Shown here piece after piece: positions 1 to 64,000 of a stretch of DNA of 64,000 nucleotides (positions within the stretch are counted from its first letter, which is position 1; every line of letters begins with the position of its first letter). The stretch comes from Prevotella sp. GTDB lineage: Bacteria > Bacteroidota > Bacteroidia > Bacteroidales > Bacteroidaceae. The translations under genes and the position numbers were made by a program. A model generated the notes under the pieces. That model was given only the letters and a program-made list of their open reading frames with translations, made no database searches and was not told where the DNA came from. The DNA lies in the NCBI GenBank assembly GCA_017623655.1, contig JAGAON010000008.1:248001-312000 (forward strand). Direction: 5' to 3'.

Positions 1-462
1 GTCTTCGTCAGAGAACTTGCCAAGCACCCAATCCACCTGTCCGCCTTTCTGAAATTCCGCCCCGATGCCCATACGCAGGCGTGCGTATTTCTGACCTATC
101 AGCTGCTGTATGTGCCCCAACCCGTTGTGTCCGCCGTTGCTGCCACTGCCTTTCAGGCGCATCTTTCCGAGCGGAAGGGCAAGGTCGTCAACTATGACGA
201 GCAGGTTCTCGGTCGGGATGTTCTCCTTTTCAAGCCAATAACGCACGGCGTTGCCACTGAGATTCATGTATGTGGTGGGCTTGAGCAGAAAGAGTTTCCT
301 TCCCTTCACGCTTGTCTCCGCGACAAATCCGTAGCGTTTGTCAGCAAAAGTCACGCCCTGTTCCTTTGCGAAAGCGTCAACGGCCATCCATCCGGCGTTG
401 TGCCTTGTCTCGTGATATTCCGCGCCGGGATTGCCCAGTCCGACTATCAAATACTTCTCCAT
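1..462 (-). CDS. pth: Peptidyl-tRNA hydrolase, C-terminus cut by window edge
   Basis: Cytosolic enzyme that releases peptides from prematurely dropped peptidyl-tRNA so the tRNA can be recycled. Translated on the minus strand from the ATG at 462, the protein begins [13 protein letters not shown], the hallmark N-terminus of the Pth family, followed by the RHNAGW segment carrying the catalytic His and by [11 protein letters not shown]. About 154 codons are visible and the frame is open at position 1. The family is usually about 190 residues, so roughly 35-40 C-terminal residues lie outside. It lies 119 bp downstream of rplY in the same direction, a pairing common in bacteria. Confidence 0.93.
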
Positions 463-511
463 CGATACTTATATAATATAATAGGTAAGACAAAAAGAAT
501 GGGATTGCAAG

Positions 512-546
512 CAAAAAGGGCACCCTTGAATATCAAGGACGCCCCT
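512..546 (-). terminator. Terminator downstream of rplY
   Basis: Read on the minus strand, an interrupted GC-containing stem (AGGGGCGTCCTTGA pairing with TCAAGGGTGCCCT, with G-U pairs) is followed by TTTTT. It lies between the rplY stop and the pth start. It probably ends or attenuates the rplY transcript. Confidence 0.6.
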
Positions 547-581
547 ATTTCACTTTTGCCTCATGGCAAGCCGCGGCAATA

Positions 582-1178
582 TTACTTGCTTGCAGCAGCT
601 GCGGCAGCCTGAGCCGCACGTGTCATCTTAACCGAGCATACTACGACCTCAGCCGGAGTAACGAGCTCGAGACCCTCGAATGAAAGGCTGCCGACCTTGA
701 TGCTCTTGCCGATCTCAAGGCTTGTAACGTCGATCATCAGCTTCTCCGGAATCTGAGTGTAAGGAGCTTTCACCTTAAGCTGGCGCACAGAGAGGCTCAT
801 ACGTCCACCGAGACGCACACCGGCTGCAAGTCCGTTGAGCTGAACTGGTATGCCTACAACAATCGGCTTCTCCGGAGTCACCTCGTAAAAGTCAACGTGC
901 AACACTGCGTCTGTTACCGGTTCAAACTGGATTTCCCTTATTACGGCAGTGTGCTTCTCGCCCTCTACGTCAAGGTTCACCACGTAAACGTTCGGCGTGT
1001 AGATTGCCTTGCGAAGCTCTGAGAAAGGAATTGAGAAGGCAAGAGCCTCCGGAAGCCCGTTCTCTCCCCTCTTCTCACCATACAGATTACAAGGTACGAG
1101 ACCTTCCTTACGCATCATCTTGGAAGCCTTCTTGCCGGTTTCGACACGCTTCTTGCCTGAAAGATTGATTTCTAACAT
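582..1178 (-). CDS. rplY: 50S ribosomal protein L25, long CTC-type
   Basis: Binds 5S rRNA in the large subunit. The 198-residue protein has an N-terminal L25 domain (about 1-90, starting MLEINLSGKKRVETGKKASK) and the C-terminal TL5/CTC beta domain (about 95-185), as in the long general-stress-type L25 proteins. It ends in an alanine-rich tail (AAQAAAAAASK). The start at 1178 is the only sensible one. A TACCTTTGC box lies about 105 bp upstream. It is followed on the same strand by pth. Confidence 0.95.
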   Translation of the reverse strand: MLEINLSGKKRVETGKKASKMMRKEGLVPCNLYGEKRGENGLPEALAFSIPFSELRKAIYTPNVYVVNLDVEGEKHTAVIREIQFEPVTDAVLHVDFYEVTPEKPIVVGIPVQLNGLAAGVRLGGRMSLSVRQLKVKAPYTQIPEKLMIDVTSLEIGKSIKVGSLSFEGLELVTPAEVVVCSVKMTRAAQAAAAAASK

Positions 1179-1282
1179 TTGTGTTACTCTAAATTAAGTT
1201 TGTTGATTAAATTGCGGTTGCTTAATTCGCCATCACACTGAAGCACGGCTTCGTTTTCCGAAGACATACTTCAAAAGCGAGT

Positions 1283-1291
1283 GCAAAGGTA
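1283..1291 (-). promoter_or_regulatory. Bacteroidetes -7 box for rplY
   Basis: The minus strand reads TACCTTTGC, matching the TAnnTTTGC consensus of the Bacteroidetes primary sigma factor, about 105 bp upstream of rplY. Confidence 0.6.
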
Positions 1292-1386
1292 CGTCTTTTT
1301 CTTGACATACACAAAGTTTTGCCGTAAAATAGTACAAAAAAGTAGTAAAAACACCGTTTCCCCTTTGTCATTCACCCTTTTTTAGC

Positions 1387-1395
1387 TAACTTTGC
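1387..1395 (+). promoter_or_regulatory. Bacteroidetes -7 box for the nusB operon
   Basis: TAACTTTGC lies about 120 bp upstream of the nusB ATG, giving a leader of roughly 110 nt. The leader (about 1400-1513) shows no clear riboswitch or leader peptide. Confidence 0.65.
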
Positions 1396-1513
1396 AGATG
1401 CTATTACTTATGTAATCGGGCACAGCGCTCTCTGACATTATTGGTTGTTCGGTTCTTTACCCCTTCCTGAATGCCGGAAAGCGACCAATACGCCAAACAA
1501 CAAAACAACTAAC

Positions 1514-2455
1514 ATGATTAACAGGGAACTTATACGTATCAAGGTTGTTCAGTTAACCTACGCTTATTTTCAGAACGGCAACCACAACATAGACAGTGCC
1601 GAAAAGGAACTCTTATTCTCTCTTTCAAAGGCATACCACCTATACAACAGCTTGCTGCTGCTTATCGTCGCCGTCACGCGTATGGCAAGAAAGCACGTGG
1701 ATATAGCCTCCGCCAAAGCGGAACGTGAAGGCACGCAAATACCATCTTCAAAGTTTTCGTTCAACAAGTTCGCCGTGCAACTTGAGGAAAACCGTATGCT
1801 CAGGACCTTCGCCGAGGAACAGAAAGACATTTGGGAAGACCGGACGGAGTTTGTGAAGAAACTGTATCTGCAAATGGAACAGAGCGAAGCATACCGGGAT
1901 TTCATGGAATCTGACGACGATGACTATGAGGCTCACCGCGAAGTATGGCGCAAACTATACAAACTGTTCATACAGAACAACGAGGAGTTGGACGGTATCC
2001 TTGAAGAAGTCAGCCTGTACTGGAACGACGACAAGGGGGTTGTCGATACGTTTGTATTAAAGACCATCAAGAGGTTTGACCCCAAGACAAACACCAAGCA
2101 GGAACTGTTGCACGAATATACAGACGAGGAAGACAAGGAATACGCGAGGAAACTGTTCCGCGCAACCATACTCAACGCCGAGCAATACCAGCGTTACATG
2201 ACAGAGGCAAGCCGCAACTGGGACTTCTCGCGGCTGGCTTACATGGATGTTGTGGTAATGCAAATCGCCATTGCCGAGATGCTCACGTTCCCCAACATAC
2301 CCGTCAACGTGACAATAAACGAATATGTCGATCTGGCGAAACTGTACTCCACGCCACGCAGCGGAGGCTATATCAACGGCATGCTCGACACTATCGCGCG
2401 ACATCTAATCAAGAATGGCAAGATGTTCAAGCAGATTCCGGAAAGAAAACAATAA
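1514..2455 (+). CDS. nusB: Transcription antitermination factor NusB
   Basis: NusB binds boxA RNA with S10 in rRNA antitermination. I start it at ATG 1514 (MINRELIRIKVVQLTYAYFQ); an upstream in-frame TTG at 1445 would add 23 unlikely residues. At 313 residues it is about twice the E. coli protein: an N-terminal helical extension (about 1-190) precedes the conserved NusB core (about 200-305, with AYMDVVVMQIAIAEML and GYINGMLD). This long form is usual in Bacteroidetes. It heads a tightly packed plus-strand operon, 27 bp before yajC. Confidence 0.92.
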   Translation: MINRELIRIKVVQLTYAYFQNGNHNIDSAEKELLFSLSKAYHLYNSLLLLIVAVTRMARKHVDIASAKAEREGTQIPSSKFSFNKFAVQLEENRMLRTFAEEQKDIWEDRTEFVKKLYLQMEQSEAYRDFMESDDDDYEAHREVWRKLYKLFIQNNEELDGILEEVSLYWNDDKGVVDTFVLKTIKRFDPKTNTKQELLHEYTDEEDKEYARKLFRATILNAEQYQRYMTEASRNWDFSRLAYMDVVVMQIAIAEMLTFPNIPVNVTINEYVDLAKLYSTPRSGGYINGMLDTIARHLIKNGKMFKQIPERKQ

Positions 2456-2482
2456 CAAAACAAAGAATAATAACCAACCGAC

Positions 2483-2800
2483 ATGACAACAAACATGATT
2501 CTTGCCGCACAAGGCGCAGCCGGTGGCGGCTACTCAATGATTATCATGATGATTGCGATCTTCGCCATCATGTACTTCTTTATGATTCGCCCGCAGCAGA
2601 AAAAGCAAAAGGAAATAAAGAATTTCCAGAACTCACTAAAAGAAGGAGACAAGATAATCACCGCCGGAGGCATGTACGGTACCGTCCGCCGTGTCATCCT
2701 TGAGCAGAACGCTCTTGAGGTGGAAGTGGCGAAAGGAGTAACCATCACCGTGGACCGCAACTACGTTTTCGCCGACGCGGCATCACAGTTGCAGAAATAA
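2483..2800 (+). CDS. yajC: Preprotein translocase accessory subunit YajC
   Basis: Small inner-membrane partner of SecDF in the Sec holotranslocon. The 105-residue protein has one N-terminal membrane segment (about 18-36, rich in I, M and F), the diagnostic MIRPQQKKQKE just after it, and a cytosolic YajC domain with GDKIITAGGMYGTV. Length and layout are normal. It sits between nusB and the YbbR-like gene in the operon, 37 bp before the latter. Confidence 0.95.
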   Translation: MTTNMILAAQGAAGGGYSMIIMMIAIFAIMYFFMIRPQQKKQKEIKNFQNSLKEGDKIITAGGMYGTVRRVILEQNALEVEVAKGVTITVDRNYVFADAASQLQK

Positions 2801-2837
2801 AGACTTGCCTTGCGCACAACCAGCACACTGACTTTGT

Positions 2838-3824
2838 ATGGATACTCTGCACTGGCAGCATAAATACAACGACGCCAAGAACCTCTTGTTCAAACTTCTG
2901 AACAAGGAGTTCTTGGTTTTTCTGTTTTTCCTGTCGGTCAGTGCAGCATTCTGGTTTCTGTCATCTCTCAACGAGACTTACGAGAAAGAAGTGAAGGTTC
3001 CGGTAGAAATCGTTGACGTTCCGCAAAACATCGTCATAACGGAGGGGCTGCCCGACAGTATCAGAGTGACGCTGAAAGACAAGGGCTTCAACCTGTTCAA
3101 GTACACGGTCAACGAAGACATCAGGCCAATACGCCTCTCATTTCTGCTCTACACCAAGTCACAAAGCAAAGGTTCCGTTACACCTTCCGAGATACAGAAA
3201 ATCATCAAGCCGCGCCTGAATGAGTCAACCACCATACTGTCGGTAAAGGCTGAGCATTGGGACTTCTACTTCTGCCGCGGCAGCAAGAAGCGGATACCGG
3301 TACAAATAAACGGCAACATATCGACAAAGCCAAACTACTATATCAGCCGCTGCACCGTCACTCCTGACACAGTCACCGTACTGGCCGCCACAGAAGCGCT
3401 CGACACGATAAACGCGGCGCTGACGGATGTCATAAGCATGGAGGACATTACCGAGTCTGTCACACGCACAGTAGCCTTGCAACACATCAAGGGAGCCAAG
3501 CTGGAAACGGAAGAAGCCAGCATCAGCATCATCACAGACCAGCTTACCGAGATGACTGTCAGAGTGCCGATCAAGACCTCCAACGTGCCAAAAGGAATAT
3601 CATTGAAGACCTTTCCCGCTCATGTCGATGTAAGAGTGGCGGTAGGAGTGCGAAACAGCAACGCCGTGAAACCGGAGCTTTTCAACGTCATTGCGGACTA
3701 CAACGAGCTTCCCGCCGACCAATCGGAGAAAATACGCCTGAAAATAACCTCACAACCGCGCGGCATTGTAAAAGCGTTCCTGAAACAGCCAACAGTCGAT
3801 TATCTGATAGAGACAAACAAATAA
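2838..3824 (+). CDS. YbbR-like domain membrane-anchored protein
   Basis: The 328-residue protein has one membrane segment near residues 30-50 (EFLVFLFFLSVSAAFWFLSS) and a large extracytoplasmic part made of YbbR-like beta repeats, for example VPVEIVDVPQNIVITEGLPD and VRVPIKTSNVPKGISLKTFP. In other bacteria YbbR-domain proteins (CdaR) accompany a diadenylate cyclase, but no cdaA is present here. Its place between yajC and coaE is one I associate with Bacteroidetes. Function is unknown; an envelope role is inferred from topology. Confidence 0.8.
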   Translation: MDTLHWQHKYNDAKNLLFKLLNKEFLVFLFFLSVSAAFWFLSSLNETYEKEVKVPVEIVDVPQNIVITEGLPDSIRVTLKDKGFNLFKYTVNEDIRPIRLSFLLYTKSQSKGSVTPSEIQKIIKPRLNESTTILSVKAEHWDFYFCRGSKKRIPVQINGNISTKPNYYISRCTVTPDTVTVLAATEALDTINAALTDVISMEDITESVTRTVALQHIKGAKLETEEASISIITDQLTEMTVRVPIKTSNVPKGISLKTFPAHVDVRVAVGVRNSNAVKPELFNVIADYNELPADQSEKIRLKITSQPRGIVKAFLKQPTVDYLIETNK

Positions 3825-3831
3825 AACACCT

Positions 3832-4428
3832 ATGCAATCCATGCGCTACTGCATAACAGGCGGAATAGGGGCGGGAAAGTCATACGTCTGCAAGAAACTT
3901 GAAGGCTACGGAATACGCATTTACGACTGCGACACAAGAGCCAAGCACCTGCTTCACACCTCGCCAGCACTGAAAAAGGCACTGACAACGCTGTTAGGAA
4001 GCGAAGCATACCGCCCCGACGGAACGCTGAACAAGCCCGTCATAGCGAAATACCTGCTCGCCTCGGAGGAGAACAAGCAACGCGTCAACGCCATAGTACA
4101 CCCCGCGGTGATGGAAGACTTCTACCGCTCCGGAATGCGGTGGATGGAAAGCGCGATACTATATGAAGCCCATCTCGAACAGTATGTGGATAAGGTGATA
4201 GCCGTAACGGCACCCGCCGAGACAAGAATACGCCGCATAATGCAGCGCGACAACATCACATACGACATGGCAAGGGAATGGCTTGAAAAGCAGGCTGACC
4301 AAGAAACCGTAGCCCGCAGAGCCGACCACATCATACTAAACGACGGCACCGCCAACCTCGACAGGCAGATAAAAGAACTGCTCTCGGCGCTCGGCGAACC
4401 ACGAAAGCCTGCCGACAGCAAAGACTGA
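3832..4428 (+). CDS. coaE: Dephospho-CoA kinase
   Basis: Catalyses the last step of CoA synthesis, ATP-dependent 3'-phosphorylation of dephospho-CoA. The P-loop GGIGAGKS is at about residues 10-17, and the CoaE signatures YDCDTRAK, VIAKYL and HPAVMEDF follow, with the lid-region RIRRIMQRD and the C-terminal ADHIILNDG. It is 198 residues, normal for the family. The start is ATG 3832, although ATG 3841 (MRYCITGG) would also serve. It begins 7 bp after the YbbR gene, so co-transcription is likely. Confidence 0.95.
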   Translation: MQSMRYCITGGIGAGKSYVCKKLEGYGIRIYDCDTRAKHLLHTSPALKKALTTLLGSEAYRPDGTLNKPVIAKYLLASEENKQRVNAIVHPAVMEDFYRSGMRWMESAILYEAHLEQYVDKVIAVTAPAETRIRRIMQRDNITYDMAREWLEKQADQETVARRADHIILNDGTANLDRQIKELLSALGEPRKPADSKD

Positions 4429-4470
4429 AAGACCTTACATTATTATAAAAAACAAAAAACATAAAAGAAA

Positions 4471-4917
4471 ATGCAGAAAACAATTCTTGCCATCTCCGGC
4501 AAACCAGGACTCTACAAACTCGTCTCACGCGCCAAAATGAGCCTCATTGTCGAGGCACTCGACGGCTCACACAAGCGTATGCCGGCATTTGCCAGCGACA
4601 GGGTGACATCACTCGCTGACATAGCCATGTACACAGATGAGGAAGACCAGCCACTGATGAACGTCATGATAGCACTCCGCGACATGGAGGAAGGAAAGAA
4701 ATCCAGCCTCAACTGGCGCAAGGCATCAGCCACGGAGCTGCAAGAATACACGGCAAAGTTCTTCCCTAACTTCGACCGCGACCGTGTTCACAACAGCGAC
4801 ATCAAGAAACTCATACAGTGGTACGACATCCTTGTCGATGCAGGCATCACCAACTTCGAGGAGGTTCTCAAGCCGACAAACGGCGACAACATTGACGACA
4901 GAGAGGAACAGGCATGA
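4471..4917 (+). CDS. DUF5606 family protein
   Basis: A 148-residue soluble protein starting [20 protein letters not shown], which I recognise as the DUF5606 family typical of Bacteroidetes. The N-terminal half is a small beta-rich domain that binds no obvious cofactor. The C-terminal half is helical with [20 protein letters not shown] and [15 protein letters not shown]. There are no membrane segments, cysteines or catalytic motifs. It overlaps queF by 4 bp (ATGA), suggesting translational coupling. Function is unknown. Confidence 0.85.
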
Positions 4918-5378
4918 CAGAGCGCACAGACGAGGGGTTGACACTCCTCGGAAAGAAGACGGAATACCGCAGCGACTACGCTCCGGAGGTGCTTGAGACC
5001 TTTGAGAACAAGCACCCGGAGAATGACTACTGGGTACAGTTCAACTGCCCGGAGTTCACCTCCCTGTGCCCTATTACCGGACAGCCGGACTTCGCCGAGA
5101 TTAAAATCTCATACCTGCCCGACAGCAAGATGGTGGAGAGCAAGAGCCTGAAACTATACCTTTTCTCTTTCCGCAACCACGGGGCGTTTCATGAGGACTG
5201 CGTGAACATCATCATGAAGGACCTCATAAAACTCATGAACCCCAAGTACATAGAGGTCACGGGCATCTTCCTGCCACGCGGAGGTATATCCATCTATCCC
5301 TACGCCAACTACGGCCGGCCGGGCACCAAGTACGAGTTGATGGCCGCACAACGGCTGGAAAACAAGACTACGATATAG
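4914..5378 (+). CDS. queF: NADPH-dependent 7-cyano-7-deazaguanine reductase
   Basis: Reduces preQ0 to preQ1 in queuosine biosynthesis. At 154 residues this is the short, unimodular QueF. It carries [12 protein letters not shown] with the catalytic Cys that forms the thioimide, the family motif [20 protein letters not shown], and a C-terminal NYGRPG. It overlaps DUF5606 by 4 bp and ends the operon, followed by a strong terminator. No other queuosine genes are present in the window. Confidence 0.95.
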
Positions 5379-5394
5379 TCCTTACAATACATAC

Positions 5395-5438
5395 AAGCCG
5401 ATAGCACGGTATAATGCCGTGTTATCGGCTTTTTTTTC
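5395..5438 (+). terminator. Rho-independent terminator after queF
   Basis: The arms AAGCCGATA and TATCGGCTT enclose an inner CACGG/CCGTG stem and are followed by eight T. It is a strong terminator for the nusB-queF operon. Confidence 0.9.
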
Positions 5439-5565
5439 GGTTCATCCGACATTTGGAATAACGAGTGAAATACAATAAAAACAGGCTTTCAGCCCGCCGA
5501 TGAAGAATGGCAATTAACCTGCAAACACAGTCATCTTACTGCCACAATAACTATAAAAGCACGTT

Positions 5566-5639
5566 GTAGGGACGCACCTTGGTGCGTCCGCCGGTGCGGG
5601 TATGCGAGACGAATCGGACGCACCAAGGTACGTCCCTAC
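5566..5639. repeat. GTAG-type REP pair (BIME-like)
   Basis: Two hairpins in inverted orientation, each GTAG followed by arms GGACGCACC and GGTGCGTCC around a TT loop. The right copy has one mismatch (GGTACGTCC). It lies between the convergent queF and dnaX genes, 35 bp from a 22-bp-period array. Confidence 0.85.
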
Positions 5640-5674
5640 AAGACGTTGCTATTCAAGGCATTAGCAATACCAAT

Positions 5675-5759
5675 GTAAAAGGGTGCTGATTACAATGTAA
5701 TCAGCACCCTTTCGTTGTGCAATCAGCACCTGTTTGCAGTGTAATCAGCACCTGTTTGC
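5675..5759. repeat. Phased palindromic array, 4 modules
   Basis: Modules at 5675-5693, 5697-5715, 5719-5737 and 5741-5759, each 19 bp, with 3-bp spacers aat, tgt and agt. The first module is GTAAAAGGGTGCTGATTAC. Cores in order: GGTGC, GCACC, GCACC, GCACC. It ends 8 bp before the dnaX stop, between convergent genes. Confidence 0.95.
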
Positions 5760-5767
5760 GAAGCCCC

Positions 5768-7594
5768 CTACTCCACCTCCAGTTTCAGTTCCTTCTGCAT
5801 GGCGGCGAAAGCAGGGTTCGTCTCTATCAGCTTTTGCAGGAAATCATGCGGCGACAACCTGCGCACCACCTCCTTCGGGTCAGCAAGACGCAGCGTCATG
5901 GTGACCTTGCCGTTGTGCAGACACTTAGCCATCGTCACCTCTATGCGGCGGAATATGGCGGAAATGTCACTTTGCAGAATGGTGTTCTCCACTATACAGT
6001 CAATGTGCGGGAACTCCGTTATCTTCAGCTGCACGTTCATCATGCGCTTGGCAAGCGCGTTCTGCTTGGTCAGCATCATCCGGTTGCACATCGACAGCCA
6101 TTCCCTGCGCACGTCATCCTCGGTGAACGCCGCCGATTCGTTGGCCGCTTCGCCAAGCGGTATCTTCTCCTCCACCTGACGGGTGACAGTGTTCGTACCA
6201 AGTATGCTGCTGAACGACGCGCCTATCGAGCCTAACTTGACGTGCGGACGCGAAGGCTTTGCGGCGGCAGCGCCGTCAACAGGTTTCGCGGCGGCGGCAT
6301 TGGCGTATGACGCCGGCACCGGCTCTGCAACCATTCCGCTGCCGGCACTTCCGTTAACAGAGGTTTCCTGTGACTGCCCCTCCCCCTTGGGGAGAGCGGA
6401 AGGAGCGGCGTTAACGGCAGCCATCTCCCCCATCAGTTTCCTGAACAGTGATTTTAAGCGTTTACAGGGCCTACGCCCACCGGCGGCATCGTCGCCGTCC
6501 TCCTGCGTAATCTGCGCCACCTGTATCAGCGTCAGCTCCACAAGCAGACGCTTGTTGCTGCTCATGCGGTAGTTGACATCACACTGGTTGAGCAGCTTCA
6601 GCGCCTTATACAGGAACTGGGGCCGGCAGCGTTTCGCCTGTTCCGCATACCGCTGCCGCTGTGCATCGCCGGCCTCTATCAGCTGTGTTGTCTGCGGTTC
6701 AAGCGCCATCAGCACGTTACGTATGTGCGAAGCCAGCCCGTTAACCGCCTGTCCGCCGTCAAATCCGCGCGAAAGAATGCCGTTAAGAGCCATCATTACC
6801 TCCGCAACCTTATTGTCAAGACAATAATCCACAATGCTGAAATAGTTGTCCGCGTCAAGCACGTTGAGGTCTTCTATCACCTTTTGGTAGGTTATGTTGC
6901 CCTGACAGAAGGACGCGGCCTGGTCGAATATGGACAGGGCGTCACGCATACCGCCATCCGCTTTCTCCGCAATCACGTTGAGTGCGGCGTCCTCGTAGGT
7001 GATACCCTCGCTCTCCGCCACGTGCTTTAAGTGGGAGACAATGCCCTGCACGCTCATGCGCTCGAAGTCATACACCTGACAGCGGGATATGATTGTAGGC
7101 AGAATCTTATGCTTTTCCGTGGTCGCGAGTATGAAAATGACGTGTGCCGGCGGCTCTTCCAGCGTCTTGAGGAACGAGTTGAAGGCCGCAGTTGACAGCA
7201 TGTGCACCTCGTCTATGATGAAAACCTTGTACCGTCCGGTCTGCGGCGGGATGCGGGTCTGCTCCATCAGCGTCTTGATATGCTCCACACCGTTGTTGGA
7301 TGCGGCGTCAAGCTCAAAGATATTCAGCGAGCGTCCCTCCTCAAAGGCGCGGCAACTCTCGCACTGTCCGCAGGCATCGCCGGTGGAAGTGGGGTTAAGG
7401 CAGTTTATTACTTTGGCGAAGATACGCGCACAGGTGGTCTTGCCCACACCGCGAGGACCGCAGAAAAGGTATGCGTGGGCGAGCTTTCCCGACTGCACCG
7501 CGTTCTTCAGCGTGGTGGTAAGCGCAGTCTGTCCCACGACACTGTCAAAGGTCATGGGGCGGTACTTGCGTGCGGAAACGATATAGTCTGACAT
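5768..7594 (-). CDS. dnaX: DNA polymerase III subunit gamma/tau
   Basis: Clamp-loader ATPase of the replicative polymerase. It has Walker A CGPRGVGKTT (about 45-54), a zinc module (CLNPTSTGDACGQCESC), DEVH in IIDEVHML, sensor 1 LATTEKHKILPTIISRCQ, domain III to about residue 365, then a low-complexity linker and a tau-like C-terminal domain. It is 608 residues. The linker contains SALPKGEG, encoded by a CTCCCC/GGGGAG palindrome at 6380-6394 that looks like a repeat absorbed into the reading frame. I see no A6-type slippery site for a separate gamma product. It starts 35 bp after the BASS transporter in the same direction. Confidence 0.95.
   Translation of the reverse strand: MSDYIVSARKYRPMTFDSVVGQTALTTTLKNAVQSGKLAHAYLFCGPRGVGKTTCARIFAKVINCLNPTSTGDACGQCESCRAFEEGRSLNIFELDAASNNGVEHIKTLMEQTRIPPQTGRYKVFIIDEVHMLSTAAFNSFLKTLEEPPAHVIFILATTEKHKILPTIISRCQVYDFERMSVQGIVSHLKHVAESEGITYEDAALNVIAEKADGGMRDALSIFDQAASFCQGNITYQKVIEDLNVLDADNYFSIVDYCLDNKVAEVMMALNGILSRGFDGGQAVNGLASHIRNVLMALEPQTTQLIEAGDAQRQRYAEQAKRCRPQFLYKALKLLNQCDVNYRMSSNKRLLVELTLIQVAQITQEDGDDAAGGRRPCKRLKSLFRKLMGEMAAVNAAPSALPKGEGQSQETSVNGSAGSGMVAEPVPASYANAAAAKPVDGAAAAKPSRPHVKLGSIGASFSSILGTNTVTRQVEEKIPLGEAANESAAFTEDDVRREWLSMCNRMMLTKQNALAKRMMNVQLKITEFPHIDCIVENTILQSDISAIFRRIEVTMAKCLHNGKVTMTLRLADPKEVVRRLSPHDFLQKLIETNPAFAAMQKELKLEVE
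6380..6394. repeat. CTCCCC/GGGGAG palindrome inside the dnaX linker
   Basis: A CCTCCCCCTTGGGGAG hairpin resembles the GC-rich intergenic repeat at 45113-45199 but lies in frame within dnaX, encoding part of the disordered linker. Confidence 0.5.
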
Positions 7595-7629
7595 TGGTTA
7601 TGTGGTTATTAGTTCTGAATTATAAGTTG

Positions 7630-8625
7630 TCAGTTGCCTTGTGACGGTTCTTTCCCGTCCCTGTTCCTGAACCAAGTGGCAAGGATGGTGCCGGAAATGG
7701 AGTGCCACGCACAGCTCAATGCGCACGGAATGACGGCCAAGGGGCACGTCGCCGCAAAGAAAGTGGAGGCGAGAACCGTGGCCAGTCCGGCGTTCTGCAT
7801 CCCCACTTCAATGGAGATAGTCCTGTTCTTGGCCTTGGAGAAGCGGAACATCCTGCCCACACTGTACCCCGCAAGGTAGCCGAGGGAGTTGTGGGCAAGC
7901 ACAACGGCGAACACCATAAGGAAGAAAGCGACGCCCTCACTGAGCAGTTTGTCATGCACGGCGGATATTACTCCTCCCACGATGCACGCCAGACCCAGCA
8001 CGCTGAAGGCCGGCATTACGGCCTGGGCACGCTTGAAACGCGCGTTTCCTCCATAGAAAAGGTTTGCGAAGAAGCCTATGGTGACGGGCATAAGGGTGAC
8101 GATAAGGATGTTGAGGAACATCCCGAGAGCGTCCACCTCCACCTGTTCGCCGGCCAGCCAAAGCACAAGCAGCGGCGTAACCACGGGCGCAAGAAGCGTG
8201 GAAGCGGTGGTCATGCCCACGGAAAACGCCACATCGCCGCGGCAGAGATAGGACATTATGTTGCTCGACACGCCGCCCGGACAGCAGCCGACAAGGATGA
8301 TGCCGACGATAACCGGCTTCGGAATGGCGACGCCAAGATAGCCGACACCCACGGTAAGAGACCATGCTATGAGCGGCATGAGCGAGAACTGTGCGCACGT
8401 TCCGATGAGGATGTCCCACGGCCGCGCCGCAAGCACCTTCATGTCCTGCATCGTAAGCGTCAGCCCCATGGTGAGCATTATGAAGCCAAGGATGCAGGAT
8501 TGCGTCGTGCCATGCACCCATGAGAACAGGCCCGGCACGAAATAGGTAAGCAATGCCACGGCGATTATGAACCAAGATGTATAGGTTGACAGCCAGTGGC
8601 TTGCCCTTAACAGTAAGTTATACAT
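7630..8625 (-). CDS. BASS-family Na+-dependent transporter (bile acid:Na+ symporter fold)
   Basis: A 331-residue integral membrane protein with nine to ten hydrophobic segments. It carries the SBF/BASS signatures GCCPGGVSSNIMSYLCRGD and IEVGMQNAGLA. Bacterial members of this superfamily carry various organic anions, such as pantoate, pyruvate-like acids or bile acids; the substrate here cannot be read from sequence. It is encoded just upstream of dnaX on the same strand, which gives no functional clue. A second, divergent member is at 30635-31501. Confidence 0.88.
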   Translation of the reverse strand: MYNLLLRASHWLSTYTSWFIIAVALLTYFVPGLFSWVHGTTQSCILGFIMLTMGLTLTMQDMKVLAARPWDILIGTCAQFSLMPLIAWSLTVGVGYLGVAIPKPVIVGIILVGCCPGGVSSNIMSYLCRGDVAFSVGMTTASTLLAPVVTPLLVLWLAGEQVEVDALGMFLNILIVTLMPVTIGFFANLFYGGNARFKRAQAVMPAFSVLGLACIVGGVISAVHDKLLSEGVAFFLMVFAVVLAHNSLGYLAGYSVGRMFRFSKAKNRTISIEVGMQNAGLATVLASTFFAATCPLAVIPCALSCAWHSISGTILATWFRNRDGKEPSQGN

Positions 8626-8647
8626 GCTGTGTTGTTTTGTATCAGAC

Positions 8648-8735
8648 GCAAAATTACAACTTTTTTCCGATATTTACAAACGTTTGTCATATCATCACAC
8701 ATTTTACGTCACAAGTTTTACGTGATGCAAAAGTA
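8648..8735 (-). promoter_or_regulatory. Two candidate -7 boxes for the BASS transporter
   Basis: The minus strand reads TAATTTTGC at 8656-8648 and TACTTTTGC at 8735-8727, both fitting TAnnTTTGC. Between them, TTTTACGTCACAAG is followed by TTTTACGTGA, a possible direct-repeat operator. Confidence 0.5.
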
Positions 8736-8808
8736 CAAAAAACATCTTGAACCCGCAAATGTACCGCGGCTTATTTTTCCTCATCACGCAAAAAACGGCG
8801 GCAGATTC

Positions 8809-8832
8809 GGACGCACCAAGGTGCGTCCCTAC
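8809..8832. repeat. Single GTAG-type REP
   Basis: One hairpin, GGACGCACC/GGTGCGTCC, ending CCCTAC (GTAG on the minus strand). Its partner may be the outward-facing copy at 9244-9267. Together they bracket the structured-element pair at 8884-9197. Confidence 0.8.
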
Positions 8833-8883
8833 AAGGCGTCACCATCCACAAACGCTATAAACGCCACAAAAAATGGAGGCGAT

Positions 8884-9007
8884 GAACCCCGAAGGGGTGA
8901 CACAACTTAGCACAGGGTGTAAACCCTGTGTTATCATTTGAGCGGGAAAAAGTGTATCGGAAACCCCGAAGCCGGCAGGCGAGGAACACAAAGTGCGACG
9001 AGGGGTG
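8884..9007 (+). repeat. Structured CCCC-element, copy a
   Basis: Starts GAACCCCGAAGGGGTGACA and ends GAGGGGTG. Stems: CCCC/GGGG; CACAGGG/CCCTGTG; and an outer stem of the 3' half enclosing GCCGGCAGGC and a weak CAC-aaa-GTG hairpin. It forms an inverted pair with the copy at 9074-9197. Confidence 0.8.
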
Positions 9008-9073
9008 ACATAAAAAACACAGGGAATCATCACAAACAAATATACCGAGGCGCATTATGTGCGACGGATATAT

Positions 9074-9197
9074 CACCCCTCGGCGGCTTTCTGCCGCCTC
9101 GCCTGCCGGCTTCGGGGTTTCCAATACGTCTTGCGGACGCACCATCTGAACACAGGGTTGACACCCTGTGCTGTAATATTCCACCCCTTCGGGGTTC
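9074..9197 (-). repeat. Structured CCCC-element, copy b
   Basis: Inverted partner of copy a. Its variable terminal hairpin is GGCGGC-agaaa-GCCGCC instead of the GCAC/GTGC seen elsewhere, so pairing is kept with different bases. Confidence 0.8.
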
Positions 9198-9243
9198 TCC
9201 ACCGACATAGAAACACCACCAAAATATACTACAAACCGAAGTG

Positions 9244-9267
9244 GTAGGGACGCACCTTGGTGCGTCC
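9244..9267. repeat. Single GTAG-type REP
   Basis: GTAG followed by GGACGCACC-TT-GGTGCGTCC. It has no adjacent inverted copy to its right; the opposite half is at 8809-8832. Confidence 0.8.
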
Positions 9268-9318
9268 TTCATGCCGAAACATAAACGGCCATTTCGCAAA
9301 AAGATGCCGGTTACGACA

Positions 9319-9413
9319 GTAGGCACGGCATCTTGCCGTGCAACAGGCAATGATGTCAAGGCCGAACAAAAGCGTACAGAAAAGGCGATTACACGGCAGG
9401 ATGCCGTGCCTAC
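9319..9413. repeat. GTAG-type REP pair, second stem type
   Basis: GTAG plus stem GCACGGCA/TGCCGTGC with a TCT loop, and an inverted copy (ACGGCA-GGA-TGCCGTGCCTAC) ending at 9413. The architecture matches the GGACGCACC type but the stem sequence is different. An array starts 15 bp later. Confidence 0.85.
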
Positions 9414-9427
9414 TATCATGCCGCAAA

Positions 9428-9512
9428 ACAAAAGGGTGCTGATTACATTGCAATCAGGCCTCTTTTACACAGTAATCAGCACCTGTTTGCAATGTAATCA
9501 GCACCCTTTTAC
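9428..9512. repeat. Phased palindromic array, 4 modules
   Basis: Modules at 9428, 9450, 9472 and 9494, each 19 bp, with spacers att, aca and aat. The second module has the alternative core GGCCT with a CTTTTAC arm. The array lies 21 bp beyond the 3' end of the GH10 gene. Confidence 0.95.
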
Positions 9513-9533
9513 GGAATGGCCGTCATGTCACTG

Positions 9534-12500
9534 TCATTCAACCACTTTCTTCACCGTCCTGACAGAGCCGTCAGAATAACGCTCTACCTCCAATATCAGG
9601 CCGTGAGGAGCGGCAACACGCTGTCCCGCAACGTTGAGGCAAGTCTTCCCTATCAGCTTTTTCCCGTCTCCGTCAGCGGCGGCGGACTTCACTCCCGTGG
9701 CCTTTTCCGCAGCCAGTCTCAGCTGTGCGTGGACGTTGTAATAGGCGGGTTTCGGCTCCAGAGAGCTGTTGTAAAGCAGCGGTTGGTTCTGCCTCCAAGA
9801 GTGATTGTCCGATATTCCCCACACCAACATGGACGGACAGTTGTCGTTACGCAGGAACACTCTCGTGACAGCGCCATACTCCTTCGCCTGAATGTCAAGC
9901 GCATCGGCGGCGTAAGGGTTGGCAAGAGCGATGTCAAGCTCGGTAATGATGCAGTTCATGCCTATGTCGGCGTAACGGCGTATGTTCTTCTCCAGCTTGA
10001 GGGTGTCCAGTTCTCCCGTCGTGAGGTGGCACTGCAAGCCGCAGCCGTCGATGGGGATGTTTGAGGCTTTAAGGCGCTTCACGAGGTTGTAATAGGCCTC
10101 GGTCTTCGTTCCGCCCATAAACTCCGCACCGTACTCGTTGATGTATAGCTTGGCCTGCGGGTCGGCCTGATGCGCCCATACGAACGCTGAATCGATAAAT
10201 TCCTCACCTATATAGGTCGCCCAGATGGACGGACGCAGCTTGTAGGCGGTAGGATCCGTGCGCACAATGCTCTGGTCATCGTCGAGAACCTCGTTGCATA
10301 CGTCCCACTCGCATATCCTGCCCTTGTAGTTGCCGACCACGTTGAAGATATGGTTTTTCAGTATATCGAGCAGCTGCCGCTTTGTGAATCCTTTGTTATT
10401 CTTCTTTCCATCCTGACTGACCCATGCCGGAACCTGCGAGTGCCAGGCCAGTGTATGGCCGCGCACAGCCTGCTTGTACCTGTCGGCCACCCATATAACA
10501 GCGTCAGAACCGCCATAGTTGAAGTTGCCTTGGCTTGGCTCTGTCGCGTCAAACTTCATCTCGTTCTCGCCCACAAGCATATTGAACTGATTGCCCACAA
10601 GCCCCGTTTCACCCGTGTCCTTGCTGCAATCGTAACGGTATGTGGCCACCGCCACGCCGATGTTCTTGCCCAACTTGGCTGCGTAAGTGCGCAACGGGGT
10701 GTCGTCGGTCATGTCCGTCGTCCAGTCATCGTCAGGATATTGTCCGGCAATGTCGCCGCCTTCGTTCTCATCCTCCACGTCACCCTGACCGCCGTAATCA
10801 AGTGATGTCACCTTGGCCACGATGTTATAGGAGCCGTCCGCGCCCTCACGCTGCTCCACAACCCATGTGTATGCCTTGGGATAACGCATCGCGAAGTTCC
10901 AGTCCGTGCCCTCCTTGGAGGTTGCGGAGAACAGTGTCACCTCGTCGTTCACCGCCAGCTGCGCCCCGTCAGCCAGCGCAATGGTGAGGCGGGGCATACG
11001 CTCCGAGTCCTCAAAGTCCTGTGTCTTTCCGCTGTAAGCTATGGGTCCGCTGACACTTACGAGGTCCGCCTCACCGGCACCACGTACCCGGCACACCACG
11101 TTAGCCTCCGGATGGAGCGTCACTTTCACGCCCGTTGCAGGCGTGACGGTATTCACGAACCGCAGAGTGCCTATGTCGTCAGAGCCGGCCTTGAGCGTAC
11201 CATACACCTCGGTGGGTGCGGCTATGGTTCCGTTGCCGCCCAATGTGGCGCCGCGAAAGACTGTTATCGTGCCGTTACTGCCGGTCGCTCCTTTGGTCTT
11301 TGCAGCCATGGTGGAGGCGGCGGAGTTGTCTATCAGCAGGGTACCGGCAAGAACGCGTATGCCGCCATTGATGTCATTGTCCCCGCCTGTGATGCTGTAT
11401 GTGCCCGTACCTTCCTTTATAAGGCCGACCTTGTTGCCCTCAGCGAATGGGGAGATGCCGCCTGCCAGTACGGCGTCGGTATTCTTGCCGCCGACGATGT
11501 AGTACGAATTGGCCGTGTTTTTCTTGTAATAGCCGCACAATGAGCTTCCTTTCTCTGTCTGCAACTCACCTATGCGTATGCCGCGCGTGCCTGACTCCAC
11601 CGCCATTGTGGCGCCGTCGTGCAGCACAAGCGTCTTGTTGGCGAAGAGGGTGTTGTACCTTGACGCGTCGATGTTGTCCGGCTGGAACGTCCCGCTGCTT
11701 ACAAGCAGTCCGTAGAAACCGCAGTTGCCCGCCACCTTCTTGTACGGATAGACGTGGACATCGCCCGTCATGCCGTTCCAGTCCGGGTACGTCGCGCCCT
11801 TGCTGGATGATGTTCCGATGTATGACCGTTCGCCGCCGGCGTAGATGTTGAGCGTTCCCTCGCCCGCTACCTTGCCCGTCCATTCCGAGTAACGGGACGT
11901 AAGCACGTTGGCGGTCTGGCCTGCCGGGATGTAGATATTGTCAGAGATGGTCTTGTAACTGGTTGAAGTGTTGCTGACACAATAGTCCAGCGTGCCGCCG
12001 TCCTCCACGGAAACGAAGTCGTCATACTCCCCTACCAGCTGCACATCGTCGATGTAATAGTCGGAGTTGTCATGGTGTATGCCGAGGCGCAGCCTGTCTG
12101 ACGTGTTGCTGTCCTCAACCGGTGACATGACGTACTCCTTGGTCTGCCACGTCTCTTTCGCCCCCTGACTGGGATAACCCTCATCCCTGTAAACCTCTTG
12201 CGAGCCTACAAAGGCGGCAAACTGTTTCCATTCCGCCTCGTCACCGGCACTGCGATAGAGTCTGTAACGCACCTTACCGTAACGTTTTGTCAACTCACTG
12301 CCGCGCAGAGTGGTGGGCAGCACGAACTCAGGATGGGCGCCCCAGTCCTCCAAGACTACATGGAGCACCTTGTTGGCGGGATTCGTCGGGTCGGCTACCA
12401 CAGTTGCGGTGGATGTCATTGTGCCGCCATAGACGTGCCACATGGGCACGGACGTCCCTATGGCATAGTTCTCAAAGTCGCACACGGTGAGCGGTGCGGC

Positions 12501-12557
12501 GCTTACGCCCGTTGCCGCGAGCAGGCAGGCAAGCAGGCTTCCAAATGTCTTTTTCAT
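9534..12557 (-). CDS. Secreted multidomain GH10 endo-beta-1,4-xylanase
   Basis: A 1007-residue extracellular or surface enzyme. Signal peptide MKKTFGSLLACLLAATGVSA is followed by a jelly-roll carbohydrate-binding-like domain (about 25-180), a beta-rich autotransporter-like region with GTLLIDN and TVFRGATLGGNGTI (about 190-560), and a GH10 barrel from about 625 to 960. Within the barrel, HTLAWHSQVP (about 699), WDVCNEVL with the acid/base Glu (about 751) and ITELDIAL with the nucleophile Glu (about 871) are intact. The C-terminus LNVAGQRV...VKKVVE resembles degenerate type IX secretion tails. No SusC/D genes lie nearby. Its leader probably includes the array at 12636-12720. Confidence 0.9.
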   Translation of the reverse strand: MKKTFGSLLACLLAATGVSAAPLTVCDFENYAIGTSVPMWHVYGGTMTSTATVVADPTNPANKVLHVVLEDWGAHPEFVLPTTLRGSELTKRYGKVRYRLYRSAGDEAEWKQFAAFVGSQEVYRDEGYPSQGAKETWQTKEYVMSPVEDSNTSDRLRLGIHHDNSDYYIDDVQLVGEYDDFVSVEDGGTLDYCVSNTSTSYKTISDNIYIPAGQTANVLTSRYSEWTGKVAGEGTLNIYAGGERSYIGTSSSKGATYPDWNGMTGDVHVYPYKKVAGNCGFYGLLVSSGTFQPDNIDASRYNTLFANKTLVLHDGATMAVESGTRGIRIGELQTEKGSSLCGYYKKNTANSYYIVGGKNTDAVLAGGISPFAEGNKVGLIKEGTGTYSITGGDNDINGGIRVLAGTLLIDNSAASTMAAKTKGATGSNGTITVFRGATLGGNGTIAAPTEVYGTLKAGSDDIGTLRFVNTVTPATGVKVTLHPEANVVCRVRGAGEADLVSVSGPIAYSGKTQDFEDSERMPRLTIALADGAQLAVNDEVTLFSATSKEGTDWNFAMRYPKAYTWVVEQREGADGSYNIVAKVTSLDYGGQGDVEDENEGGDIAGQYPDDDWTTDMTDDTPLRTYAAKLGKNIGVAVATYRYDCSKDTGETGLVGNQFNMLVGENEMKFDATEPSQGNFNYGGSDAVIWVADRYKQAVRGHTLAWHSQVPAWVSQDGKKNNKGFTKRQLLDILKNHIFNVVGNYKGRICEWDVCNEVLDDDQSIVRTDPTAYKLRPSIWATYIGEEFIDSAFVWAHQADPQAKLYINEYGAEFMGGTKTEAYYNLVKRLKASNIPIDGCGLQCHLTTGELDTLKLEKNIRRYADIGMNCIITELDIALANPYAADALDIQAKEYGAVTRVFLRNDNCPSMLVWGISDNHSWRQNQPLLYNSSLEPKPAYYNVHAQLRLAAEKATGVKSAAADGDGKKLIGKTCLNVAGQRVAAPHGLILEVERYSDGSVRTVKKVVE

Positions 12558-12635
12558 TCTCTTGTATTATTGTTTTATCATTCTTTTTCACTCTATTCCG
12601 CAAAGCATGGGAAACACGCGGTTACGCACTACAAG

Positions 12636-12720
12636 GCAAAAGGGTGCTGATTACACTGCAATCAGGTGCTGATTACCATGTAAAAGAGGCCTGATTACAC
12701 AGCAATCAGCACCCTTTTAC
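12636..12720. repeat. Phased palindromic array, 4 modules
   Basis: Modules at 12636, 12658, 12680 and 12702; spacers act, cat and aca. The third module has core AGGCC. It lies between the GH10 start and its likely promoter, so it is probably transcribed in the GH10 leader. Confidence 0.95.
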
Positions 12721-12799
12721 TTTGCATCCCGTAACGCATTATGCGGCAACGTGTTGCCGGCCGGCTGCCGTAAAAGATACGAAAACCGTCCATACCTCT

Positions 12800-12832
12800 G
12801 CAAAATTAATACTTTTTTCCAAGAAAAGACAA
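12800..12832 (-). promoter_or_regulatory. Candidate promoter for the GH10 gene
   Basis: The minus strand reads TTG (12832-12830), a 21-bp spacer, then TAATTTTGC (12808-12800). This predicts a leader of about 235 nt containing the four-module array. Confidence 0.55.
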
Positions 12833-12911
12833 TAAATTCTGGTAAAAGTTGCCATGGCATTCATATTTATGCACAGAATGGGGTAGTGTGAGCAATTTCT
12901 CAACAAATATT

Positions 12912-12942
12912 TTGCAGAATGGAAAATAATGAGTAACTTTGC
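12912..12942 (+). promoter_or_regulatory. Promoter of the etfBA-acd operon
   Basis: TTG at 12912-12914, a 19-bp spacer and TAACTTTGC at 12934-12942, about 60 bp before etfB. Confidence 0.75.
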
Positions 12943-13002
12943 GGCTGAATGCACTAAACTAAACAGAAAAGACTATACATTATTTATATATATAACAACA
13001 TT

Positions 13003-13884
13003 ATGAGTTTGAAAATCGTAGTACTTGCAAAGCAGGTACCTGACACCAGAAACGTAGGTCCCGACGCTATGACTCCGGAAGGTACGGTAAACCGTAGCGC
13101 ACTGCCCGCAGTCTTCAATCCGGACGACCTTAATGCTCTTGAACAGGCACTGATCTTAAAGGACAAATTCCCCGGTTCTACCATTTCAGTGGTTACCATG
13201 GGACTGCCGAAATCAGCGGAAGTGATTCGCGAGGCACTCTACCGCGGCGCTGACTGCGGCTATGTCGTGACGGACAGGCCGCTTGGCGGAGCCGACACCC
13301 TGGCCACTTCATACACCCTTGCACAGGCCATAAAGAAGATAGGTGACTTTGACATCATCCTCGGAGGACGACAGGCCATCGACGGAGACACCGCACAGGT
13401 GGGTCCGCAGATAGCCGAAAAGCTGGGGCTCACGCAGGTAACGTATGCGGAAGAGATACTGTCTCTTGACGAAAAGGAAAGGAAAATCGTGATAAAGCGC
13501 CACATAGACGGCGGCGTGGAGACGGTGGAAGCACCGCTGCCGCTGGTGGTTACGGTGAACGGCAGCGCCGCTCCGTGTCGTCCGCGCAACGCGAAACTGC
13601 TGATGAAGTACAAGAACGCCACCGTACCGGCGGAACGTACGCCGGAGCAGGAGGAGGCCATGGCGGAGATGATAGCCCGCAAACCCTATCTGAACATAAC
13701 GCAGTGGGGAGCGGCAGACATCGAGTGTGACCCGAAACAGATAGGCAAGACCGGCTCGCCAACGAACGTGAAGACGGTGAAGAACATCGTGTTCAAGGCG
13801 AAGGAAAGCCGCACAATGACCGGTTCTGACGAGGATGTGAACAACCTTATTGTAGAACTGCTTAACGAAAAGATTATCGGGTAA
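13003..13884 (+). CDS. etfB: Electron transfer flavoprotein beta subunit
   Basis: The smaller subunit of the FAD/AMP-containing electron carrier that accepts electrons from acyl-CoA dehydrogenases. The 293-residue protein begins MSLKIVVLAKQVPDT, typical of EtfB, and has the nucleotide-fold segment DIILGGRQAIDGDTAQVGPQIAE and the conserved PLPLVVTVNGSAAPCRPRN. It is followed by etfA after a 110-bp gap holding an AACC/GGTT inverted repeat, and then by its likely partner dehydrogenase. Whether the complex is electron-bifurcating cannot be decided from sequence alone. Confidence 0.95.
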   Translation: MSLKIVVLAKQVPDTRNVGPDAMTPEGTVNRSALPAVFNPDDLNALEQALILKDKFPGSTISVVTMGLPKSAEVIREALYRGADCGYVVTDRPLGGADTLATSYTLAQAIKKIGDFDIILGGRQAIDGDTAQVGPQIAEKLGLTQVTYAEEILSLDEKERKIVIKRHIDGGVETVEAPLPLVVTVNGSAAPCRPRNAKLLMKYKNATVPAERTPEQEEAMAEMIARKPYLNITQWGAADIECDPKQIGKTGSPTNVKTVKNIVFKAKESRTMTGSDEDVNNLIVELLNEKIIG

Positions 13885-13899
13885 CCGCCGGAAGCGGTA

Positions 13900-13983
13900 C
13901 GGTTGTGGGTTGACGGTTGCAGGTTTGAGGTCTTGCACCTCCCTACCGACTTACCTACAACCTTAAACCTAAAACCCCAAACC
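13900..13983. repeat. AACC/GGTT inverted repeat between etfB and etfA
   Basis: The left side is rich in GGTTGnGGGTTGACGGTTGC and the right side in CTACAACC/TTAAACC. It ends about 12 bp before the etfA start. Relatives lie at 22780-22877, 39018-39158 and 39904-39974. Confidence 0.65.
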
Positions 13984-13994
13984 ATAGAAGACAA

Positions 13995-15035
13995 ATGAAC
14001 AACGTTTTTGTATATTGCGAGATAGAGGGCACAACAGTGAAGGATGTCTCTCTCGAACTGCTCACAAAAGGACGCAAACTGGCCGACACCTTGGGCGTGA
14101 AGCTGGAATGTATCATAGCCGGAAGCGGACTGGACGGTGTGGAACGGCAGGTAATCAAGTACGGAGTCGATAAGGTTCACGTGTTTGACGCCGAGGGATT
14201 GTTCCCATATACCTCCAACCCTCACACCGCATTGGTGGTAAACCTCTTCAAGGAGGAACAGCCGCAGATATGCCTTATGGGCGCAACCGTTATAGGACGC
14301 GACCTCGGACCGCGTGTATCGTCAGCACTGTTCAGCGGACTTACCGCCGACTGTACGGAGCTTGAGATAGGCAGTTTCGACATGAAAGTGAAGAACGAAG
14401 CCGGCGAACTGGTGGCAAAGCACTATGAACAGCAGCTCTACCAGATACGCCCCGCATTCGGAGGAAACATCATCGCCACCATCGTCAACCCCGAACACCG
14501 TCCGCAAATGGCGACAGTGCGCGAGGGAGTGATGAAGAAAGAGGTGCTGGACGAGAACTATAACGGCGAGACAGTGCGCCATGACGTGGCAAAATACGTA
14601 CCCGAAACAGAGTACGTAGTAAAGGTTCTTGACCGCCATGTGGAGGAAGCCAAGCACAATCTGAAAGGCGCGACGATAGTAGTGGCCGGAGGTTACGGCG
14701 TAGGTTCAAAGGAAGGGTTCGCGCAACTCTTCGACCTTGCCAAGGAACTGCATGCGGAAGTGGGCGCAAGCCGTGCCGCGGTGGATGCCGGATGGATAGA
14801 GAACAGCCGCCAGATAGGCCAGACCGGCGTGACGGTACGCCCGAAAGTGTATATAGCCTGCGGCATATCAGGACAGATACAGCACATCGCGGGAATGCAG
14901 GACGCCGGCATCATCATATCAATCAACAGCGACCCGGACGCTCCTATCAACGCCATCGCCGACTATGTGATTAATGGTACGGTGGAAGAAGTGGTGCCTA
15001 AACTCATAAAGTATTACAAGCAGAATAACAAATAA
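13995..15035 (+). CDS. etfA: Electron transfer flavoprotein alpha subunit
   Basis: The larger ETF subunit, which holds FAD. The 346-residue protein has the variable N-terminal domain starting MNNVFVYCEIEGTTVKDVS. The diagnostic C-terminal FAD-binding region contains VVAGGYGVGSKEGF, GASRAAVDAGWIENSRQIGQ, TGVTVRPKVYIACGISGQIQ and AGMQDAGIIISINSDPDAPI. The acyl-CoA dehydrogenase starts 6 bp after its stop, so the three genes form one operon. Confidence 0.96.
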   Translation: MNNVFVYCEIEGTTVKDVSLELLTKGRKLADTLGVKLECIIAGSGLDGVERQVIKYGVDKVHVFDAEGLFPYTSNPHTALVVNLFKEEQPQICLMGATVIGRDLGPRVSSALFSGLTADCTELEIGSFDMKVKNEAGELVAKHYEQQLYQIRPAFGGNIIATIVNPEHRPQMATVREGVMKKEVLDENYNGETVRHDVAKYVPETEYVVKVLDRHVEEAKHNLKGATIVVAGGYGVGSKEGFAQLFDLAKELHAEVGASRAAVDAGWIENSRQIGQTGVTVRPKVYIACGISGQIQHIAGMQDAGIIISINSDPDAPINAIADYVINGTVEEVVPKLIKYYKQNNK

Positions 15036-15041
15036 GAACAA

Positions 15042-16796
15042 ATGCCAAACTTCTATACTGACAATCCTGAGATAAAATACCATCTCAGCCACCCCTTGCT
15101 CAAGCGTATCGTTGAGCTGAAAGAGCGTGATTACGCCGATAAAGACAAGTATGACTACGCCCCGGAGAACTTTGAAGACGCGTTGGACTCATACAATCGC
15201 GTGCTGGAACTTGCCGGTGACGTCATGGCTAACGTCGTTGCACCCAATGCGGAGGAGGTAGATGCGGAAGGACCGCACCTTGTCAACAACCGCATGATAT
15301 ACGCATCAAAGACATACGAGAACCTTGACGCGGCGATAAAGGCCGGCCTCAACGGCGTCACCATGCCGCGACGCTACGGCGGTCTGAACTTCCCTATGGC
15401 GATATACTCGGCCATTAACGAGATGGTAGCCACCGCCGACACCGGTTTCGAGAACATCTGGTCACTGCAAGACTGCATAGAAACCCTCTATGAGTTCGGT
15501 GATGAGGACCAGAGACAGCGCTTTGTGCCGCGTGTCTGCAACGGGGAAACGATGTCAATGGACCTCACCGAGCCTGACGCCGGCTCTGACTTGCAGTCCG
15601 TCATGCTTAAAGCCACATTCGACGAAGCCAACAACTGCTGGCGTCTGAACGGCTGCAAGCGTTTCATTACCAACGGAGATTCCGACATACACCTTGTGCT
15701 TGCACGCTCGGAAGAGGGCACACGGGACGGCCGCGGACTGTCAATGTTCATCTATGACAAACGTGACGGCGGTGTGGATGTGCGCCGACTGGAGAACAAA
15801 CTGGGCATACACGGCTCACCAACATGCGAGCTTGTCTATAAGAACGCCAAGGCCGAGCTGTGCGGTTCACGCAAGATGGGTCTGATAAAGTATGTCATGG
15901 GCCTGATGAACGGTGCCCGTCTCGGCATCGCCGGGCAGAGTACAGGCGTCAGCCAGATGGCTTACAACGAGGCTTTGGCATACGCCAAGGAGCGCAAACA
16001 GTTCGGTAAAGCCATCATAGAGTTCCCCGCCGTCTATGATATGCTGTCCATTATGAAGGCAAGACTGGACGCAGGACGCGCCCTTCTGTACGCTACCAGC
16101 CGCTATGTGGATATGTATAAGATTCTGGAAGACATCGAACGAGAGCGCAAACAGAACGGAGACAAGCTCACACCGGAGGAACGTGCGGAGTGCAAGACAT
16201 ACTCCAAGCTCGCCGATGCGTTCACTCCTCTGGCCAAAGGCATGACATCCGAGTACGCGAACCTCAACACTTACGACGGCATACAGGTGCATGGCGGTTC
16301 CGGTTTCATGCTCGAATACGCCTGCCAACGCCTTTATCGCGACGCCCGCATCCTCACAATATACGAAGGAACGACGCAGTTGCAGTGCGTGGCGGCAGGC
16401 CGTTACATCACAAACGGCTTCTACGGACAGGTGATAAGCGATATGTTGCAGTTCGGCCAGTCACCGGCAGGCGTAGGAACGACAGCCTGGTGCAGCGAGG
16501 AGTTTGCCGCATTGAGGGAGCGTGTGGATAACATGGCGGAGAAATACAATGCCGCCGTCGCCTTTGTCAACGACCAGAAGGACGACGAGTTCAAGGACTT
16601 CGCCATCCGTCATCTTTACGAAATGGCCGCGGACTGCATCATGGCGATACTCCTTATAGGCGACGCCAGCAAGTCACCGGAACTCTTCGGCAAGTCAGCA
16701 CGCGTCTATACCCGCTATGTAGCGGCAGAGGTTGAGAAGCATTACGACTTCATCATGTCCGCCACTCCGGCTGATCTCGCGGACTATCGCAAGTAA
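15042..16796 (+). CDS. Acyl-CoA dehydrogenase
   Basis: FAD enzyme that oxidises acyl-CoA to enoyl-CoA and passes electrons to EtfAB. It has N-terminal, middle and C-terminal acyl-CoA dehydrogenase domains with SMDLTEPDAGSDLQS (flavin-binding region), QVHGGSGFMLEYACQRLYRD and RILTIYEGTTQLQ, whose Glu sits at the usual catalytic-base position. At 584 residues it is about 200 longer than short-chain enzymes because of a helical C-terminal extension. Chain-length preference cannot be read with confidence. It is third in the etf operon. Confidence 0.93.
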   Translation: MPNFYTDNPEIKYHLSHPLLKRIVELKERDYADKDKYDYAPENFEDALDSYNRVLELAGDVMANVVAPNAEEVDAEGPHLVNNRMIYASKTYENLDAAIKAGLNGVTMPRRYGGLNFPMAIYSAINEMVATADTGFENIWSLQDCIETLYEFGDEDQRQRFVPRVCNGETMSMDLTEPDAGSDLQSVMLKATFDEANNCWRLNGCKRFITNGDSDIHLVLARSEEGTRDGRGLSMFIYDKRDGGVDVRRLENKLGIHGSPTCELVYKNAKAELCGSRKMGLIKYVMGLMNGARLGIAGQSTGVSQMAYNEALAYAKERKQFGKAIIEFPAVYDMLSIMKARLDAGRALLYATSRYVDMYKILEDIERERKQNGDKLTPEERAECKTYSKLADAFTPLAKGMTSEYANLNTYDGIQVHGGSGFMLEYACQRLYRDARILTIYEGTTQLQCVAAGRYITNGFYGQVISDMLQFGQSPAGVGTTAWCSEEFAALRERVDNMAEKYNAAVAFVNDQKDDEFKDFAIRHLYEMAADCIMAILLIGDASKSPELFGKSARVYTRYVAAEVEKHYDFIMSATPADLADYRK

Positions 16797-16820
16797 ACCA
16801 GAACGCAATACAGAATGTAC

Positions 16821-16870
16821 AACAAATCGGGCAAATGGAGAATATATCTCTGTTTGCCCGATTTGTCCTT
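16821..16870. terminator. Stem-loop after the acyl-CoA dehydrogenase
   Basis: ACAAATCGGGCAAA pairs with TTTGCCCGATTTGT over a 17-nt loop, between convergent genes. The T-run is imperfect (CCTTTATCTTT), but the 14-bp stem is perfect. Confidence 0.75.
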
Positions 16871-16884
16871 TATCTTTACGACTG

Positions 16885-17163
16885 TTATCTGAACAAATCA
16901 GAATGAGTACCTGTCTGAACAAACAATAGTGTCAGCCTGTTATCATCCTGTTCCCATACCATTAACCAATCAGGTTCAATGTGACATTCCCACAAGACGT
17001 TACTGTTTCCCTTTAATTTGTGCGGCTTATACGTTACAGGCAATGTACCGGTGCGTTCAAGAAACTGCACGGCCTGCTGTATTTTGGAAATGTCAAGATT
17101 TCTCTTTACACACCGCCGCAAGTCTTTTTTGAACCTGTTTGTGTAACTTACACTATACGACAT
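16885..17163 (-). CDS. YafQ/RelE-superfamily mRNA interferase toxin
   Basis: A 92-residue basic protein matching the YafQ family: MSYSVSYTNRFKKDLRRC at the N-terminus, HKLKGNSNVLWECHIEPDW in the middle, and LLFVQTGTHSDLF at the C-terminus. The His, Asp and Phe positions typical of YafQ catalytic or substrate contacts are present. It is encoded 9 bp downstream of its small antitoxin on the minus strand. The toxin probably cleaves mRNA on the ribosome. The pair is intact. Confidence 0.9.
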   Translation of the reverse strand: MSYSVSYTNRFKKDLRRCVKRNLDISKIQQAVQFLERTGTLPVTYKPHKLKGNSNVLWECHIEPDWLMVWEQDDNRLTLLFVQTGTHSDLFR

Positions 17164-17172
17164 TGCCTGTAT

Positions 17173-17400
17173 TTATCCAAGAATCTGCCTAAACATATCG
17201 TCAGCACTCTGCGCATGATACACTCGTCCGGCCGCTATATCATCCATAGCCTCACGATACCCCGCGGTCTTTGTGATGTCCTCCGCCTCATCCTGCGACT
17301 TTATCACGCGCACCTTACCAACACCTTTCAGCAGCATACAAGCCCGCCGTATCTTGTCAATGAGTGCATCGTCCGTTATATTCAATATTATTGAAGCCAT
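17173..17400 (-). CDS. Antitoxin of the YafQ-type module
   Basis: A 75-residue acidic protein starting MASIILNITDDALIDKIRRA and ending YHAQSADDMFRQILG. An N-terminal beta strand and helix could form a ribbon-helix-helix-like DNA-binding fold, and the C-terminal region would wrap the toxin. Position directly upstream of the toxin supports the role. It is not a close match to DinJ by eye, so its family is uncertain. Confidence 0.75.
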   Translation of the reverse strand: MASIILNITDDALIDKIRRACMLLKGVGKVRVIKSQDEAEDITKTAGYREAMDDIAAGRVYHAQSADDMFRQILG

Positions 17401-17427
17401 AATCTCTGTGCTTTACGTTATGATTTT

Positions 17428-17436
17428 GCAAATATA
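17428..17436 (-). promoter_or_regulatory. -7 box for the toxin-antitoxin pair
   Basis: The minus strand reads TATATTTGC, 28 bp upstream of the antitoxin start. Confidence 0.55.
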
Positions 17437-17510
17437 CTACTTTTATTTTTAATTTCCAAATCTTTTGAACATTTTGTAATACTTTGCCGCTTAGTGTGCA
17501 CATCCATAGC

Positions 17511-17558
17511 AAAAGCCCCATGCCCGCTCCACAAAAGGAAAGCAAGCACGGGGCTTTT
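17511..17558 (-). terminator. Stem-loop after the outer-membrane protein gene
   Basis: AAAAGCCCCATGC pairs with GCACGGGGCTTTT across a 22-nt loop. It is followed on the minus strand by TTTTGC, so the T-run is short. Confidence 0.6.
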
Positions 17559-17582
17559 CATATCATGTCGTCTCCGAAGGGA

Positions 17583-18443
17583 TTACAGAATCCTACCGTT
17601 GAAGCGAAAGCTGAATGTCGGATAGACGGTAATCTTGGATATGGTCTTTATAATACCGCCGTCGCCGTCAACGCCTTCCTTGTCGAGAGGCAAGTCCTGT
17701 ACGTAGATGGTTGGCGTGCCCCAGAACTGACAACCAAGGTCCCATGCGAACGAGAAGCGGTGCTTGTTGGAGATGGCACGGCCTGAACCTATGCCGATAT
17801 ACGGCTTAAAGCCGTTCACCTTCAAGAAAGCTGTCGCCTGATTGCCATTAGGTCTGACAAGATAGTCACCAAGTTTCACGCCGGCAACAGGCAAACTTTC
17901 CGGAGCACCGGCAGGCAACATACCGGAAAATTCACCAGCATTGTACTTGTCCGCAATCTCATTATATGCCGTAAGTGCTTCCAACTGTTCCTGGCAATTA
18001 GTGGTATAAGCGTCGATAATTTGTGACTTGCCGGCATAGAAACCTACGGTAAGACGCCAAGCTGATGTCTTTGAAGGATAAATATCAAACAACAACTTAA
18101 AGTTATTCATGTTTATCTTTCCGTCAATAAGCACATTTCTCGGTATATCCAAGTCTTTACCGGTCACTGTTTTATAAGTGTTCTTGATAACTTGCTCATT
18201 GTTTCCATCGATATTCACGTCCACTTCTATATCTTTCACCTTTATTTCCGGCAAGAAGTTATAGCCCATCCTCGCCTGCACATACGGCGTGATGGTGGTG
18301 GCAAGGTTAATGCCTATACCGTCAAGGCCAACGCTTACGCCGGCACCGACATGGTTAAACAACTGCTTGTCGCCATCCTCCATCTGCGCAGATGCGCCTA
18401 CGGTCATGGCAAGCATACACATAGTTACAAAGTACTTTTTCAT
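17583..18443 (-). CDS. Predicted outer-membrane beta-barrel protein
   Basis: A 286-residue protein with signal peptide MKKYFVTMCMLAMTVGASAQ. Amphipathic strands alternate through the protein, for example VGAGVSVGLDGIGINLATTI and FKPYIGIGSGRAISNKHRFS, and the last strand ends FSFRFNGRIL. These fit a small barrel of the kind common in Bacteroidetes, although the C-terminus lacks a canonical terminal Phe. I do not recognise a named family. It lies 35 bp downstream of the gamma-carbonic-anhydrase-like gene on the same strand, so they may be co-transcribed. Confidence 0.7.
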   Translation of the reverse strand: MKKYFVTMCMLAMTVGASAQMEDGDKQLFNHVGAGVSVGLDGIGINLATTITPYVQARMGYNFLPEIKVKDIEVDVNIDGNNEQVIKNTYKTVTGKDLDIPRNVLIDGKINMNNFKLLFDIYPSKTSAWRLTVGFYAGKSQIIDAYTTNCQEQLEALTAYNEIADKYNAGEFSGMLPAGAPESLPVAGVKLGDYLVRPNGNQATAFLKVNGFKPYIGIGSGRAISNKHRFSFAWDLGCQFWGTPTIYVQDLPLDKEGVDGDGGIIKTISKITVYPTFSFRFNGRIL

Positions 18444-18478
18444 AATTCCGTAATTTTTGATTGTTAATTAAATGTTTA

Positions 18479-19003
18479 CTAATATTCTTCCTTATTCTCT
18501 TCCCTAAGATAATCCGCCGCATACTGCGCGTAATGCGCCGCGAAACTCTCCGCCTGTCCCGGCGCAGTCTTCTTTAAGAACTTCGCCGGCACGCCTCCCC
18601 ATATCTCATGGTTGCCAACCTTTGTGCCTCCAAGCACCAGTGCCCCGGCGGCTATAATAGCCCCTTCGCCTATGTCGGCCTTGTCAAGCACAGTGGCACC
18701 CATGCCTATCAGGCATCCCTTACGCAACGTACAGGCATGCACCGTGGCGTTATGGCCGATGGTTACATCGTCCTCCATCACCGTAGGTCCTGTGGTGTTG
18801 GTCACGTGTACGCACGCTCCGTCCTGCACGTTGCAGCGGTTGCCCATGGTCACGGGAGCCACGTCGCCCCTGACCACGGCACTGAACCAGACGGAACACT
18901 CGTCGCCCATGGTGACTTCACCCACTACTGCCGCTGTCTCACTGAAATAACAGCCCTTGCCCCACTGCGGGGTCTTTCCGTAAATTGTCTTTATTATTGC
19001 CAT
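18479..19003 (-). CDS. Gamma-carbonic anhydrase-like left-handed beta-helix protein
   Basis: A 174-residue hexapeptide-repeat protein of the gamma-CA/YrdA group. It contains VWFSAVVRGD, GNRCNVQDGACVHV, ATVHACTLRKGCLIGMGATV and GALVLGGTKV, which form a left-handed beta-helix trimer. His residues in VHVTN, IGHN and VHAC match metal-ligand positions of the family. Many YrdA-type members have no measured carbonic anhydrase activity, so function is uncertain. The start is ATG at 19003. Confidence 0.88.
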   Translation of the reverse strand: MAIIKTIYGKTPQWGKGCYFSETAAVVGEVTMGDECSVWFSAVVRGDVAPVTMGNRCNVQDGACVHVTNTTGPTVMEDDVTIGHNATVHACTLRKGCLIGMGATVLDKADIGEGAIIAAGALVLGGTKVGNHEIWGGVPAKFLKKTAPGQAESFAAHYAQYAADYLREENKEEY

Positions 19004-19133
19004 TGTTTTTATGGTTTCCTTTTCCGTAAGCCGGCAGATGCTCCCCGCCTCCGCCTTTGGTTACAATCTGAAAGCCAGACACCCTGTTTTGCTTACACTT
19101 TTTGTTAACGGCCGTTAAGGCCGCCACTGTTTT

Positions 19134-19218
19134 GCAAAAGGGTGCTGATTACAGTGTAAACAGGTGCTGATTGCATTGTAAAAAGCACCCTTTTACCGTG
19201 TAATCAGCATGCTTTCAC
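19134..19218. repeat. Phased palindromic array, 4 modules
   Basis: Modules at 19134, 19156, 19178 and 19200; spacers agt, att and cgt. The last module is degenerate (core GCATG). It lies upstream of the gamma-CA-like gene. Confidence 0.92.
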
Positions 19219-19289
19219 ATTGTAAGTTGGGGACTGTTGTTGCGCACAACGTTTTTTGTCCCTTTCCATTTTCATTATCGTTGTCCAGA

Positions 19290-19414
19290 CACCCCTCGTC
19301 GGCCTATGGCCTCCTCGCCTGCCGGCTACGGGGTGCCGATACCTTTTTCTCATACAACATCCGCATACCCAGGGCTCACGCCCTGGGCTTTAATATGTCA
19401 CCCCTTCGGGGTTC
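19290..19414 (-). repeat. Structured CCCC-element, copy c
   Basis: Minus-oriented copy with the variable hairpin GGCC-ata-GGCC and central stem CCCAGGG/CCCTGGG. It is paired with copy d in a tail-to-tail arrangement 105 bp apart. Confidence 0.8.
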
Positions 19415-19519
19415 GCCGCCTGTGTCATCAGACGTTGCATTCCGGCACGCCATATATGTGCGGATTATTACACACAAATCATGTGTTTTTTGTTTGCAGA
19501 GAATGGTCAAAACAACGGT

Positions 19520-19643
19520 GAACCCCGAAGGGGTGACACATTACAGCACAGGGCGTGAGCCCTGTGTTTTATCGCATTGGGCAACAAATTGTATTGGAAC
19601 CCCGCAGCCGGCAGGCGAGGAGGCCATAGGCCGACGAGGGGTG
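19520..19643 (+). repeat. Structured CCCC-element, copy d
   Basis: Plus-oriented copy with CACAGGG/CCCTGTG and GGCC-ata-GGCC stems. It ends 30 bp before the M64 gene stop. Confidence 0.8.
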
Positions 19644-19672
19644 TTCATACTACATTGCACGCCAACCGCACG

Positions 19673-20965
19673 TTATTCAATCTTCACCTCTATCTGTTTT
19701 ATGATTTTCGGTGCCTGCAACTGAGGTGCATCGGCCGCTGAACGTCCCTCTATATAATAAGGTATGCTCTGCGTCTTGGCCTGACTCTTGGGTCGGCTGG
19801 CCATGTATTGCGCTCTCTCCTCACGCGCAGGCTTGTCAAAGTTGTTTACGAACTCCGGAAGATTGTCGTTAAACTTCCATGAAGAGCCGTTCACCACGCG
19901 CATGATACGCTTGTATATCATGGCACGTCCGGCCACGTTGAAGTAAGGGTCATACGCCTCCGGATAGTACTTCTTGTCGGTGGTGGCGTTCATAACGCTC
20001 TTGTCCGAGCAGCGGCAGAAGCGTGTGCTGTACTCGTATGCGCCCACATGCCACTGCACATTCTCGTCTGCATACGCCGGATTCTGCGCCAAGGCGTAAA
20101 GCCAGTTGGTACTCTCTATCGGCATGACGGCATCCATCTGCCCGGCGGAAGCATTGTAGGTGGTGTTCATGAAGAATCCCGCCGCATACCCGCTTGTCCA
20201 TGCGTTGATGGCCTTCTGCTGCGGATCCACATAGTTTACCACATATTCATCGGCCAGTTTGGCAATGCCGTGTCCCACGCCCTCATGCTGTATGAGGTCG
20301 GCAAACACGTCCTTGCCCTCAAAGGTAGCGCGGGCAGGCACATAAGACAGTGACCATCCGCCCGGTATTCCGTCTGTGGCAGCCTCGTCGGCGGCAAGCA
20401 GGCTAACGCCCTTGTATGCGCTGCTGTTGAGCAACATAATGCCAAGACAGTTGTTCATGCGGGTGTTCAGTTCGTCCTTTGTGGTGATGTTATACGCCGA
20501 CATCAGTGCGGCCACGGCACAATACTGTGCGGTGATGGAGTCGCCATACACGTCAGTACCTCTTCCGGCGGCAACACTTGTGCGGAAAGCCGTGTCATGT
20601 TTCCTTGTGTCAATGCCACTATGCTTCGACGGTACGGTGACGGTCAGCACGTTAACATATCTCTCCAACGACTTCATCGGCTCCATTGAGAACAGTGCGT
20701 TCCTCGCTTCTCGCAAGGCAGAGAGATACTTTCCGTTGTCAATGTCAGCCTGAGTATATCCGTCGGCCATCAGAACCACGGTGAAGGTATTGCCCCCCTT
20801 CAATGCGCCGAAAGTGCCAAAGCTGCATTGTTGCAGCACAGTGTCCTTGTGTTCAGGCTTTACCACCGGCTCCGGCGGAGGTGTCGGGCCTGTGGAATCG
20901 TCACTGCCTGACCCGCATGATGCCATGCAGGCCAAGGCCATAAGAATAGAAATGTAATGTTTCAT
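19673..20965 (-). CDS. M64-type (IgA peptidase-like) metallopeptidase lipoprotein
   Basis: A 430-residue predicted lipoprotein: MKHYISILMALACMASCGSG with lipobox Cys. The middle contains TVVLMADGYTQADIDNGKYL and LTVTVPSKHSGIDTR, typical of the M64 family. The zinc motif is LIQHEGVGHGIAKLADEY: it reads HE-GVG-H, one residue longer than a standard HEXXH. Downstream ADEY supplies an acidic residue. I start at ATG 20965 because the upstream 25 codons lack a signal sequence. It is surface-exposed or periplasmic; the substrate is unknown. Confidence 0.82.
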   Translation of the reverse strand: MKHYISILMALACMASCGSGSDDSTGPTPPPEPVVKPEHKDTVLQQCSFGTFGALKGGNTFTVVLMADGYTQADIDNGKYLSALREARNALFSMEPMKSLERYVNVLTVTVPSKHSGIDTRKHDTAFRTSVAAGRGTDVYGDSITAQYCAVAALMSAYNITTKDELNTRMNNCLGIMLLNSSAYKGVSLLAADEAATDGIPGGWSLSYVPARATFEGKDVFADLIQHEGVGHGIAKLADEYVVNYVDPQQKAINAWTSGYAAGFFMNTTYNASAGQMDAVMPIESTNWLYALAQNPAYADENVQWHVGAYEYSTRFCRCSDKSVMNATTDKKYYPEAYDPYFNVAGRAMIYKRIMRVVNGSSWKFNDNLPEFVNNFDKPAREERAQYMASRPKSQAKTQSIPYYIEGRSAADAPQLQAPKIIKQIEVKIE

Positions 20966-21064
20966 ACTGATATTTTTTAGGCAACGCCGTATCTTTTCCC
21001 AAGGAAAAGTACACGGGCGACGCCGTGTTACATAATTCATACTGTCTGCAAAACGGCCGCGTCT

Positions 21065-21709
21065 TCACGTCATGCCGTCTTCTTTCCGCCGTCTTACCGC
21101 CACAGTCCATGCGTAACCCCGTTCCCGGCAACAGCGGCTTTGCAGCGAAACGCCGTCCATGCGGCCGGATTCCAGCACTGTCTTCATGTCATCCGTGATG
21201 CCTTCGCCGGTCAGTTTCAGCAACGCTTCCTTCCTTGTCCACAGCAAAGTGAACTCAGTGTCGGAATCATCGGCCGCAACGATGCGCCTGTTCTCGGCCT
21301 CGCTCATGCAGTATTCGGCCAGCCGCGGCGTGTAACGGCCTGTGCATTCCACGTCAATGCCCACCTCCCCCTCGTCGCTTACGATGCAGGCTATGGCACG
21401 CTTGCAGTGGGAGAGGTTGAAGTGTAGCCCGAGATTCCGCCCCTTTTCCGTGTCGCCGTCACTGCCGCAGGGGAACACCAGCACCGGTTTGCCGTGCTCG
21501 CGCCTCTCGAAACGCGGCCGTTGCGTTATGCCGAAAGAGCGTTCCAGTATGTCGCACAGCAACAGATATGACAGGCAACACTCCCTGCGTCCCCGCTCAA
21601 GACGGAACTTCCGGGCCTCCTCACGCCGCCACTGCGGCAACGTAAGCATTAGTTCCGCCAACTCGTCGCTATCCAACGACGGAAGGTCTATGATGCGGTA
21701 GTCAGTCAT
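21065..21709 (-). CDS. 4'-phosphopantetheinyl transferase
   Basis: A 214-residue Sfp-type enzyme that transfers phosphopantetheine from CoA to a carrier-protein serine. It shows LGLHFNLSHCKRAIACIVS, EVGIDVE (Mg-binding Asp/Glu) and LLWTRKEALLKLTGEGI, the three family motifs. The start is ATG 21709 (MTDYRIIDL). It is divergent from fabI, so it may serve fatty-acid or polyketide-type carrier proteins, though the neighbourhood gives no specific partner. Confidence 0.9.
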   Translation of the reverse strand: MTDYRIIDLPSLDSDELAELMLTLPQWRREEARKFRLERGRRECCLSYLLLCDILERSFGITQRPRFERREHGKPVLVFPCGSDGDTEKGRNLGLHFNLSHCKRAIACIVSDEGEVGIDVECTGRYTPRLAEYCMSEAENRRIVAADDSDTEFTLLWTRKEALLKLTGEGITDDMKTVLESGRMDGVSLQSRCCRERGYAWTVAVRRRKEDGMT

Positions 21710-21798
21710 TTTCAATGCCCAAAGGTAAAAAAAGTTTTTCTCTTCCCGCACAAATAAAATAAGATTTTAACGGAATTGTTATTTTTTCTTATCTTTTG

Positions 21799-21830
21799 TT
21801 GCGTATTTCATGCGATATTTGTAACTTTGC
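21799..21830 (+). promoter_or_regulatory. Promoter of fabI
   Basis: TTG at 21799-21801, a 20-bp spacer and TAACTTTGC at 21822-21830, about 80 bp upstream of the fabI ATG. Confidence 0.75.
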
Positions 21831-21912
21831 AACTGATTAGTCGCATGGTAGTAGGGTGAGAGAAGACACCATACCACCGGACAACAATACAACAAAACAA
21901 TAAGAAAGACAA

Positions 21913-22773
21913 ATGGCTTACAATTTACTTAAAGGCAAGAGAGGCATCATCTTCGGTGCGCTCAACGACCAGTCCATAGCATGGAAAGTGGCAGAACGCG
22001 CAGTGGAGGAAGGTGCACGGATAGTGTTGACCAACACCGCCGTGGCCTGTCGTATGGGAACAATAGACGAATTGGCCAAGAAGACCGACGCCGTCATAAT
22101 CCCCGCCGACGCTACCAGCGTGGCAGACCTTGAGAATCTCTTTGTAGAAGCACAGAAGGCATTGGGCGGAAAGATAGACTTCGTGCTGCACTCATGCGCC
22201 ATGTCTGTCAATATGCGCAAGAAACGCACTTACGATGACCTTGACTATGGTTTTCTGGACAAGACACTTGACATATCGGCCATATCTTTCCACAAAATGA
22301 TACAGGTGGCAAAGAAGCTGGACGCAATAGCGGACTGCGGCTCAATCCTTGCTCTTACTTATGTAGCCAGCCACAGAACGTTCTTCGGTTACAATGACAT
22401 GGCCGACGCAAAGGCGCTTCTGGAATCAATAGCACGCAGCTTCGGCTACATATACGGCCGCGAAAAGGGAGTGCGCGTGAACTGCATCTCACAGTCACCG
22501 ACCATGACCACCGCCGGTTCCGGCATCAAGGGCTTCGACGGTATGCTCGACTATGCCGACCGTATGTCACCGCTCGGCAACGCATCGGCGGACGAGTGTG
22601 CGGACTACTGCATCGTGATGTTCTCTGATTTGACTAAGAAGGTGACCATGCAGACACTGTTCCACGACGGCGGTTTCTCCAACATGGGCATGTCATTGCG
22701 CGGCATGACGCAGTACAACAAGAGCTTCATACCGGAGAATACGGACGAGACAGGCAAGATAATTTACGGATAA
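21913..22773 (+). CDS. fabI: Enoyl-[acyl-carrier-protein] reductase (NADH)
   Basis: Completes each fatty-acid elongation cycle by reducing enoyl-ACP. The 286-residue SDR protein has the FabI-type cofactor segment GKRGIIFGALNDQSIAWKVA, DFVLHSCAMS, ILALTYVASHRTFFGYNDM (catalytic Tyr) and DAKALLESIARSFGYIYG with the following Lys of the active site. Length is typical. It is followed 109 bp later by the PurF paralogue; the gap is filled by an AACC/GGTT inverted repeat. Confidence 0.94.
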   Translation: MAYNLLKGKRGIIFGALNDQSIAWKVAERAVEEGARIVLTNTAVACRMGTIDELAKKTDAVIIPADATSVADLENLFVEAQKALGGKIDFVLHSCAMSVNMRKKRTYDDLDYGFLDKTLDISAISFHKMIQVAKKLDAIADCGSILALTYVASHRTFFGYNDMADAKALLESIARSFGYIYGREKGVRVNCISQSPTMTTAGSGIKGFDGMLDYADRMSPLGNASADECADYCIVMFSDLTKKVTMQTLFHDGGFSNMGMSLRGMTQYNKSFIPENTDETGKIIYG

Positions 22774-22779
22774 ACGGAG

Positions 22780-22877
22780 ATTGTAGGTTATAGGTTGTAA
22801 GGTTACAGGTCACTTCGTCCCTCCGAAAAGCCTGCAACCCAAAACCTGAGAACCTACAACCTGCAACCTACAACCAA
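22780..22877. repeat. AACC/GGTT inverted repeat between fabI and the PurF paralogue
   Basis: The left side TTGTAGGTTATAGGTTGTAA is nearly complementary to the right side CTACAACCTGCAACCTACAA, giving a long hairpin that ends 5 bp before the start codon. Confidence 0.75.
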
Positions 22878-22882
22878 CTACA

Positions 22883-24349
22883 ATGGGAGGCTTTTTCGGA
22901 ACCATTTCACACAAAAAATGTGTCACTGACCTTTTCTACGGCACTGACTACCAGTCACACCTCGGCACACGCCGGGGGGGATTGGCCACCTACAACAAGG
23001 AAACAGGCTTCGTAAGACGCATACACAAGCTGGAAAACAGTTACTTCCGCTCACAGTTTGAGAACGGACTGGACCAGTTTGACGGCACAAGCGGCATCGG
23101 AATAATAAGCGATACCGACGCGCAGCCAATGCTGTATAACTCACATCTCGGCAGATTCGCGCTGGTAACGGTAGCCAAAATCAACAACAAGGAAGAGATA
23201 GCACAGCAGTTGCTGAGCGAGAACATGCACCTGTCAGAGTTCTCTTCGGGCAAGATTAACCAGACAGAGCTGGTCGGCCTGCTGATACTCAAGGGCAAAA
23301 CATTCGTCGAAGGCATAGAGAACGTATATCAAACGGTAAAGGGTTCATGCTCAATGCTGCTGCTTACGGAAGACGGAATAATCGCGGCACGCGACTTCTG
23401 GGGGCGGACACCTATAATAATAGGCAGGAAAGACGGGGCAATGGCAGCCACATCAGAATCCACTGCGTTCCCGAACCTCGACTATGAAACGACACATTTC
23501 GTCGGTCCCGGCGAGATAGTACGCCTCCGTGCGGACGGTATGGAGGTGTTGCGCAAGGCAGAAGAGCACATGCAGGTATGCTCATTCCTGTGGATATACT
23601 ACGGTTTCCCGACGTCTTTCTATGAAGGCAAGAACGTGGAAAAGATGCGATACGAGACCGGACGGGTGATGGGCGAGGAAGACGAGACCGAGGTTGACAA
23701 CGCAGGCGGCATCCCCGACTCAGGCCTTGGCATGGCTACCGGATATGCGGCAGGCCATAAAGTGCCTTACCAACGCTGCATTTCAAAATATACTCCCACA
23801 TGGCCTCGCAGCTTTATGCCTACAAATCAGGAGATGCGCAACCTCGTGGCGAAGATGAAACTGATACCGAACCAGTCGATGCTGAAAGGCAAACGCTGCC
23901 TGTTCTGCGACGATTCCATCGTAAGAGGCACGCAGTTGAGGGAGAACACGGAAGCACTCAAGAACCTCGGGGCAAAGGAAGTGCACATGCGCATAGCCTG
24001 TCCGCCACTGATATGGGGCTGTCCTTTCATCAATTTCTCAGCCTCCAAGAGCGAGATGGAGCTGATAACACGCCGCGTCATCCATGACCTTGAAACGCAT
24101 TCTGGCCACACTACCCGCCTTGACGAGGCCGACAAAGTGAAGTGTGCCGACATACCCGAAGAGCGGTTAAAGGCGTATGCCACCACGGACTCGCCCGAAT
24201 ACAAGGCCATGGTGGCCGAGATAGCGAAGCGTCTGAACCTCGACTCGCTGAAATTCAGCAAGATTGACACCATTATAAAAGCCATAGGATTACCGAAATG
24301 CAAGGTCTGCACCCACTGTTTCGACGGCAGTTCGGCGCACACTTTGTAA
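22883..24349 (+). CDS. PurF-like amidophosphoribosyltransferase paralogue without the N-terminal Cys
   Basis: A 488-residue two-domain protein: N-terminal Ntn-type glutamine amidotransferase domain (about 1-230, SHLGTRRGGLATY, GIGIISDTDAQP, ARDFWGRTPI) and phosphoribosyltransferase domain with the PRPP motif CLFCDDSIVRGTQ. The C-terminal PKCKVCTHCFDGSS recalls Fe-S cysteines of B. subtilis-type PurF. The protein begins MGGFFG: PurF enzymes use a processed N-terminal Cys as glutaminase nucleophile, and here Gly stands in that place. It may use ammonia, or have another role. The same MGGFFG start is known to me from other Bacteroidetes. Confidence 0.85.
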   Translation: MGGFFGTISHKKCVTDLFYGTDYQSHLGTRRGGLATYNKETGFVRRIHKLENSYFRSQFENGLDQFDGTSGIGIISDTDAQPMLYNSHLGRFALVTVAKINNKEEIAQQLLSENMHLSEFSSGKINQTELVGLLILKGKTFVEGIENVYQTVKGSCSMLLLTEDGIIAARDFWGRTPIIIGRKDGAMAATSESTAFPNLDYETTHFVGPGEIVRLRADGMEVLRKAEEHMQVCSFLWIYYGFPTSFYEGKNVEKMRYETGRVMGEEDETEVDNAGGIPDSGLGMATGYAAGHKVPYQRCISKYTPTWPRSFMPTNQEMRNLVAKMKLIPNQSMLKGKRCLFCDDSIVRGTQLRENTEALKNLGAKEVHMRIACPPLIWGCPFINFSASKSEMELITRRVIHDLETHSGHTTRLDEADKVKCADIPEERLKAYATTDSPEYKAMVAEIAKRLNLDSLKFSKIDTIIKAIGLPKCKVCTHCFDGSSAHTL

Positions 24350-24373
24350 AGCATAACATCCCGCCGCACAATA

Positions 24374-24422
24374 ACCGGCACGCCAAGGCACGGAAATCCC
24401 GATGCCCGCGTGCCGGTTTTTT
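24374..24422 (+). terminator. Terminator after the PurF paralogue
   Basis: CCGGCACGC pairs with GCGTGCCGG and is followed by six T. Confidence 0.85.
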
Positions 24423-24492
24423 CGTACTCATCCGCCAACGCACATCCGGCTTTCCCCATCTGTGTAAAAAACAGTCCGTTACGATTCCCTCT

Positions 24493-24577
24493 GCAATCAG
24501 CACCTGATTACATTGTAATCAGCACCTAATCACACGGTAATCAGCACCTGATCGCGAGACAATCAGCACCCTTTTAC
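24493..24577. repeat. Phased palindromic array, 4 modules
   Basis: Modules at 24493, 24515, 24537 and 24559; spacers att, acg and gag. All four cores are GCACC, so every module has the same orientation. It lies between co-directional genes. Confidence 0.93.
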
Positions 24578-24631
24578 AGAGCGGCCCGTTACAAACGTCT
24601 TTTTAACATCTACCAACCCCATATAACAACT

Positions 24632-26698
24632 ATGCCCAAACACCTCCTGACCATATGCCTTTTGCTCGCCTGCCGCCTCATCTCGGCGGCACAGGCATAT
24701 CGTCCCGTCACGCTGGAGCAACTCCCCCTCGTAGGTGTCAACGCCATATTGCAGGACAGGGAAGGCTACATCTGGTACGCAATGACCGAGGGAGGGCTAT
24801 GCAGAGACAACGGTTACCAAGTCGATATATTCCGCAATGACAAGACAAACACCCACCGTCTCGGCCACAGCAACGGCGTATTAAGCATCTGCGAGACCGC
24901 AAACGGCGACATTTGTTTAGGCACAAGAGAGAACATCTACCTGCTCCGGAAGAGCGATTACAGCATCATCCCGCTGGACACCACCATCCGTAAAGGGAAG
25001 GTAAGGCACATTTTCAACGGCAGAAACGGCGACATCATAGCGCAAACCGGCAGCGGATGGTGCAGGTTTGACAAGCATGGGCGGCGCATAACAGACGTTA
25101 CGGAAGTGCATATTTTGCGTGACATCGCTCCTTCCGACACCATTCCGCGCAATAAATTCAGCGACCGCCTCGGACATTTGTGGCGCATCACCAACTCTGA
25201 ACCGGCCATAGAACCGGGCAACAACCACGCCATCAGGCGGCTGCCTCCATCACCTTACGACACCGGCAAGATGAAACTGTGCCGCGACGGCAAGGGATTC
25301 ACATACCAAGGCGACACGGACGGCATAACGATCACAGCCACCTCCTCAGGAAAACACGTCGCAAGGCTTGACGGACTGAGCAATATCCGTCAAGCGGTGC
25401 CGCGTCATGACGGCGGAATATACTTCATATCGGCACACGACGCCCTTGCCACCTGCACCCCAAACGGAACAGTTACCAGCCTTGTCAAGGGCGGAGAGAG
25501 CAAGACCTTGGCCGTAGCGGCCGACGGTTCCGTATGGATTGGCGGCTGGCACGGCGAAATATGGCGATACGACAAAGGCGGGAAACGCCTGATACTTGAC
25601 GACATGGCAAGCATATCCGGCAGCGATCCCGTAGAAGGCATAGCCGCCGACAAACACAACCGCCTATGGATTGTCACCGACAAAAGCATCAAAATCTATG
25701 ACATCACAAACCGTTCATACCGCCTTATAACCACCCGCAACCCCTCAGCCGCCGTAAAACAGTTCTTTGCAATAGAGGCATCAGGCGATAGTATCATCGC
25801 ATACGGAAAGGCGGGAAACCTCCACATAAAGGTGACACCGGACTCCTCACTGCCAAAAACGGCCATAACGATGACCAACATCATCACCGACGGCCGCAAC
25901 ACACCGCTGCCACCACACACCACAGAGGTGTCTGTCATGCCGGAGACAGAGAGCGTCGAGCTGCTGTTCTCCACCTTCGACCATCTCAACGCGACCGACC
26001 TCGTGATGTCATACCGCATCAACAACGGCGAATGGCATGACCTCACGGCCGGCAACAACCGCATATCCTTCCAGCAACCACATAAAGGCAAATACACAAT
26101 CGAGGTGCGCTTCACCGGCTCCGCCTGCCAGAACGGAGGCACACAAACCTTCGTTCTCCACCGTATGCCGGCATGGTGGGAGACGTGGTGGGCATACATC
26201 ATATACGCACTGCTCGGCATCTGCGCCGCGATAGGCATCGACCGGATATACATCAGCTACCGCAACACCCGGCGCAGACTGCGCGAATTGCAGGCAAAGC
26301 TGGACGGATTCATGCGTGACAGGACGCAGACGGTGAACCAGCTGCCATCGTCCATCGCCACGAACGACGCCGACCAGGCGTTCATAGAGAAAGCCATGAC
26401 AATGGTGGAGCAACATATCAGCGATGAGGACTATGACGTGGCAAAGTTCGCCAAGGACCTTTGCATGAGCCGCGCAACGCTTTACCGTATGTTCTCAAGC
26501 ACCACCGGGCAGAAGCCTTTGGAGTTCATCAGGACCATAAGACTGAAAAAGGCCGAGGAAATGCTGCGCAAAAACCACGGCATGACGGTAGAGAGCGTGG
26601 CGGCAATGACCGGCTTCGCCTCCGCAAGCAATTTCTCCAAACGCTTCAAAGAGATGTTCGGCATCACGCCAAGCGAGGCAAGAGCCACCGCAGAATAA
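24632..26698 (+). CDS. Membrane-spanning one-component regulator: propeller sensor fused to AraC HTH
   Basis: A 688-residue protein. Signal peptide (about 1-20) precedes two-component-regulator-type propeller repeats (about 25-400, for example ILQDREGYIWYAMTEGGLCR and GSVWIGGWHGEIWRY) and a Y_Y_Y-like Ig domain (about 430-510, VMSYRINNGEWHDL). One membrane helix follows (about 516-540), then a cytosolic AraC-family DNA-binding domain (about 585-685, YDVAKFAKDLCMSRATLYRM and GFASASNFSKRFKEMFG). It resembles hybrid two-component systems of Bacteroidetes, but the histidine kinase and receiver domains are absent. It probably senses a glycan in the periplasm and regulates the glycosidase gene downstream. 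Confidence 0.88.
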   Translation: MPKHLLTICLLLACRLISAAQAYRPVTLEQLPLVGVNAILQDREGYIWYAMTEGGLCRDNGYQVDIFRNDKTNTHRLGHSNGVLSICETANGDICLGTRENIYLLRKSDYSIIPLDTTIRKGKVRHIFNGRNGDIIAQTGSGWCRFDKHGRRITDVTEVHILRDIAPSDTIPRNKFSDRLGHLWRITNSEPAIEPGNNHAIRRLPPSPYDTGKMKLCRDGKGFTYQGDTDGITITATSSGKHVARLDGLSNIRQAVPRHDGGIYFISAHDALATCTPNGTVTSLVKGGESKTLAVAADGSVWIGGWHGEIWRYDKGGKRLILDDMASISGSDPVEGIAADKHNRLWIVTDKSIKIYDITNRSYRLITTRNPSAAVKQFFAIEASGDSIIAYGKAGNLHIKVTPDSSLPKTAITMTNIITDGRNTPLPPHTTEVSVMPETESVELLFSTFDHLNATDLVMSYRINNGEWHDLTAGNNRISFQQPHKGKYTIEVRFTGSACQNGGTQTFVLHRMPAWWETWWAYIIYALLGICAAIGIDRIYISYRNTRRRLRELQAKLDGFMRDRTQTVNQLPSSIATNDADQAFIEKAMTMVEQHISDEDYDVAKFAKDLCMSRATLYRMFSSTTGQKPLEFIRTIRLKKAEEMLRKNHGMTVESVAAMTGFASASNFSKRFKEMFGITPSEARATAE

Positions 26699-26803
26699 GC
26701 CATCCCACGCCCGTTTGTCTTAAAGAAACGCGGAAAAACACTCGTCAAGACAAACAAGCATGACATTGAGACAAACGGACAAGGCAGAGTGTAAGCAGGT
26801 TAG

Positions 26804-26812
26804 TAACTTTGC
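26804..26812 (+). promoter_or_regulatory. -7 box for the propeller glycosidase gene
   Basis: TAACTTTGC about 40 bp upstream of the 26853 start. No clear -33 TTG, consistent with dependence on an activator such as the AraC protein just upstream. Confidence 0.65.
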
Positions 26813-26852
26813 AACCGATTTCAGTTACTAACCCAAATAAACGAAAAAGACA

Positions 26853-29411
26853 ATGAGGAAGAAACTTAATCTCCTGTCACTGGCACTCTGCACAGGCCTT
26901 TCCTGCAATGCGCAGACACTTGCTGAGGGCGGAAACTTCAAGGACCGGATACTCCCGATGCACGGTTCCGTCACGTTGGAAACACTCCGTCAGACCGACC
27001 CCGACGCCAAAATATGGGGTGCGCAGGACGTACAAAACCGCTATATCGACAACGGTTGCGAGATAGACGGCATGAACCTGTGGGGCGGCAACGTCCACAA
27101 AGGCGAGGACGGACGTTACTATCAGTTCCTCGCAGGATGGGACGGCGTGAGAAACGCCTTCAACTACTGGTCACGCTCACACATATACCGCGTGGAATCC
27201 GCCACACCTTACGGGCCGTTCACCAACCCCACGGACATCGGCAGCGGACACAATCCGGAGGTATATCGCACCGATGACGGCACATACGTCGTCTATGCGC
27301 TGATAGGCAACAGCTCTTGCTGGCGCCACGTGAGCAAGAGTCTCAACGGCCCTTGGACGTTTGAGGAGATGCCTTACAACCTGAGAGACCGGGCATTGCT
27401 CACCGGCAGCACCACCACTTACTCCAACTGGACCTTCGCCAAGCGGCAGGACGGCAGCATGCTGTGTATGTGCCGCGGCGGAGGGATATGGATTTCGCGC
27501 GACGGATTGCAGGAATACGGTCAGGTGAAGGGCGTGTCCTGCTACCCCAACGGTGGCGGAGGCACGTTTGAAGACCCCGTGGTGTGGAAAGACGAGGTAC
27601 AGTATCACATGATTGTCAACGACTGGAAAGCGCGCACAGCCTATTACAGCCGCTCGGCAGACGGTTTCCATTGGGTGGCGGAAGACGGCATAGCATACGA
27701 CATCGACATATCAGTCCACCCCGACGGACAGCAGGAGAAGTGGTACAAGTACGAGCGTGCGCGGGTGTTTCAGGACGAATACGGGCGTGCCATACAGCTC
27801 AACATGGCGGTGATAGACACCATCAAGGCCGAGGACAAGGCCAACGACAACCACTCTTCAAAGAATATCGCCATGCCGTTGAACCCCGGTATGCGCATGA
27901 AGGTGCTCAACACGGAGCCGATTGGCACATCGACGGCGGAGATAAAGGTCATCATATATAAGGAGGAGGGATTCTCTCCGGCTGACGACCTCGATGTGGC
28001 GTCGCTGCGTTTCGGCGCTCATTCCACCGTCAACAAGGGCGGCGGAGCGTCGGTGGCGGCTCAGGCAACGGACAGTGACGGCAACCTCATACTGACATTC
28101 GCCGGCAAAGACACCGGCATCGGTGCCGGTGAGTTCGCCCCCAAGATGCTTGGCAGATACGCGGCGGGCTACACCAACCCCGCCACCCCGACGGCAAAAG
28201 CCGGCGGAATGTGCTACGGCTACGCCAGACTGCCTTACTACAACTACACGCCCGCATACCTCTCACCGCTGCTTCCCGAAGTGGGCGAAGGCAGTATGCC
28301 GACAAGCGTGCGCGTGGAGAACTACGGATTGTCCGCCTCCGCCGAGGGAATCACCGTGAAAGTGCTGACGGAAAGCGGCGTGGTTCTGGCCACCGGCACC
28401 GTGAAAGCCACCGGGCCATACGCCGGCGACAACGTGGCGCTGACGGCGGTGAAGGCAATTCCGGCAGGAAGCCAGAAACTTGTGGTGGCCTTCTACGACG
28501 GCAACACGCAGACAGACAAGCACCCCTTGCCGCTAACGGCCATCAACGCGAAGCAGGCAACGTTCTCGTCGCTCTACAATGACGCCGTGCTGCTTTACGA
28601 AAACAAGAACTTCACCAACGGCCGCGAGGCCATGTCGCAGGCCATAGCCACGGCGAAACGGTCGCTAAACAGTTTCCATGACGCAGAGTTGGCAGCCGCC
28701 TCACAGGCTCTGGAAGCGGCCATCGCCGGCTTCAAGGCCGCCAACCCCGACGTGGCCAACGTGTCATGCCGCAACTATTACATAAAAGCCGGCAACATAA
28801 CGGGCGGGAACATGTATATGTATGTGGCGGCTGACGGCACACTGGCACGCAAAAGCAGCACTGACAACAGCTGTGTCTTCTCGCTGATAACAGACGGCGA
28901 CGACAACAGGGTATATCTCTACAACCCCTCGTCAAAGCGTTTCGTGGTGGCAAAGGCCGGCAACGGCGGTTCGTTCTGGACGGCATCGGAAACCAACGCC
29001 TACCGGTTGGCGGAGGTAAAGGCAAGCGGCACGCTGACAAACGGATATACCATAAAGGGTGACCCCACGTCGGCCAACGCCTACAACTACCTCAACGCCT
29101 ACGGCGGAGCCAACCACACGGAGCTTTCCTCATACACGGAGGCGGACAAGAACAGCCAGTGGCTGCTGGTGGACTGCCCTACACAGGAATACACCTTCAA
29201 CGTGGAGAAGGTGACGACGGGGCTTGATGACTTCCTGAAAACAGCCGGGAAACTTGACGCCAACATCATAACCTCCGTGTCGGGCGTGGCGGCAGACGCA
29301 AAAACAGGAAGCGGCCGAGGCGGCAACATATACACCCTCGGCGGCGCACAGTGCGGCAAAACGGCCAAAGGCATACTGGTGATGAACAGCCGCAAATACC
29401 TTGTAAAATGA
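26853..29411 (+). CDS. Secreted beta-propeller glycoside hydrolase-like protein (GH43/GH117-like)
   Basis: An 852-residue protein with signal peptide (MRKKLNLLSLALCTGLSCNA). The N-terminal half is a five-bladed-propeller-like domain (about 40-330: EIDGMNLWGGNVHKGEDGRY, GSGHNPEVYRTDDGTYVVY, TFEDPVVWKDEVQYHMIVND). Acidic residues at blade starts resemble clan-F glycosidases. A beta-sandwich region, a helical segment (about 580-630) and a RICIN-like C-terminal domain (about 640-790) follow. The last residues GNIYTLGGAQCGKTAKGILV and YLVK match Prevotella-type C-terminal tails. The exact family is uncertain. Confidence 0.7.
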   Translation: MRKKLNLLSLALCTGLSCNAQTLAEGGNFKDRILPMHGSVTLETLRQTDPDAKIWGAQDVQNRYIDNGCEIDGMNLWGGNVHKGEDGRYYQFLAGWDGVRNAFNYWSRSHIYRVESATPYGPFTNPTDIGSGHNPEVYRTDDGTYVVYALIGNSSCWRHVSKSLNGPWTFEEMPYNLRDRALLTGSTTTYSNWTFAKRQDGSMLCMCRGGGIWISRDGLQEYGQVKGVSCYPNGGGGTFEDPVVWKDEVQYHMIVNDWKARTAYYSRSADGFHWVAEDGIAYDIDISVHPDGQQEKWYKYERARVFQDEYGRAIQLNMAVIDTIKAEDKANDNHSSKNIAMPLNPGMRMKVLNTEPIGTSTAEIKVIIYKEEGFSPADDLDVASLRFGAHSTVNKGGGASVAAQATDSDGNLILTFAGKDTGIGAGEFAPKMLGRYAAGYTNPATPTAKAGGMCYGYARLPYYNYTPAYLSPLLPEVGEGSMPTSVRVENYGLSASAEGITVKVLTESGVVLATGTVKATGPYAGDNVALTAVKAIPAGSQKLVVAFYDGNTQTDKHPLPLTAINAKQATFSSLYNDAVLLYENKNFTNGREAMSQAIATAKRSLNSFHDAELAAASQALEAAIAGFKAANPDVANVSCRNYYIKAGNITGGNMYMYVAADGTLARKSSTDNSCVFSLITDGDDNRVYLYNPSSKRFVVAKAGNGGSFWTASETNAYRLAEVKASGTLTNGYTIKGDPTSANAYNYLNAYGGANHTELSSYTEADKNSQWLLVDCPTQEYTFNVEKVTTGLDDFLKTAGKLDANIITSVSGVAADAKTGSGRGGNIYTLGGAQCGKTAKGILVMNSRKYLVK

Positions 29412-29476
29412 AGCATGGCATCCTCTGACGCCATGTCCCCGGCCATGCCGCGGAAGGCGTTGTAACAGAGCGTTTT

Positions 29477-29561
29477 GCAAAAGGGTGCTGATTACATTGT
29501 GAAAGAGGCCTGTTTACACTGTAATCAGCACCTGATTGCAATGTAATCAGCACCCTTTTAC
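29477..29561. repeat. Phased palindromic array, 4 modules
   Basis: Modules at 29477, 29499, 29521 and 29543; spacers att, act and aat. The second module has core AGGCC. Confidence 0.95.
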
Positions 29562-29609
29562 ATTGCACCCTGTAATGGAACGAAAAAGCAGGAGATTACA
29601 AACGGTAAT

Positions 29610-29726
29610 GTAGGGACGCACCTTGGTGCGTCCGCAAAAACGGAAAAGGCGGAGACTCGGACGCACCCGCTCGGCTTGGCCGCTTGCCATAGGCTTTATG
29701 CCGGCGGCAAGAAGGTGCGTCCCTAC
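29610..29726. repeat. GTAG-type REP pair with a 44-bp insertion
   Basis: The left hairpin is intact (29610-29633). The right hairpin is split after GGACGCACC (29667) by about 44 bp (29668-29711) and resumes AAGGTGCGTCCCTAC. The insert carries its own CTTGCC/GGCAAG inverted repeat. Confidence 0.8.
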
Positions 29727-29775
29727 AAGGCGTTGCAATTCAAGACACCGCATAAAACAAAACAATGATTACGAC

Positions 29776-30534
29776 ATGACGAAACGACTGACAATCCTTA
29801 CCATTCTACTCACACTGTTTCTGTGCCTCAACGCAGGCGGTAAACGCATACTGTTCATAGGCGACAGCATCACCGATGGCGGATGGGGCAACAGCGGGGG
29901 CAGCGCGAAACCGTCGGACAAACGCACGCACTGGGACCTGAACCATATCTACGGCCACAGCTATATGTTTCTGTGCGCGGCTCACTATCAGGCTGAATAT
30001 CCGGAGAAAGGCTACGAGTTCTTCAACCGCGGCATATCGGGCAACACGCTGAACGACCTTGAAAAACGCTGGGACACTGACGTGCTGGCACTGAAACCCG
30101 ATGTACTGTCGGTGCTGATAGGCACGAACGATGTTGACGTTTTTCTGAGAAACGGCGGAAAGGACTTTGACATCGCGGACTGGGAAGCGAGGTACCGCGC
30201 GCTGCTCGATACCGCACTGGCGCAGAATCCGGACCTGAGGATAGTGCTTGGCGCACCGTTCGTGGCCTGCACCGGCAAGATGCGCAAGAGCGGGAACTAT
30301 GCGGAACGCGAGCGGACGGTAAGGCTGTGCGCCGCCGCTGTGAAGCGGATAGCGCATGACTACAACGCGATATACCTGCCATACGACGTGATGTTCGCCA
30401 AGACTATCGGCAAGACACACGGCGTAAGCGACACATACTGGATATGGGACGGCATACACCCCACGGCGGCTGGACACAGACTGATGTCGGACTTATGGAT
30501 AAAAAACGCGGACAAAAGCAGGGTGATGAGATAA
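29776..30534 (+). CDS. Secreted SGNH/GDSL-family hydrolase
   Basis: A 252-residue protein with signal peptide MTKRLTILTILLTLFLCLNA. Blocks: ILFIGDSITDGGWG (nucleophile Ser), NRGISGNTLNDL, LIGTNDVD and the C-terminal WDGIHPTAAGHRLM with catalytic Asp and His. Such enzymes are often carbohydrate esterases that remove acetyl groups from glycans. The start is ATG 29776; an upstream GTG in the REP would add 51 arginine-rich residues and is rejected. It follows the propeller glycosidase. Confidence 0.9.
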   Translation: MTKRLTILTILLTLFLCLNAGGKRILFIGDSITDGGWGNSGGSAKPSDKRTHWDLNHIYGHSYMFLCAAHYQAEYPEKGYEFFNRGISGNTLNDLEKRWDTDVLALKPDVLSVLIGTNDVDVFLRNGGKDFDIADWEARYRALLDTALAQNPDLRIVLGAPFVACTGKMRKSGNYAERERTVRLCAAAVKRIAHDYNAIYLPYDVMFAKTIGKTHGVSDTYWIWDGIHPTAAGHRLMSDLWIKNADKSRVMR

Positions 30535-30573
30535 AAACACCACAAAAACGTGGCGTAAATGGAAACAAATGTG

Positions 30574-30582
30574 TAACTTTGC
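30574..30582 (+). promoter_or_regulatory. -7 box for the second BASS transporter
   Basis: TAACTTTGC about 53 bp upstream of the 30635 start. Confidence 0.6.
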
Positions 30583-30634
30583 ACCTTGAAAACAACCGGG
30601 AGCGGTATGTGACCGCAACCAAAAACCTCATAAA

Positions 30635-31501
30635 ATGAACAGTCTTTTCATCGTTCTGCCCATACTGACGCTGCTCATGTTCGACCTCGGACTGACGTTG
30701 CGGCCTCAGGATTTCCTGCTTTTAGCCAAGCGTCCGCGCGCCGTTGCCGTGGGACTGTGCGGCCAGTTGCTCGTGCTTCCGGCCATAGCCTTCGCCCTTG
30801 CGGCGGCTTTCAGTCTTCCACCTTATTTATATATAGGCGTGATATTGATTGCCTGCTGCCCCGGAGGGTCGTCAAGCAACATCTTTTCGATGATAGCCAA
30901 GGGTGACGTTGCGCTGTCAGTGTCGCTCACTGCGCTGAGTTCCGTCATCACACTTGCCACCGTACCGGTGATAATGCACTGCGCAACAACCTCCGCAGGA
31001 GAGCTGACAGGCGTGGAACTGCCCATGGGCGGCCTGCTGGCGCAGAACCTTGTGACCATGCTTGCGCCCATATTGGCGGGCATTCTGGTGAGGATGAAGT
31101 GGCAAAGGGCGGCGGAACGCATGGACGGCATATTGTCAAAGTTCGCCTTTCCGTCGCTGATGCTGCTGGCGGGACTGTTCTTCATACAGCACCATGACAC
31201 CATAGCGGAGCACTTTACGGCCCTCGGACTGTGCGTGACGGTGCTCATACTCACCGCCGTCACCGTGGCCTACTGCGGCGCCAAGGCCGCCGGACTGGAC
31301 GGCAGGGAGCGGAGAACCATAGTGATAGAGGTGGGAATGCAGAACGCGGCGCAGGCCATTGCGGTGGCCTCAAGCCCGTTTGTGTTCAACAACGGCGTCA
31401 TTGCCGTGCCCGCCATCATCTATGCGCTGATGATGAACGTGATACTTCTCGCATACGTAGGCGCATTGAAGTGGACGAAGCGGCCGGTAAAGAGTTTTTA
31501 G
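30635..31501 (+). CDS. BASS-family Na+-dependent transporter, second copy
   Basis: A 288-residue integral membrane protein with about nine to ten membrane segments. Family motifs: IACCPGGSSSNIFSMIAKGD and IEVGMQNAAQAIAVAS. It is distant from the protein at 7630-8625 (shared motifs, little else by eye), so the two are not a recent duplication. The substrate is unknown. It is followed by a separate promoter for the ACT/UPF0210 pair. Confidence 0.88.
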   Translation: MNSLFIVLPILTLLMFDLGLTLRPQDFLLLAKRPRAVAVGLCGQLLVLPAIAFALAAAFSLPPYLYIGVILIACCPGGSSSNIFSMIAKGDVALSVSLTALSSVITLATVPVIMHCATTSAGELTGVELPMGGLLAQNLVTMLAPILAGILVRMKWQRAAERMDGILSKFAFPSLMLLAGLFFIQHHDTIAEHFTALGLCVTVLILTAVTVAYCGAKAAGLDGRERRTIVIEVGMQNAAQAIAVASSPFVFNNGVIAVPAIIYALMMNVILLAYVGALKWTKRPVKSF

Positions 31502-31510
31502 GGAATTTAT

Positions 31511-31542
31511 TTGGCAGTATCATTAGTTTTTCTTACCTTTGC
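31511..31542 (+). promoter_or_regulatory. Promoter of the ACT-UPF0210 operon
   Basis: TTG at 31511-31513, a 20-bp spacer and TACCTTTGC at 31534-31542, about 62 bp upstream of the ACT gene. Confidence 0.75.
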
Positions 31543-31603
31543 AGAGACTTTGTACTTATCAAGGAAAAGGAAAGGATTAACAACACTAAAACAAGCAACA
31601 GAC

Positions 31604-31876
31604 ATGACACGTGCAATAATAACAGTCGTAGGCAAGGACACGGTCGGCATCATAGCAAAGGTATGTACGTACCTTGCCGACAGCCAGATAAACATTCTTG
31701 ACATATCACAGACCATCGTACAGGACTTCTTCAACATGATGATGATAGTGGATATGTCACGCTGCAACACCGCTTTCGAGCAGGTATCGGCCGACCTCAA
31801 CGCCATAGGCAAGGACATGGGAGTGCAGGTAAAGTGCCAGTTGGAAGACATATTCGACAAGATGCACCGCATATAA
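31604..31876 (+). CDS. ACT domain protein, UPF0237 type
   Basis: A 90-residue stand-alone ACT domain: MTRAIITVVGKDTVGIIAKV at the start, then ILDISQTIVQDFFNMMMIVD, and a final region ending KCQLEDIFDKMHRI. ACT domains bind amino acids or other small ligands and regulate partners. The start is ATG 31604. It is 24 bp upstream of the UPF0210 gene, the same pairing seen in Firmicutes. Its ligand and target are unknown. Confidence 0.88.
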   Translation: MTRAIITVVGKDTVGIIAKVCTYLADSQINILDISQTIVQDFFNMMMIVDMSRCNTAFEQVSADLNAIGKDMGVQVKCQLEDIFDKMHRI

Positions 31877-31900
31877 GGGACCTTTCAAACCGGGAAAACG

Positions 31901-33301
31901 ATGATAAACATATCCGAAGTGCTCGAAACCAACAAGATGATCGAGCGCGAAAACCTTGACGTACGCACCATAACCATGGGCATAAGCCTGCTTGACTGCG
32001 CCGACAACTCATTGGAGGTGACGTGCGAAAAGATATACAACAAGATTACGACACTTGCCCGTAACCTTGTGAAGACAGGCGAGGAGATAAGCCGTGAGTT
32101 CGCCATCCCGATAGTGAACAAGCGCATCTCCATCACGCCCATATCCCTTGTAGGCTCATCATGCTGCAAGATACCGGCAGACTATGTGGTTATTGCCAAG
32201 ACGCTTGACAAGGCGGCAAAGGAGGTCGGGGTCAACTTTCTGGGCGGATACAGTGCCATCGTGTCAAAGGGCATGACCAAAAGCGACGAGCTTCTGATAC
32301 GTTCCATACCGCAGGCCATGGCCGAGACGGAGCGGATATGCTCCAGCATCAACGTTGGTTCAACCAAGACCGGCATCAACATGGATGCCGTGCGCCTCAT
32401 GGGTGACATCATATTGCAGACTGCCGAATACACGAAAGAGCAGGATTCACTGGGCTGTGCCAAGCTCGTCGTGCTGTGTAACGCCCCTGACGACAACCCG
32501 TTCATGGCGGGAGCGTTCCACGGTGTGAGCGAGGCCGACGCCATAATAAACGTTGGTGTGTCCGGTCCCGGAGTAGTAAAGTACGCCCTTGAGCAGATGG
32601 ACAAGCACGCGGAGGTGAACAAAGCGACCGGTAACGGACTGGCAAACTTTGAGGTTCTCTGTGAGACCATAAAGAAAACGGCGTTCAAGATTACCCGTGT
32701 CGGGCAACTTGTGGCACAGGAAGCATCCAAGCGTCTGGGCGTTCCGTTCGGCATTATAGACCTGTCGCTCGCCCCGACACCGGCCATCGGCGACTCAGTA
32801 GCGGACATATTGCAGTGCATTGGCGTTGACCGTGCGGGCGCACCGGGCACTACCGCGGCGCTGGCACTGCTTAACGATCAGGTGAAGAAGGGCGGAGTGA
32901 TGGCCTCATCATACGTCGGCGGACTGTCGGGAGCCTTCATTCCCGTGTCGGAAGACCAGGGAATGATAGACGCAGTGGCAGCGGGCGCACTGACAATAGA
33001 GAAACTTGAAGCCATGACGTGCGTCTGTTCCGTAGGCCTTGACATGATAGCCATACCGGGAGACACGCCCGCCACCACGATAGCGGGCATCATAGCGGAC
33101 GAGAGTGCCATAGGCATGATAAACCAAAAGACCACCGCCGTGCGCATAATACCGGTGATAGGAAAGAGCGTAGGGGACACCGTTGAGTTCGGAGGACTGC
33201 TCGGCTATGCGCCGATAATGCCGGTAAACACGTTCAACTGCGACCGCCTCGTGAACCGCGGGGGGCGCATTCCCGCACCGATACACAGTTTCAAGAACTG
33301 A
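31901..33301 (+). CDS. UPF0210 (DUF711, PFL-like) family protein
   Basis: A 466-residue soluble protein of the UPF0210 family, which has a fold related to pyruvate formate-lyase-type barrels. Recognisable blocks: [82 protein letters not shown] and [20 protein letters not shown]. It is paired with the ACT protein and followed 37 bp later by diaminopimelate dehydrogenase. The biochemical function is not known to me; amino-acid-related regulation or metabolism is inferred from its partners. Confidence 0.88.
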
Positions 33302-33338
33302 CAATACAGATATAACAAAACAATACAAACAAGCAAAA

Positions 33339-34238
33339 ATGAAGAAAATCAGAGCAGCCGTAGTAGGTTACGGCAACATCGGAAAGTTCACTATCGAGGC
33401 ACTTGAGGCCGCAGCGGACTTTGAAATCGCAGGAGTAGTGCGCCGCAACGGCGCAGAGAACAAGCCCGCAGAGCTGGCACAGTACGACGTTGTGAAGGAC
33501 ATCACGGAGTTGAAGGACGTCGATGTGGCCATCCTTGCCACGCCGACACGCTCCTGTCAGGAGTATGCGGAGAAGATATTGGCCATGGGAATCAACACTG
33601 TTGACTCCTTCGACATACACACTTCCATCGTGGATTACCGCCGTTCGCTCATGCCTATCTGCAAAGAGCACGGCACGGTGGCAGTCATCGCGGCAGGATG
33701 GGATCCTGGTTCTGACTCGGTTGTGCGCACATTGATGCAGAGCCTCGCCCCGAAAGGACTGTCATACACCAACTTCGGCCCAGGACGTTCCATGGGTCAC
33801 TCCGTCTGCGTGCGTTCCAAAGAAGGCGTGAAGGACGCCCTTTCCATGACAATCCCTGTCGGTGAGGGCATACACCGCCGCATGGTATATGTGGAGTTGG
33901 AGGAAGGTGCCGACCTTGAGAAGGTCACCGCCGCCATAAAGGCAGACCCATACTTCGCCAATGACGAGACACACGTGTTCCAAGTAGCAAGCGTTGACGA
34001 CCTCAATGATGTCGGCCACGGCGTAAATCTCGTGCGGAAGGGCGTGAGCGGAAAGACACACAACCAGCTGTTCGAGTTCAACATGAAAATCAACAACCCC
34101 GCCCTCACGGCTCAGGTGCTTGTCAACGTGGCACGCGCCTCCATGCGTCAGCAGCCGGGTTGCTACACGATGGTAGAGATACCTGTCATAGATTACCTCG
34201 CCGGTGAGCGTGAAGACCTCATAGCACACCTCGTGTAA
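33339..34238 (+). CDS. ddh: meso-diaminopimelate D-dehydrogenase
   Basis: NADPH-dependent enzyme that interconverts tetrahydrodipicolinate plus ammonia and meso-diaminopimelate, a one-step route to lysine and peptidoglycan precursor. The 299-residue protein has the Rossmann motif VVGYGNIGKFTIEAL, VAILATPTRSC, AAGWDPGSDSVVRTLMQSL and TNFGPGRSMGHSV. Length is slightly below the usual 320. It is followed by a strong terminator. Co-direction with the ACT and UPF0210 genes suggests a link to amino-acid metabolism. Confidence 0.93.
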   Translation: MKKIRAAVVGYGNIGKFTIEALEAAADFEIAGVVRRNGAENKPAELAQYDVVKDITELKDVDVAILATPTRSCQEYAEKILAMGINTVDSFDIHTSIVDYRRSLMPICKEHGTVAVIAAGWDPGSDSVVRTLMQSLAPKGLSYTNFGPGRSMGHSVCVRSKEGVKDALSMTIPVGEGIHRRMVYVELEEGADLEKVTAAIKADPYFANDETHVFQVASVDDLNDVGHGVNLVRKGVSGKTHNQLFEFNMKINNPALTAQVLVNVARASMRQQPGCYTMVEIPVIDYLAGEREDLIAHLV

Positions 34239-34259
34239 GGCATATCACCCATATAATAT

Positions 34260-34318
34260 AATGTGGTTACACAACGCCAGCCCCCATAGCGGGACGGCGT
34301 TGCGTAACCACATTTTTT
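34260..34318 (+). terminator. Terminator after ddh
   Basis: AATGTGGTTAC and CAACGCC pair with GGCGTTG and GTAACCACATT, followed by TTTT. Confidence 0.88.
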
Positions 34319-34356
34319 GTTTCCTTGCCAAACGTTGGGGGCCTGATGACCCGATT

Positions 34357-34437
34357 GTAGAGACGATGTATTACATCGTCTCACCACCAATATCACCTAT
34401 TTTTGTTTATTGAGACGATGTAATACATCGTCTCTAC
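34357..34437. repeat. GTAG-type REP pair, third stem type
   Basis: GTA followed by the hairpin arms GAGACGATGTA and TACATCGTCTC around a single T, with an inverted copy ending CTCTAC at 34437. Same layout as the other REP pairs but an AT-richer stem. Confidence 0.85.
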
Positions 34438-34506
34438 AAGCGGGACAAACACCGTACATAAGCGGGAAAACAACCTATTGAAATCAAGGCACATACAAAG
34501 GCCAAA

Positions 34507-34591
34507 ACAATCAGCACCTGATTGCGGTGTAATCAGGTGCCAATCACACTGCAATCAGGTGCTGTTTACAAGGTAATCAGGTGCTGATTAC
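34507..34591. repeat. Phased palindromic array, 4 modules
   Basis: Modules at 34507, 34529, 34551 and 34573; spacers ggt, act and aag. It lacks AAAAG/CTTTT arms at both ends. It lies between the convergent ddh and NUDIX genes. Confidence 0.95.
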
Positions 34592-34620
34592 ATTCCGGCC
34601 GGTTCCCCGCCGCGCAATCA

Positions 34621-35193
34621 TCATATCAAGCCTTTCAGCGCGACTATCTCCTTTTCAAACATCGGGGTAAAGACATCCCTGCCGATGTTGCCGTAAATCT
34701 CATCCATAGTCCAGAACCTTCCGCCCGCAGTCTCGGTGCGGGAAGGTGACAATTCGCCGTCGAATGTCGCGGCAAAAACATACACCAGTTCCCTTTCTAT
34801 GTCGCTCTCATAGACGTATTTCAACAACATACGCGGCACATAGCAGCCTGGCGCGAGACCTATCTCCTCATACACCTCCCGCGCCAGCGCCTCACCTACG
34901 GTCTCCCCATAGTCTATATGCCCGCCGGTGGCGGTGTCCCACTTGTCCGGCTGCACCTCCTTCCATGCCGCGCGGTGCTGCAAATACAGCTCGCCACGGC
35001 CGTTGAACACGTGCAGATGCACCACCGGGTGAAGTCGCTTGCTGCCGCAATGCGCCTCGGCGCGTGTCATACAGCCCGTAACATTGCCATCTACATCTAC
35101 CACGGGGAAGCGCTCTTCCTTGGCATCCGCCTCAACAAGGTGGCGTTCTCCAAGCCCCGCCAGCTCACTATTGTCCTCTATATTCATTGCCAT
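34621..35193 (-). CDS. NUDIX hydrolase
   Basis: A 190-residue NUDIX protein. The Nudix box GHIDYGETVGEALAREVYEE is complete, with the metal-binding Glu residues of the helix. The region before it (LHVFNGRGELYLQHRAAWKE) resembles isopentenyl-diphosphate isomerase-like NUDIX proteins of the YfcD type. The substrate is unknown. A TAATTTTGC box lies about 20 bp upstream on the minus strand. Confidence 0.9.
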   Translation of the reverse strand: MAMNIEDNSELAGLGERHLVEADAKEERFPVVDVDGNVTGCMTRAEAHCGSKRLHPVVHLHVFNGRGELYLQHRAAWKEVQPDKWDTATGGHIDYGETVGEALAREVYEEIGLAPGCYVPRMLLKYVYESDIERELVYVFAATFDGELSPSRTETAGGRFWTMDEIYGNIGRDVFTPMFEKEIVALKGLI

Positions 35194-35213
35194 CGGTCAT
35201 GTTTTATGATGCG

Positions 35214-35222
35214 GCAAAATTA
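35214..35222 (-). promoter_or_regulatory. -7 box for the NUDIX gene
   Basis: The minus strand reads TAATTTTGC, about 20 bp upstream of the start. Confidence 0.55.
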
Positions 35223-35286
35223 CAAAAATAATCCGTTCCGCACAACTTTAAGCGCGGCAAATGGCGTGTTTCTCACTTTTTTTGCA

Positions 35287-35295
35287 TAACTTTGC
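35287..35295 (+). promoter_or_regulatory. -7 box for the GH105-DUF4861 gene
   Basis: TAACTTTGC about 35 bp before the ATG at 35330. Confidence 0.65.
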
Positions 35296-35329
35296 AGGCA
35301 TAACCGTATAACAATAAAAACAAATCATA

Positions 35330-37645
35330 ATGAGAAACATCTTTCTAACCGTTCTCCTTTTACTGGGAATGCAGGCGCACCAAACCGCCGCCAAAGCGGA
35401 AACATCCGCCGACGTGCTGCGGAAGATAGAGAAAGTGAACGACTATTGGCAGGCCAACAACACGCCCTTGTGCCGCGCTTTCTGGGACAACGCCGCCTAT
35501 TTCACCGGAAACATGGAGGCGTACCGCCTTACCGGCAAGGCGCAATACTATGATTTCAGCGACCGGTGGTGCCGGCACAACCGGTGGATGGGCGCAACTT
35601 CCGACGACAAGACACGCTGGAAGTACAAGAACTACGGCGAAGGCAACGACTATGTGCTCTTCGGCGACTGGCAGATATGCTTCCAGACCTATATAGACAT
35701 GAACAACCTCGTGCCCGCCAAGCACAAGGTGGCGCGCGCCATAGAAGTGATGTCGCACGAATGCAGCATGACAGACAACAAGTTCTGGTGGTGGGCTGAC
35801 GCGCTTTACATGGTCATGCCCGTGATGACCAAGATGTATAACCTGACCGGAGAGATAAAGTACCTCGACAAACTCTACGAGAACTTCCTCTGGAGCGACA
35901 GCCTTATGTGGGACAAAGAGGCCCAACTCTACTACCGTGACGGCAAATACATCTGGCCAAAGGTAACGACCGCCTGCGACGGCGGCAAGAGTTTCTGGGC
36001 GCGGGGAGACGGTTGGGTGCTGGCAGGACTGGCAAAAGTCCTGGCCGATATGCCCCGTGACTACCGCCACCGCGACTTCTTCGTACTGCGTTTCCGCCAG
36101 TTGGCCGAGGGAGTGGCACGCTGCCAGCAGCCCGGAGGATACTGGAGCCGCTCCATGCTGTGCGAGGATGACGCTCCCGGACCGGAGACTTCCGGCACCG
36201 CTTTCTTCTGTTACGGACTGCAATGGGGCGTGAACCACGGCTACCTTGACAAGGCACGGTACTCCGCAGTCATAGAGAAAGCGTGGCGATACCTCTCCGA
36301 CAAGGCCATGCAGGCGGACGGAAGCATTGGCTATGTGCAGCCGATAGGCGAGAAACCCGACCCCACAAAGATTGTAGATGCACGCAGCCAAGCCCCCTTC
36401 GGCACAGGAGCATGGCTGCTGGCAGCCTGCGAAAGGGTGCGGTATATGGACGGAACGGCGTCGCAACAGCCGTTACCCGGCGCACCACGCACCGCCGCCG
36501 GCGACAGGAGCATGACCGTAACCATGACAAACCCAAGCGGCAACAACCGTTGCGACGTGGTGGAAATAGCGGCGGAAAAGGTCTTTTCCACCCTCAACAT
36601 AGCCGGAGGACGGCAGTTTGTGGTGCTCGACGGTGACAATGTGGAACGCCCTTACCAGCTCACCCAAGACGGAAAGGTGCTCGTGCAGGCCTTTGCTGCA
36701 CCCCATTCCACCGTCACCTTCACACTGAGGTGCGGCGAACCAAAGGACGCACGCCTTGACTGCAACGGGCATATATACCCCGACCGCATGGGCGACTTGG
36801 CCTGGGAGAACGACAAATGCGCATGGCGTATGTACGGACCGCAGATGCACGGCAAGGGTGTCAGCGGCTTCGACACCTTCACAAAGAACGTGACATACCC
36901 CATACAGGACGCCCTTTACAACAGCGAACTGACCAGCTACGCCCTCAACGCCAAACTGAAAAAGGCGGGACGGGGCAACGAATGGGCGCAGATACACCGT
37001 GACCTATACACCTATCACCGTGACCGAGGGGAGGGAATGGACGCCTACACCGTGGGCAACACCCTCGGAGCGGGAGCGCCGGCACTGTTTGACGGCGACA
37101 AACTGCTCATGCCCGACGTGTATGAGAAAGCCGAAATCATCGAGAACGGTCCGCTGCGCTTCACCGCACGCTTGCAGATGTATGAACAAAACGGCGTAAG
37201 GGAAACCCGGGTTCTCACCCAAGACAAGGGCACACACCTCGCCCGCGTGGAGGTATCATACGCCGATGCCAAGGCGGGCACGCCCGTGGCAAGCGGCATT
37301 GTGGTACACAAGAGTCAGCCGACGGCATACGTGATAAACAAAAAGGAGGGCTACATCGCCTACTCCGACGCGCTCGACACGCCGCAGGGACAGAACGGAC
37401 AGCTGTTCATAGCCTGCCTATACCCCGGCAAGATGAAGGCGATGAAATACCTGCCGATGGCCAAGGAGCAGGCGGGAGGCATCGGACACGTACTCGGAAT
37501 CACGACACTCACGCCGGGACAGCCGTTCGTTTACTACGCCGGCTCGGCGTGGAGCAAATACGATGTGCCCGCCATGACGGTGTGGGAACAGCTGCTCCGC
37601 CTTTATGCCGACAACATCAGGAATCCCATGAAGGTTGAGTTCTGA
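35330..37645 (+). CDS. GH105 unsaturated glucuronyl/galacturonyl hydrolase fused to a DUF4861 domain
   Basis: A 771-residue secreted enzyme with signal peptide MRNIFLTVLLLLGMQAHQTA. The N-terminal half (about 25-390) is an alpha/alpha barrel of the YteR/GH105 type: WWADALYMVMPVM, SFWARGDGWVLAGLAKVL (about 220) and QAPFGTGAWLLAACE. The C-terminal half (about 395-771) matches DUF4861: WENDKCAWRMYGPQMHGKGV, GRGNEWAQIHRDLYTYHRDR and ENGPLRFTARLQMYEQNGVR. GH105 removes the unsaturated sugar left by pectate or rhamnogalacturonan lyases, so it fits the PL11 enzyme at 59.2 kb. The function of DUF4861 is not established to my knowledge. Confidence 0.9.
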   Translation: MRNIFLTVLLLLGMQAHQTAAKAETSADVLRKIEKVNDYWQANNTPLCRAFWDNAAYFTGNMEAYRLTGKAQYYDFSDRWCRHNRWMGATSDDKTRWKYKNYGEGNDYVLFGDWQICFQTYIDMNNLVPAKHKVARAIEVMSHECSMTDNKFWWWADALYMVMPVMTKMYNLTGEIKYLDKLYENFLWSDSLMWDKEAQLYYRDGKYIWPKVTTACDGGKSFWARGDGWVLAGLAKVLADMPRDYRHRDFFVLRFRQLAEGVARCQQPGGYWSRSMLCEDDAPGPETSGTAFFCYGLQWGVNHGYLDKARYSAVIEKAWRYLSDKAMQADGSIGYVQPIGEKPDPTKIVDARSQAPFGTGAWLLAACERVRYMDGTASQQPLPGAPRTAAGDRSMTVTMTNPSGNNRCDVVEIAAEKVFSTLNIAGGRQFVVLDGDNVERPYQLTQDGKVLVQAFAAPHSTVTFTLRCGEPKDARLDCNGHIYPDRMGDLAWENDKCAWRMYGPQMHGKGVSGFDTFTKNVTYPIQDALYNSELTSYALNAKLKKAGRGNEWAQIHRDLYTYHRDRGEGMDAYTVGNTLGAGAPALFDGDKLLMPDVYEKAEIIENGPLRFTARLQMYEQNGVRETRVLTQDKGTHLARVEVSYADAKAGTPVASGIVVHKSQPTAYVINKKEGYIAYSDALDTPQGQNGQLFIACLYPGKMKAMKYLPMAKEQAGGIGHVLGITTLTPGQPFVYYAGSAWSKYDVPAMTVWEQLLRLYADNIRNPMKVEF

Positions 37646-37669
37646 TTCTTATGGCAAACAGACGCAAAA

Positions 37670-37754
37670 ACAAAAGGGTGCTGATTACGATGTAATCAGC
37701 ACCCTTTTACCTTGCAATCAGCACCTGTTTACACTGTAATCAGGCGCTGATTGC
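37670..37754. repeat. Phased palindromic array, 4 modules
   Basis: Modules at 37670, 37692, 37714 and 37736; spacers gat, ctt and act. The last core is mutated to GGCGC. It lies between convergent genes and is followed 15 bp later by a REP pair. Confidence 0.93.
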
Positions 37755-37768
37755 GTTGCGGCACAATA

Positions 37769-37862
37769 GTAGGCGCGGCATCTTGCCGTGCAATAGCCTT
37801 TTTATGCACGCCTTCTTTGACATTGAAATATTGACTGTTGCACGGCAGGATGCCGTGCCTAC
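37769..37862. repeat. GTAG-type REP pair, GCACGGCA stem type
   Basis: The left copy is GTAGGCGCGGCA-TCT-TGCCGTGC with one stem mismatch; the inverted right copy ends GCCGTGCCTAC. Same type as 9319-9413. Confidence 0.85.
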
Positions 37863-37903
37863 TGACGTAACCAGCATCATAACAAAGAATATCAGCGCTC
37901 CAT

Positions 37904-37975
37904 GTAGGGACACACCTTGGTATGTCCGTCATGCAGTAACATGGCAATAGTGGACGCACCAAGGTGCGTCACTAC
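37904..37975. repeat. GTAG-type REP pair, GGACGCACC type
   Basis: The left copy reads GGACACACC/GGTATGTCC and the right GGACGCACC/GGTGCGTCA. The left has changed in both arms (ACA and TAT) with partial pairing kept. Confidence 0.8.
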
Positions 37976-38028
37976 ACATTCCACGCCATTTTACGTGACA
38001 AACACACGGCGATTGCGGCAGCAAAGGC

Positions 38029-38916
38029 TTACAGTGCGTTAAGCACCTGTTCCTTTATCTGTTCCAGTTCGTCCTTCATCTGCACGACAATGTTCTGCAT
38101 CTCCGCCTGATTCGACTTGGAACCGGTGGTGTTTATCTCGCGCCCCATCTCCTGAGCGATGAATCCGAGCTTCTTGCCCTGCGACTGCGGCTCGTCCATT
38201 GTGTCGCGGAAGTACTTGAGATGGTTGGCAAGACGCTGCTTCTCCTCTGATATGTCAAGTTTCTCTATGTAATATATCAGTTCCTGTTCCAAGCGGCCTG
38301 CGTCGTATTCCACGCCCGGCAGGGCTTTAAGGTTGTCCGTAAGGCGCTGGCGTATCTTCTCCACACGCGACTGTTCGTATGGTTCTATCTTCGTCATGAG
38401 GGCGGCGATGTTGTCGAGTTTCTCCTCAAACTTGTGCCGCAGTGCCGTGCCTTCCTGCCTGCGGAAGTCCGTAAGGGAATCCAACGCCTCCGATATTGCC
38501 GCGCGGGCCACGACCCATTCCTCTTCGGTAAGTTCCTCAACGTCAGTGCGGGTCATTATGTCCGGCATACGCATGATGAGCGGCACGACGGCATCTGCCG
38601 TCATCGGCGAGCCGGACAGGCCGAGCTGCTGCTGCAAGGCAGTGAGCTGACGGTAATATCCTGCCGCAAGGACGGGGTTGATGGTTGCGGTATCCGTTGC
38701 CTCGTCTTTTGTTATCCAAATGGAGAAGTCAACCTTTCCGCGAACAACGCTGTCCTGTATCATGCGGCGTATCTCCATTTCCTTCTCACGATAGATGGGA
38801 GCTATGCGCGTAGAGCAGTCCAACGCCTTGGAGTTAAGGGTCTTAACCTCCACATGAATAGTCTTGTCGAGGTGTGTCGCCACGGCCTTGCCGTAGCCTG
38901 TCATGGATAGTAACAT
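38029..38916 (-). CDS. YicC/YloC family endoribonuclease-like protein
   Basis: A 295-residue protein beginning MLLSMTGYGKA, the invariant YicC start, with EVKTLNSKALDCSTRI (N-terminal domain) and the C-terminal DUF1732 region containing QEMGREINTTGSKSNQAEMQ. YicC-family members have been described as endoribonucleases acting on RNA in E. coli and B. subtilis. The start is ATG 38916; twelve upstream codons are excluded. In many bacteria it precedes gmk, but here gmk is 6 kb away on the other strand. Confidence 0.92.
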   Translation of the reverse strand: MLLSMTGYGKAVATHLDKTIHVEVKTLNSKALDCSTRIAPIYREKEMEIRRMIQDSVVRGKVDFSIWITKDEATDTATINPVLAAGYYRQLTALQQQLGLSGSPMTADAVVPLIMRMPDIMTRTDVEELTEEEWVVARAAISEALDSLTDFRRQEGTALRHKFEEKLDNIAALMTKIEPYEQSRVEKIRQRLTDNLKALPGVEYDAGRLEQELIYYIEKLDISEEKQRLANHLKYFRDTMDEPQSQGKKLGFIAQEMGREINTTGSKSNQAEMQNIVVQMKDELEQIKEQVLNAL

Positions 38917-38940
38917 AATTCTTTTTGATGTTAAATTTCT

Positions 38941-38980
38941 GCAAAAGTACAAAAAATCGGGGAAAAAGTTGTATTTTTGC
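38941..38980. promoter_or_regulatory. Divergent -7 boxes for yicC and tsaB
   Basis: The minus strand reads TACTTTTGC at 38949-38941 (yicC) and the plus strand reads TATTTTTGC at 38972-38980 (tsaB operon). The boxes are only 22 bp apart, so RNA polymerase could not occupy both at once. Confidence 0.6.
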
Positions 38981-39017
38981 AGAATAATTTTAGGAAAAAG
39001 TGCAACACCGAGTGTTG

Positions 39018-39158
39018 CCGGTTATTAGGTTATGGGTTATAGGTGGTTGGTTCGCGGACTAAAAATCATGGTTACAGACAGTTTCGTATGCCGCACAATC
39101 CGCAAGACCTACAACCCAAAACCTTTAACCTTAAACCTGTTAAAAACGACAAACAACC
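39018..39158. repeat. AACC/GGTT inverted repeat upstream of tsaB
   Basis: The left arm contains TTAGGTTATGGGTTATAGG and the right arm CTACAACCCAAAACC and TTAACCTTAAACC. It ends just before the tsaB ATG. Confidence 0.65.
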
Positions 39159-39160
39159 CA

Positions 39161-39901
39161 ATGGCTTGCATCTTACATATTGACACAAGTACCGACGTGT
39201 GCAGCGTGGCGGTAAGCAAAGACGGCTTCCTGCTGTACGAAAAGGCTGACCACAGCGGTCCTAATCATGCCGAAAGGCTGGGAACTTACATCGACGAGGC
39301 CGTCGGAACGCTGGAAGAAAAGGGGCTGAAGCCCGAGGCGGTGGCCGTAAGCAGCGGACCGGGGTCGTACACAGGGCTGCGCATAGGGGTATCCATGGCA
39401 AAGGGACTGTGCTACGGCAGCGACGCGAAACTGATAAGCGTGCCTACGCTGCAACTGCTTTGCGTGCCCGTATTGCTGGGCGACGGCGTGAGATGCGTGA
39501 CGTATGTTGACGGAAAGAAGGAGAGACTGGAAACGGAAATGGAGCAGGACGCACTGCTTTGCCCCATGATTGACGCGAGACGCATGGAGGTGTTTGCCGC
39601 CGTCTATGACCGCGGCATGAAGGAAGTGCGCGCCATGCAGGCCGACATCGTGGATGGAGAGACATACCGCGAACTGCTGGACAGGGGCGTTGTATATTTC
39701 TTCGGCAACGGCGCGGAGAAGTGCATGGAGGCAATAAACCACCCTAACGCGCGATATATAATAGGTATAGAGCCGCTGGCCAAGAACATGTTGCCGCTGG
39801 CGGACATGAAGTTCCACAAGGGAGAGACGGCGGATGTGGCGTATTTCGTGCCGGAATACTTGAAGGATTACGTGGCAAAGAAGCCGAAACCGGTGGTTTA
39901 G
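39161..39901 (+). CDS. tsaB: tRNA threonylcarbamoyladenosine biosynthesis protein TsaB
   Basis: Scaffold partner of TsaD in t6A37 modification of ANN-decoding tRNAs. The 246-residue ASKHA-fold protein begins MACILHIDTSTDVCSVAVSK and has AVSSGPGSYTGLRIGVSMAK and CPMIDARRMEVFAAVYD. The start is ATG 39161; an upstream extension through the AACC repeat is rejected. It is first in a run with the DUF4290 gene, murA, rimM, dxr, rseP and gmk. Confidence 0.94.
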   Translation: MACILHIDTSTDVCSVAVSKDGFLLYEKADHSGPNHAERLGTYIDEAVGTLEEKGLKPEAVAVSSGPGSYTGLRIGVSMAKGLCYGSDAKLISVPTLQLLCVPVLLGDGVRCVTYVDGKKERLETEMEQDALLCPMIDARRMEVFAAVYDRGMKEVRAMQADIVDGETYRELLDRGVVYFFGNGAEKCMEAINHPNARYIIGIEPLAKNMLPLADMKFHKGETADVAYFVPEYLKDYVAKKPKPVV

Positions 39902-39903
39902 TA

Positions 39904-39974
39904 AACAGGTTTTAGGTTTAGGGTTGAAGGTTTTTAGGTCAACCTGACCGGACGATGTGACCTACAACCCAAAA
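39904..39974. repeat. AACC/GGTT inverted repeat between tsaB and the DUF4290 gene
   Basis: The left arm GGTTTTAGGTTTAGGGTTG faces the right arm CTACAACCCAAAAC. It ends 3 bp before the next ATG. Confidence 0.65.
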
Positions 39975-39977
39975 CAA

Positions 39978-40655
39978 ATGACCGCCAAACCCAAACAAAA
40001 AAGAATGATGAACATAGACGGACTGGATTACAATACCCGCCGGGAGAAGCTGAAGCTGATGGCGTACGGACGTGACATACAGCAGATGGTGGACCGGTGT
40101 GTGGCTCTGCCGACCAAGGCTGAGAGGCTGAAATGCGCCCATACCATAATAGATGTGATGAAGAGAGTGGTGCCAAGCCAAATGGACAACAAGGAAAGAA
40201 TACCGGCATTGTGGTACCATCTGGCGCTGATGAGCGACTTCAAGCTGGACATTGACTACCCGGTGGAGATAGTCCATGAGGACAAGATGGCCATCAAGCC
40301 GGGGAAAATAGCATATACCGACAGGAGGGGCATGAACGTAAAACACTACGGAAGACTGCTCATGACCATGTTCAAGCACCTGAAATCCATGACGGCCGGC
40401 AAGGAACGTGACGCTCTTGCCATGACAACGGCGAAACAAATGCACCGCTGTCTCACGTCATGGGGCATGGGAACGGCGGACAAGGAGCGGGTGGCGTCAG
40501 ACATGGCACGCTTCACTGACGGCGTGATACAGCTGGACACGGACTCCCTGCACTTTGATTACGAAACGAAAAACGGGACGGCATACAACGCAATGTCAAG
40601 GGGACACTTGCAGGCGGACTACCAGAACAAGAGAAAGAAAAGAAAGAGGAAGTAA
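39978..40655 (+). CDS. DUF4290 family protein
   Basis: A 225-residue soluble, mainly helical, basic protein that I recognise as DUF4290 of Bacteroidetes: IDGLDYNTRREKLKLMAYGR, followed by RIPALWYHLALMSDFKLDID, DRRGMNVKHYGRL and CLTSWGMGTADKERVASDMA. It ends in a lysine/arginine-rich tail (NKRKKRKRK), suggesting nucleic-acid binding. The start is ATG 39978. It lies 9 bp upstream of murA. Function is unknown. Confidence 0.85.
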   Translation: MTAKPKQKRMMNIDGLDYNTRREKLKLMAYGRDIQQMVDRCVALPTKAERLKCAHTIIDVMKRVVPSQMDNKERIPALWYHLALMSDFKLDIDYPVEIVHEDKMAIKPGKIAYTDRRGMNVKHYGRLLMTMFKHLKSMTAGKERDALAMTTAKQMHRCLTSWGMGTADKERVASDMARFTDGVIQLDTDSLHFDYETKNGTAYNAMSRGHLQADYQNKRKKRKRK

Positions 40656-40664
40656 GGGAAGTAT

Positions 40665-41978
40665 ATGGCAATGGACAGATTTATCATTGAAGGCGGACGC
40701 ACTTTGAAGGGGGAAATAACGCCGCAGGGGGCAAAGAACGAGGCGTTGGAGGTCATCTGCGCCACCTTGCTGACCGCAGAACCGGTGACAATAAGCAATG
40801 TTCCCGACATTCTTGACGTGAATAACCTCATCATTTTACTGGAAGAAATAGGGGTGAAGGTGGTATCTCACGAGAAAGGGACATATACCTTCACGGCTGA
40901 CCGGCTGGACTTGAACTACCTTTCATCAGACGAATTTGTAAGGAAATGCGCCCAACTGCGCGGCTCGGTGCTTATGATCGGCCCGTTACTCGGACGTTTC
41001 GGCAGGGCGACCGTGGCCAAACCCGGCGGCGACAAGATAGGACGCAGGAGGCTGGACACGCATTTTCTCGGCTTCCATAACCTCGGTGCGGAATACAACC
41101 GTGTGGAAGGACGCGACGTTTACGAGCTGAAAGCGGCGGAAGGACTGCAAGGTTGCTATATGTTACTTGACGAAGCGTCAGTCACAGGCACCGCAAACAT
41201 CATAATGGCAGCCGTTACCGCCAAGGGAACCACAACCATATACAACGCCGCGTGCGAGCCTTACATACAGCAGTTGTGCCACATGCTGAACCGTATGGGG
41301 GCGCAGATAGCGGGCATCGGGTCGAACCTTATCACCATCGTAGGCGTGGAAAAGCTGCACGGAACACAGCATAAACTGCTGCCGGACATGATAGAAGTGG
41401 GTTCGTTCATAGCCATGGCGGCGATGGTTGGCGACGGAGTCCTGATAAAAGATGTATCCATACGCAACCTCGGAATCATCCCCGATGCGTTCAGACGCTT
41501 GGGTGTCAGGATAGAAGAACAAGGTGACAGCCTGTTCGTGCCGCACCATGACCGCTACCAGATAGACTCGTTTATTGACGGAACGATAATGACTCTCAGC
41601 GACGCACCGTGGCCGGGACTAAGCCCGGACCTGCTTTCCGTGATGCTCGTTGTGGCCACACAGGCGCAGGGCAGCGTGCTGTTCCACCAGAAAATGTTTG
41701 AGAGCAGGCTGTTCTTCGTGGACAAACTGATTGACATGGGGGCCCAGATAATACTCTGCGACCCGCACCGTGCGGTGGTAGTGGGGCATGATCACAAGGT
41801 GAGACTGCGCTCCGCACGGATGTCAAGCCCCGACATACGCGCCGGAATAGCGCTGCTCATAGCGGCATTGTCGGCTGACGGCACATCAACCATAAGCAAC
41901 ATAGCGCAGATAGACCGCGGCTATGAGAACATAGAAGGGCGTCTTAACGCCCTCGGCGCAAACATTTCACGGCAATGA
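40665..41978 (+). CDS. murA: UDP-N-acetylglucosamine 1-carboxyvinyltransferase with Asp at the Cys115 position
   Basis: Performs the first committed step of peptidoglycan synthesis, adding enolpyruvate from PEP. The 437-residue protein has GGRTLKGEITPQGAKNEALE (catalytic Lys), GSVLMIGPLLGRFGRATVAK, HKLLPDMIEVGSFIAMAAM and PDIRAGIALLIAALSADGTS. The active-site loop reads KPGGDKIG: Asp (residue 123) replaces the Cys that fosfomycin alkylates in E. coli (Cys115). Enzymes with Asp there are active and intrinsically fosfomycin-resistant in mycobacteria and Chlamydia. Its stop overlaps the rimM start by 4 bp. Confidence 0.96.
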   Translation: MAMDRFIIEGGRTLKGEITPQGAKNEALEVICATLLTAEPVTISNVPDILDVNNLIILLEEIGVKVVSHEKGTYTFTADRLDLNYLSSDEFVRKCAQLRGSVLMIGPLLGRFGRATVAKPGGDKIGRRRLDTHFLGFHNLGAEYNRVEGRDVYELKAAEGLQGCYMLLDEASVTGTANIIMAAVTAKGTTTIYNAACEPYIQQLCHMLNRMGAQIAGIGSNLITIVGVEKLHGTQHKLLPDMIEVGSFIAMAAMVGDGVLIKDVSIRNLGIIPDAFRRLGVRIEEQGDSLFVPHHDRYQIDSFIDGTIMTLSDAPWPGLSPDLLSVMLVVATQAQGSVLFHQKMFESRLFFVDKLIDMGAQIILCDPHRAVVVGHDHKVRLRSARMSSPDIRAGIALLIAALSADGTSTISNIAQIDRGYENIEGRLNALGANISRQ

Positions 41979-42487
41979 TACGCAGGGAAGAGGTTTACAG
42001 GATAGGCAAACTGGGCAAGGCTCACGGCATAAAGGGAGAGCTGTCCATGATGATTGACGATGACGTCTTCGACCGTGTAGATGCCGAATACCTTGTGTTG
42101 GAGGTCGATGGGATAATGGTTCCCTTCTTCATGGAGGAATACCGGTTCAAGACAGACGACACTGTGCTGGTGAAATTTGACGGCGTTGACACTCAGGAAC
42201 GCGCCAGAGAACTGACCGGCACGGAGGTGTTCTTCCCGCGGGAACTGGCTGACGAGACGGAAAGCGATGACCTGAGCTACGCCCGACTGGTAGGGTTCAC
42301 GCTGCTCAACGCCGCCGACAACGCCGCAGTCGGCACCATTTCCGCCATTGACACGCAGACAATCAACATCATGTTCGAGCTTGCCGACGGCACACTGATA
42401 CCCGCTTCGGAAGAGCTAATAACCGACATCGACACTGAGAACAATACTATAACAATGACGATTCCCGACGGAATACTTGAATTATGA
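41975..42487 (+). CDS. rimM: Ribosome maturation factor RimM
   Basis: Assists assembly of the 30S head by binding S19. The 170-residue protein has the N-terminal RimM domain (IGKLGKAHGIKGELSM, then KFDGVDTQERARELTGTEVF) and a C-terminal PRC-barrel domain (GFTLLNAADNAAVGTISAID). It overlaps murA by 4 bp upstream and dxr by 4 bp downstream, strongly suggesting translational coupling of a cell-wall enzyme, a ribosome factor and an isoprenoid enzyme. Confidence 0.94.
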   Translation: MIRREEVYRIGKLGKAHGIKGELSMMIDDDVFDRVDAEYLVLEVDGIMVPFFMEEYRFKTDDTVLVKFDGVDTQERARELTGTEVFFPRELADETESDDLSYARLVGFTLLNAADNAAVGTISAIDTQTINIMFELADGTLIPASEELITDIDTENNTITMTIPDGILEL

Positions 42488-43644
42488 AACAACAGATTTG
42501 CATCCTTGGCAGCACCGGCAGCATAGGCACGCAGGCTTTGGAGGTGATAGAGGAACACAGCGACCGTTTCGAGGCGTACTGTCTCACCGCAAACAACCGC
42601 GTGGAGCTATTGGCCCAGCAGGCGAGAAAGTTCCAGCCTGCCGCCGTCGTCATCGCCAACGAGGACAAATACGGCCAGCTTGTGGAGTTGCTTGCCGACT
42701 GTCCCGACATAAAAGTCTATGCGGGAGCGCAGGCTTTGTGCGACATCGTGGAGGCACAACCCATCGATATGGTGCTGACGGCGATGGTAGGCTTTGCCGG
42801 TCTCGCCCCAACCATACACGCCATAAAGGCCCGCAAGAAGATATGCCTCGCCAATAAGGAGACGCTTGTGGTGGCGGGAGAACTCATCTGCAATCTGGCA
42901 GGGCAGTACCACGCCCCCATTCTGCCGGTAGATTCGGAGCATTCGGCCATCTTCCAGAGCATAGTGGGTGAAGGTGACAACGAGATAGAGAAGATATTGC
43001 TCACCGCATCGGGCGGCCCTTTCCGCCAAAAGACGCTTGACGAGATGCGTACCATGACCGCGGCGGACGCCCTGAAACACCCCACGTGGGACATGGGAGC
43101 CAAGATAACCATCGACTCCGCGTCCATGATGAACAAGGGTTTTGAGGTAATCGAGGCCAAATGGCTGTTCGGTGTGGAGGCAGACAAGATACAGGTGCTG
43201 GTGCATCCGCAGTCAATCGTACACAGTGCGGTACAGTTCCGCGACGGCGCGGTGAAGGCACAGCTTGGCGTTCCGGATATGCGTCTGCCAATACAATACG
43301 CTTTCACCTACCCCGACAGGCTGCCTATGACCGGCGAACGCCTTGACCTCTTCCGCCATCCGCTTGAGTTTTCCGAGCCGGACACAGAGAAGTTCAAGTG
43401 CCTTGCGCTTGCCTTTGAGGCACTGAGGCGCAGAGGTAACGCCGCCTGCGTGGTCAACGCGGCCAACGAAGTGGTCAATCTGGCGTTCCGGCAAGGGCGC
43501 ATAGGATTCCTCGACATGGGCGACATAATAGAGAAGACACTCGACAAAGCCACAGTAATAGCCGCTCCCACCTACGAGGACTACATACAAAGCGATGCGG
43601 AAGCACGCCGGATAGCCCAAGAACTAACAACCCTTAATTCATAA
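42484..43644 (+). CDS. dxr: 1-deoxy-D-xylulose 5-phosphate reductoisomerase
   Basis: Second enzyme of the MEP isoprenoid pathway, converting DXP to MEP with NADPH. The 386-residue protein has the Rossmann motif ILGSTGSIGTQALEV, CLANKETLVVAGELI, PVDSEHSAIFQ, LTASGGPFR and KWLFGVEADKIQVLVHPQSI. All expected metal-binding and loop residues appear present. Overlaps rimM; rseP follows after 25 bp. Confidence 0.96.
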   Translation: MKQQICILGSTGSIGTQALEVIEEHSDRFEAYCLTANNRVELLAQQARKFQPAAVVIANEDKYGQLVELLADCPDIKVYAGAQALCDIVEAQPIDMVLTAMVGFAGLAPTIHAIKARKKICLANKETLVVAGELICNLAGQYHAPILPVDSEHSAIFQSIVGEGDNEIEKILLTASGGPFRQKTLDEMRTMTAADALKHPTWDMGAKITIDSASMMNKGFEVIEAKWLFGVEADKIQVLVHPQSIVHSAVQFRDGAVKAQLGVPDMRLPIQYAFTYPDRLPMTGERLDLFRHPLEFSEPDTEKFKCLALAFEALRRRGNAACVVNAANEVVNLAFRQGRIGFLDMGDIIEKTLDKATVIAAPTYEDYIQSDAEARRIAQELTTLNS

Positions 43645-43669
43645 TCATTAACCAAGGCACAGCCTAATC

Positions 43670-45112
43670 ATGGATCCAATAATAATTCGTACATTACAGT
43701 TCATTCTTGCAATCACAATCCTTGTGGCTCTCCACGAGGGCGGACACTTCTTCTTCTCCAAGCTCTTCGGGGTGCGGGTAAACAAGTTCTACGTGTTCTT
43801 CGACTACAAGTTCTCCATCTTCAGCACCTATTCCAACTGGTGGCGCAAGCTGCGCGGCAAGGCTTCCGCAAAGAAGAAGGAGGACGGGACATACGAATAC
43901 GAGGGCACGGAATACGGCATCGGCTGGATTCCCCTCGGCGGTTACTGCCAGATTGAGGGCATGATAGACGAGACGCAGCACGATGTGGAGAAGCTGAAAG
44001 AACCGGCCAAGCCGTGGGAATTCCGCGGAAAGCCGTGCTGGCAGCGACTGCTCATAATGATAGGCGGCGTACTTGTGAACTTCGTCCTCGCCCTTATCAT
44101 CTACTGCGCGGTGTTCTTCGCATGGGGCAACGACTACTATGCCGTGAAGGATATGCCCTTAGGCATGAAGTTCAACGAGCAGGCCAAGACATTAGGATTC
44201 AAGGACGGCGACATACTTCTCCGCTCGGACCACGGCGACTTCAAGGCTTTCGACGCCAACCTGCTGCGCGACATCTCCTCCGCCAAGGAGGTTACGGTGA
44301 GGCGTCAGGGCCGTGAGGTGACGCTGGATCTGCCCGGCGACATCTCGCTGCTTGACATGCTGAAAAGCGACCCGGTGTTCTGCCGGCCGTTCATACCGGC
44401 GGAAGTGGATTCCGTATTGCCCGGAACGGCCGCCGCAAAGGCCGGGATGAAAAAGGGAGACGTTATCCTCGCCATCGGCGGAAAGCCCGTTGACTCATGG
44501 AATACGTTTACATACGAGACAGGACGCATGGCCGACGTGCTCAGCGACTGCACCACACGCAAGGACTCCCTGCACGCTCTCACGACCACCATTGTATATA
44601 AGTCAAAGGAAACCGGCAGCGTTGACACCGCACAGGTGGTCTTCGACAACGACGTGCGCCTCGGTGTCGGCATGACGACAATAGCCCAATACGCCAAGCC
44701 CACGCATGAAGAGTACGGCATCCTCACCTGCATCCCGGCAGGCATAGGCTATGCCATCGATATGCTCGGCGGCTACGTCAGCGACCTGAAATACGTGTTC
44801 ACCGCAGAAGGAGCAAAACAGCTCGGCGGCTTCGGGGCCATCGGCTCCATGTTCCCGCCCGTATGGGACTGGCAGATGTTCTGGATGATGACGGCATTCC
44901 TGTCCATCATCCTCGCCTTCATGAACATACTGCCCATTCCGGCACTTGACGGCGGACACGTGATGTTCCTGCTTTACGAGATGATTTTCCGCCGCAAACC
45001 GGGCGACAAGTTCATGGTTCGCGCCGAATTTGTGGGCATGGGCATACTCTTCGCCCTTATGTTCGTGGCAAACCTCAACGACATACTGCGCTTCTTCGGC
45101 GTGATGCATTAG
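43670..45112 (+). CDS. rseP: RseP/SpoIVFB-family site-2 zinc metalloprotease
   Basis: Inner-membrane protease that cleaves anti-sigma factors and other membrane proteins within the bilayer. The 480-residue protein has HEGGHFFFSKLFGVRVN with HEXXH near residue 24, a central PDZ region (VLPGTAAAKAGMKKGDVILA), and the second active-site motif NILPIPALDGGHVMF with the zinc-ligand Asp. Four membrane segments are visible. It follows dxr, as in many bacteria. Confidence 0.94.
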   Translation: MDPIIIRTLQFILAITILVALHEGGHFFFSKLFGVRVNKFYVFFDYKFSIFSTYSNWWRKLRGKASAKKKEDGTYEYEGTEYGIGWIPLGGYCQIEGMIDETQHDVEKLKEPAKPWEFRGKPCWQRLLIMIGGVLVNFVLALIIYCAVFFAWGNDYYAVKDMPLGMKFNEQAKTLGFKDGDILLRSDHGDFKAFDANLLRDISSAKEVTVRRQGREVTLDLPGDISLLDMLKSDPVFCRPFIPAEVDSVLPGTAAAKAGMKKGDVILAIGGKPVDSWNTFTYETGRMADVLSDCTTRKDSLHALTTTIVYKSKETGSVDTAQVVFDNDVRLGVGMTTIAQYAKPTHEEYGILTCIPAGIGYAIDMLGGYVSDLKYVFTAEGAKQLGGFGAIGSMFPPVWDWQMFWMMTAFLSIILAFMNILPIPALDGGHVMFLLYEMIFRRKPGDKFMVRAEFVGMGILFALMFVANLNDILRFFGVMH

Positions 45113-45199
45113 CCCCTCCCCCGTCCCCTCCCGAGAGGAGGGGAGTGAATACTATCAGAGGCATCATTCCTCCCCCTCGGGGGAGCAAGTGGGGGGCCT
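45113..45199. repeat. GC-rich CCCCTCCC/GGGAGGGG inverted repeat
   Basis: The left portion is CCCCTCCC-gaga-GGAGGGGAG and the right CCTCCCCCTCGGGGGAG, followed by GTGGGGGGCC, complementary to the GCCCCTCCCCC start. It lies between rseP and gmk. A related palindrome lies inside dnaX. Confidence 0.75.
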
Positions 45200-45221
45200 T
45201 AACCAAACAACCAACTTACCA

Positions 45222-45794
45222 ATGACCGGCAAACTACTCATCTTCTCCGCACCAAGCGGTTGCGGCAAGTCAACCATCATAAACTGGCTCATGGGCGAGC
45301 ATCCCGAACTGCGGATGCACTTCTCCATCAGCTGCACCTCACGCCAGCCACGCGGAACGGAGCGGAACGGCGTGGAGTATTTCTTCCTCACTCCCGACGA
45401 GTTCCGCGCCAAGATAGCGTCCGACGAGTTCGTGGAATACGAGGAGGTATATACAGACAGGTATTACGGCACGCTGAAATCACAGGTGCAGAAACAACTC
45501 GACGCAGGCGAGAACGTGGTCTTCGATGTAGATGTCCACGGCGCGATGAACATCAAGAAAGCCTACGGCGACCGTGCTTTGGCCATATTCATCATGCCGC
45601 CGTCGATAGACGAGTTGCGCCGCAGGCTGGAAAACCGCGCCACGGATGCGCCGGAGGTGATAGAACAGCGCATAGGCCGCGCGCAATACGAAATCTCATT
45701 CGCCGAGAAATTCGACACCATCGTGGTGAACGACGACCTTACACTGGCCAAACAGGAGGCTCTTGAAAAAATCACACGGTTCTTGAATAAGTAA
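45222..45794 (+). CDS. gmk: Guanylate kinase
   Basis: Phosphorylates GMP to GDP. The 190-residue protein begins MTGKLLIFSAPSGCGKSTII with the P-loop, followed by the GMP-binding FSISCTSRQPRGTERNGVEY, YYGTLKSQVQ and FDVDVHGAMNIKKAYGD. The start is ATG 45222; eleven upstream codons lie in the GC-rich repeat. It is last in the tsaB-gmk run. Confidence 0.95.
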   Translation: MTGKLLIFSAPSGCGKSTIINWLMGEHPELRMHFSISCTSRQPRGTERNGVEYFFLTPDEFRAKIASDEFVEYEEVYTDRYYGTLKSQVQKQLDAGENVVFDVDVHGAMNIKKAYGDRALAIFIMPPSIDELRRRLENRATDAPEVIEQRIGRAQYEISFAEKFDTIVVNDDLTLAKQEALEKITRFLNK

Positions 45795-45837
45795 CCCTAA
45801 TTCATACATCAATCCGGATTGACCATTTCACACCTCC

Positions 45838-45944
45838 GCAAAAGGGTGCTGATTACCCAGTAAACAGGTGCTGATTACAATGCAAACAGGTGCTGATTAC
45901 AATGCAAACAGGTGCTGATTGCAACGTAATCAGCACCTGTTTGT
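45838..45944. repeat. Phased palindromic array, 5 modules
   Basis: Modules at 45838, 45860, 45882, 45904 and 45926; spacers cca, aat, aat and aac. Modules 3 and 4 are almost identical (GCAAACAGGTGCTGATTAC and one base different), suggesting duplication of one 22-bp unit. It is the only array in the window with more than four modules. Confidence 0.96.
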
Positions 45945-46076
45945 TTTGTACCCCGTCCGGAATACCTGCTACATGACCAAAAAGGGTGCACGACAATGCC
46001 ATCCCCCCACACATTATTTTTACTAAAATGGCCGGAAAAACATCACCGATAATTATGTTATTTGAAATTATTTTCT

Positions 46077-46085
46077 TATCTTTGC
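46077..46085 (+). promoter_or_regulatory. -7 box for the WG-repeat lipoprotein
   Basis: TATCTTTGC about 95 bp upstream of the 46181 start. Confidence 0.55.
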
Positions 46086-46180
46086 ACCGCCATCTTATAG
46101 CGCAAGCATCACTGCAAGCGCGGAAAACGGAAATAACTGAACCAAGAAACAAATCACTTACTTAGAAAAAAGAACCTCGA

Positions 46181-47218
46181 ATGAACAGCCGTGAAAACAA
46201 ATATCCGAGACTAACCACATGGCTTTTCTGTCTCGCAGGCACCGTTCTCGTGGCATCATGCGCAACGGGGGGGGTAAAAGCAGAGGAAGAAAACGTTTCC
46301 AACTACCTTTATGTACAGACCGGCACGAATGAACACTGGTGCATAGTCAACGCCAACGGAAACGTTACCGCAAACCGTGTTTATCCGCCGGAAGCACAAA
46401 TGTCAAGGGTATATGGCGGCGATTGCTATTGGGTGAAAGCCCACGGCAGGCTCAAACTGTACTCTGTCAGCTCGCCATCAGCGCCAGTCAGCATGAACGC
46501 CTACGACACCGCCACCGACTTCTGCGGCGGGCTGGCATTCACATCCATGCGCGGAAAGCCGATACAGATGATTGACACCCGCGGGAAAGTGATGGCGACA
46601 CTCGGCAAGGACATCACCACCGTACACAGTTTTCACGACGGACTGGCGCGTTTCCGGCAGAAGACCGCAGAGGGAGAATTGCTGTACGGCTATCTGGACG
46701 GGCAGGGAGACATAGCCATACAGGCCGCATACAGAAACGCAGGGGACTTCCATGACGGCGTGGCCGTGGTAAGACGGAGCGCGGAAAGCGACTACCTGAT
46801 AATAGACACCAACGGAGGTGTGGTAGGGAAACTGGACAAACAAAACGGATACTATTATGACATCGGGCTGGCGGACTATTACACCATCACGGCAAATAAA
46901 GAGGGTAACGGGACGAAAACAGCGGACAAAAACTGGAAGGGACAGCCGGAAAATAACGTGTATGACACGAAAACAAACCTCGGCAACGGCTTTGTCGCGG
47001 TAAGGAAAGGCGGGAAATACGGTGTAATAGACACCGACGGAAAGGTCGTGATACCGCCGGCATACGATGCTTGCCTGCCCTTTATGGTCGGGGGCAATTT
47101 CATTCTGAAGCAAGACTCCGTGTTCATTCTTGCGGGAAAAGACGGAAAACGTGCGGGGAACACGGCTTTCACCAACGTCGGCAACATGAGAATGGGGCCT
47201 GCCCGGACAATGAGGTGA
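46181..47218 (+). CDS. WG-repeat lipoprotein
   Basis: A 345-residue predicted lipoprotein: hydrophobic N-terminus ending LVASCATGG with lipobox Cys. The mature part shows WG-like beta repeats such as GKVMATLGKDITTVHSFHDG, LYGYLDGQGDIAIQAAYRNA, GDFHDGVAVVR and KYGVIDTDGKVVIPPAYDAC. Their function is unknown, and some act as peptide- or ligand-binding modules. There are no catalytic motifs. It stands alone between an array and a structured-element pair. Confidence 0.85.
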   Translation: MNSRENKYPRLTTWLFCLAGTVLVASCATGGVKAEEENVSNYLYVQTGTNEHWCIVNANGNVTANRVYPPEAQMSRVYGGDCYWVKAHGRLKLYSVSSPSAPVSMNAYDTATDFCGGLAFTSMRGKPIQMIDTRGKVMATLGKDITTVHSFHDGLARFRQKTAEGELLYGYLDGQGDIAIQAAYRNAGDFHDGVAVVRRSAESDYLIIDTNGGVVGKLDKQNGYYYDIGLADYYTITANKEGNGTKTADKNWKGQPENNVYDTKTNLGNGFVAVRKGGKYGVIDTDGKVVIPPAYDACLPFMVGGNFILKQDSVFILAGKDGKRAGNTAFTNVGNMRMGPARTMR

Positions 47219-47283
47219 ACATATAGGACGGCAAAAAGAAAAATAAGTTGTGGCAAAACGCAAAAGCTAATACCATAAGCGGC

Positions 47284-47407
47284 GAACCCCGAAGGGGTGA
47301 CATAACATAGCCCGGGGTGCTAACCCCGGGGAGGTTAATGTCTCACACGGAAACGTATTGGCACCCCGTAGCCGGCAGGCGAGGAGCACAGAGTGCGACA
47401 AGGGGTG
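47284..47407 (+). repeat. Structured CCCC-element, copy e
   Basis: The central stem here is CCCGGGG/CCCCGGG, compensating the CACAGGG/CCCTGTG of copy a. The variable hairpin is GCAC-aga-GTGC. It faces copy f across 63 bp. Confidence 0.82.
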
Positions 47408-47470
47408 TTCGGGCTTTTTCCATCTTTACCGTATGACCATTTTTCCTCCGCCCTCTTCTCCTGCTTTTTC

Positions 47471-47594
47471 CACCCCTCGTCGCACTCTGTGCTCCTCGCC
47501 TGCCGGCTACGGGGTGCCAATACGTTTTCCGCCCAAATACAAATAAGCCCAGGGTTTACACCCTGGGCTATGTTATGTCACCCCTCCGGGGTTC
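47471..47594 (-). repeat. Structured CCCC-element, copy f
   Basis: Inverted partner of copy e. Central stem CCCAGGG/CCCTGGG and variable hairpin GCAC-aga-GTGC. It ends 29 bp before the acyl-CoA ligase stop. Confidence 0.82.
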
Positions 47595-47622
47595 ACTATC
47601 CTTTTGACAGTCCTTCCTGACA

Positions 47623-49251
47623 TTATACTCTATACAGCAGTCCGTTCTTCAAATCGCGGGTGGCTGTCTCCTTTATCTTGACGTGTAACTTCTTGCCTGT
47701 CGCGCTGAAAGGTATCTGGGCGACAAAGTGATACAGGCGGGGACGTTTGAAATTGGCAATGTCCGGGCTCTCCTTACAGAACTCGTCAAGTTCCTCGGGA
47801 GTAAGGCTGTCGTCGTTGCGCACCACGTATGCCGTGACCAACTGCCCGCGTATCTTGTCAGGAACGGACGTTACGATGCAGTCCTTCACCTTGGGATGCG
47901 TGTTGAGCACAGCCTCTACCTCTGTGGGATAGATGTTCTCACCGGAAGAGATAATCATGTCGTCCTTGCGCCCTACGATGGTAATGAACTGGTTTTCGTC
48001 CCATACGGCGAGGTCATTGGTGTAGATGAAGTCCTTGTAATACTTCGCTTCTGTCTCGGCATCGTTGTTGCAGTACTTGTAAGGAGACTTTGCCGGCGAG
48101 CAGATGATGACCTCTCCCACCTCCGTACTGTCCTTGGCCACAAGGTCTTCCGGCTCCGCGCGGCGGTCTTCATACACCTTCACCACCCTTACATCGTCGT
48201 CAACGCATGACGCACCGGCCGTGCCGGCGTTCTCGGGAAGGTCAAACGGCCGGAGAAACGTATTCCAGAAGGTTTCCGTAGTGCCGTAACCGTTGAAGAT
48301 ATTGGGTGTCAGTACCTTCTGATAACGTATGCAGGCCGAACGCTCAAGAGGGCTGCCCATGGTCACTATGCCCTTTAACGTGGCGAGATCATAACTGTTC
48401 CGCTCCTGCTCGTCGGCCAGTTCTTCAAGCACAGTGGGCACTCCGATGACGAAACTTATCTTGTATCTGGCCACGAACTTCAACGTTGTGGCGGCTGAGA
48501 ACTTGCTCATTATCACCAGTGTGGCACCGGCGTAGAAGATGGTGCAAGGGCCTGCGCAATGCAGTCCGCCACGATGGAACCACGGGGTGGTGTTCATTGT
48601 CGTGTCCTTATAACTCATCGGGAAGTGTATCATCACGTCATGGGCGGAGAGAACCTCGTTGATTGACGTGAGAGACACGCCCTTCGGCCGGCCGGTAGTG
48701 CCGGAAGTATATAGGCGGGTGGTCTCGTCGTAGATGTTATAGTCGCAGGTATAGGGCGGTTCTTCCACACTCTTGTCCTTCACATAGTCAGAATATGAGA
48801 TGATGTCACCGTCACTTTCGCCGCCAACCACGACAAGCCGCTTTGGCTTGTGGGCGGAAAGTGAGACGGCTTCAAGGACTGTCGGCTTGAAAGAAGCGTC
48901 AAAAATGAGCACTAACGGCTGCGAATCGTTAATGTTATAGGCCAGTTCTCCCGGACTGAGACGGTAACTTGACGGGCAGCAGACGCCGTGAACCTTCTGC
49001 GCGGCAACGTAAGCGAAGGCAAACTCAGGGCAGTTCAGCAACTGAATCATCACCACTCCCTGCTTCTGAAAGCCGTCATCCACAAGAGCGTTGGCAAGCC
49101 GGTTGACGTCAGCATTAAGCTCCTTGTAGTTCCATTCCTTGTTACGGTCGGGATAAATCATTGCCGTTTTGGCCGGATAGCGGCGCACATTGCGCATATA
49201 ACCCTCTATCCAAGTATAGCGACTCTCGAATATTTGTCTGAAATCTGTCAT
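47623..49251 (-). CDS. AMP-dependent acyl-CoA ligase
   Basis: A 542-residue ANL-superfamily enzyme that activates a carboxylic acid through an acyl-AMP to a CoA thioester. Motifs: LYTSGTTGRPKGVSLTS (about residue 180, P-loop-like), IFNGYGTTETFWN, DLAVWDENQFITIVGRKDDM and the C-terminal IPFSATGKKLHVKIKE with the catalytic Lys. The start is ATG 49251 (MTDFRQIFESRY). The substrate is probably a fatty or other hydrophobic acid; nothing nearby identifies it. A TACCTTTGC box lies just upstream. Confidence 0.9.
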   Translation of the reverse strand: MTDFRQIFESRYTWIEGYMRNVRRYPAKTAMIYPDRNKEWNYKELNADVNRLANALVDDGFQKQGVVMIQLLNCPEFAFAYVAAQKVHGVCCPSSYRLSPGELAYNINDSQPLVLIFDASFKPTVLEAVSLSAHKPKRLVVVGGESDGDIISYSDYVKDKSVEEPPYTCDYNIYDETTRLYTSGTTGRPKGVSLTSINEVLSAHDVMIHFPMSYKDTTMNTTPWFHRGGLHCAGPCTIFYAGATLVIMSKFSAATTLKFVARYKISFVIGVPTVLEELADEQERNSYDLATLKGIVTMGSPLERSACIRYQKVLTPNIFNGYGTTETFWNTFLRPFDLPENAGTAGASCVDDDVRVVKVYEDRRAEPEDLVAKDSTEVGEVIICSPAKSPYKYCNNDAETEAKYYKDFIYTNDLAVWDENQFITIVGRKDDMIISSGENIYPTEVEAVLNTHPKVKDCIVTSVPDKIRGQLVTAYVVRNDDSLTPEELDEFCKESPDIANFKRPRLYHFVAQIPFSATGKKLHVKIKETATRDLKNGLLYRV

Positions 49252-49285
49252 TGGTACTGTTCGTTTATGATATTGTTTAGCTGGT

Positions 49286-49294
49286 GCAAAGGTA
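49286..49294 (-). promoter_or_regulatory. -7 box for the acyl-CoA ligase
   Basis: The minus strand reads TACCTTTGC, 34 bp upstream of the start. Confidence 0.6.
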
Positions 49295-49458
49295 CAAATA
49301 GGGTTTAGCTTGCACCGCCCTCCCACGTTTTTTAATACCGAAATGTCGTTTTAGAAGGATGTACTGCCATTGCAAAGCATCACATTTGCTCAAAAAGGAG
49401 ATAAATATGCAATGCCGTCAAGGACTTGCCTAATGCGGGAACAGACCGCAAGATGCAG

Positions 49459-49546
49459 GAAGGACGGGGCGGATATAAAAGAAGGACGGGGCGGATATAA
49501 AAGAAGGACGAGGCGGATATAAAAGAAGGACGAGGCGGATATAAAA
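49459..49546. repeat. Tandem repeat, 4 x 22 bp
   Basis: Units of GAAGGACGGGGCGGATATAA plus AA at 49459, 49481, 49503 and 49525. Units 1-2 have GGGG and units 3-4 have GAGG at the same place, so they arose as a pair duplication. Read forward there is no open frame of note. It lies in the roughly 800-bp gap between the ligase and the OmpA-like gene. Confidence 0.95.
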
Positions 49547-49982
49547 GAAAAGTGCGCCACGACTCTTCACGAGCAGCAACGCACTTAAAGTATGTTTAAC
49601 CTAAAATCTTTTCATATTAAAAGAAGAACCTCGCGGTTGTCCTTTGTTATCCAAGAGTTAAACAATCTTTCTAACCTAATAACTAAAACCTAAATCTATT
49701 ATATATCTACTAACCTAAACAATCTTGCAATTATTATTGCATTTTCTTATGCAATCCATTTGTCCTGACAGGATGTACCGTTCACGTTGTGTCCGATTCC
49801 TATCTTTTGACAATGCAAAGTTAACAAGATCCTGAAAAACGAGCAAATAATCGGGCAAATAATTTGAATAACGGCCATCTTTATTGATAAATATCAATAA
49901 TTACACGCTAACATACTGCGCAATAGAGTGTTTCATGCTGTTCAAGCCAGTGCCTGCAAGGCTGGAACCGGCTATAAAAAAT

Positions 49983-50023
49983 CCCGCCGAAAGTATGCAG
50001 TTCCGCTGCATACTTTCGGCGGG
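49983..50023 (-). terminator. Terminator of the OmpA-like gene
   Basis: A perfect 18-bp stem (CCCGCCGAAAGTATGCAG and its complement) around TTCCG. On the minus strand it runs into ATTTTTTATAG. Confidence 0.9.
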
Positions 50024-50053
50024 AAGGTTATAACTGAGTTGTAGTTACTGCGC

Positions 50054-50893
50054 TTACTTGTTGCTTTCAGGAGCCTTACCGATCAGTTCCATGAACTCAT
50101 CGAGCTTAGGCGTGATGATAATCTGTGTGCGGCGGTTCTTCATCTTGCCTGCTGCTGACACGTTGTCGGCTACCGGGTTATACTCGCCACGGCCACCTGC
50201 GGTCAGTCTCTTGGGGTCAACGCCGAACTTGTTTTGCAGTGCCTGCACCACACTTGACGCGCGAAGACATGACAAATCCCAGTTGTTGCGGATGTTCTGC
50301 TGCTTGATCGGCACGTTATCGGTATTGCCTTCTATCAGCACATCATAGTCTTTGTAGTCCTTTATTATCTTGGCTATCTTGGCAAGGGTGGCTCCCGCCG
50401 CGTCGCTGATTTCGTATGAGCCGCTCTTGTAGAGCATATTGTCGGACAGGGAGATATAGACCACGCCCTTCTGCACCTCCACGTCCACGTCTTTCAGGTC
50501 TTCCTTGGAGAGCGAACGGGTAAGGTTGTTTGTCAGAACCATGTTCAGCGAGTCGCTCTTTGACTTCACTTCCACCAGATGGCGTATGTACTGGTTTGAC
50601 GCGTCAATCTGATCCACGAGCTTGGCGATGTTCACATTGCCTGAGTTTGCGGCGTTAAGGCTCTGTTCAAGGCTCTTCTGCAAGGCGTCGTTGTTGCCTT
50701 GGCAGGATGACAGCTGCTCCAAAAGGCTTGTTATGCGTGCGTTGGCGGCGGCCAGTTGTTCACGTGTATTCTGATACTGTGAGTTCAGTTCAACATTCTC
50801 TCTCTGGCAGTTCTCCAGATCTTTCTTGCTTGCGCAACTGCTGACGGTAACCGTTCCGGCCACCAATGCAGCATAAAATAATACTTTTTTCAT
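50054..50893 (-). CDS. OmpA-family peptidoglycan-binding lipoprotein
   Basis: A 279-residue outer-membrane-linked protein. Signal with lipobox (VTVSSCASKKD), then a coiled-coil segment (about 25-120, ENCQRENVELNSQYQNTREQ), then a C-terminal OmpA domain (about 145-265) with VLIEGNTDNVPIK, NWDLSCLRASSVVQAL and RLTAGGRGEYNPVADN. The Asp and Arg residues that bind diaminopimelate in OmpA domains are present. It probably anchors the outer membrane to peptidoglycan. Confidence 0.92.
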   Translation of the reverse strand: MKKVLFYAALVAGTVTVSSCASKKDLENCQRENVELNSQYQNTREQLAAANARITSLLEQLSSCQGNNDALQKSLEQSLNAANSGNVNIAKLVDQIDASNQYIRHLVEVKSKSDSLNMVLTNNLTRSLSKEDLKDVDVEVQKGVVYISLSDNMLYKSGSYEISDAAGATLAKIAKIIKDYKDYDVLIEGNTDNVPIKQQNIRNNWDLSCLRASSVVQALQNKFGVDPKRLTAGGRGEYNPVADNVSAAGKMKNRRTQIIITPKLDEFMELIGKAPESNK

Positions 50894-50923
50894 ATAACGT
50901 TCCTTATTATTATAGTTGTTTTT

Positions 50924-50932
50924 GCAAAGGTA
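50924..50932 (-). promoter_or_regulatory. -7 box for the OmpA-like gene
   Basis: The minus strand reads TACCTTTGC, 31 bp upstream of the start. Confidence 0.6.
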
Positions 50933-51046
50933 ACGCTATTCTCCGACACCACCAAGGCATTGCGTCATAAAAAACATTAGATATTAATAAAATGCGTAAA
51001 GAAAGGGATTTTCGGCACGTCCGCGGTGTTAAAAACCTTTAACTCT

Positions 51047-51078
51047 TTGCATATCTCTGATAATATTGTTAACTTTGC
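51047..51078 (+). promoter_or_regulatory. Promoter of tig
   Basis: TTG at 51047-51049, a 20-bp spacer and TAACTTTGC at 51070-51078. Leader of about 75 nt with an AT-rich end. Confidence 0.8.
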
Positions 51079-51161
51079 ACCCTAAAAAAAAGCCATTGCA
51101 CACAACAACAAGCGGCAGTATATATAATATAATGTAGATAAAAACAATATAAAACAGAAAA

Positions 51162-52514
51162 ATGAACATTACATTTGAAAACCCAGAGAAGGTTAGCGGC
51201 CTTATGACAATCACCGTAGAAGAGGCTGATTATCAGGAAAAAGTGCGCAAGACCCTCAACGAGTATCGCAGAAAGGCAAACATACCGGGCTTCCGTCCCG
51301 GTCAGGCACCGCTCTCATTGATCAAGCGCCAGGCCGGCGCACAGGTGAAAGTTGATGTTATCAACCAGCTCGTAGGCGAGAAACTCTATGAGTATATCAA
51401 GGAGAACAAAATCAATATGCTTGGCGAACCGATGCCGCACCTCGGTCAGGAGCCGGTGGATCTGGACGCACCCGCACCATACACCTTGCAGTTTGACATT
51501 GCCGTAGCGCCGGAACTGGACCTCAAACTGGACAAGCGCAACAAGATAGTCTATTACAACATCAAGGCTGATGACAAGATGATAGACCAGCAGATAGACG
51601 CTTTCGCAAGCCGCGGAGGTTCTTACGAGAAGGTTGACGCATACGAGGACAACGATATGTTGAAGGGAGACCTGCGCGAACTCAACGCAGACGGAAGCAC
51701 GAAGGAAGACGGTATCACCGTGGCTGACGCCGTAATGATGCCCGCTTACATCAAGGTTGAGGAGCAGAAGGCTGTCTTCAACGACGCAAAGGCAGGCGAC
51801 ATCATCACCTTCAACCCCAAGAAGGCTTATCCGGAGAGCACAGTAGAGCTGTCTTCACTGCTCAAGATTTCAAAGGAAGAGGCCGAGAACGTGACGGCGG
51901 ACTTCTCTTATCAGATAACGGAGATTACACGTTACAAGAAGCATGACATCAATCAGGAACTCTTCGACCAAGTGTTCGGTGAAGGAACAGTGACCGACGA
52001 GGCCGCTTTCCGCGCCAAAGTGGCGGAGGATTTGCAAAAGCAGCTCGACACAAACGCAGACTACCGCTTCCTCTCCGATGTCCGCAAGTACGTGGAGAAC
52101 AAGCTCGGCGACGTGAAATACGCCGACGATATAATGAAGCGCATCATGCTTGCCAACAACAAGGACAAGGATCAGGAGTACGTAGATAAGAACTATGAGG
52201 CAAGCATCAAGGAGCTTACATGGCATCTTGCCAAGAACATTCTGCTCGAACAGTGTGCCGTCAAGATTGACGACGCTGACGTAAAGGCCGTTGCAAAGGA
52301 GATGACACGTATGCAGTTCGCCCAGTACGGCATGACAAACATACCGGAAGAATACCTTGACAACTATGCCGAGGAGATGCTGAAGAAGCCTGAGCAGGCT
52401 GACCAGTTTGTCAGTCAGGCAGCTGACCGCAAGCTCATGGTAGCGCTGAAAGATGTCGTTACACTCGACAACAAGGAGATTTCATTCGAAGAGTTCTCCA
52501 AGCTCGAAGCGTAA
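51162..52514 (+). CDS. tig: Trigger factor
   Basis: Ribosome-associated chaperone that receives nascent chains. The 450-residue protein has the N-terminal ribosome-binding domain with the signature NIPGFRPGQAPLSLIKRQAG, a middle domain in the PPIase position, and a long helical C-terminal chaperone domain. The middle domain (about 155-250) is divergent from FKBP by eye, so prolyl isomerase activity is uncertain. It ends in a strong terminator. Confidence 0.93.
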   Translation: MNITFENPEKVSGLMTITVEEADYQEKVRKTLNEYRRKANIPGFRPGQAPLSLIKRQAGAQVKVDVINQLVGEKLYEYIKENKINMLGEPMPHLGQEPVDLDAPAPYTLQFDIAVAPELDLKLDKRNKIVYYNIKADDKMIDQQIDAFASRGGSYEKVDAYEDNDMLKGDLRELNADGSTKEDGITVADAVMMPAYIKVEEQKAVFNDAKAGDIITFNPKKAYPESTVELSSLLKISKEEAENVTADFSYQITEITRYKKHDINQELFDQVFGEGTVTDEAAFRAKVAEDLQKQLDTNADYRFLSDVRKYVENKLGDVKYADDIMKRIMLANNKDKDQEYVDKNYEASIKELTWHLAKNILLEQCAVKIDDADVKAVAKEMTRMQFAQYGMTNIPEEYLDNYAEEMLKKPEQADQFVSQAADRKLMVALKDVVTLDNKEISFEEFSKLEA

Positions 52515-52535
52515 TATTTCATTCATCATACAACA

Positions 52536-52571
52536 AAAACGGGGATACGCCTGTCGGCATATCCCCGTTTT
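52536..52571 (+). terminator. Terminator of tig
   Basis: AAAACGGGGATA pairs with TATCCCCGTTTT around a 12-nt loop. Confidence 0.88.
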
Positions 52572-52620
52572 GCATTATCACCACACGGGCATAGTGAAAC
52601 TGTCACCGCCGGCCTCCAAA

Positions 52621-52705
52621 ACAAAAGGGTGCTGATTACCCGGCAATCAGGTGCCAATCACAATGTAATCAGGTGCTGTTTACAAGGTAATCAGGTGCTG
52701 ATTGC
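52621..52705. repeat. Phased palindromic array, 4 modules
   Basis: Modules at 52621, 52643, 52665 and 52687; spacers ccg, aat and aag. All four cores are GGTGC, so all modules point the same way. Between convergent genes. Confidence 0.95.
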
Positions 52706-52728
52706 AGCCGCACCTGTTCCGGCACCGT

Positions 52729-53280
52729 TTACCATACCACCCGAAAGCCCAGCAGGCCACGCTCCACGCTGACTTTCCTCGGCCTGTCCTTATGGGCACG
52801 ATAATAAGCGTCACGGGACACGGGAAGCTCCTTCACCGTGCCGTCAGCGAAGCGCACGGTCAGATAATAGTTGTCCGTGACACGGCTTGTGGTGCGGTAA
52901 TGCCGCCCTGAACGGTAGCCCGTGCGGCGTGTAACGTGCTCTTTTTCCACGACAGTGACCTCCTCCTCATGGGCGGAAGCGGCGTCAGTCAGCAAGCCGT
53001 TGGCCGTAAGCGACAGGCCATACACTAACCCTCCCGCCACATACAGGTGGCAAAGCGTAAGGTATGTCTTGTCACCGCCAACAAGCCAACGCCAGCTTTT
53101 ACGGGCCAACGGCAGGGTAACCACGGCCACTACGGTCGCTGTGACCACCGGCAGCCACCACTCTACCAACGTCCTTTCGTAAATAACATAGCCCACCACG
53201 GCCACGCCAAGGACGGCAACGGCAAAGGCCACGCGCAACGTTTTCATAAGTCTGTCTCCCATAAACAATCCCATTGTCAT
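52729..53280 (-). CDS. Hypothetical membrane protein
   Basis: Not recognised. The 183-residue protein has three hydrophobic segments (about 15-32, 42-58 and 76-96) and a C-terminal soluble domain of mixed strands (YYLTVRFADGTVKELPVSRD, ending LLGFRVVW). The linker EEEVTVVEKEHVTRRTGYRS is charged. The start may be 53280 or the later ATG at 53247 (MKTLRVAFAV). A TATATTTGC box lies about 25 bp upstream on the minus strand. No operon partner. Confidence 0.7.
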   Translation of the reverse strand: MTMGLFMGDRLMKTLRVAFAVAVLGVAVVGYVIYERTLVEWWLPVVTATVVAVVTLPLARKSWRWLVGGDKTYLTLCHLYVAGGLVYGLSLTANGLLTDAASAHEEEVTVVEKEHVTRRTGYRSGRHYRTTSRVTDNYYLTVRFADGTVKELPVSRDAYYRAHKDRPRKVSVERGLLGFRVVW

Positions 53281-53431
53281 TTAACTGTAAGCATAACGTA
53301 GTGCAAATATACGCATTTTCCTCCTTTCCGCAAAGCCTTTTCCTGTATTTTCACGCATGAGGCAAGGAGTTTTCCGGACATTCCGACGTAAAAAAACGAT
53401 AAAAAGATTTCTTAATAAGAGAAAAAATCTG

Positions 53432-53440
53432 TAACTTTGC
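53432..53440 (+). promoter_or_regulatory. -7 box for the M48 peptidase
   Basis: TAACTTTGC about 38 bp upstream of the ATG. Confidence 0.65.
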
Positions 53441-53477
53441 AGCCCGTTAACAATACACTATCAAAACAAAACATAAC

Positions 53478-54284
53478 ATGAAACGTTTTATCACCAAATG
53501 TGCCGTGGCACTATGCTGCACGGCACTCGCAATGCCAGCCATGGCACAGTTCAACCTGAAAAAGGCGATAGGGGGAGCGGCAAAGGCCGCCAAAGCAGCT
53601 ACTCTGACCGACGCACAGATGGCCGAGTACGTAAAAGAGTACATCGACTGGATGGACAAGCACAACAAGGTATGCGACGCCAACAGCCCATATACCATCC
53701 GCCTGAACAAACTTACCGAGGGATTGAAAGACGTTGAGGGCATACCTCTTAACTTCAAGGTGTACTACGTCATAGACGTTAACGCCTTCGCCTGCGCTGA
53801 CGGCAGTGTGCGCGTGTTCTCATCGCTGATGGACATCATGACAGACGAGGAACTGTTAGGCGTCATAGGCCACGAAGTGGGGCACATCGCACACCACGAT
53901 TCGAAAAAAGGCTTCCGCACGGCACTGCTCACTTCCGCGCTAAAAGACGGTGTAGCGTCAAGCAGCGGCAAGGCGGCTGCACTGACAGATTCACAGTTAG
54001 GCAGCCTGGGCGAGGCTCTGGTAAACTCCACTTACTCACAGAAGCAGGAGAAAGACGCCGATGACTACGGCTACGAGTTCCTTAAAAAATCGGGCAAGAA
54101 CCCATGGGCCATGGCGTATTCGTTCCGCAGGCTGAAACAGATGCAGGAGGAAGCGGGAGTAAAGAAGGACAGCAAGATGAACCAACTGTTCTCCACTCAC
54201 CCCGACCTTGACGTGCGAATCCAGCGTATGGAGGAGCGCGCAACGTCAGAAGGCATAGAGAAACCGGCCAACGAAAAGAAATAA
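53478..54284 (+). CDS. M48-family metallopeptidase (LoiP/YggG-like)
   Basis: A 268-residue exported zinc protease: signal peptide MKRFITKCAVALCCTALAMP, catalytic VIGHEVGHIAHHDSKK with HEXXH (about residue 136), then EKDADDYGYEFL with the third zinc ligand Glu, and STHPDLDVRIQRMEE. Related periplasmic enzymes degrade misfolded envelope proteins. It is convergent with priA, with a shared terminator. Confidence 0.92.
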   Translation: MKRFITKCAVALCCTALAMPAMAQFNLKKAIGGAAKAAKAATLTDAQMAEYVKEYIDWMDKHNKVCDANSPYTIRLNKLTEGLKDVEGIPLNFKVYYVIDVNAFACADGSVRVFSSLMDIMTDEELLGVIGHEVGHIAHHDSKKGFRTALLTSALKDGVASSSGKAAALTDSQLGSLGEALVNSTYSQKQEKDADDYGYEFLKKSGKNPWAMAYSFRRLKQMQEEAGVKKDSKMNQLFSTHPDLDVRIQRMEERATSEGIEKPANEKK

Positions 54285-54289
54285 ACACA

Positions 54290-54324
54290 AAATCGCCGCC
54301 ATCCACTGAGGATGACGGCGATTT
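54290..54324. terminator. Bidirectional terminator between the M48 gene and priA
   Basis: AAAATCGCCG and ATCC pair with GGAT and CGGCGATTTT around ACTGA. A and T runs flank both sides. Confidence 0.88.
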
Positions 54325-54340
54325 TATATTTCATCGGAAT

Positions 54341-56638
54341 CTACGCCGGATCGACATCAAAATACACTGTCATTGACTTGTAGCGCACATCTTTCAGCAG
54401 CGCATCCACAGCCTGACGTATGCGCTGGCGCGTTGCCGTCACGCCGAGAGCAGGTTCCAGTTTCAGGACAATCTTGCGTATATACATCAGCTTTACACGC
54501 GCCACAGCAGGCCTGTCAGGCCCCAACACACGGTCGCCGAAGTACTGACGCAGGCGGCTGCCGAGCTCTATCGCCGCACTGTTGACCAGCGCATCGTCCT
54601 TATGTTTGAGGTAAACGTCTATCAAACGGGTAAACGGCGGATAGCGGAACTGCCTGCGTTCCGCCATCAGTCCGCGGAAGAAACCGGCGTAGTCACCGGC
54701 CACTATCTGCCTTATCACCGGCAGCCCGGGACGTGTGGTCTGCAATATCACGCGCCCTCTCCTACCCTTTCTGCCGGCACGTCCCGCCACTTGCGTCATC
54801 ATCATGAACGAATGCTCATACGCCCGGAAGTCAGGCTGGTTCAACATGGTGTCGGCCGACATGATGCCCACAACTCCCACGTTGTCGAAATCCAGTCCCT
54901 TGGTAACCATCTGGGTGCCGATCAGCAGGTTTGTCTTACCGCTTGCGAACTCGGCTATTATCCTTTCGTATGCGTTTCTGGTGTGTGTCGTGTCAAGATC
55001 CATACGTGCTATGCGTGCTGTGGGGAACTCATCGGCTATAATATCCTCCACTTTCTCCGTGCCGGCACCACGGTCCCGCAGGTCAGTGTTGCCGCAGTCG
55101 GGGCACGATGCGGGCATCCTGAACGTATATCCGCAGTAATGGCACGTCAGGGCGGCCGTCGTTTTGTGATACGTCAGCGACACATCGCAGTTCGGACACT
55201 TGGGAGACCACCCGCATTGGTGGCACTCCACCACCGGAGAAAAGCCCCTGCGGTTCTGGAATATGATTGCCTGCTCACCGTTATGCAACGCTTCCGCCAC
55301 CGCTTCCTTCAACTGTGGCGACAGCATACCGCGCATAATCTTGCGGCGACGCAGGTCCTTCACATCCACAACCTGTATCTGCGGCAGCTGCAAGTCCTTG
55401 TAACGCCGCGCCAATGTGACGAGGTTATACTTGTTTTTCAGAGCAAGCCAGTAGCTTTCCGCCGACGGAGTGGCGGTGCCGAGCACCACTTTCGCGCCGC
55501 TCCACCGTGCCATCATCAGCGCAACGGAGCGCGCATGGTAACGCGGAGAGGGGTCGTACTGCTTGAAACTCGCCTCATGTTCCTCGTCTATCACCACCAG
55601 TCCGAGCCTGCGGTAAGGCAGAAACACGGCCGAACGTGCGCCGAGTATCACGTCATAAGGGGTGTCCGACAGCTGTTTCTGCCATATTTCAACCCGTTCC
55701 GCGTCCGAATATTTGGAGTGATAGATACCGAGCCTGTTGCCGAACACACGCTGCAACCGCTGCGTTATCTGCACAGTCAGGGCTATTTCGGGCAACAGAT
55801 ACATCACCTGTTCGCCCCTTTCCATCGCTTCTTGTATGAGATGAATGTATATCTCGGTCTTTCCTGACGATGTAACGCCATGCAGCAACGTTATGCCCGA
55901 GGCGTTCCTGTCCGCCGTTATCTCATCCTTCGCCTGCCGCTGCGCCTCGTTTAACGGTTTGATTCGCTCCGGATGCGGCTCTCCTCCACCGTTCAGCCTG
56001 CCCACCTCTACCTCATACAGCCGCAGCATTTGCTTGCCGACCAATGCCCTTATGACGCTTGCCGTACAGCGGGTGACATTCATCAGTTCCTCTTTCGTCA
56101 CCTCCTTCACCTGCGTTGCCGCCGTGTTCCCACCGTCATCAGCAACAGTTTCCACCGCCTTGTCCCACCGGGAAAGGGACAGAAATGTAGAGAACACCTC
56201 CTGCTGTTTAGGCGAACGCCGCAGTATGTTGAGCGCGTTATGCAGCGACTGCACCGTCCTGCACCCGTCCGCCAGCGTCACATACGTCTCCGTGCGTGGC
56301 CGATAGCCGTCCTCTTTCTTCATACCCTGCGGCAGGGCGGCCTTCAATATGTCGCCCATAGGAGCCATATAGTAGTCAGACATCCACCGCCACAGCCTGT
56401 ACTGCTCCGCCAGCAGCACCGGTTTTCCGTCAAGAACGGAGATTATAGGCTTCACCTTCATCCCGCCGTCCGGTGTCTCCTGATGCACCCTCGCCACCAA
56501 GGCCGTGTGTGTCTTGGTCAGACCGAACGGCACCTTTACCCTCACAAACGGCATGACGGCAGCCTCCATGCCCTCCGGCACGGAATAAGTGAACAGCCCG
56601 TCAACGGGCAACGGCAGTATGACATCAACGTAATTCAT
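54341..56638 (-). CDS. priA: Primosomal replication restart helicase PriA
   Basis: Restarts replication at stalled forks. The 765-residue protein has an N-terminal DNA-binding domain (MNYVDVILPLPVDGLFTYSV), Walker A LLHGVTSSGKTEIY, Walker B VIDEEHEASFKQYDPSPRYH, and the zinc-binding region CHQCGWSPKCPNCD...CHYCGYTFRMPASCPDCG inserted in the helicase lobes. The TQMVTKGLDFDNV and GRAGR motifs are present. A TATATTTGC box lies 36 bp upstream on the minus strand. Confidence 0.96.
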   Translation of the reverse strand: MNYVDVILPLPVDGLFTYSVPEGMEAAVMPFVRVKVPFGLTKTHTALVARVHQETPDGGMKVKPIISVLDGKPVLLAEQYRLWRWMSDYYMAPMGDILKAALPQGMKKEDGYRPRTETYVTLADGCRTVQSLHNALNILRRSPKQQEVFSTFLSLSRWDKAVETVADDGGNTAATQVKEVTKEELMNVTRCTASVIRALVGKQMLRLYEVEVGRLNGGGEPHPERIKPLNEAQRQAKDEITADRNASGITLLHGVTSSGKTEIYIHLIQEAMERGEQVMYLLPEIALTVQITQRLQRVFGNRLGIYHSKYSDAERVEIWQKQLSDTPYDVILGARSAVFLPYRRLGLVVIDEEHEASFKQYDPSPRYHARSVALMMARWSGAKVVLGTATPSAESYWLALKNKYNLVTLARRYKDLQLPQIQVVDVKDLRRRKIMRGMLSPQLKEAVAEALHNGEQAIIFQNRRGFSPVVECHQCGWSPKCPNCDVSLTYHKTTAALTCHYCGYTFRMPASCPDCGNTDLRDRGAGTEKVEDIIADEFPTARIARMDLDTTHTRNAYERIIAEFASGKTNLLIGTQMVTKGLDFDNVGVVGIMSADTMLNQPDFRAYEHSFMMMTQVAGRAGRKGRRGRVILQTTRPGLPVIRQIVAGDYAGFFRGLMAERRQFRYPPFTRLIDVYLKHKDDALVNSAAIELGSRLRQYFGDRVLGPDRPAVARVKLMYIRKIVLKLEPALGVTATRQRIRQAVDALLKDVRYKSMTVYFDVDPA

Positions 56639-56673
56639 GGGTATAACAGTAACTAAAACTCCATTATCTTAAT

Positions 56674-56682
56674 GCAAATATA
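56674..56682 (-). promoter_or_regulatory. -7 box for priA
   Basis: The minus strand reads TATATTTGC, 36 bp upstream of priA. Confidence 0.55.
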
Positions 56683-56733
56683 ATAAAAAAAGTATTTCCT
56701 ACAACTATTTTTCACAAAGTTTCATACAAAGAC

Positions 56734-56764
56734 TTGGTACTTTCAATACTTTTAGTTACCTTTG
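56734..56764 (+). promoter_or_regulatory. Promoter of the Abi-type gene
   Basis: TTG at 56734-56736, a 20-bp spacer and TACCTTTG at 56757-56764, about 39 bp before the ATG. Confidence 0.75.
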
Positions 56765-56802
56765 TCAACATAAAACAGCGTATGCAATCACACCACTAAT
56801 AT

Positions 56803-57717
56803 ATGAAAACTGCGTTAGACATAGATGAACAAATAGCAAGACTTAAAGAGCACGGAATGTGCTTTGACGATGAAGTCAAGGCGAAAGAGATATTGCTTGA
56901 CGTCGGCTACTATCGTCTTGGCTTTTATTCTTTCCCGTTCGAGAAGAGCTTTCCGGATGTCATCAACCGCGACCATAAGCTACGGGAAGGAACTAATTTC
57001 ACAAGTATTGTGGAACTATATTATTTCGATTACGATTTAAGACGCATATTGTCCAATTACCTAAACAGGATAGAAGTAAACATAAGAACACAGATTACAT
57101 ACATTGTTTCCAACCGTTACAAGAGCAGTCCCACATGGTTTGTCAACCCAAGCGTAATGAAAAAAGAGTATATCAGCCACTTTCCCAAGGCTGTCTATAA
57201 CACAATATCCGACAATCCCGCGATAAAACGCCACCATGCCAAATACATTAACGACAAATATGCACCTGCATGGAAGACGCTTGAGTTCATGACCTTGGGG
57301 AATCTCATCATGTTATATCACAATTTGAAGGACAAAGAGCTTCAAAAAGAGATTGCCTTGCATTACAAATGCTCTTTCGGGGTATTCTGCAACTACATGG
57401 AAACGATACGAATTGTGCGTAACAAATGCGCCCACGGGAACTGCCTATACAACATGAACCTGTCAAAAGGCATAAAGAAAAGACCTGCAAACATAGAGGA
57501 AAAAGACAAGCACAACATAAAAGGCGGCATAGAAGTCATACGATACTTCCTTAACCAAATATCAAGCAACAGGTTAAAGGACATGGACAACAGCCTGCAC
57601 GCTTTAATGCGGACAGCAAGAAGCAAGCAGGCACAGGACACAATATCCGCCTGCACAGGCCTATACGAATATTGTTCCTGCAAAGATAAACAGCAAACAA
57701 TAAACAAATATTGTTAA
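56803..57717 (+). CDS. Abi_2 (AbiD/AbiF-like) abortive-infection protein with HEPN motif
   Basis: A 304-residue soluble protein of the Abi_2 family: N-terminal DIDEQIARLKEHGMCFDDE and LDVGYYRLGFYSFPFE, then YYFDYDLRRILSNYLNRIEV. The HEPN RNase motif Rx4H is seen as VRNKCAHGNCLY (about residues 205-211). Such proteins protect lactococci from phages by halting growth. The gene is clearly AT-richer than its neighbours and stands alone between priA and the glycosyltransferase, suggesting transfer. It is intact. Confidence 0.88.
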   Translation: MKTALDIDEQIARLKEHGMCFDDEVKAKEILLDVGYYRLGFYSFPFEKSFPDVINRDHKLREGTNFTSIVELYYFDYDLRRILSNYLNRIEVNIRTQITYIVSNRYKSSPTWFVNPSVMKKEYISHFPKAVYNTISDNPAIKRHHAKYINDKYAPAWKTLEFMTLGNLIMLYHNLKDKELQKEIALHYKCSFGVFCNYMETIRIVRNKCAHGNCLYNMNLSKGIKKRPANIEEKDKHNIKGGIEVIRYFLNQISSNRLKDMDNSLHALMRTARSKQAQDTISACTGLYEYCSCKDKQQTINKYC

Positions 57718-57722
57718 TTTCT

Positions 57723-57754
57723 TTGGCCATATCGCATAAAACTCCTACCTTTGC
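57723..57754 (+). promoter_or_regulatory. Strong promoter of the candidate small RNA
   Basis: TTG at 57723-57725, a 20-bp spacer and TACCTTTGC at 57746-57754, right after the Abi stop codon. Confidence 0.75.
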
Positions 57755-57756
57755 AG

Positions 57757-57846
57757 TGCAAAAGTGCCCCACGGGCATAGTCATCGTGAATGCACTATAA
57801 TAAGGATGTAAGAGGAGTTTACCATGGGTACGCTCCTCTTTTTTGT
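57757..57846 (+). ncRNA. Candidate small RNA or attenuator leader
   Basis: A near-consensus promoter followed within about 90 nt by the hairpin AGAGGAG/CTCCTCT and six T, with no full-size gene in between. It would give an RNA of about 90 nt, or act as an attenuator before the glycosyltransferase start at 57868. A 16-codon frame (MGTLLFFVLHKTILEC) begins at ATG 57824 in the hairpin loop after AGGAG and overlaps the glycosyltransferase start. I cannot assign it to a named RNA family. Confidence 0.5.
57811..57846 (+). terminator. Terminator of the candidate small RNA
   Basis: AGAGGAG pairs with CTCCTCT around a loop of about 15 nt and is followed by TTTTTG, 20 bp before the glycosyltransferase start. 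Confidence 0.85.
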
Positions 57847-57867
57847 TTTACATAAAACAATTTTAGA

Positions 57868-58935
57868 ATGCTGAAAATAGGCTACGACGCTAAAAGATAC
57901 TACCACAACCGCACAGGACTGGGCAATTACAGCCGCACACTGATAAACGACGTGAAGTCACTGTGCCCCGACATAGACGCCGCACTGTATGACAGTCCCG
58001 CACTGGAGCGCACCTTCCGCTTGGGCAGAAAGGCGGCTGCGGACGGCTGCCGCCTGTTCCACGGACTGTCAAACGAACTGCCGCGCGACATTGTCAAGGC
58101 CGGAATACCGTCAATAGTCACCATACACGACGTGGCGTGGCGAACATTTCCCGATATGTACTCCGTCTTCGACCGCAAGATATACGACATAAAATACGGA
58201 TGGTCGGCACGCAACGCCACCCGTGTGGTGTGCATCAGCGAATCGACAAAGCGCGACGTGATGCGGTTCTACGACGTACCGGAAGAACGGATAACGGTCA
58301 TCTACCAACCCGTGCAACGGCTGTTCTACACGCCAATCACGGCGGAAGAGGCGGAAAAGACGTGCGACAGGGTGCTGCCATACACATGCGAACGGGACAT
58401 TATACTCACCGTAGGCTCGATAAACAGCCGCAAGAACCTGCTCGGCATGGTGCGTGCGCTGGAGGGGTTGGCGCCAAAGGAACGCCCGCTGTTCGTGGTT
58501 GTGGGCAACGGAAGGGGCTACCGTGACAAGGTGGAGCAATACATCGACGCCCACGGACTGCGCAGCTGCATACGCATAGAGAGCAACATACACGACGCAC
58601 AGACGCTTCAGGCTCTCTACAAGCGTGCCAAGTGCCTGATGTACCCTTCTTTCTACGAGGGGTTCGGACTGCCGGTGGTGGAGGCGTCGTTACAGAAGTG
58701 CCCTGTCATAACAAGCAACGTGTCGTCACTGCCTGAGGCGGCGGGACCGGCTTCGATACAGGTTGATCCTACGGCCGTGAGTCAGATGACGAACGCGCTG
58801 CGCCGTCTGCTGTCGTCGCCGGAGGAGTGTGACAGGCGTGGCGAGGAGGCTTACCGATACTGCACGGAGCGTTTCGCGCCGGAGACGCTGACAAGGCGGA
58901 TGCTCGACTTATACGACTCGTTAATCTCTGAATAA
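57868..58935 (+). CDS. GT4-family glycosyltransferase
   Basis: A 355-residue GT-B-fold retaining glycosyltransferase: N-terminal MLKIGYDAKRYYHNRTGLGN with the GxGNY acceptor-side loop, middle ILTVGSINSRKNLLGMVRAL, and C-terminal MYPSFYEGFGLPVVEASLQK with the EX7E-type donor motif. It ends RRMLDLYDSLISE. It is a lone gene, not in a visible polysaccharide cluster, so the acceptor is unknown. Its expression may depend on read-through of the terminator 20 bp upstream. Confidence 0.92.
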   Translation: MLKIGYDAKRYYHNRTGLGNYSRTLINDVKSLCPDIDAALYDSPALERTFRLGRKAAADGCRLFHGLSNELPRDIVKAGIPSIVTIHDVAWRTFPDMYSVFDRKIYDIKYGWSARNATRVVCISESTKRDVMRFYDVPEERITVIYQPVQRLFYTPITAEEAEKTCDRVLPYTCERDIILTVGSINSRKNLLGMVRALEGLAPKERPLFVVVGNGRGYRDKVEQYIDAHGLRSCIRIESNIHDAQTLQALYKRAKCLMYPSFYEGFGLPVVEASLQKCPVITSNVSSLPEAAGPASIQVDPTAVSQMTNALRRLLSSPEECDRRGEEAYRYCTERFAPETLTRRMLDLYDSLISE

Positions 58936-58968
58936 CAACCATTTACAGAAACAGAAACGGACGGCGGT

Positions 58969-59053
58969 GTAAAAGGCACCTGTTTACAGTGTAATCAGCA
59001 CCCTTTTATCATGTAATCAGCACCTGATTGCAAGGTAATCGGCACCCTTTCAC
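58969..59053. repeat. Phased palindromic array, 4 modules
   Basis: Modules at 58969, 58991, 59013 and 59035; spacers agt, cat and aag. All cores are GCACC. A REP pair starts 24 bp later. Confidence 0.93.
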
Positions 59054-59076
59054 AAAAGGATATGCCGGCAACGCTT

Positions 59077-59148
59077 GTAGGGACGCACCTTGGTGCGTCC
59101 GCCAATGCGAAAATACGGCGATTCGGACGCACCAAGGTGCGTCCCTAC
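59077..59148. repeat. GTAG-type REP pair, GGACGCACC type
   Basis: Both hairpins are perfect: GTAG plus GGACGCACC/GGTGCGTCC, and the inverted copy ending CCCTAC. It ends 59 bp before the PL11 start codon. Confidence 0.88.
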
Positions 59149-59207
59149 ATAAACGGTTGACACAACATAAGAAATAACTATCACAATAACTAACAATACT
59201 ATCGATT

Positions 59208-61841
59208 ATGAAAAAGACCCTACTATCCCTCAGCCTTGCGGCACTGACAATGCTGCCGGCAAACGCCGTACAGGTGAAGGAAAGACTGAACCGCGCGCCT
59301 GTGGCGGTATCGACAAAGACTGGCATACTCGTGTCGTGGCGCTCACTTACCGCCGATGGTGCGGGAACATCATTCAATGTCTATCGCGGAGGCACGAAAA
59401 TTGCATCGGGACTGGCCACGACAACCAACTACCTTGACAAGTCCGGCAAAGCGGGAGACGCCTACAAAGTGGAGACGGTGGTAAACGGTACGGTGACGGA
59501 GACAAGCGAAACCACCGCATGGGACAATATGTTCACCACCATAAAGGTTAACCGCCCCGCACCACAGGCCGCCGCCAACGGCACGATGGGCTATTACAGG
59601 CCGGATGACATCAGCGTGGGCGACCTTGACGGCGACGGCAACTATGAGCTGGTACTGAAATGGATGCCGAGCAACCAGCAGGACAACGGATTCAACGGCT
59701 ACACCTCTCCCTGCATCATCGACGCATACCGCATGGACGGCACACAACTGTGGAGGGTAGATCTGGGGCTCAACATACGCTCCGGCAACCACTACACGCA
59801 GTTCCTTGTCTATGACTTCGACGGCGACGGCAAGGCGGAAATGATATGCAAGACCGCTCCCGGCTCGAAAGACGGCAAGGGAGAATACGTGTCAAAGGCA
59901 GGAACGGAGACAGGCGTGACAGGTGTTGACAACAGCAAGCGGTACGTTAACAGCCGCGGACACATAGACAGCGGCGAGGAGTTCCTCACCGTCTTCAACG
60001 GAATGACGGGCGAGGCGATGCACACCATCTTCTATTCGCCAAGTCATGCAGCCACGGACTTCCCGAAAGCGGCAACAACTTACAACACTTCCGCATGGGG
60101 AGACACCAACAATAACCGCGGTAACCGCTACAATGCGGCCGTGGCTTACCTTGACGGCAAGGACAAACTGCCGTCTGCCGTGATGCAACGCGGATACTAC
60201 ACACGCTGCTATCTGTGGGCAGTGGATTGGGACGGCAACGCCCTTAAAACCAAATGGCTGCACAAAGGCACAAGCACAAGCGCATGGTCGGTGGTGGATG
60301 CCACAGGCACCACATTGCTGTCAGGCAGCGGAATGTCAAGCTACGGACAGGGAGTGCACGGCATCAGCGTGGGCGACGTGAACGGTGACGGCTTTGACGA
60401 CATAGTGACCGGAGGCGCAACGATAGGGCATGACGGCGCACTGCTATGCTCAACGAAGAAAGGACACGGCGACGCGATACACCTGACAGACCTGTGTCCC
60501 GACCGCGAGGGGCTGGAAATAATGATGCCGCACGAGGAAAGTCCGTACGGATATGACGTGCATGACGCCACGACAGGTGAGCTGATAGTAAGCGCGACAG
60601 GCTCTGGCGACAACGGACGGGGAGTGGCCGCCGACTTCATACCGGCCAACCGCGGCTTCGAGTTCTGGTCTTCCGCAGACAACAACATACGCTCCTGCAC
60701 TGACGGCACTGTGCTGCTGGGCAGCAAACCGGACGCGAATTTCCGCATATACTGGACAGGAGACCCTTACGACCAAACCTTCGACGGACGGTATGACAGC
60801 GGAACGGGCAAGAGCGCACCGCGCATCCGTTCCTACAACACGGCGAAGAAAAGCATCATTACCTTTCAGGAATTTGCGGCATACGGCAGCCCTTCCACCT
60901 GCAACACTACCAAAGCGACACCATGTTTGCAGGCGGACATACTGGGAGACTGGCGTGAGGAAATCATAATGTACCAGCATGAGGACGACTATTCGGCCGA
61001 CCAGTGCACGCTGATGATATTCTCCACCCCCGAGACCACAAAGTACAAGGTGCCGTGTCTGATGGAAGACCACATCTATCGCATGGGTATCGCATGGCAA
61101 AACGCTTCATATAACCAGCCGCCGCACCTCGGTTACTACCTGCCGGACTACCTCGGCATAAACGGCGCGACATACACTACCGCGACAACAGGCAACGCTC
61201 CAAGTGCTCCGATAGCGCCGGTGGAACCGGGAGAGGACATGAAAGAGAATCTGGCAATGCCGTCAGAAGACAAGGGAACGGTAAAGGGAGTATGCTACAC
61301 AGCCGGCGCCAATCAGGAGATAACGGCGTCATCAAGCGGCGACTTCATCAAGATACGCACCGGAAACAACGGCAACACCATCACGTTCAGCGTCAACAGC
61401 GGCTACGTTATAACGGGCATTACCGTGAAAGCGTACAGCAACAACAAGTCGTCAACGGCCGACCGGTCCATCACTCTGACCGACATCTGCATAGACGGAA
61501 GCACGGAGTCCGTACTGGCCAGCCCGGTCATACTGCCCGGAGGCACCAAGGGACAGACGCCGGTAACGGCTGAGGCAAAGGGATTCAGCGCCACAAGCGA
61601 CATCGTATTGAAGTTCGACAACTCGCTGATAACCACAAGTGACGTGGACGCCAACGGCAAGAACAAGCAGATATTCGCCCAAATCACATTCACATTCCAA
61701 CAGGCTGACGGGGTGAAAGACGTGAAAGGCACGGACAAAGCGCCGATGGAAAAGAACGTGATATACGACCTTTCAGGCCGCAAAATCAGCACGCCGAAGA
61801 AGGGAATATACATCATCAACAACAAGAAATACGTATTTTAA
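59208..61841 (+). CDS. PL11 rhamnogalacturonan endolyase
   Basis: An 877-residue secreted lyase that cuts the rhamnogalacturonan-I backbone. Signal peptide MKKTLLSLSLAALTMLPANA, then an N-terminal Ig-like domain (GILVSWRSLTADGAGTSFNV) and an eight-bladed propeller with calcium-binding DxDxDG repeats (GDLDGDGNYELVLKW, YDFDGDGKAEMICK, GDVNGDGFDDIVTGG). A C-terminal beta-sandwich (about 690-840) and the tail IYDLSGRKISTPKKGIYIIN follow. The product should be substrate for GH105 enzymes such as that at 35330-37645. A strong hairpin follows the gene. Confidence 0.93.
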   Translation: MKKTLLSLSLAALTMLPANAVQVKERLNRAPVAVSTKTGILVSWRSLTADGAGTSFNVYRGGTKIASGLATTTNYLDKSGKAGDAYKVETVVNGTVTETSETTAWDNMFTTIKVNRPAPQAAANGTMGYYRPDDISVGDLDGDGNYELVLKWMPSNQQDNGFNGYTSPCIIDAYRMDGTQLWRVDLGLNIRSGNHYTQFLVYDFDGDGKAEMICKTAPGSKDGKGEYVSKAGTETGVTGVDNSKRYVNSRGHIDSGEEFLTVFNGMTGEAMHTIFYSPSHAATDFPKAATTYNTSAWGDTNNNRGNRYNAAVAYLDGKDKLPSAVMQRGYYTRCYLWAVDWDGNALKTKWLHKGTSTSAWSVVDATGTTLLSGSGMSSYGQGVHGISVGDVNGDGFDDIVTGGATIGHDGALLCSTKKGHGDAIHLTDLCPDREGLEIMMPHEESPYGYDVHDATTGELIVSATGSGDNGRGVAADFIPANRGFEFWSSADNNIRSCTDGTVLLGSKPDANFRIYWTGDPYDQTFDGRYDSGTGKSAPRIRSYNTAKKSIITFQEFAAYGSPSTCNTTKATPCLQADILGDWREEIIMYQHEDDYSADQCTLMIFSTPETTKYKVPCLMEDHIYRMGIAWQNASYNQPPHLGYYLPDYLGINGATYTTATTGNAPSAPIAPVEPGEDMKENLAMPSEDKGTVKGVCYTAGANQEITASSSGDFIKIRTGNNGNTITFSVNSGYVITGITVKAYSNNKSSTADRSITLTDICIDGSTESVLASPVILPGGTKGQTPVTAEAKGFSATSDIVLKFDNSLITTSDVDANGKNKQIFAQITFTFQQADGVKDVKGTDKAPMEKNVIYDLSGRKISTPKKGIYIINNKKYVF

Positions 61842-61842
61842 G

Positions 61843-61893
61843 CAAATCCGGTTATGGGTTCTTGCTGACGGCAAGAGCCCATAACCGGATTTG
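61843..61893 (+). terminator. Long hairpin terminator after PL11
   Basis: CAAATCCGGTTATGGG and TCTTGC pair with GCAAGA and CCCATAACCGGATTTG, about 23 bp with one wobble, followed by TTTACC. Confidence 0.82.
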
Positions 61894-61905
61894 TTTACCA
61901 CTGGC

Positions 61906-62031
61906 GAACCCCGAAGGGGTGACAGAACACAGCCCAGGGTATAAACCCTGGGTATGCTAATGTGATTCACGAAGAAAACTATTGGCACCCCAACGCCGGA
62001 AGGCGAGGAGCACATAGTGCGACGAGGGGTG
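61906..62031 (+). repeat. Structured CCCC-element, copy g (single)
   Basis: The only unpaired copy. CCCAGGG/CCCTGGG central stem, GCAC-ata-GTGC variable hairpin, and an internal change to CGCCGGAAGGCG that keeps the stem. It lies 45 bp upstream of the GH30 start. Confidence 0.82.
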
Positions 62032-62075
62032 TTGGAAAACAAGAAAAAACAACGACCTATTTTGATAAAACCAAC

Positions 62076-63575
62076 ATGAAAAGACTGCTAACCATTATCA
62101 CACTTGCCGCATGCACAGCGGCATACGCACAGAAATTCAACCATTATACCACCACGGAGAAGGCCGAATGGCAGCAGGGGAAGAGCCTGCGCATGAGCAA
62201 AACGGCGGGCACACTGCCGGCACTGACCGTCAAAGGCGACGAGCAGGGGCACGTGTTCAAGGCATGGGGCACGTGTTTCAACGAGCTGGACCTTGACGCC
62301 ATAAGCCTGCTTGAGGAGCAAGACCGGCAGGAAGTGATGCGCCGGCTGTTCTCGCCTGACGGTGACTTGCGCTTCACACGCGGCAGATTGACGATGAATG
62401 CCAATGATTACAGCCGGGAATGGTACTCATGCGATACCGTGGCGGGCGACTTCAGGCTGCGCTACTTCAACATAGAGCACGACAAGAAGAACGTGATACG
62501 CCTCATACGCATGGCGCAACGCTACCAGCCGGCACTGACATTCTGGATGTCCCCGTGGTCTCCGCCGGCATGGATGAAGATTAACAACGACTATCCTGTG
62601 GTGTCAAGCAGATACAACAAACAGCCGAAAGAGAAGGACTACCTGCTGTATGAGGGCGCGGAGGGGCAGATAGACGAGGACGAAGTGAAGCTGGCCGGAG
62701 TGAGGAAAGGGCAGTTTCCACGGCAGTTGGCGGCGCAGAACTACATGATACAGGACGCGCGATACTTGCAGGCATACGCGGATATGTTCTGCAAGTTCAT
62801 AGAGTTGTACGCCGGAGAGAACGTGCCCATAGACATGGTGATGTACCAGAACGAGGCGTACTCATACACACCGTACCCCGGATGCGCATGGACAGCGGAG
62901 GGAACGGTGCGCTTCAACCGTGACTTCCTTGTCCCGACACTCAGGAAACGGCACCCGGAAGTGAAGACATACATAGGCACGTTCAACACCAACCGCCTTG
63001 ACTATGTGCAGAAGATAGTCGATGGTCTGAAAGGATATGTTGACGGCATCGGCCTGCAATGGGAAGGCAGGGACAACATCAAGGCCTTGCGCCAACGTTA
63101 TCCCGACATACACTTCGTCTCGTCAGAGAGCGAATGCGGCAACGGTTCCATGGACTGGCGTGCCGGCGAGCACACCTTCCACCTGCTGTGCGACTACATC
63201 GGCCGCGGATGTGACGAGTACTACATCTGGAACTTCATCCTTTATGACAACGGACGCTCACCGTGGGGATGGGCGCAGAACGCACTGATACAGGTTGACT
63301 CAAAGACGAAGAAGCACCGTTATACCGCAGAGTTCTATGCGGTAAAGCACTTCTCCAACCTCATACCGGGCGGCAGCCGGGTGACAGCGTACAAAAGCCG
63401 CGAGGAGAACAACGGCGTTTCCGTCATAGTCTTTATGCGTCCGGACGGCAAACGGGTGGTGATAGCGGGCAACTTCACCGATTCACAGCGCACGGCGACA
63501 GTGAAACTGGGAGGGAAATACCTCAACATCCCCACTCCGCCCCACTCTTTCAACACTTGCGTGGAGACGCGATAG
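62076..63575 (+). CDS. GH30-family glycoside hydrolase
   Basis: A 499-residue secreted enzyme: signal peptide MKRLLTIITLAACTAAYAQ, barrel with FKAWGTCFNELDLDAISL, FWMSPWSPPAWMKIN, acid/base MVMYQNEAYSYTPYPGC, nucleophile region FVSSESECGNGSMDW and EYYIWNFILYDNGRSPWGWA. The C-terminal beta domain (about 430-499) completes the GH30 architecture. Specificity may be beta-glucosidase, beta-xylosidase or beta-1,6-glucanase. The start is ATG 62076; 38 upstream codons within the structured element are rejected. Confidence 0.9.
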   Translation: MKRLLTIITLAACTAAYAQKFNHYTTTEKAEWQQGKSLRMSKTAGTLPALTVKGDEQGHVFKAWGTCFNELDLDAISLLEEQDRQEVMRRLFSPDGDLRFTRGRLTMNANDYSREWYSCDTVAGDFRLRYFNIEHDKKNVIRLIRMAQRYQPALTFWMSPWSPPAWMKINNDYPVVSSRYNKQPKEKDYLLYEGAEGQIDEDEVKLAGVRKGQFPRQLAAQNYMIQDARYLQAYADMFCKFIELYAGENVPIDMVMYQNEAYSYTPYPGCAWTAEGTVRFNRDFLVPTLRKRHPEVKTYIGTFNTNRLDYVQKIVDGLKGYVDGIGLQWEGRDNIKALRQRYPDIHFVSSESECGNGSMDWRAGEHTFHLLCDYIGRGCDEYYIWNFILYDNGRSPWGWAQNALIQVDSKTKKHRYTAEFYAVKHFSNLIPGGSRVTAYKSREENNGVSVIVFMRPDGKRVVIAGNFTDSQRTATVKLGGKYLNIPTPPHSFNTCVETR

Positions 63576-63667
63576 CATAACAGTCACCATCCATGCAAAG
63601 GGGCATACGCCAAGGCTTTGACGCACCCGCGCCAACAAACAACTCAGTCCTACAAACTGCCCCCATT

Positions 63668-63752
63668 GTAAAAGGGTGCTGATTACCGTATAAACAGGTG
63701 CTGATTACATTGCAATCAGGCCTCTTTTACAAGGTAATCAGCACCCTTTTAC
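63668..63752. repeat. Phased palindromic array, 4 modules
   Basis: Modules at 63668, 63690, 63712 and 63734; spacers cgt, att and aag. The third core is GGCCT. A remnant REP end (GCCGTGCCTAC, 63784-63794) lies 30 bp on. Confidence 0.95.
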
Positions 63753-63828
63753 AGAGTAACCACGAAACATGGCTGAATTATATGCCGTGCCTACTTAGCC
63801 AACAAGCGGTTAAGCACACCGCAAACAC

Positions 63829-63860
63829 AAAAAATGCGGAACGCCATAAGCATTCCGCAT
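63829..63860 (-). terminator. Terminator of tRNA-Gln
   Basis: On the minus strand ATGCGGAA pairs with TTCCGCAT and is followed by TTTTTTG. Confidence 0.85.
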
Positions 63861-63868
63861 CTCTTTGT

Positions 63869-63938
63869 TGGGATACCCGGATTCGAACCAGGAAAGGCAG
63901 GACCAGAATCTGCAGTGTTACCATTACACCATATCCCA
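63869..63938 (-). tRNA. tRNA-Gln (CTG anticodon)
   Basis: The minus strand folds as a cloverleaf: acceptor TGGGATA/TATCCCA, D-stem GTGT/ACAC, anticodon loop TTCTGGT (CTG), and T-arm CCTGG-TTCGAAT-CCGGG. The last anticodon-stem pair is an A-C mismatch, which is odd but sits next to the loop. CCA is not encoded. A TAATTTTGC box lies about 55 bp upstream on the minus strand. Confidence 0.9.
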
Positions 63939-63991
63939 ATCAGTATGTAGAGAAAGAAGCGGGCAAATCCATACCCCTCTTCTTTTCAAGT

Positions 63992-64000
63992 GCAAAATTA
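63992..64000 (-). promoter_or_regulatory. -7 box for tRNA-Gln
   Basis: The minus strand reads TAATTTTGC at the window edge. The -33 region, if any, is outside. Confidence 0.5.

Follow-up and report, generated by a model that had tools for sequence, protein, structure and literature searches.

Phased arrays of 19-bp modules between Prevotella genes, with over-regular chromosomal spacing in two species

Module arrays in the window and in its genome

The window, by which we mean the whole 64-kb stretch of Prevotella DNA analyzed here, contains twelve arrays of 19-bp palindromic modules joined by 3-bp spacers, among them arrays beside dnaX, a diaminopimelate dehydrogenase gene, a guanylate kinase gene, the trigger factor gene (tig) and a tRNA-Gln gene. 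The initial annotation had described the arrays in these terms, and its starts and 19+3 layout were recovered at 12 of 12 places, with lengths of 85 bp in 11 arrays and 107 bp in one, and with no window array inside a gene. Genes were called with our own hexamer caller and not taken from a curated annotation, and the null placements used below rest on these calls. The window's genome is referred to as G000, and G021 is the sister genome in which orthologous sites were compared.

5566..5639, no strand assigned: GTAG-type REP hairpin pair (GTAGGGACG...), a repeat family distinct from the arrays
5635..5674, minus strand: 40-bp link from array to GTAG-type REP hairpin
5675..5759, no strand assigned: four-module array, 8 bp 3' of the dnaX stop; two modules at the G021 ortholog
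9428..9512, no strand assigned: four-module array; three modules detected in the orthologous G021 gap
12636..12720, no strand assigned: four-module array in a divergent gap; the orthologous G021 gap has an array that aligns poorly (59%)
19134..19218, no strand assigned: four-module array
24493..24577, no strand assigned: four-module array; orthologous G021 interval without array, the empty site not clean
29477..29561, no strand assigned: four-module array; identity to G021 91% in the array, 71% in the flanks
34507..34591, no strand assigned: four-module array that follows the diaminopimelate dehydrogenase gene and its terminator-like hairpin; G021 copy short by one exact 22-bp unit, array present in genome G001 too
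37670..37754, no strand assigned: four-module array
45838..45944, no strand assigned: five-module array downstream of the guanylate kinase gene; array likewise present at this site in G021
52621..52705, no strand assigned: four-module array past the terminator-like hairpin of tig
58969..59053, no strand assigned: four-module array
63668..63752, no strand assigned: four-module array preceding a convergent tRNA-Gln gene

A weight matrix built from the window modules recovered 49 of 49 of them plus two extra weak matches (13.0 and 11.6 bits), and ten Markov-shuffled copies of the window gave 0-4 matches each above 8 bits. In the 859 kb scanned of the 1,929 kb of G000 there are 140 arrays, of which 1 has one module, 11 have two, 9 have three, 116 have four and 3 have five. 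Module spacing is exactly 22 bp in 383 of 389 cases, the others being 24, 27, 44 (three times) and 62 bp, so that phase is nearly fixed in this genome despite common substitutions, as the initial annotation had supposed. Its further claim of a fixed number of four modules was too strict: four is a strong mode here (116/140), while one to five occur and other modes are found elsewhere. The scan of the genome and its relatives that it proposed gave a near-constant spacing in G000 together with module numbers of 1-5, rising to nine in relatives.

Modules begin with RYAA and end with TTRY. Letters, links and array pairs were studied in 86 G000 arrays, about half of which were best model matches and not a random sample. 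A4 is present in 343 of 344 modules and T16 likewise in 343 of 344, while other positions vary freely, for example 10 with 160 A against 153 T and 5 with 212 T against 132 A. In many arrays M1 is an inverted copy of M4, and orientation within an array is either uniform or switches once, from > to <; of 53 decisive arrays, 4 switch more often than that, where 16.4 would be expected. Comparison of modules within and between arrays shows no copy signature (15.60 versus 15.48 matches of 19; p 0.20, 407 comparisons), and pairs of whole arrays are barely more alike than module-shuffled ones, the best pair agreeing at 83 of 85 positions versus 77-81 in shuffled sets.

Spread, persistence and spacing

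The 19+3 layout, with species-specific interiors, was matched in at least 82 of 199 Prevotella genomes sampled. The survey of genus and order scored at most 22 candidates per genome under strict filters, which makes the per-genome counts floors and the absences, including the 117 of 199 genus genomes without a match, weak. Elsewhere in the order, 2 of 196 genomes gave one weak match each, and no 22/19 chain was found in 280 kb from other families; a spread outside the genus was rejected on these results. A grid over period and width peaked at 22/19. Phase and outer letters are shared between species and module interiors differ: in an alignment of 29 arrays from six species, whose non-window rows were picked partly by outer letters, conservation reaches 90% or more in seven of the eight A4/T16 columns. 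For genomes G001, G004, G010 and G016, the initial choice of modules relied on a rule that chained outer letters at 22 bp, and both their spacing and their outer letters are in part a product of that selection. The modal number of modules differs between species. Spacings in G010 are 22 bp in 37 of 47 cases and 20 bp in 4, and 10 of 26 spacings in G001 are 11 bp, representing half-register matches of palindromic modules; the G001 module counts are inflated because these were counted. No match to a P. nigrescens-type copy was found in phage records, none to a window array in a plasmid collection (blastn) and none with the two-module pattern among viral contigs, and we rejected carriage on mobile DNA.

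Arrays persist at many orthologous sites. For 13 of 17 G000 arrays the orthologous G021 interval also holds an array; the reverse comparison (13/13) is biased, as G021 contigs were mostly chosen for holding arrays. In the 12 of 13 ortholog pairs that aligned, identity is 77.7% in arrays and 64.5% in flanks, with flanks conserved equally or more in 3 of the 12. Four of the 17 compared G021 sites lack an array, and the three of them that were aligned show no clean insertion junction. The proposal of the initial annotation that the arrays are a mobile unit of fixed size finds no support in these sites or in the near-shuffled likeness of array pairs.

Arrays are over-regularly spaced along the chromosome, at about one per 5.5 kb, strongly in two species and weakly in P. 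nigrescens, and this even spacing appears to be new. In G000, with one array per intergenic gap counted and under four gene-size settings (78-89 gaps), the mean distance is 5.5-5.6 kb and the coefficient of variation (CV) is 0.38-0.39 versus 0.61-0.65 under the null (sd about 0.05), a value reached in 0 of 1000 null runs, and no distance is below 1.5 kb where 7-11% are expected. When every G000 array is counted, CV is 0.43 versus 0.67, and 2 of 100 distances are below 1.5 kb versus 13.6%. The dispersion of counts per 20 kb is 0.36 for arrays versus 1.15 for the GTAG REPs of the same genome, whose gap CV fits the null and is not below it. These REPs are a weak control for close pairs because they have few gaps (32-35) and likewise no gap below 1.5 kb (p 0.13-0.20). 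In G004, 19 gaps have a mean of 4,964 bp and a CV of 0.38 versus 0.62 (sd 0.10; 0 of 500 null runs), with one array inside a gene called by our hexamer caller. P. nigrescens shows weak regularity (CV 0.68 versus 0.85, p 0.036), and G016 (6 gaps, p 0.16) and G010 (3 gaps) have too few gaps.

Protein binding and its alternatives

Among the three readings offered by the initial annotation, a protein-binding array fits best with the phase, the A4/T16 letters, the strand symmetry and the even spacing, and its protein remains putative. We tentatively favor phased binding arrays for a putative architectural DNA-binding protein, at a probability a little short of an even chance. The 19-bp module would be a dimer-type operator with outer letters RYAA...TTRY, and the 3-bp spacers would bring each module onto the same face of the DNA as the one before it, two helical turns further on. 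A putative Prevotella protein, nucleoid-associated or insulator-like, may bind the modules jointly and cooperatively to form a bent or wrapped node, and nodes in intergenic gaps about every 5.5 kb could serve as evenly spaced punctuation in chromosome folding. Module interiors would drift with the protein between species while phase and outer letters stay. Helical phase and non-random chromosomal placement, as looked for in a nucleoid-protein array, are both found, the spacing being strong in two species. Since the same design recurs with different letters in many Prevotella species, the arrays may be landing sites for chromosome folding or marking. The fuller proposal, a genus-specific punctuation system in which a putative fast-evolving architectural protein lets species change the word and keep spacing and phase, is possible and on balance rather doubtful.

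Further points for the binding reading are the missing copy signature among modules and the persistence of arrays at orthologous sites. Several observations were counted against it, namely the 117 of 199 genomes without a match, the weak P. nigrescens spacing, the 3 of 12 pairs with flanks conserved equally or better, the G010 spacings (37/47 at 22 bp) and a gene 3'-end bias in G000 that is not repeated in G004 or P. nigrescens. Under an AA-wedge model the arrays of six species are predicted to bend more than their dinucleotide shuffles, which was counted in favor of binding; in the same model 21 bp bends more than 22 bp, and for G000 the Bolshoy model gives a marginal result (0.961 versus 0.965), both of which were counted against. 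Pure DNA curvature was rejected: bending is above shuffles, yet 22 bp is not favored over 21. The BIME-2 elements of E. coli are gyrase-bound repeats for which an effect on DNA topology has been proposed. Compared by description only, the arrays resemble them as intergenic arrays with a proposed topological role; BIME-2 elements are not known to be evenly spaced. That the arrays are supercoiling sites of this kind, bound by gyrase or a known IHF/HU-like protein without a dedicated one, would agree with their intergenic position and predicted bending, but seems very unlikely: a conserved gyrase or HU is disfavored because such a protein does not explain interiors that differ between species.

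The initial annotation also offered a structured RNA, and a related reading makes the arrays bidirectional transcription terminators or mRNA 3' stabilizers, in which the inverted M1 and M4 copies would form long hairpins ending in TTTT. We consider the latter unlikely. Compared with shuffles, all six folded strands (both strands of 3 of the 12 arrays) scored far lower (z -6.1 to -13.6), the G021 dnaX gene is followed 8 bp past its stop by a two-module hairpin, and G000 gaps of 200-400 bp residual length hold an array in 12 of 16 convergent, 20 of 54 tandem and 1 of 27 divergent cases, all of which would suit a terminator. Arrays are nonetheless common in long divergent gaps (9/17 at 400 bp or more in G000, 9/14 at 200 bp or more in G004), and at tig and the diaminopimelate dehydrogenase gene separate T-run hairpins, recognized by visual inspection, follow the stop codon and precede the array. 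In 75 arrays of tandem context, oriented by transcription, the counts of G.U versus A.C were 116 versus 125 across spacers and 207 versus 209 within modules, giving no G.U bias on the transcribed strand, and the outer AAAAGG arm was near in 46 and far in 42, giving no asymmetry of the T-rich arm. The arms mostly lack covariation beyond slot-shuffled expectation (within modules, across spacers, M1-M4 and M2-M3), on which ground structured RNA was rejected, and the center positions of neighboring modules pair worse than shuffled. Exceptions that would favor a hairpin are M1 positions 3 and 8 (position 8 pairs with 12 at 0.98 versus 0.95 shuffled, z 7.5) and M1-M4 positions 5 and 7 (z 2.6 and 2.5). 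Judged from sequence, the arrays do not fit an intrinsic terminator, whose hairpin plus U-run acts on the transcribed strand: they have no strand asymmetry, and at two loci separate T-run hairpins precede them. The element behaves as strand-symmetric DNA and not as RNA or a terminator, a behavior that appears to be new.

The main rival to protein binding, which we regard as quite possible, is an old, functionless extragenic repeat of the REP or MITE kind, changing by whole 22-bp units and either self-avoiding (target-immune) in its spread or pruned by recombination; target immunity or recombination loss would also space its copies. Copies in the P. nigrescens group have about 188 bp or more in common, extending beyond the array, and about a third of the 86 G000 arrays are joined to the same 40-bp link and GTAG-type REP, repeated DNA that would not be expected of an operator array alone. 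Gain or loss of 22-bp units is seen at the dnaX site (two versus four modules in G021 and G000), in the one exact 22-bp gap at the diaminopimelate dehydrogenase site, and in near-identical adjacent modules of G016, G001 and G176. The authors of PINSR, a repeat considered below, likewise read it as amplified in the available text of their section 3.4 (PMC4755523). Against a spreading repeat stand letters and phase kept near-invariant in strongly diverged copies, which suggests selection, the scarcity of near-identical copies, and the GTAG REPs of the same genome, whose gap CV is not below the null. A general tie to a transposase is also missing: Y1 matches occur in 15 of 28 genomes independently of arrays and in neither G017 nor the array-rich, incomplete G021, and in G004 and G010 no array lies close to the Y1 loci. 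The only Y1 match in G000 (60% complete) lies among CGCCCTGAAAGGGC repeats, with a three-module array about 600 bp from the gene. A RAYT/REP origin was rejected on this distribution, with G016 as an exception that favors the repeat: arrays lie within 1.5 kb of 3 of 3 Y1 loci, which hold five arrays in 9.9 kb versus about 1.5 expected (12 arrays in 80 kb). If a protein reads the arrays, they would be regularly spaced architectural sites of Prevotella, each species having replaced the sequence that is recognized; if they are selfish, they would clearly exemplify an extragenic repeat that avoids its own copies.

Relation to described repeat families

The arrays resemble REP/BIME elements and the REPINs associated with RAYT as short multi-copy extragenic palindromes in both orientations. 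RAYT-type REPs are classed by a GTAG or CGTC end in the accessible text of PMC3733652. The arrays end in RYAA...TTRY instead, with GTAG a separate family in G000, and differ from REP/BIME and REPIN in their strict 22-bp period, over-regular spacing and lack of a general RAYT tie. Of the MITE traits, terminal inverted repeats and target duplication at clean empty sites, the former might be seen in M1 and M4, frequently inverted versions of one another, and the junctions at the 3 of 4 array-less sites that were aligned were not clean. Their 3-bp spacers are not the unique, repeat-length spacers of CRISPR. BrickBuilt, a MITE of Porphyromonas gingivalis with 19 copies in strain ATCC 33277 (PMC4596501), likewise consists of tandem short repeats between genes of a Bacteroidales species, but its repeats are 23-bp direct ones of variable number (1-22.8 units) with a leader, a tail and IS5-like inverted ends.

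The initial annotation knew of no named family with this layout, and here it needs correcting, since PINSR is almost certainly one member of the array family. PINSR is described, in the available text of PMC4755523, as a 188-bp intergenic multi-copy repeat limited to one clade, the P. intermedia/nigrescens group, and located past tnaA. A 192-bp copy from genome G100, where an array lies past a tnaA-like gene, matches P. nigrescens NZ_CP082843.1 over query positions 1-188 at 76% in 12 places, and this replicon holds module arrays of 22-bp period. The likeness thus covers intergenic position, copy number, length and tnaA context, and it places the G100 copy, but not the window copies, in PINSR, as judged against the P. 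nigrescens record. A blastn search with one window array gave no match in the plasmid collection to which this record belongs, and the window arrays, whose species has other module letters, share with PINSR layout and outer letters only; the available text of PMC4755523 describes no 22-bp module array. PINSR, an unexplained clade-specific repeat, would become one case of a modular element widespread in the genus, with an even chromosomal spacing that is a measurable property beyond those mentioned in the available PINSR description (PMC4755523).

Layout and number of the arrays

The 12 arrays that the initial annotation placed in the window lie where it put them and have the layout it described, 19-bp palindromic modules separated by 3-bp spacers. 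A 19-bp weight matrix recovered 49/49 modules in the window along with two extra weak matches, no more than shuffled copies of the window give. The window is positions 248001-312000 of contig C4. Across 859 kb of the genome (45% of the assembly; the genome is 1.93 Mb and 60% complete) we found 140 arrays, which by extrapolation suggests about 310 in the whole assembly. Four modules are present in 116 of these arrays, two in 11, three in 9, five in 3, and a single module in 1, and the 22-bp spacing holds at 383 of 389 module steps.

Among 86 arrays, modules start with RYAA and end with TTRY, with A at position 4 and T at position 16 each found in 343 of 344 modules, while the core is mostly GGTGC (150) or GCACC (155). 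AAAAGG is the usual outer arm and AATCAG the usual inner one (half 1 in 55 of 86 arrays, half 8 in 51 of 86), and the first module is therefore often the inverse of the fourth. Nearly all arrays have no more than one switch of module orientation; a second switch occurs in 4 of 53 versus 16.4 expected.

Other repeats occur nearby. GTAG-type REP hairpins (GTAGGGACGCACCTTGGTGCGTCC), often in inverted pairs, are found at 5566-5639 of the window and at 81 merged sites in the 859 kb, and about a third of the 86 arrays are joined to one by a 40-bp link that is conserved and hardly varies in length. The window also has seven matches, 46-nt sequences with two hairpins, to the Rfam family Acido-Lenti-1 (RF01687), which may be an interspersed repeat and not an sRNA gene:
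8885-8930, RF01687 match
9151-9196, RF01687 match
19368-19413, RF01687 match
19521-19566, RF01687 match
47285-47330, RF01687 match
47548-47593, RF01687 match
61907-61952, RF01687 match

Genomic context and even spacing

No array lies inside any called gene of this genome. The 132 arrays that could be classified fall in tandem (79), convergent (43), and divergent (10) gaps, with 8 more at stretch ends outside this classification. Measured with the array removed, gaps of 200-400 bp contain an array in 12/16 convergent, 20/54 tandem, and 1/27 divergent cases, and gaps of at least 400 bp in 18/23, 43/63, and 9/17, respectively. Arrays in tandem gaps lie close to the upstream stop (60 bp or less) in 33% of cases and equally close to the next start in 4%. 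Not all species show this bias: gaps of at least 200 bp carry an array in 9/14 divergent, 10/24 tandem, and 3/4 convergent cases in the relative G004, and in 8/23, 20/52, and 9/20 in P. nigrescens.

Spacing was analyzed with one array counted per intergenic gap under four gene-size settings (78-89 distances), against a null in which each stretch keeps its number of arrays and its gaps receive them with weights taken from the occupancy observed for gap type and length. Mean array-to-array distance is 5.5-5.6 kb with a coefficient of variation (CV) of 0.38-0.39, versus a null CV of 0.61-0.65 (sd about 0.05), and 0/1000 null runs were as even under any setting. No distance is below 1.5 kb versus 7-11% expected, and the dispersion index of array counts per 20 kb is 0.36. 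With all arrays counted, the CV is 0.43 versus 0.67, and 2/100 distances are below 1.5 kb versus 13.6% expected. The GTAG REPs of this genome, used as a control, fit the null in CV (0.62 versus 0.67, p 0.32; dispersion 1.15), with less power since there are just 35 and 32 distances; for them, too, every distance is at least 1.5 kb (p 0.13 and 0.20). Even spacing repeats in G004 (19 distances, mean 4,964 bp, CV 0.38 versus 0.62, 0/500 null runs) and is weak in P. nigrescens (44 distances, CV 0.68 versus 0.85, p 0.036); G016 (6 distances) and G010 (3) have too few for this test.

Strand symmetry, history, and possible role

As palindrome arrays would, the arrays form strong RNA folds on either strand (folded for 3 of the 12 window arrays). 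When 75 arrays from tandem gaps are read in the direction of transcription, G.U mismatches are as frequent as A.C mismatches, both across spacers (116 versus 125) and within modules (207 versus 209), and the T-rich outer arm shows no asymmetry (near 46, far 42). Separate T-run hairpins were seen by eye between the stop codon and the array at the trigger factor and diaminopimelate (DAP) dehydrogenase genes. The array therefore reads as a strand-symmetric DNA element.

Modules of the same array are not more alike than those of other arrays (15.60 versus 15.48 of 19, p 0.20). Nearest-neighbor arrays agree at a mean of 74.5 of 85 positions, little above the 72.9-73.5 of module-shuffled sets, and the most similar pair matches at 83 of 85 versus 77-81 in shuffled sets. 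The sister genome G021 has an array at 13/17 array sites with a comparable interval. In the 12 of these 13 pairs that could be aligned, identity is 77.7% for arrays and 64.5% for flanks, 79.6% for modules and 61.9% for spacers, with flank conservation equal to or above that of the array in three. Units are gained and lost as whole 22-bp steps; exactly 22 bp of the DAP-dehydrogenase array is absent in G021, and the dnaX array, at one and the same position in both genomes, has four modules here and two in G021. After the DAP-dehydrogenase gene, G001 has an array in its own module letters (layout score 31 versus a shuffled maximum of 23), that of G016 is weak (26 versus 24), and five of the 9 loci read (G003, G004, G008, G017, and G024) have none.

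Several features are consistent with phased operator sites, which a putative protein would bind in phase to organize the chromosome: the phase is fixed and the spacer letters are free, the outer letters hardly vary, the strands are equivalent, there is no sign of copying, and the arrays are evenly spaced. The even spacing could instead arise if an old mobile repeat has target immunity, or if recombination removes close pairs. The intrinsic bending predicted for the arrays speaks for an architectural role but gives no reason for a 22-bp rather than a 21-bp period.

Spread in the genus and relation to PINSR

A sequence-only model built from 29 arrays of six species matched 82/199 genomes of the genus at E<=0.001, the window's own genome included, and 3/197 at the order level, one being that same genome and the other two having a single weak match each. 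Named contigs carrying the two-module pattern of the window (21 stretches) come from Prevotella sp. SUG853 and from two uncultured Prevotellaceae assemblies, and on this basis the window's genome is probably a Prevotella. Sampled relatives have modules at the 22-bp period with different interiors.

Module interior and modules per array in four relatives
G001: AATCAGGCC-like; module counts inflated by half-register matches
G004: AAAAGGC.GCC-like; mode 4 (16/24 arrays)
G010: AAAAGGTTA-like; 3-9 (12 arrays)
G016: AATCTG-like; mode 5 (7/11 arrays)

In G016, each of the three Y1 transposase loci (L269, L279, and L286) is no more than 1.5 kb from arrays of the 22-bp type, and the three together hold five arrays in 9.9 kb; the Y1 loci of G004 and G010 have no array nearby. 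The single Y1 (RAYT-like) match of the window's genome (locus L009, 1225-2396; contig C3 near 292 kb) is flanked by non-array repeats, including seven tandem copies at 44-bp spacing.

As described in the text of its report, PINSR is a 188-bp intergenic repeat of unknown function that lacks terminal inverted repeats; two P. intermedia strains carry 177 and 184 copies, with about three quarters of sites common to both, and it is reported past tnaA and also in P. nigrescens (PMC4755523). In the open literature, subscription papers aside, we found no account of a 22-bp layout or genus-wide spread. In the two-contig genome G100, a 22-bp array follows a tnaA-like gene, assigned by a strong match that is under the family's curated cut-off; no array follows the tnaA-like gene of G080, the other two-contig genome to carry one. 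Copies in G100 and G017 have stretches of about 188-275 bp in common. Positions 1-188 of a 192-bp G100 copy match P. nigrescens replicon NZ_CP082843.1 at 76% in 12 places, and a second copy matches P. nigrescens F0103. This replicon (L335-L341), listed as a plasmid, has rpsA, dnaX, ileS, and nuo genes and from this content looks like a second chromosome. A layout scan of 150 kb of it over periods 19-26 gave 14 arrays with period 22, a single one with period 19, and none with any other period. PINSR, as known from its text description, can therefore be taken with near certainty as the form of the array element in the P. intermedia group.
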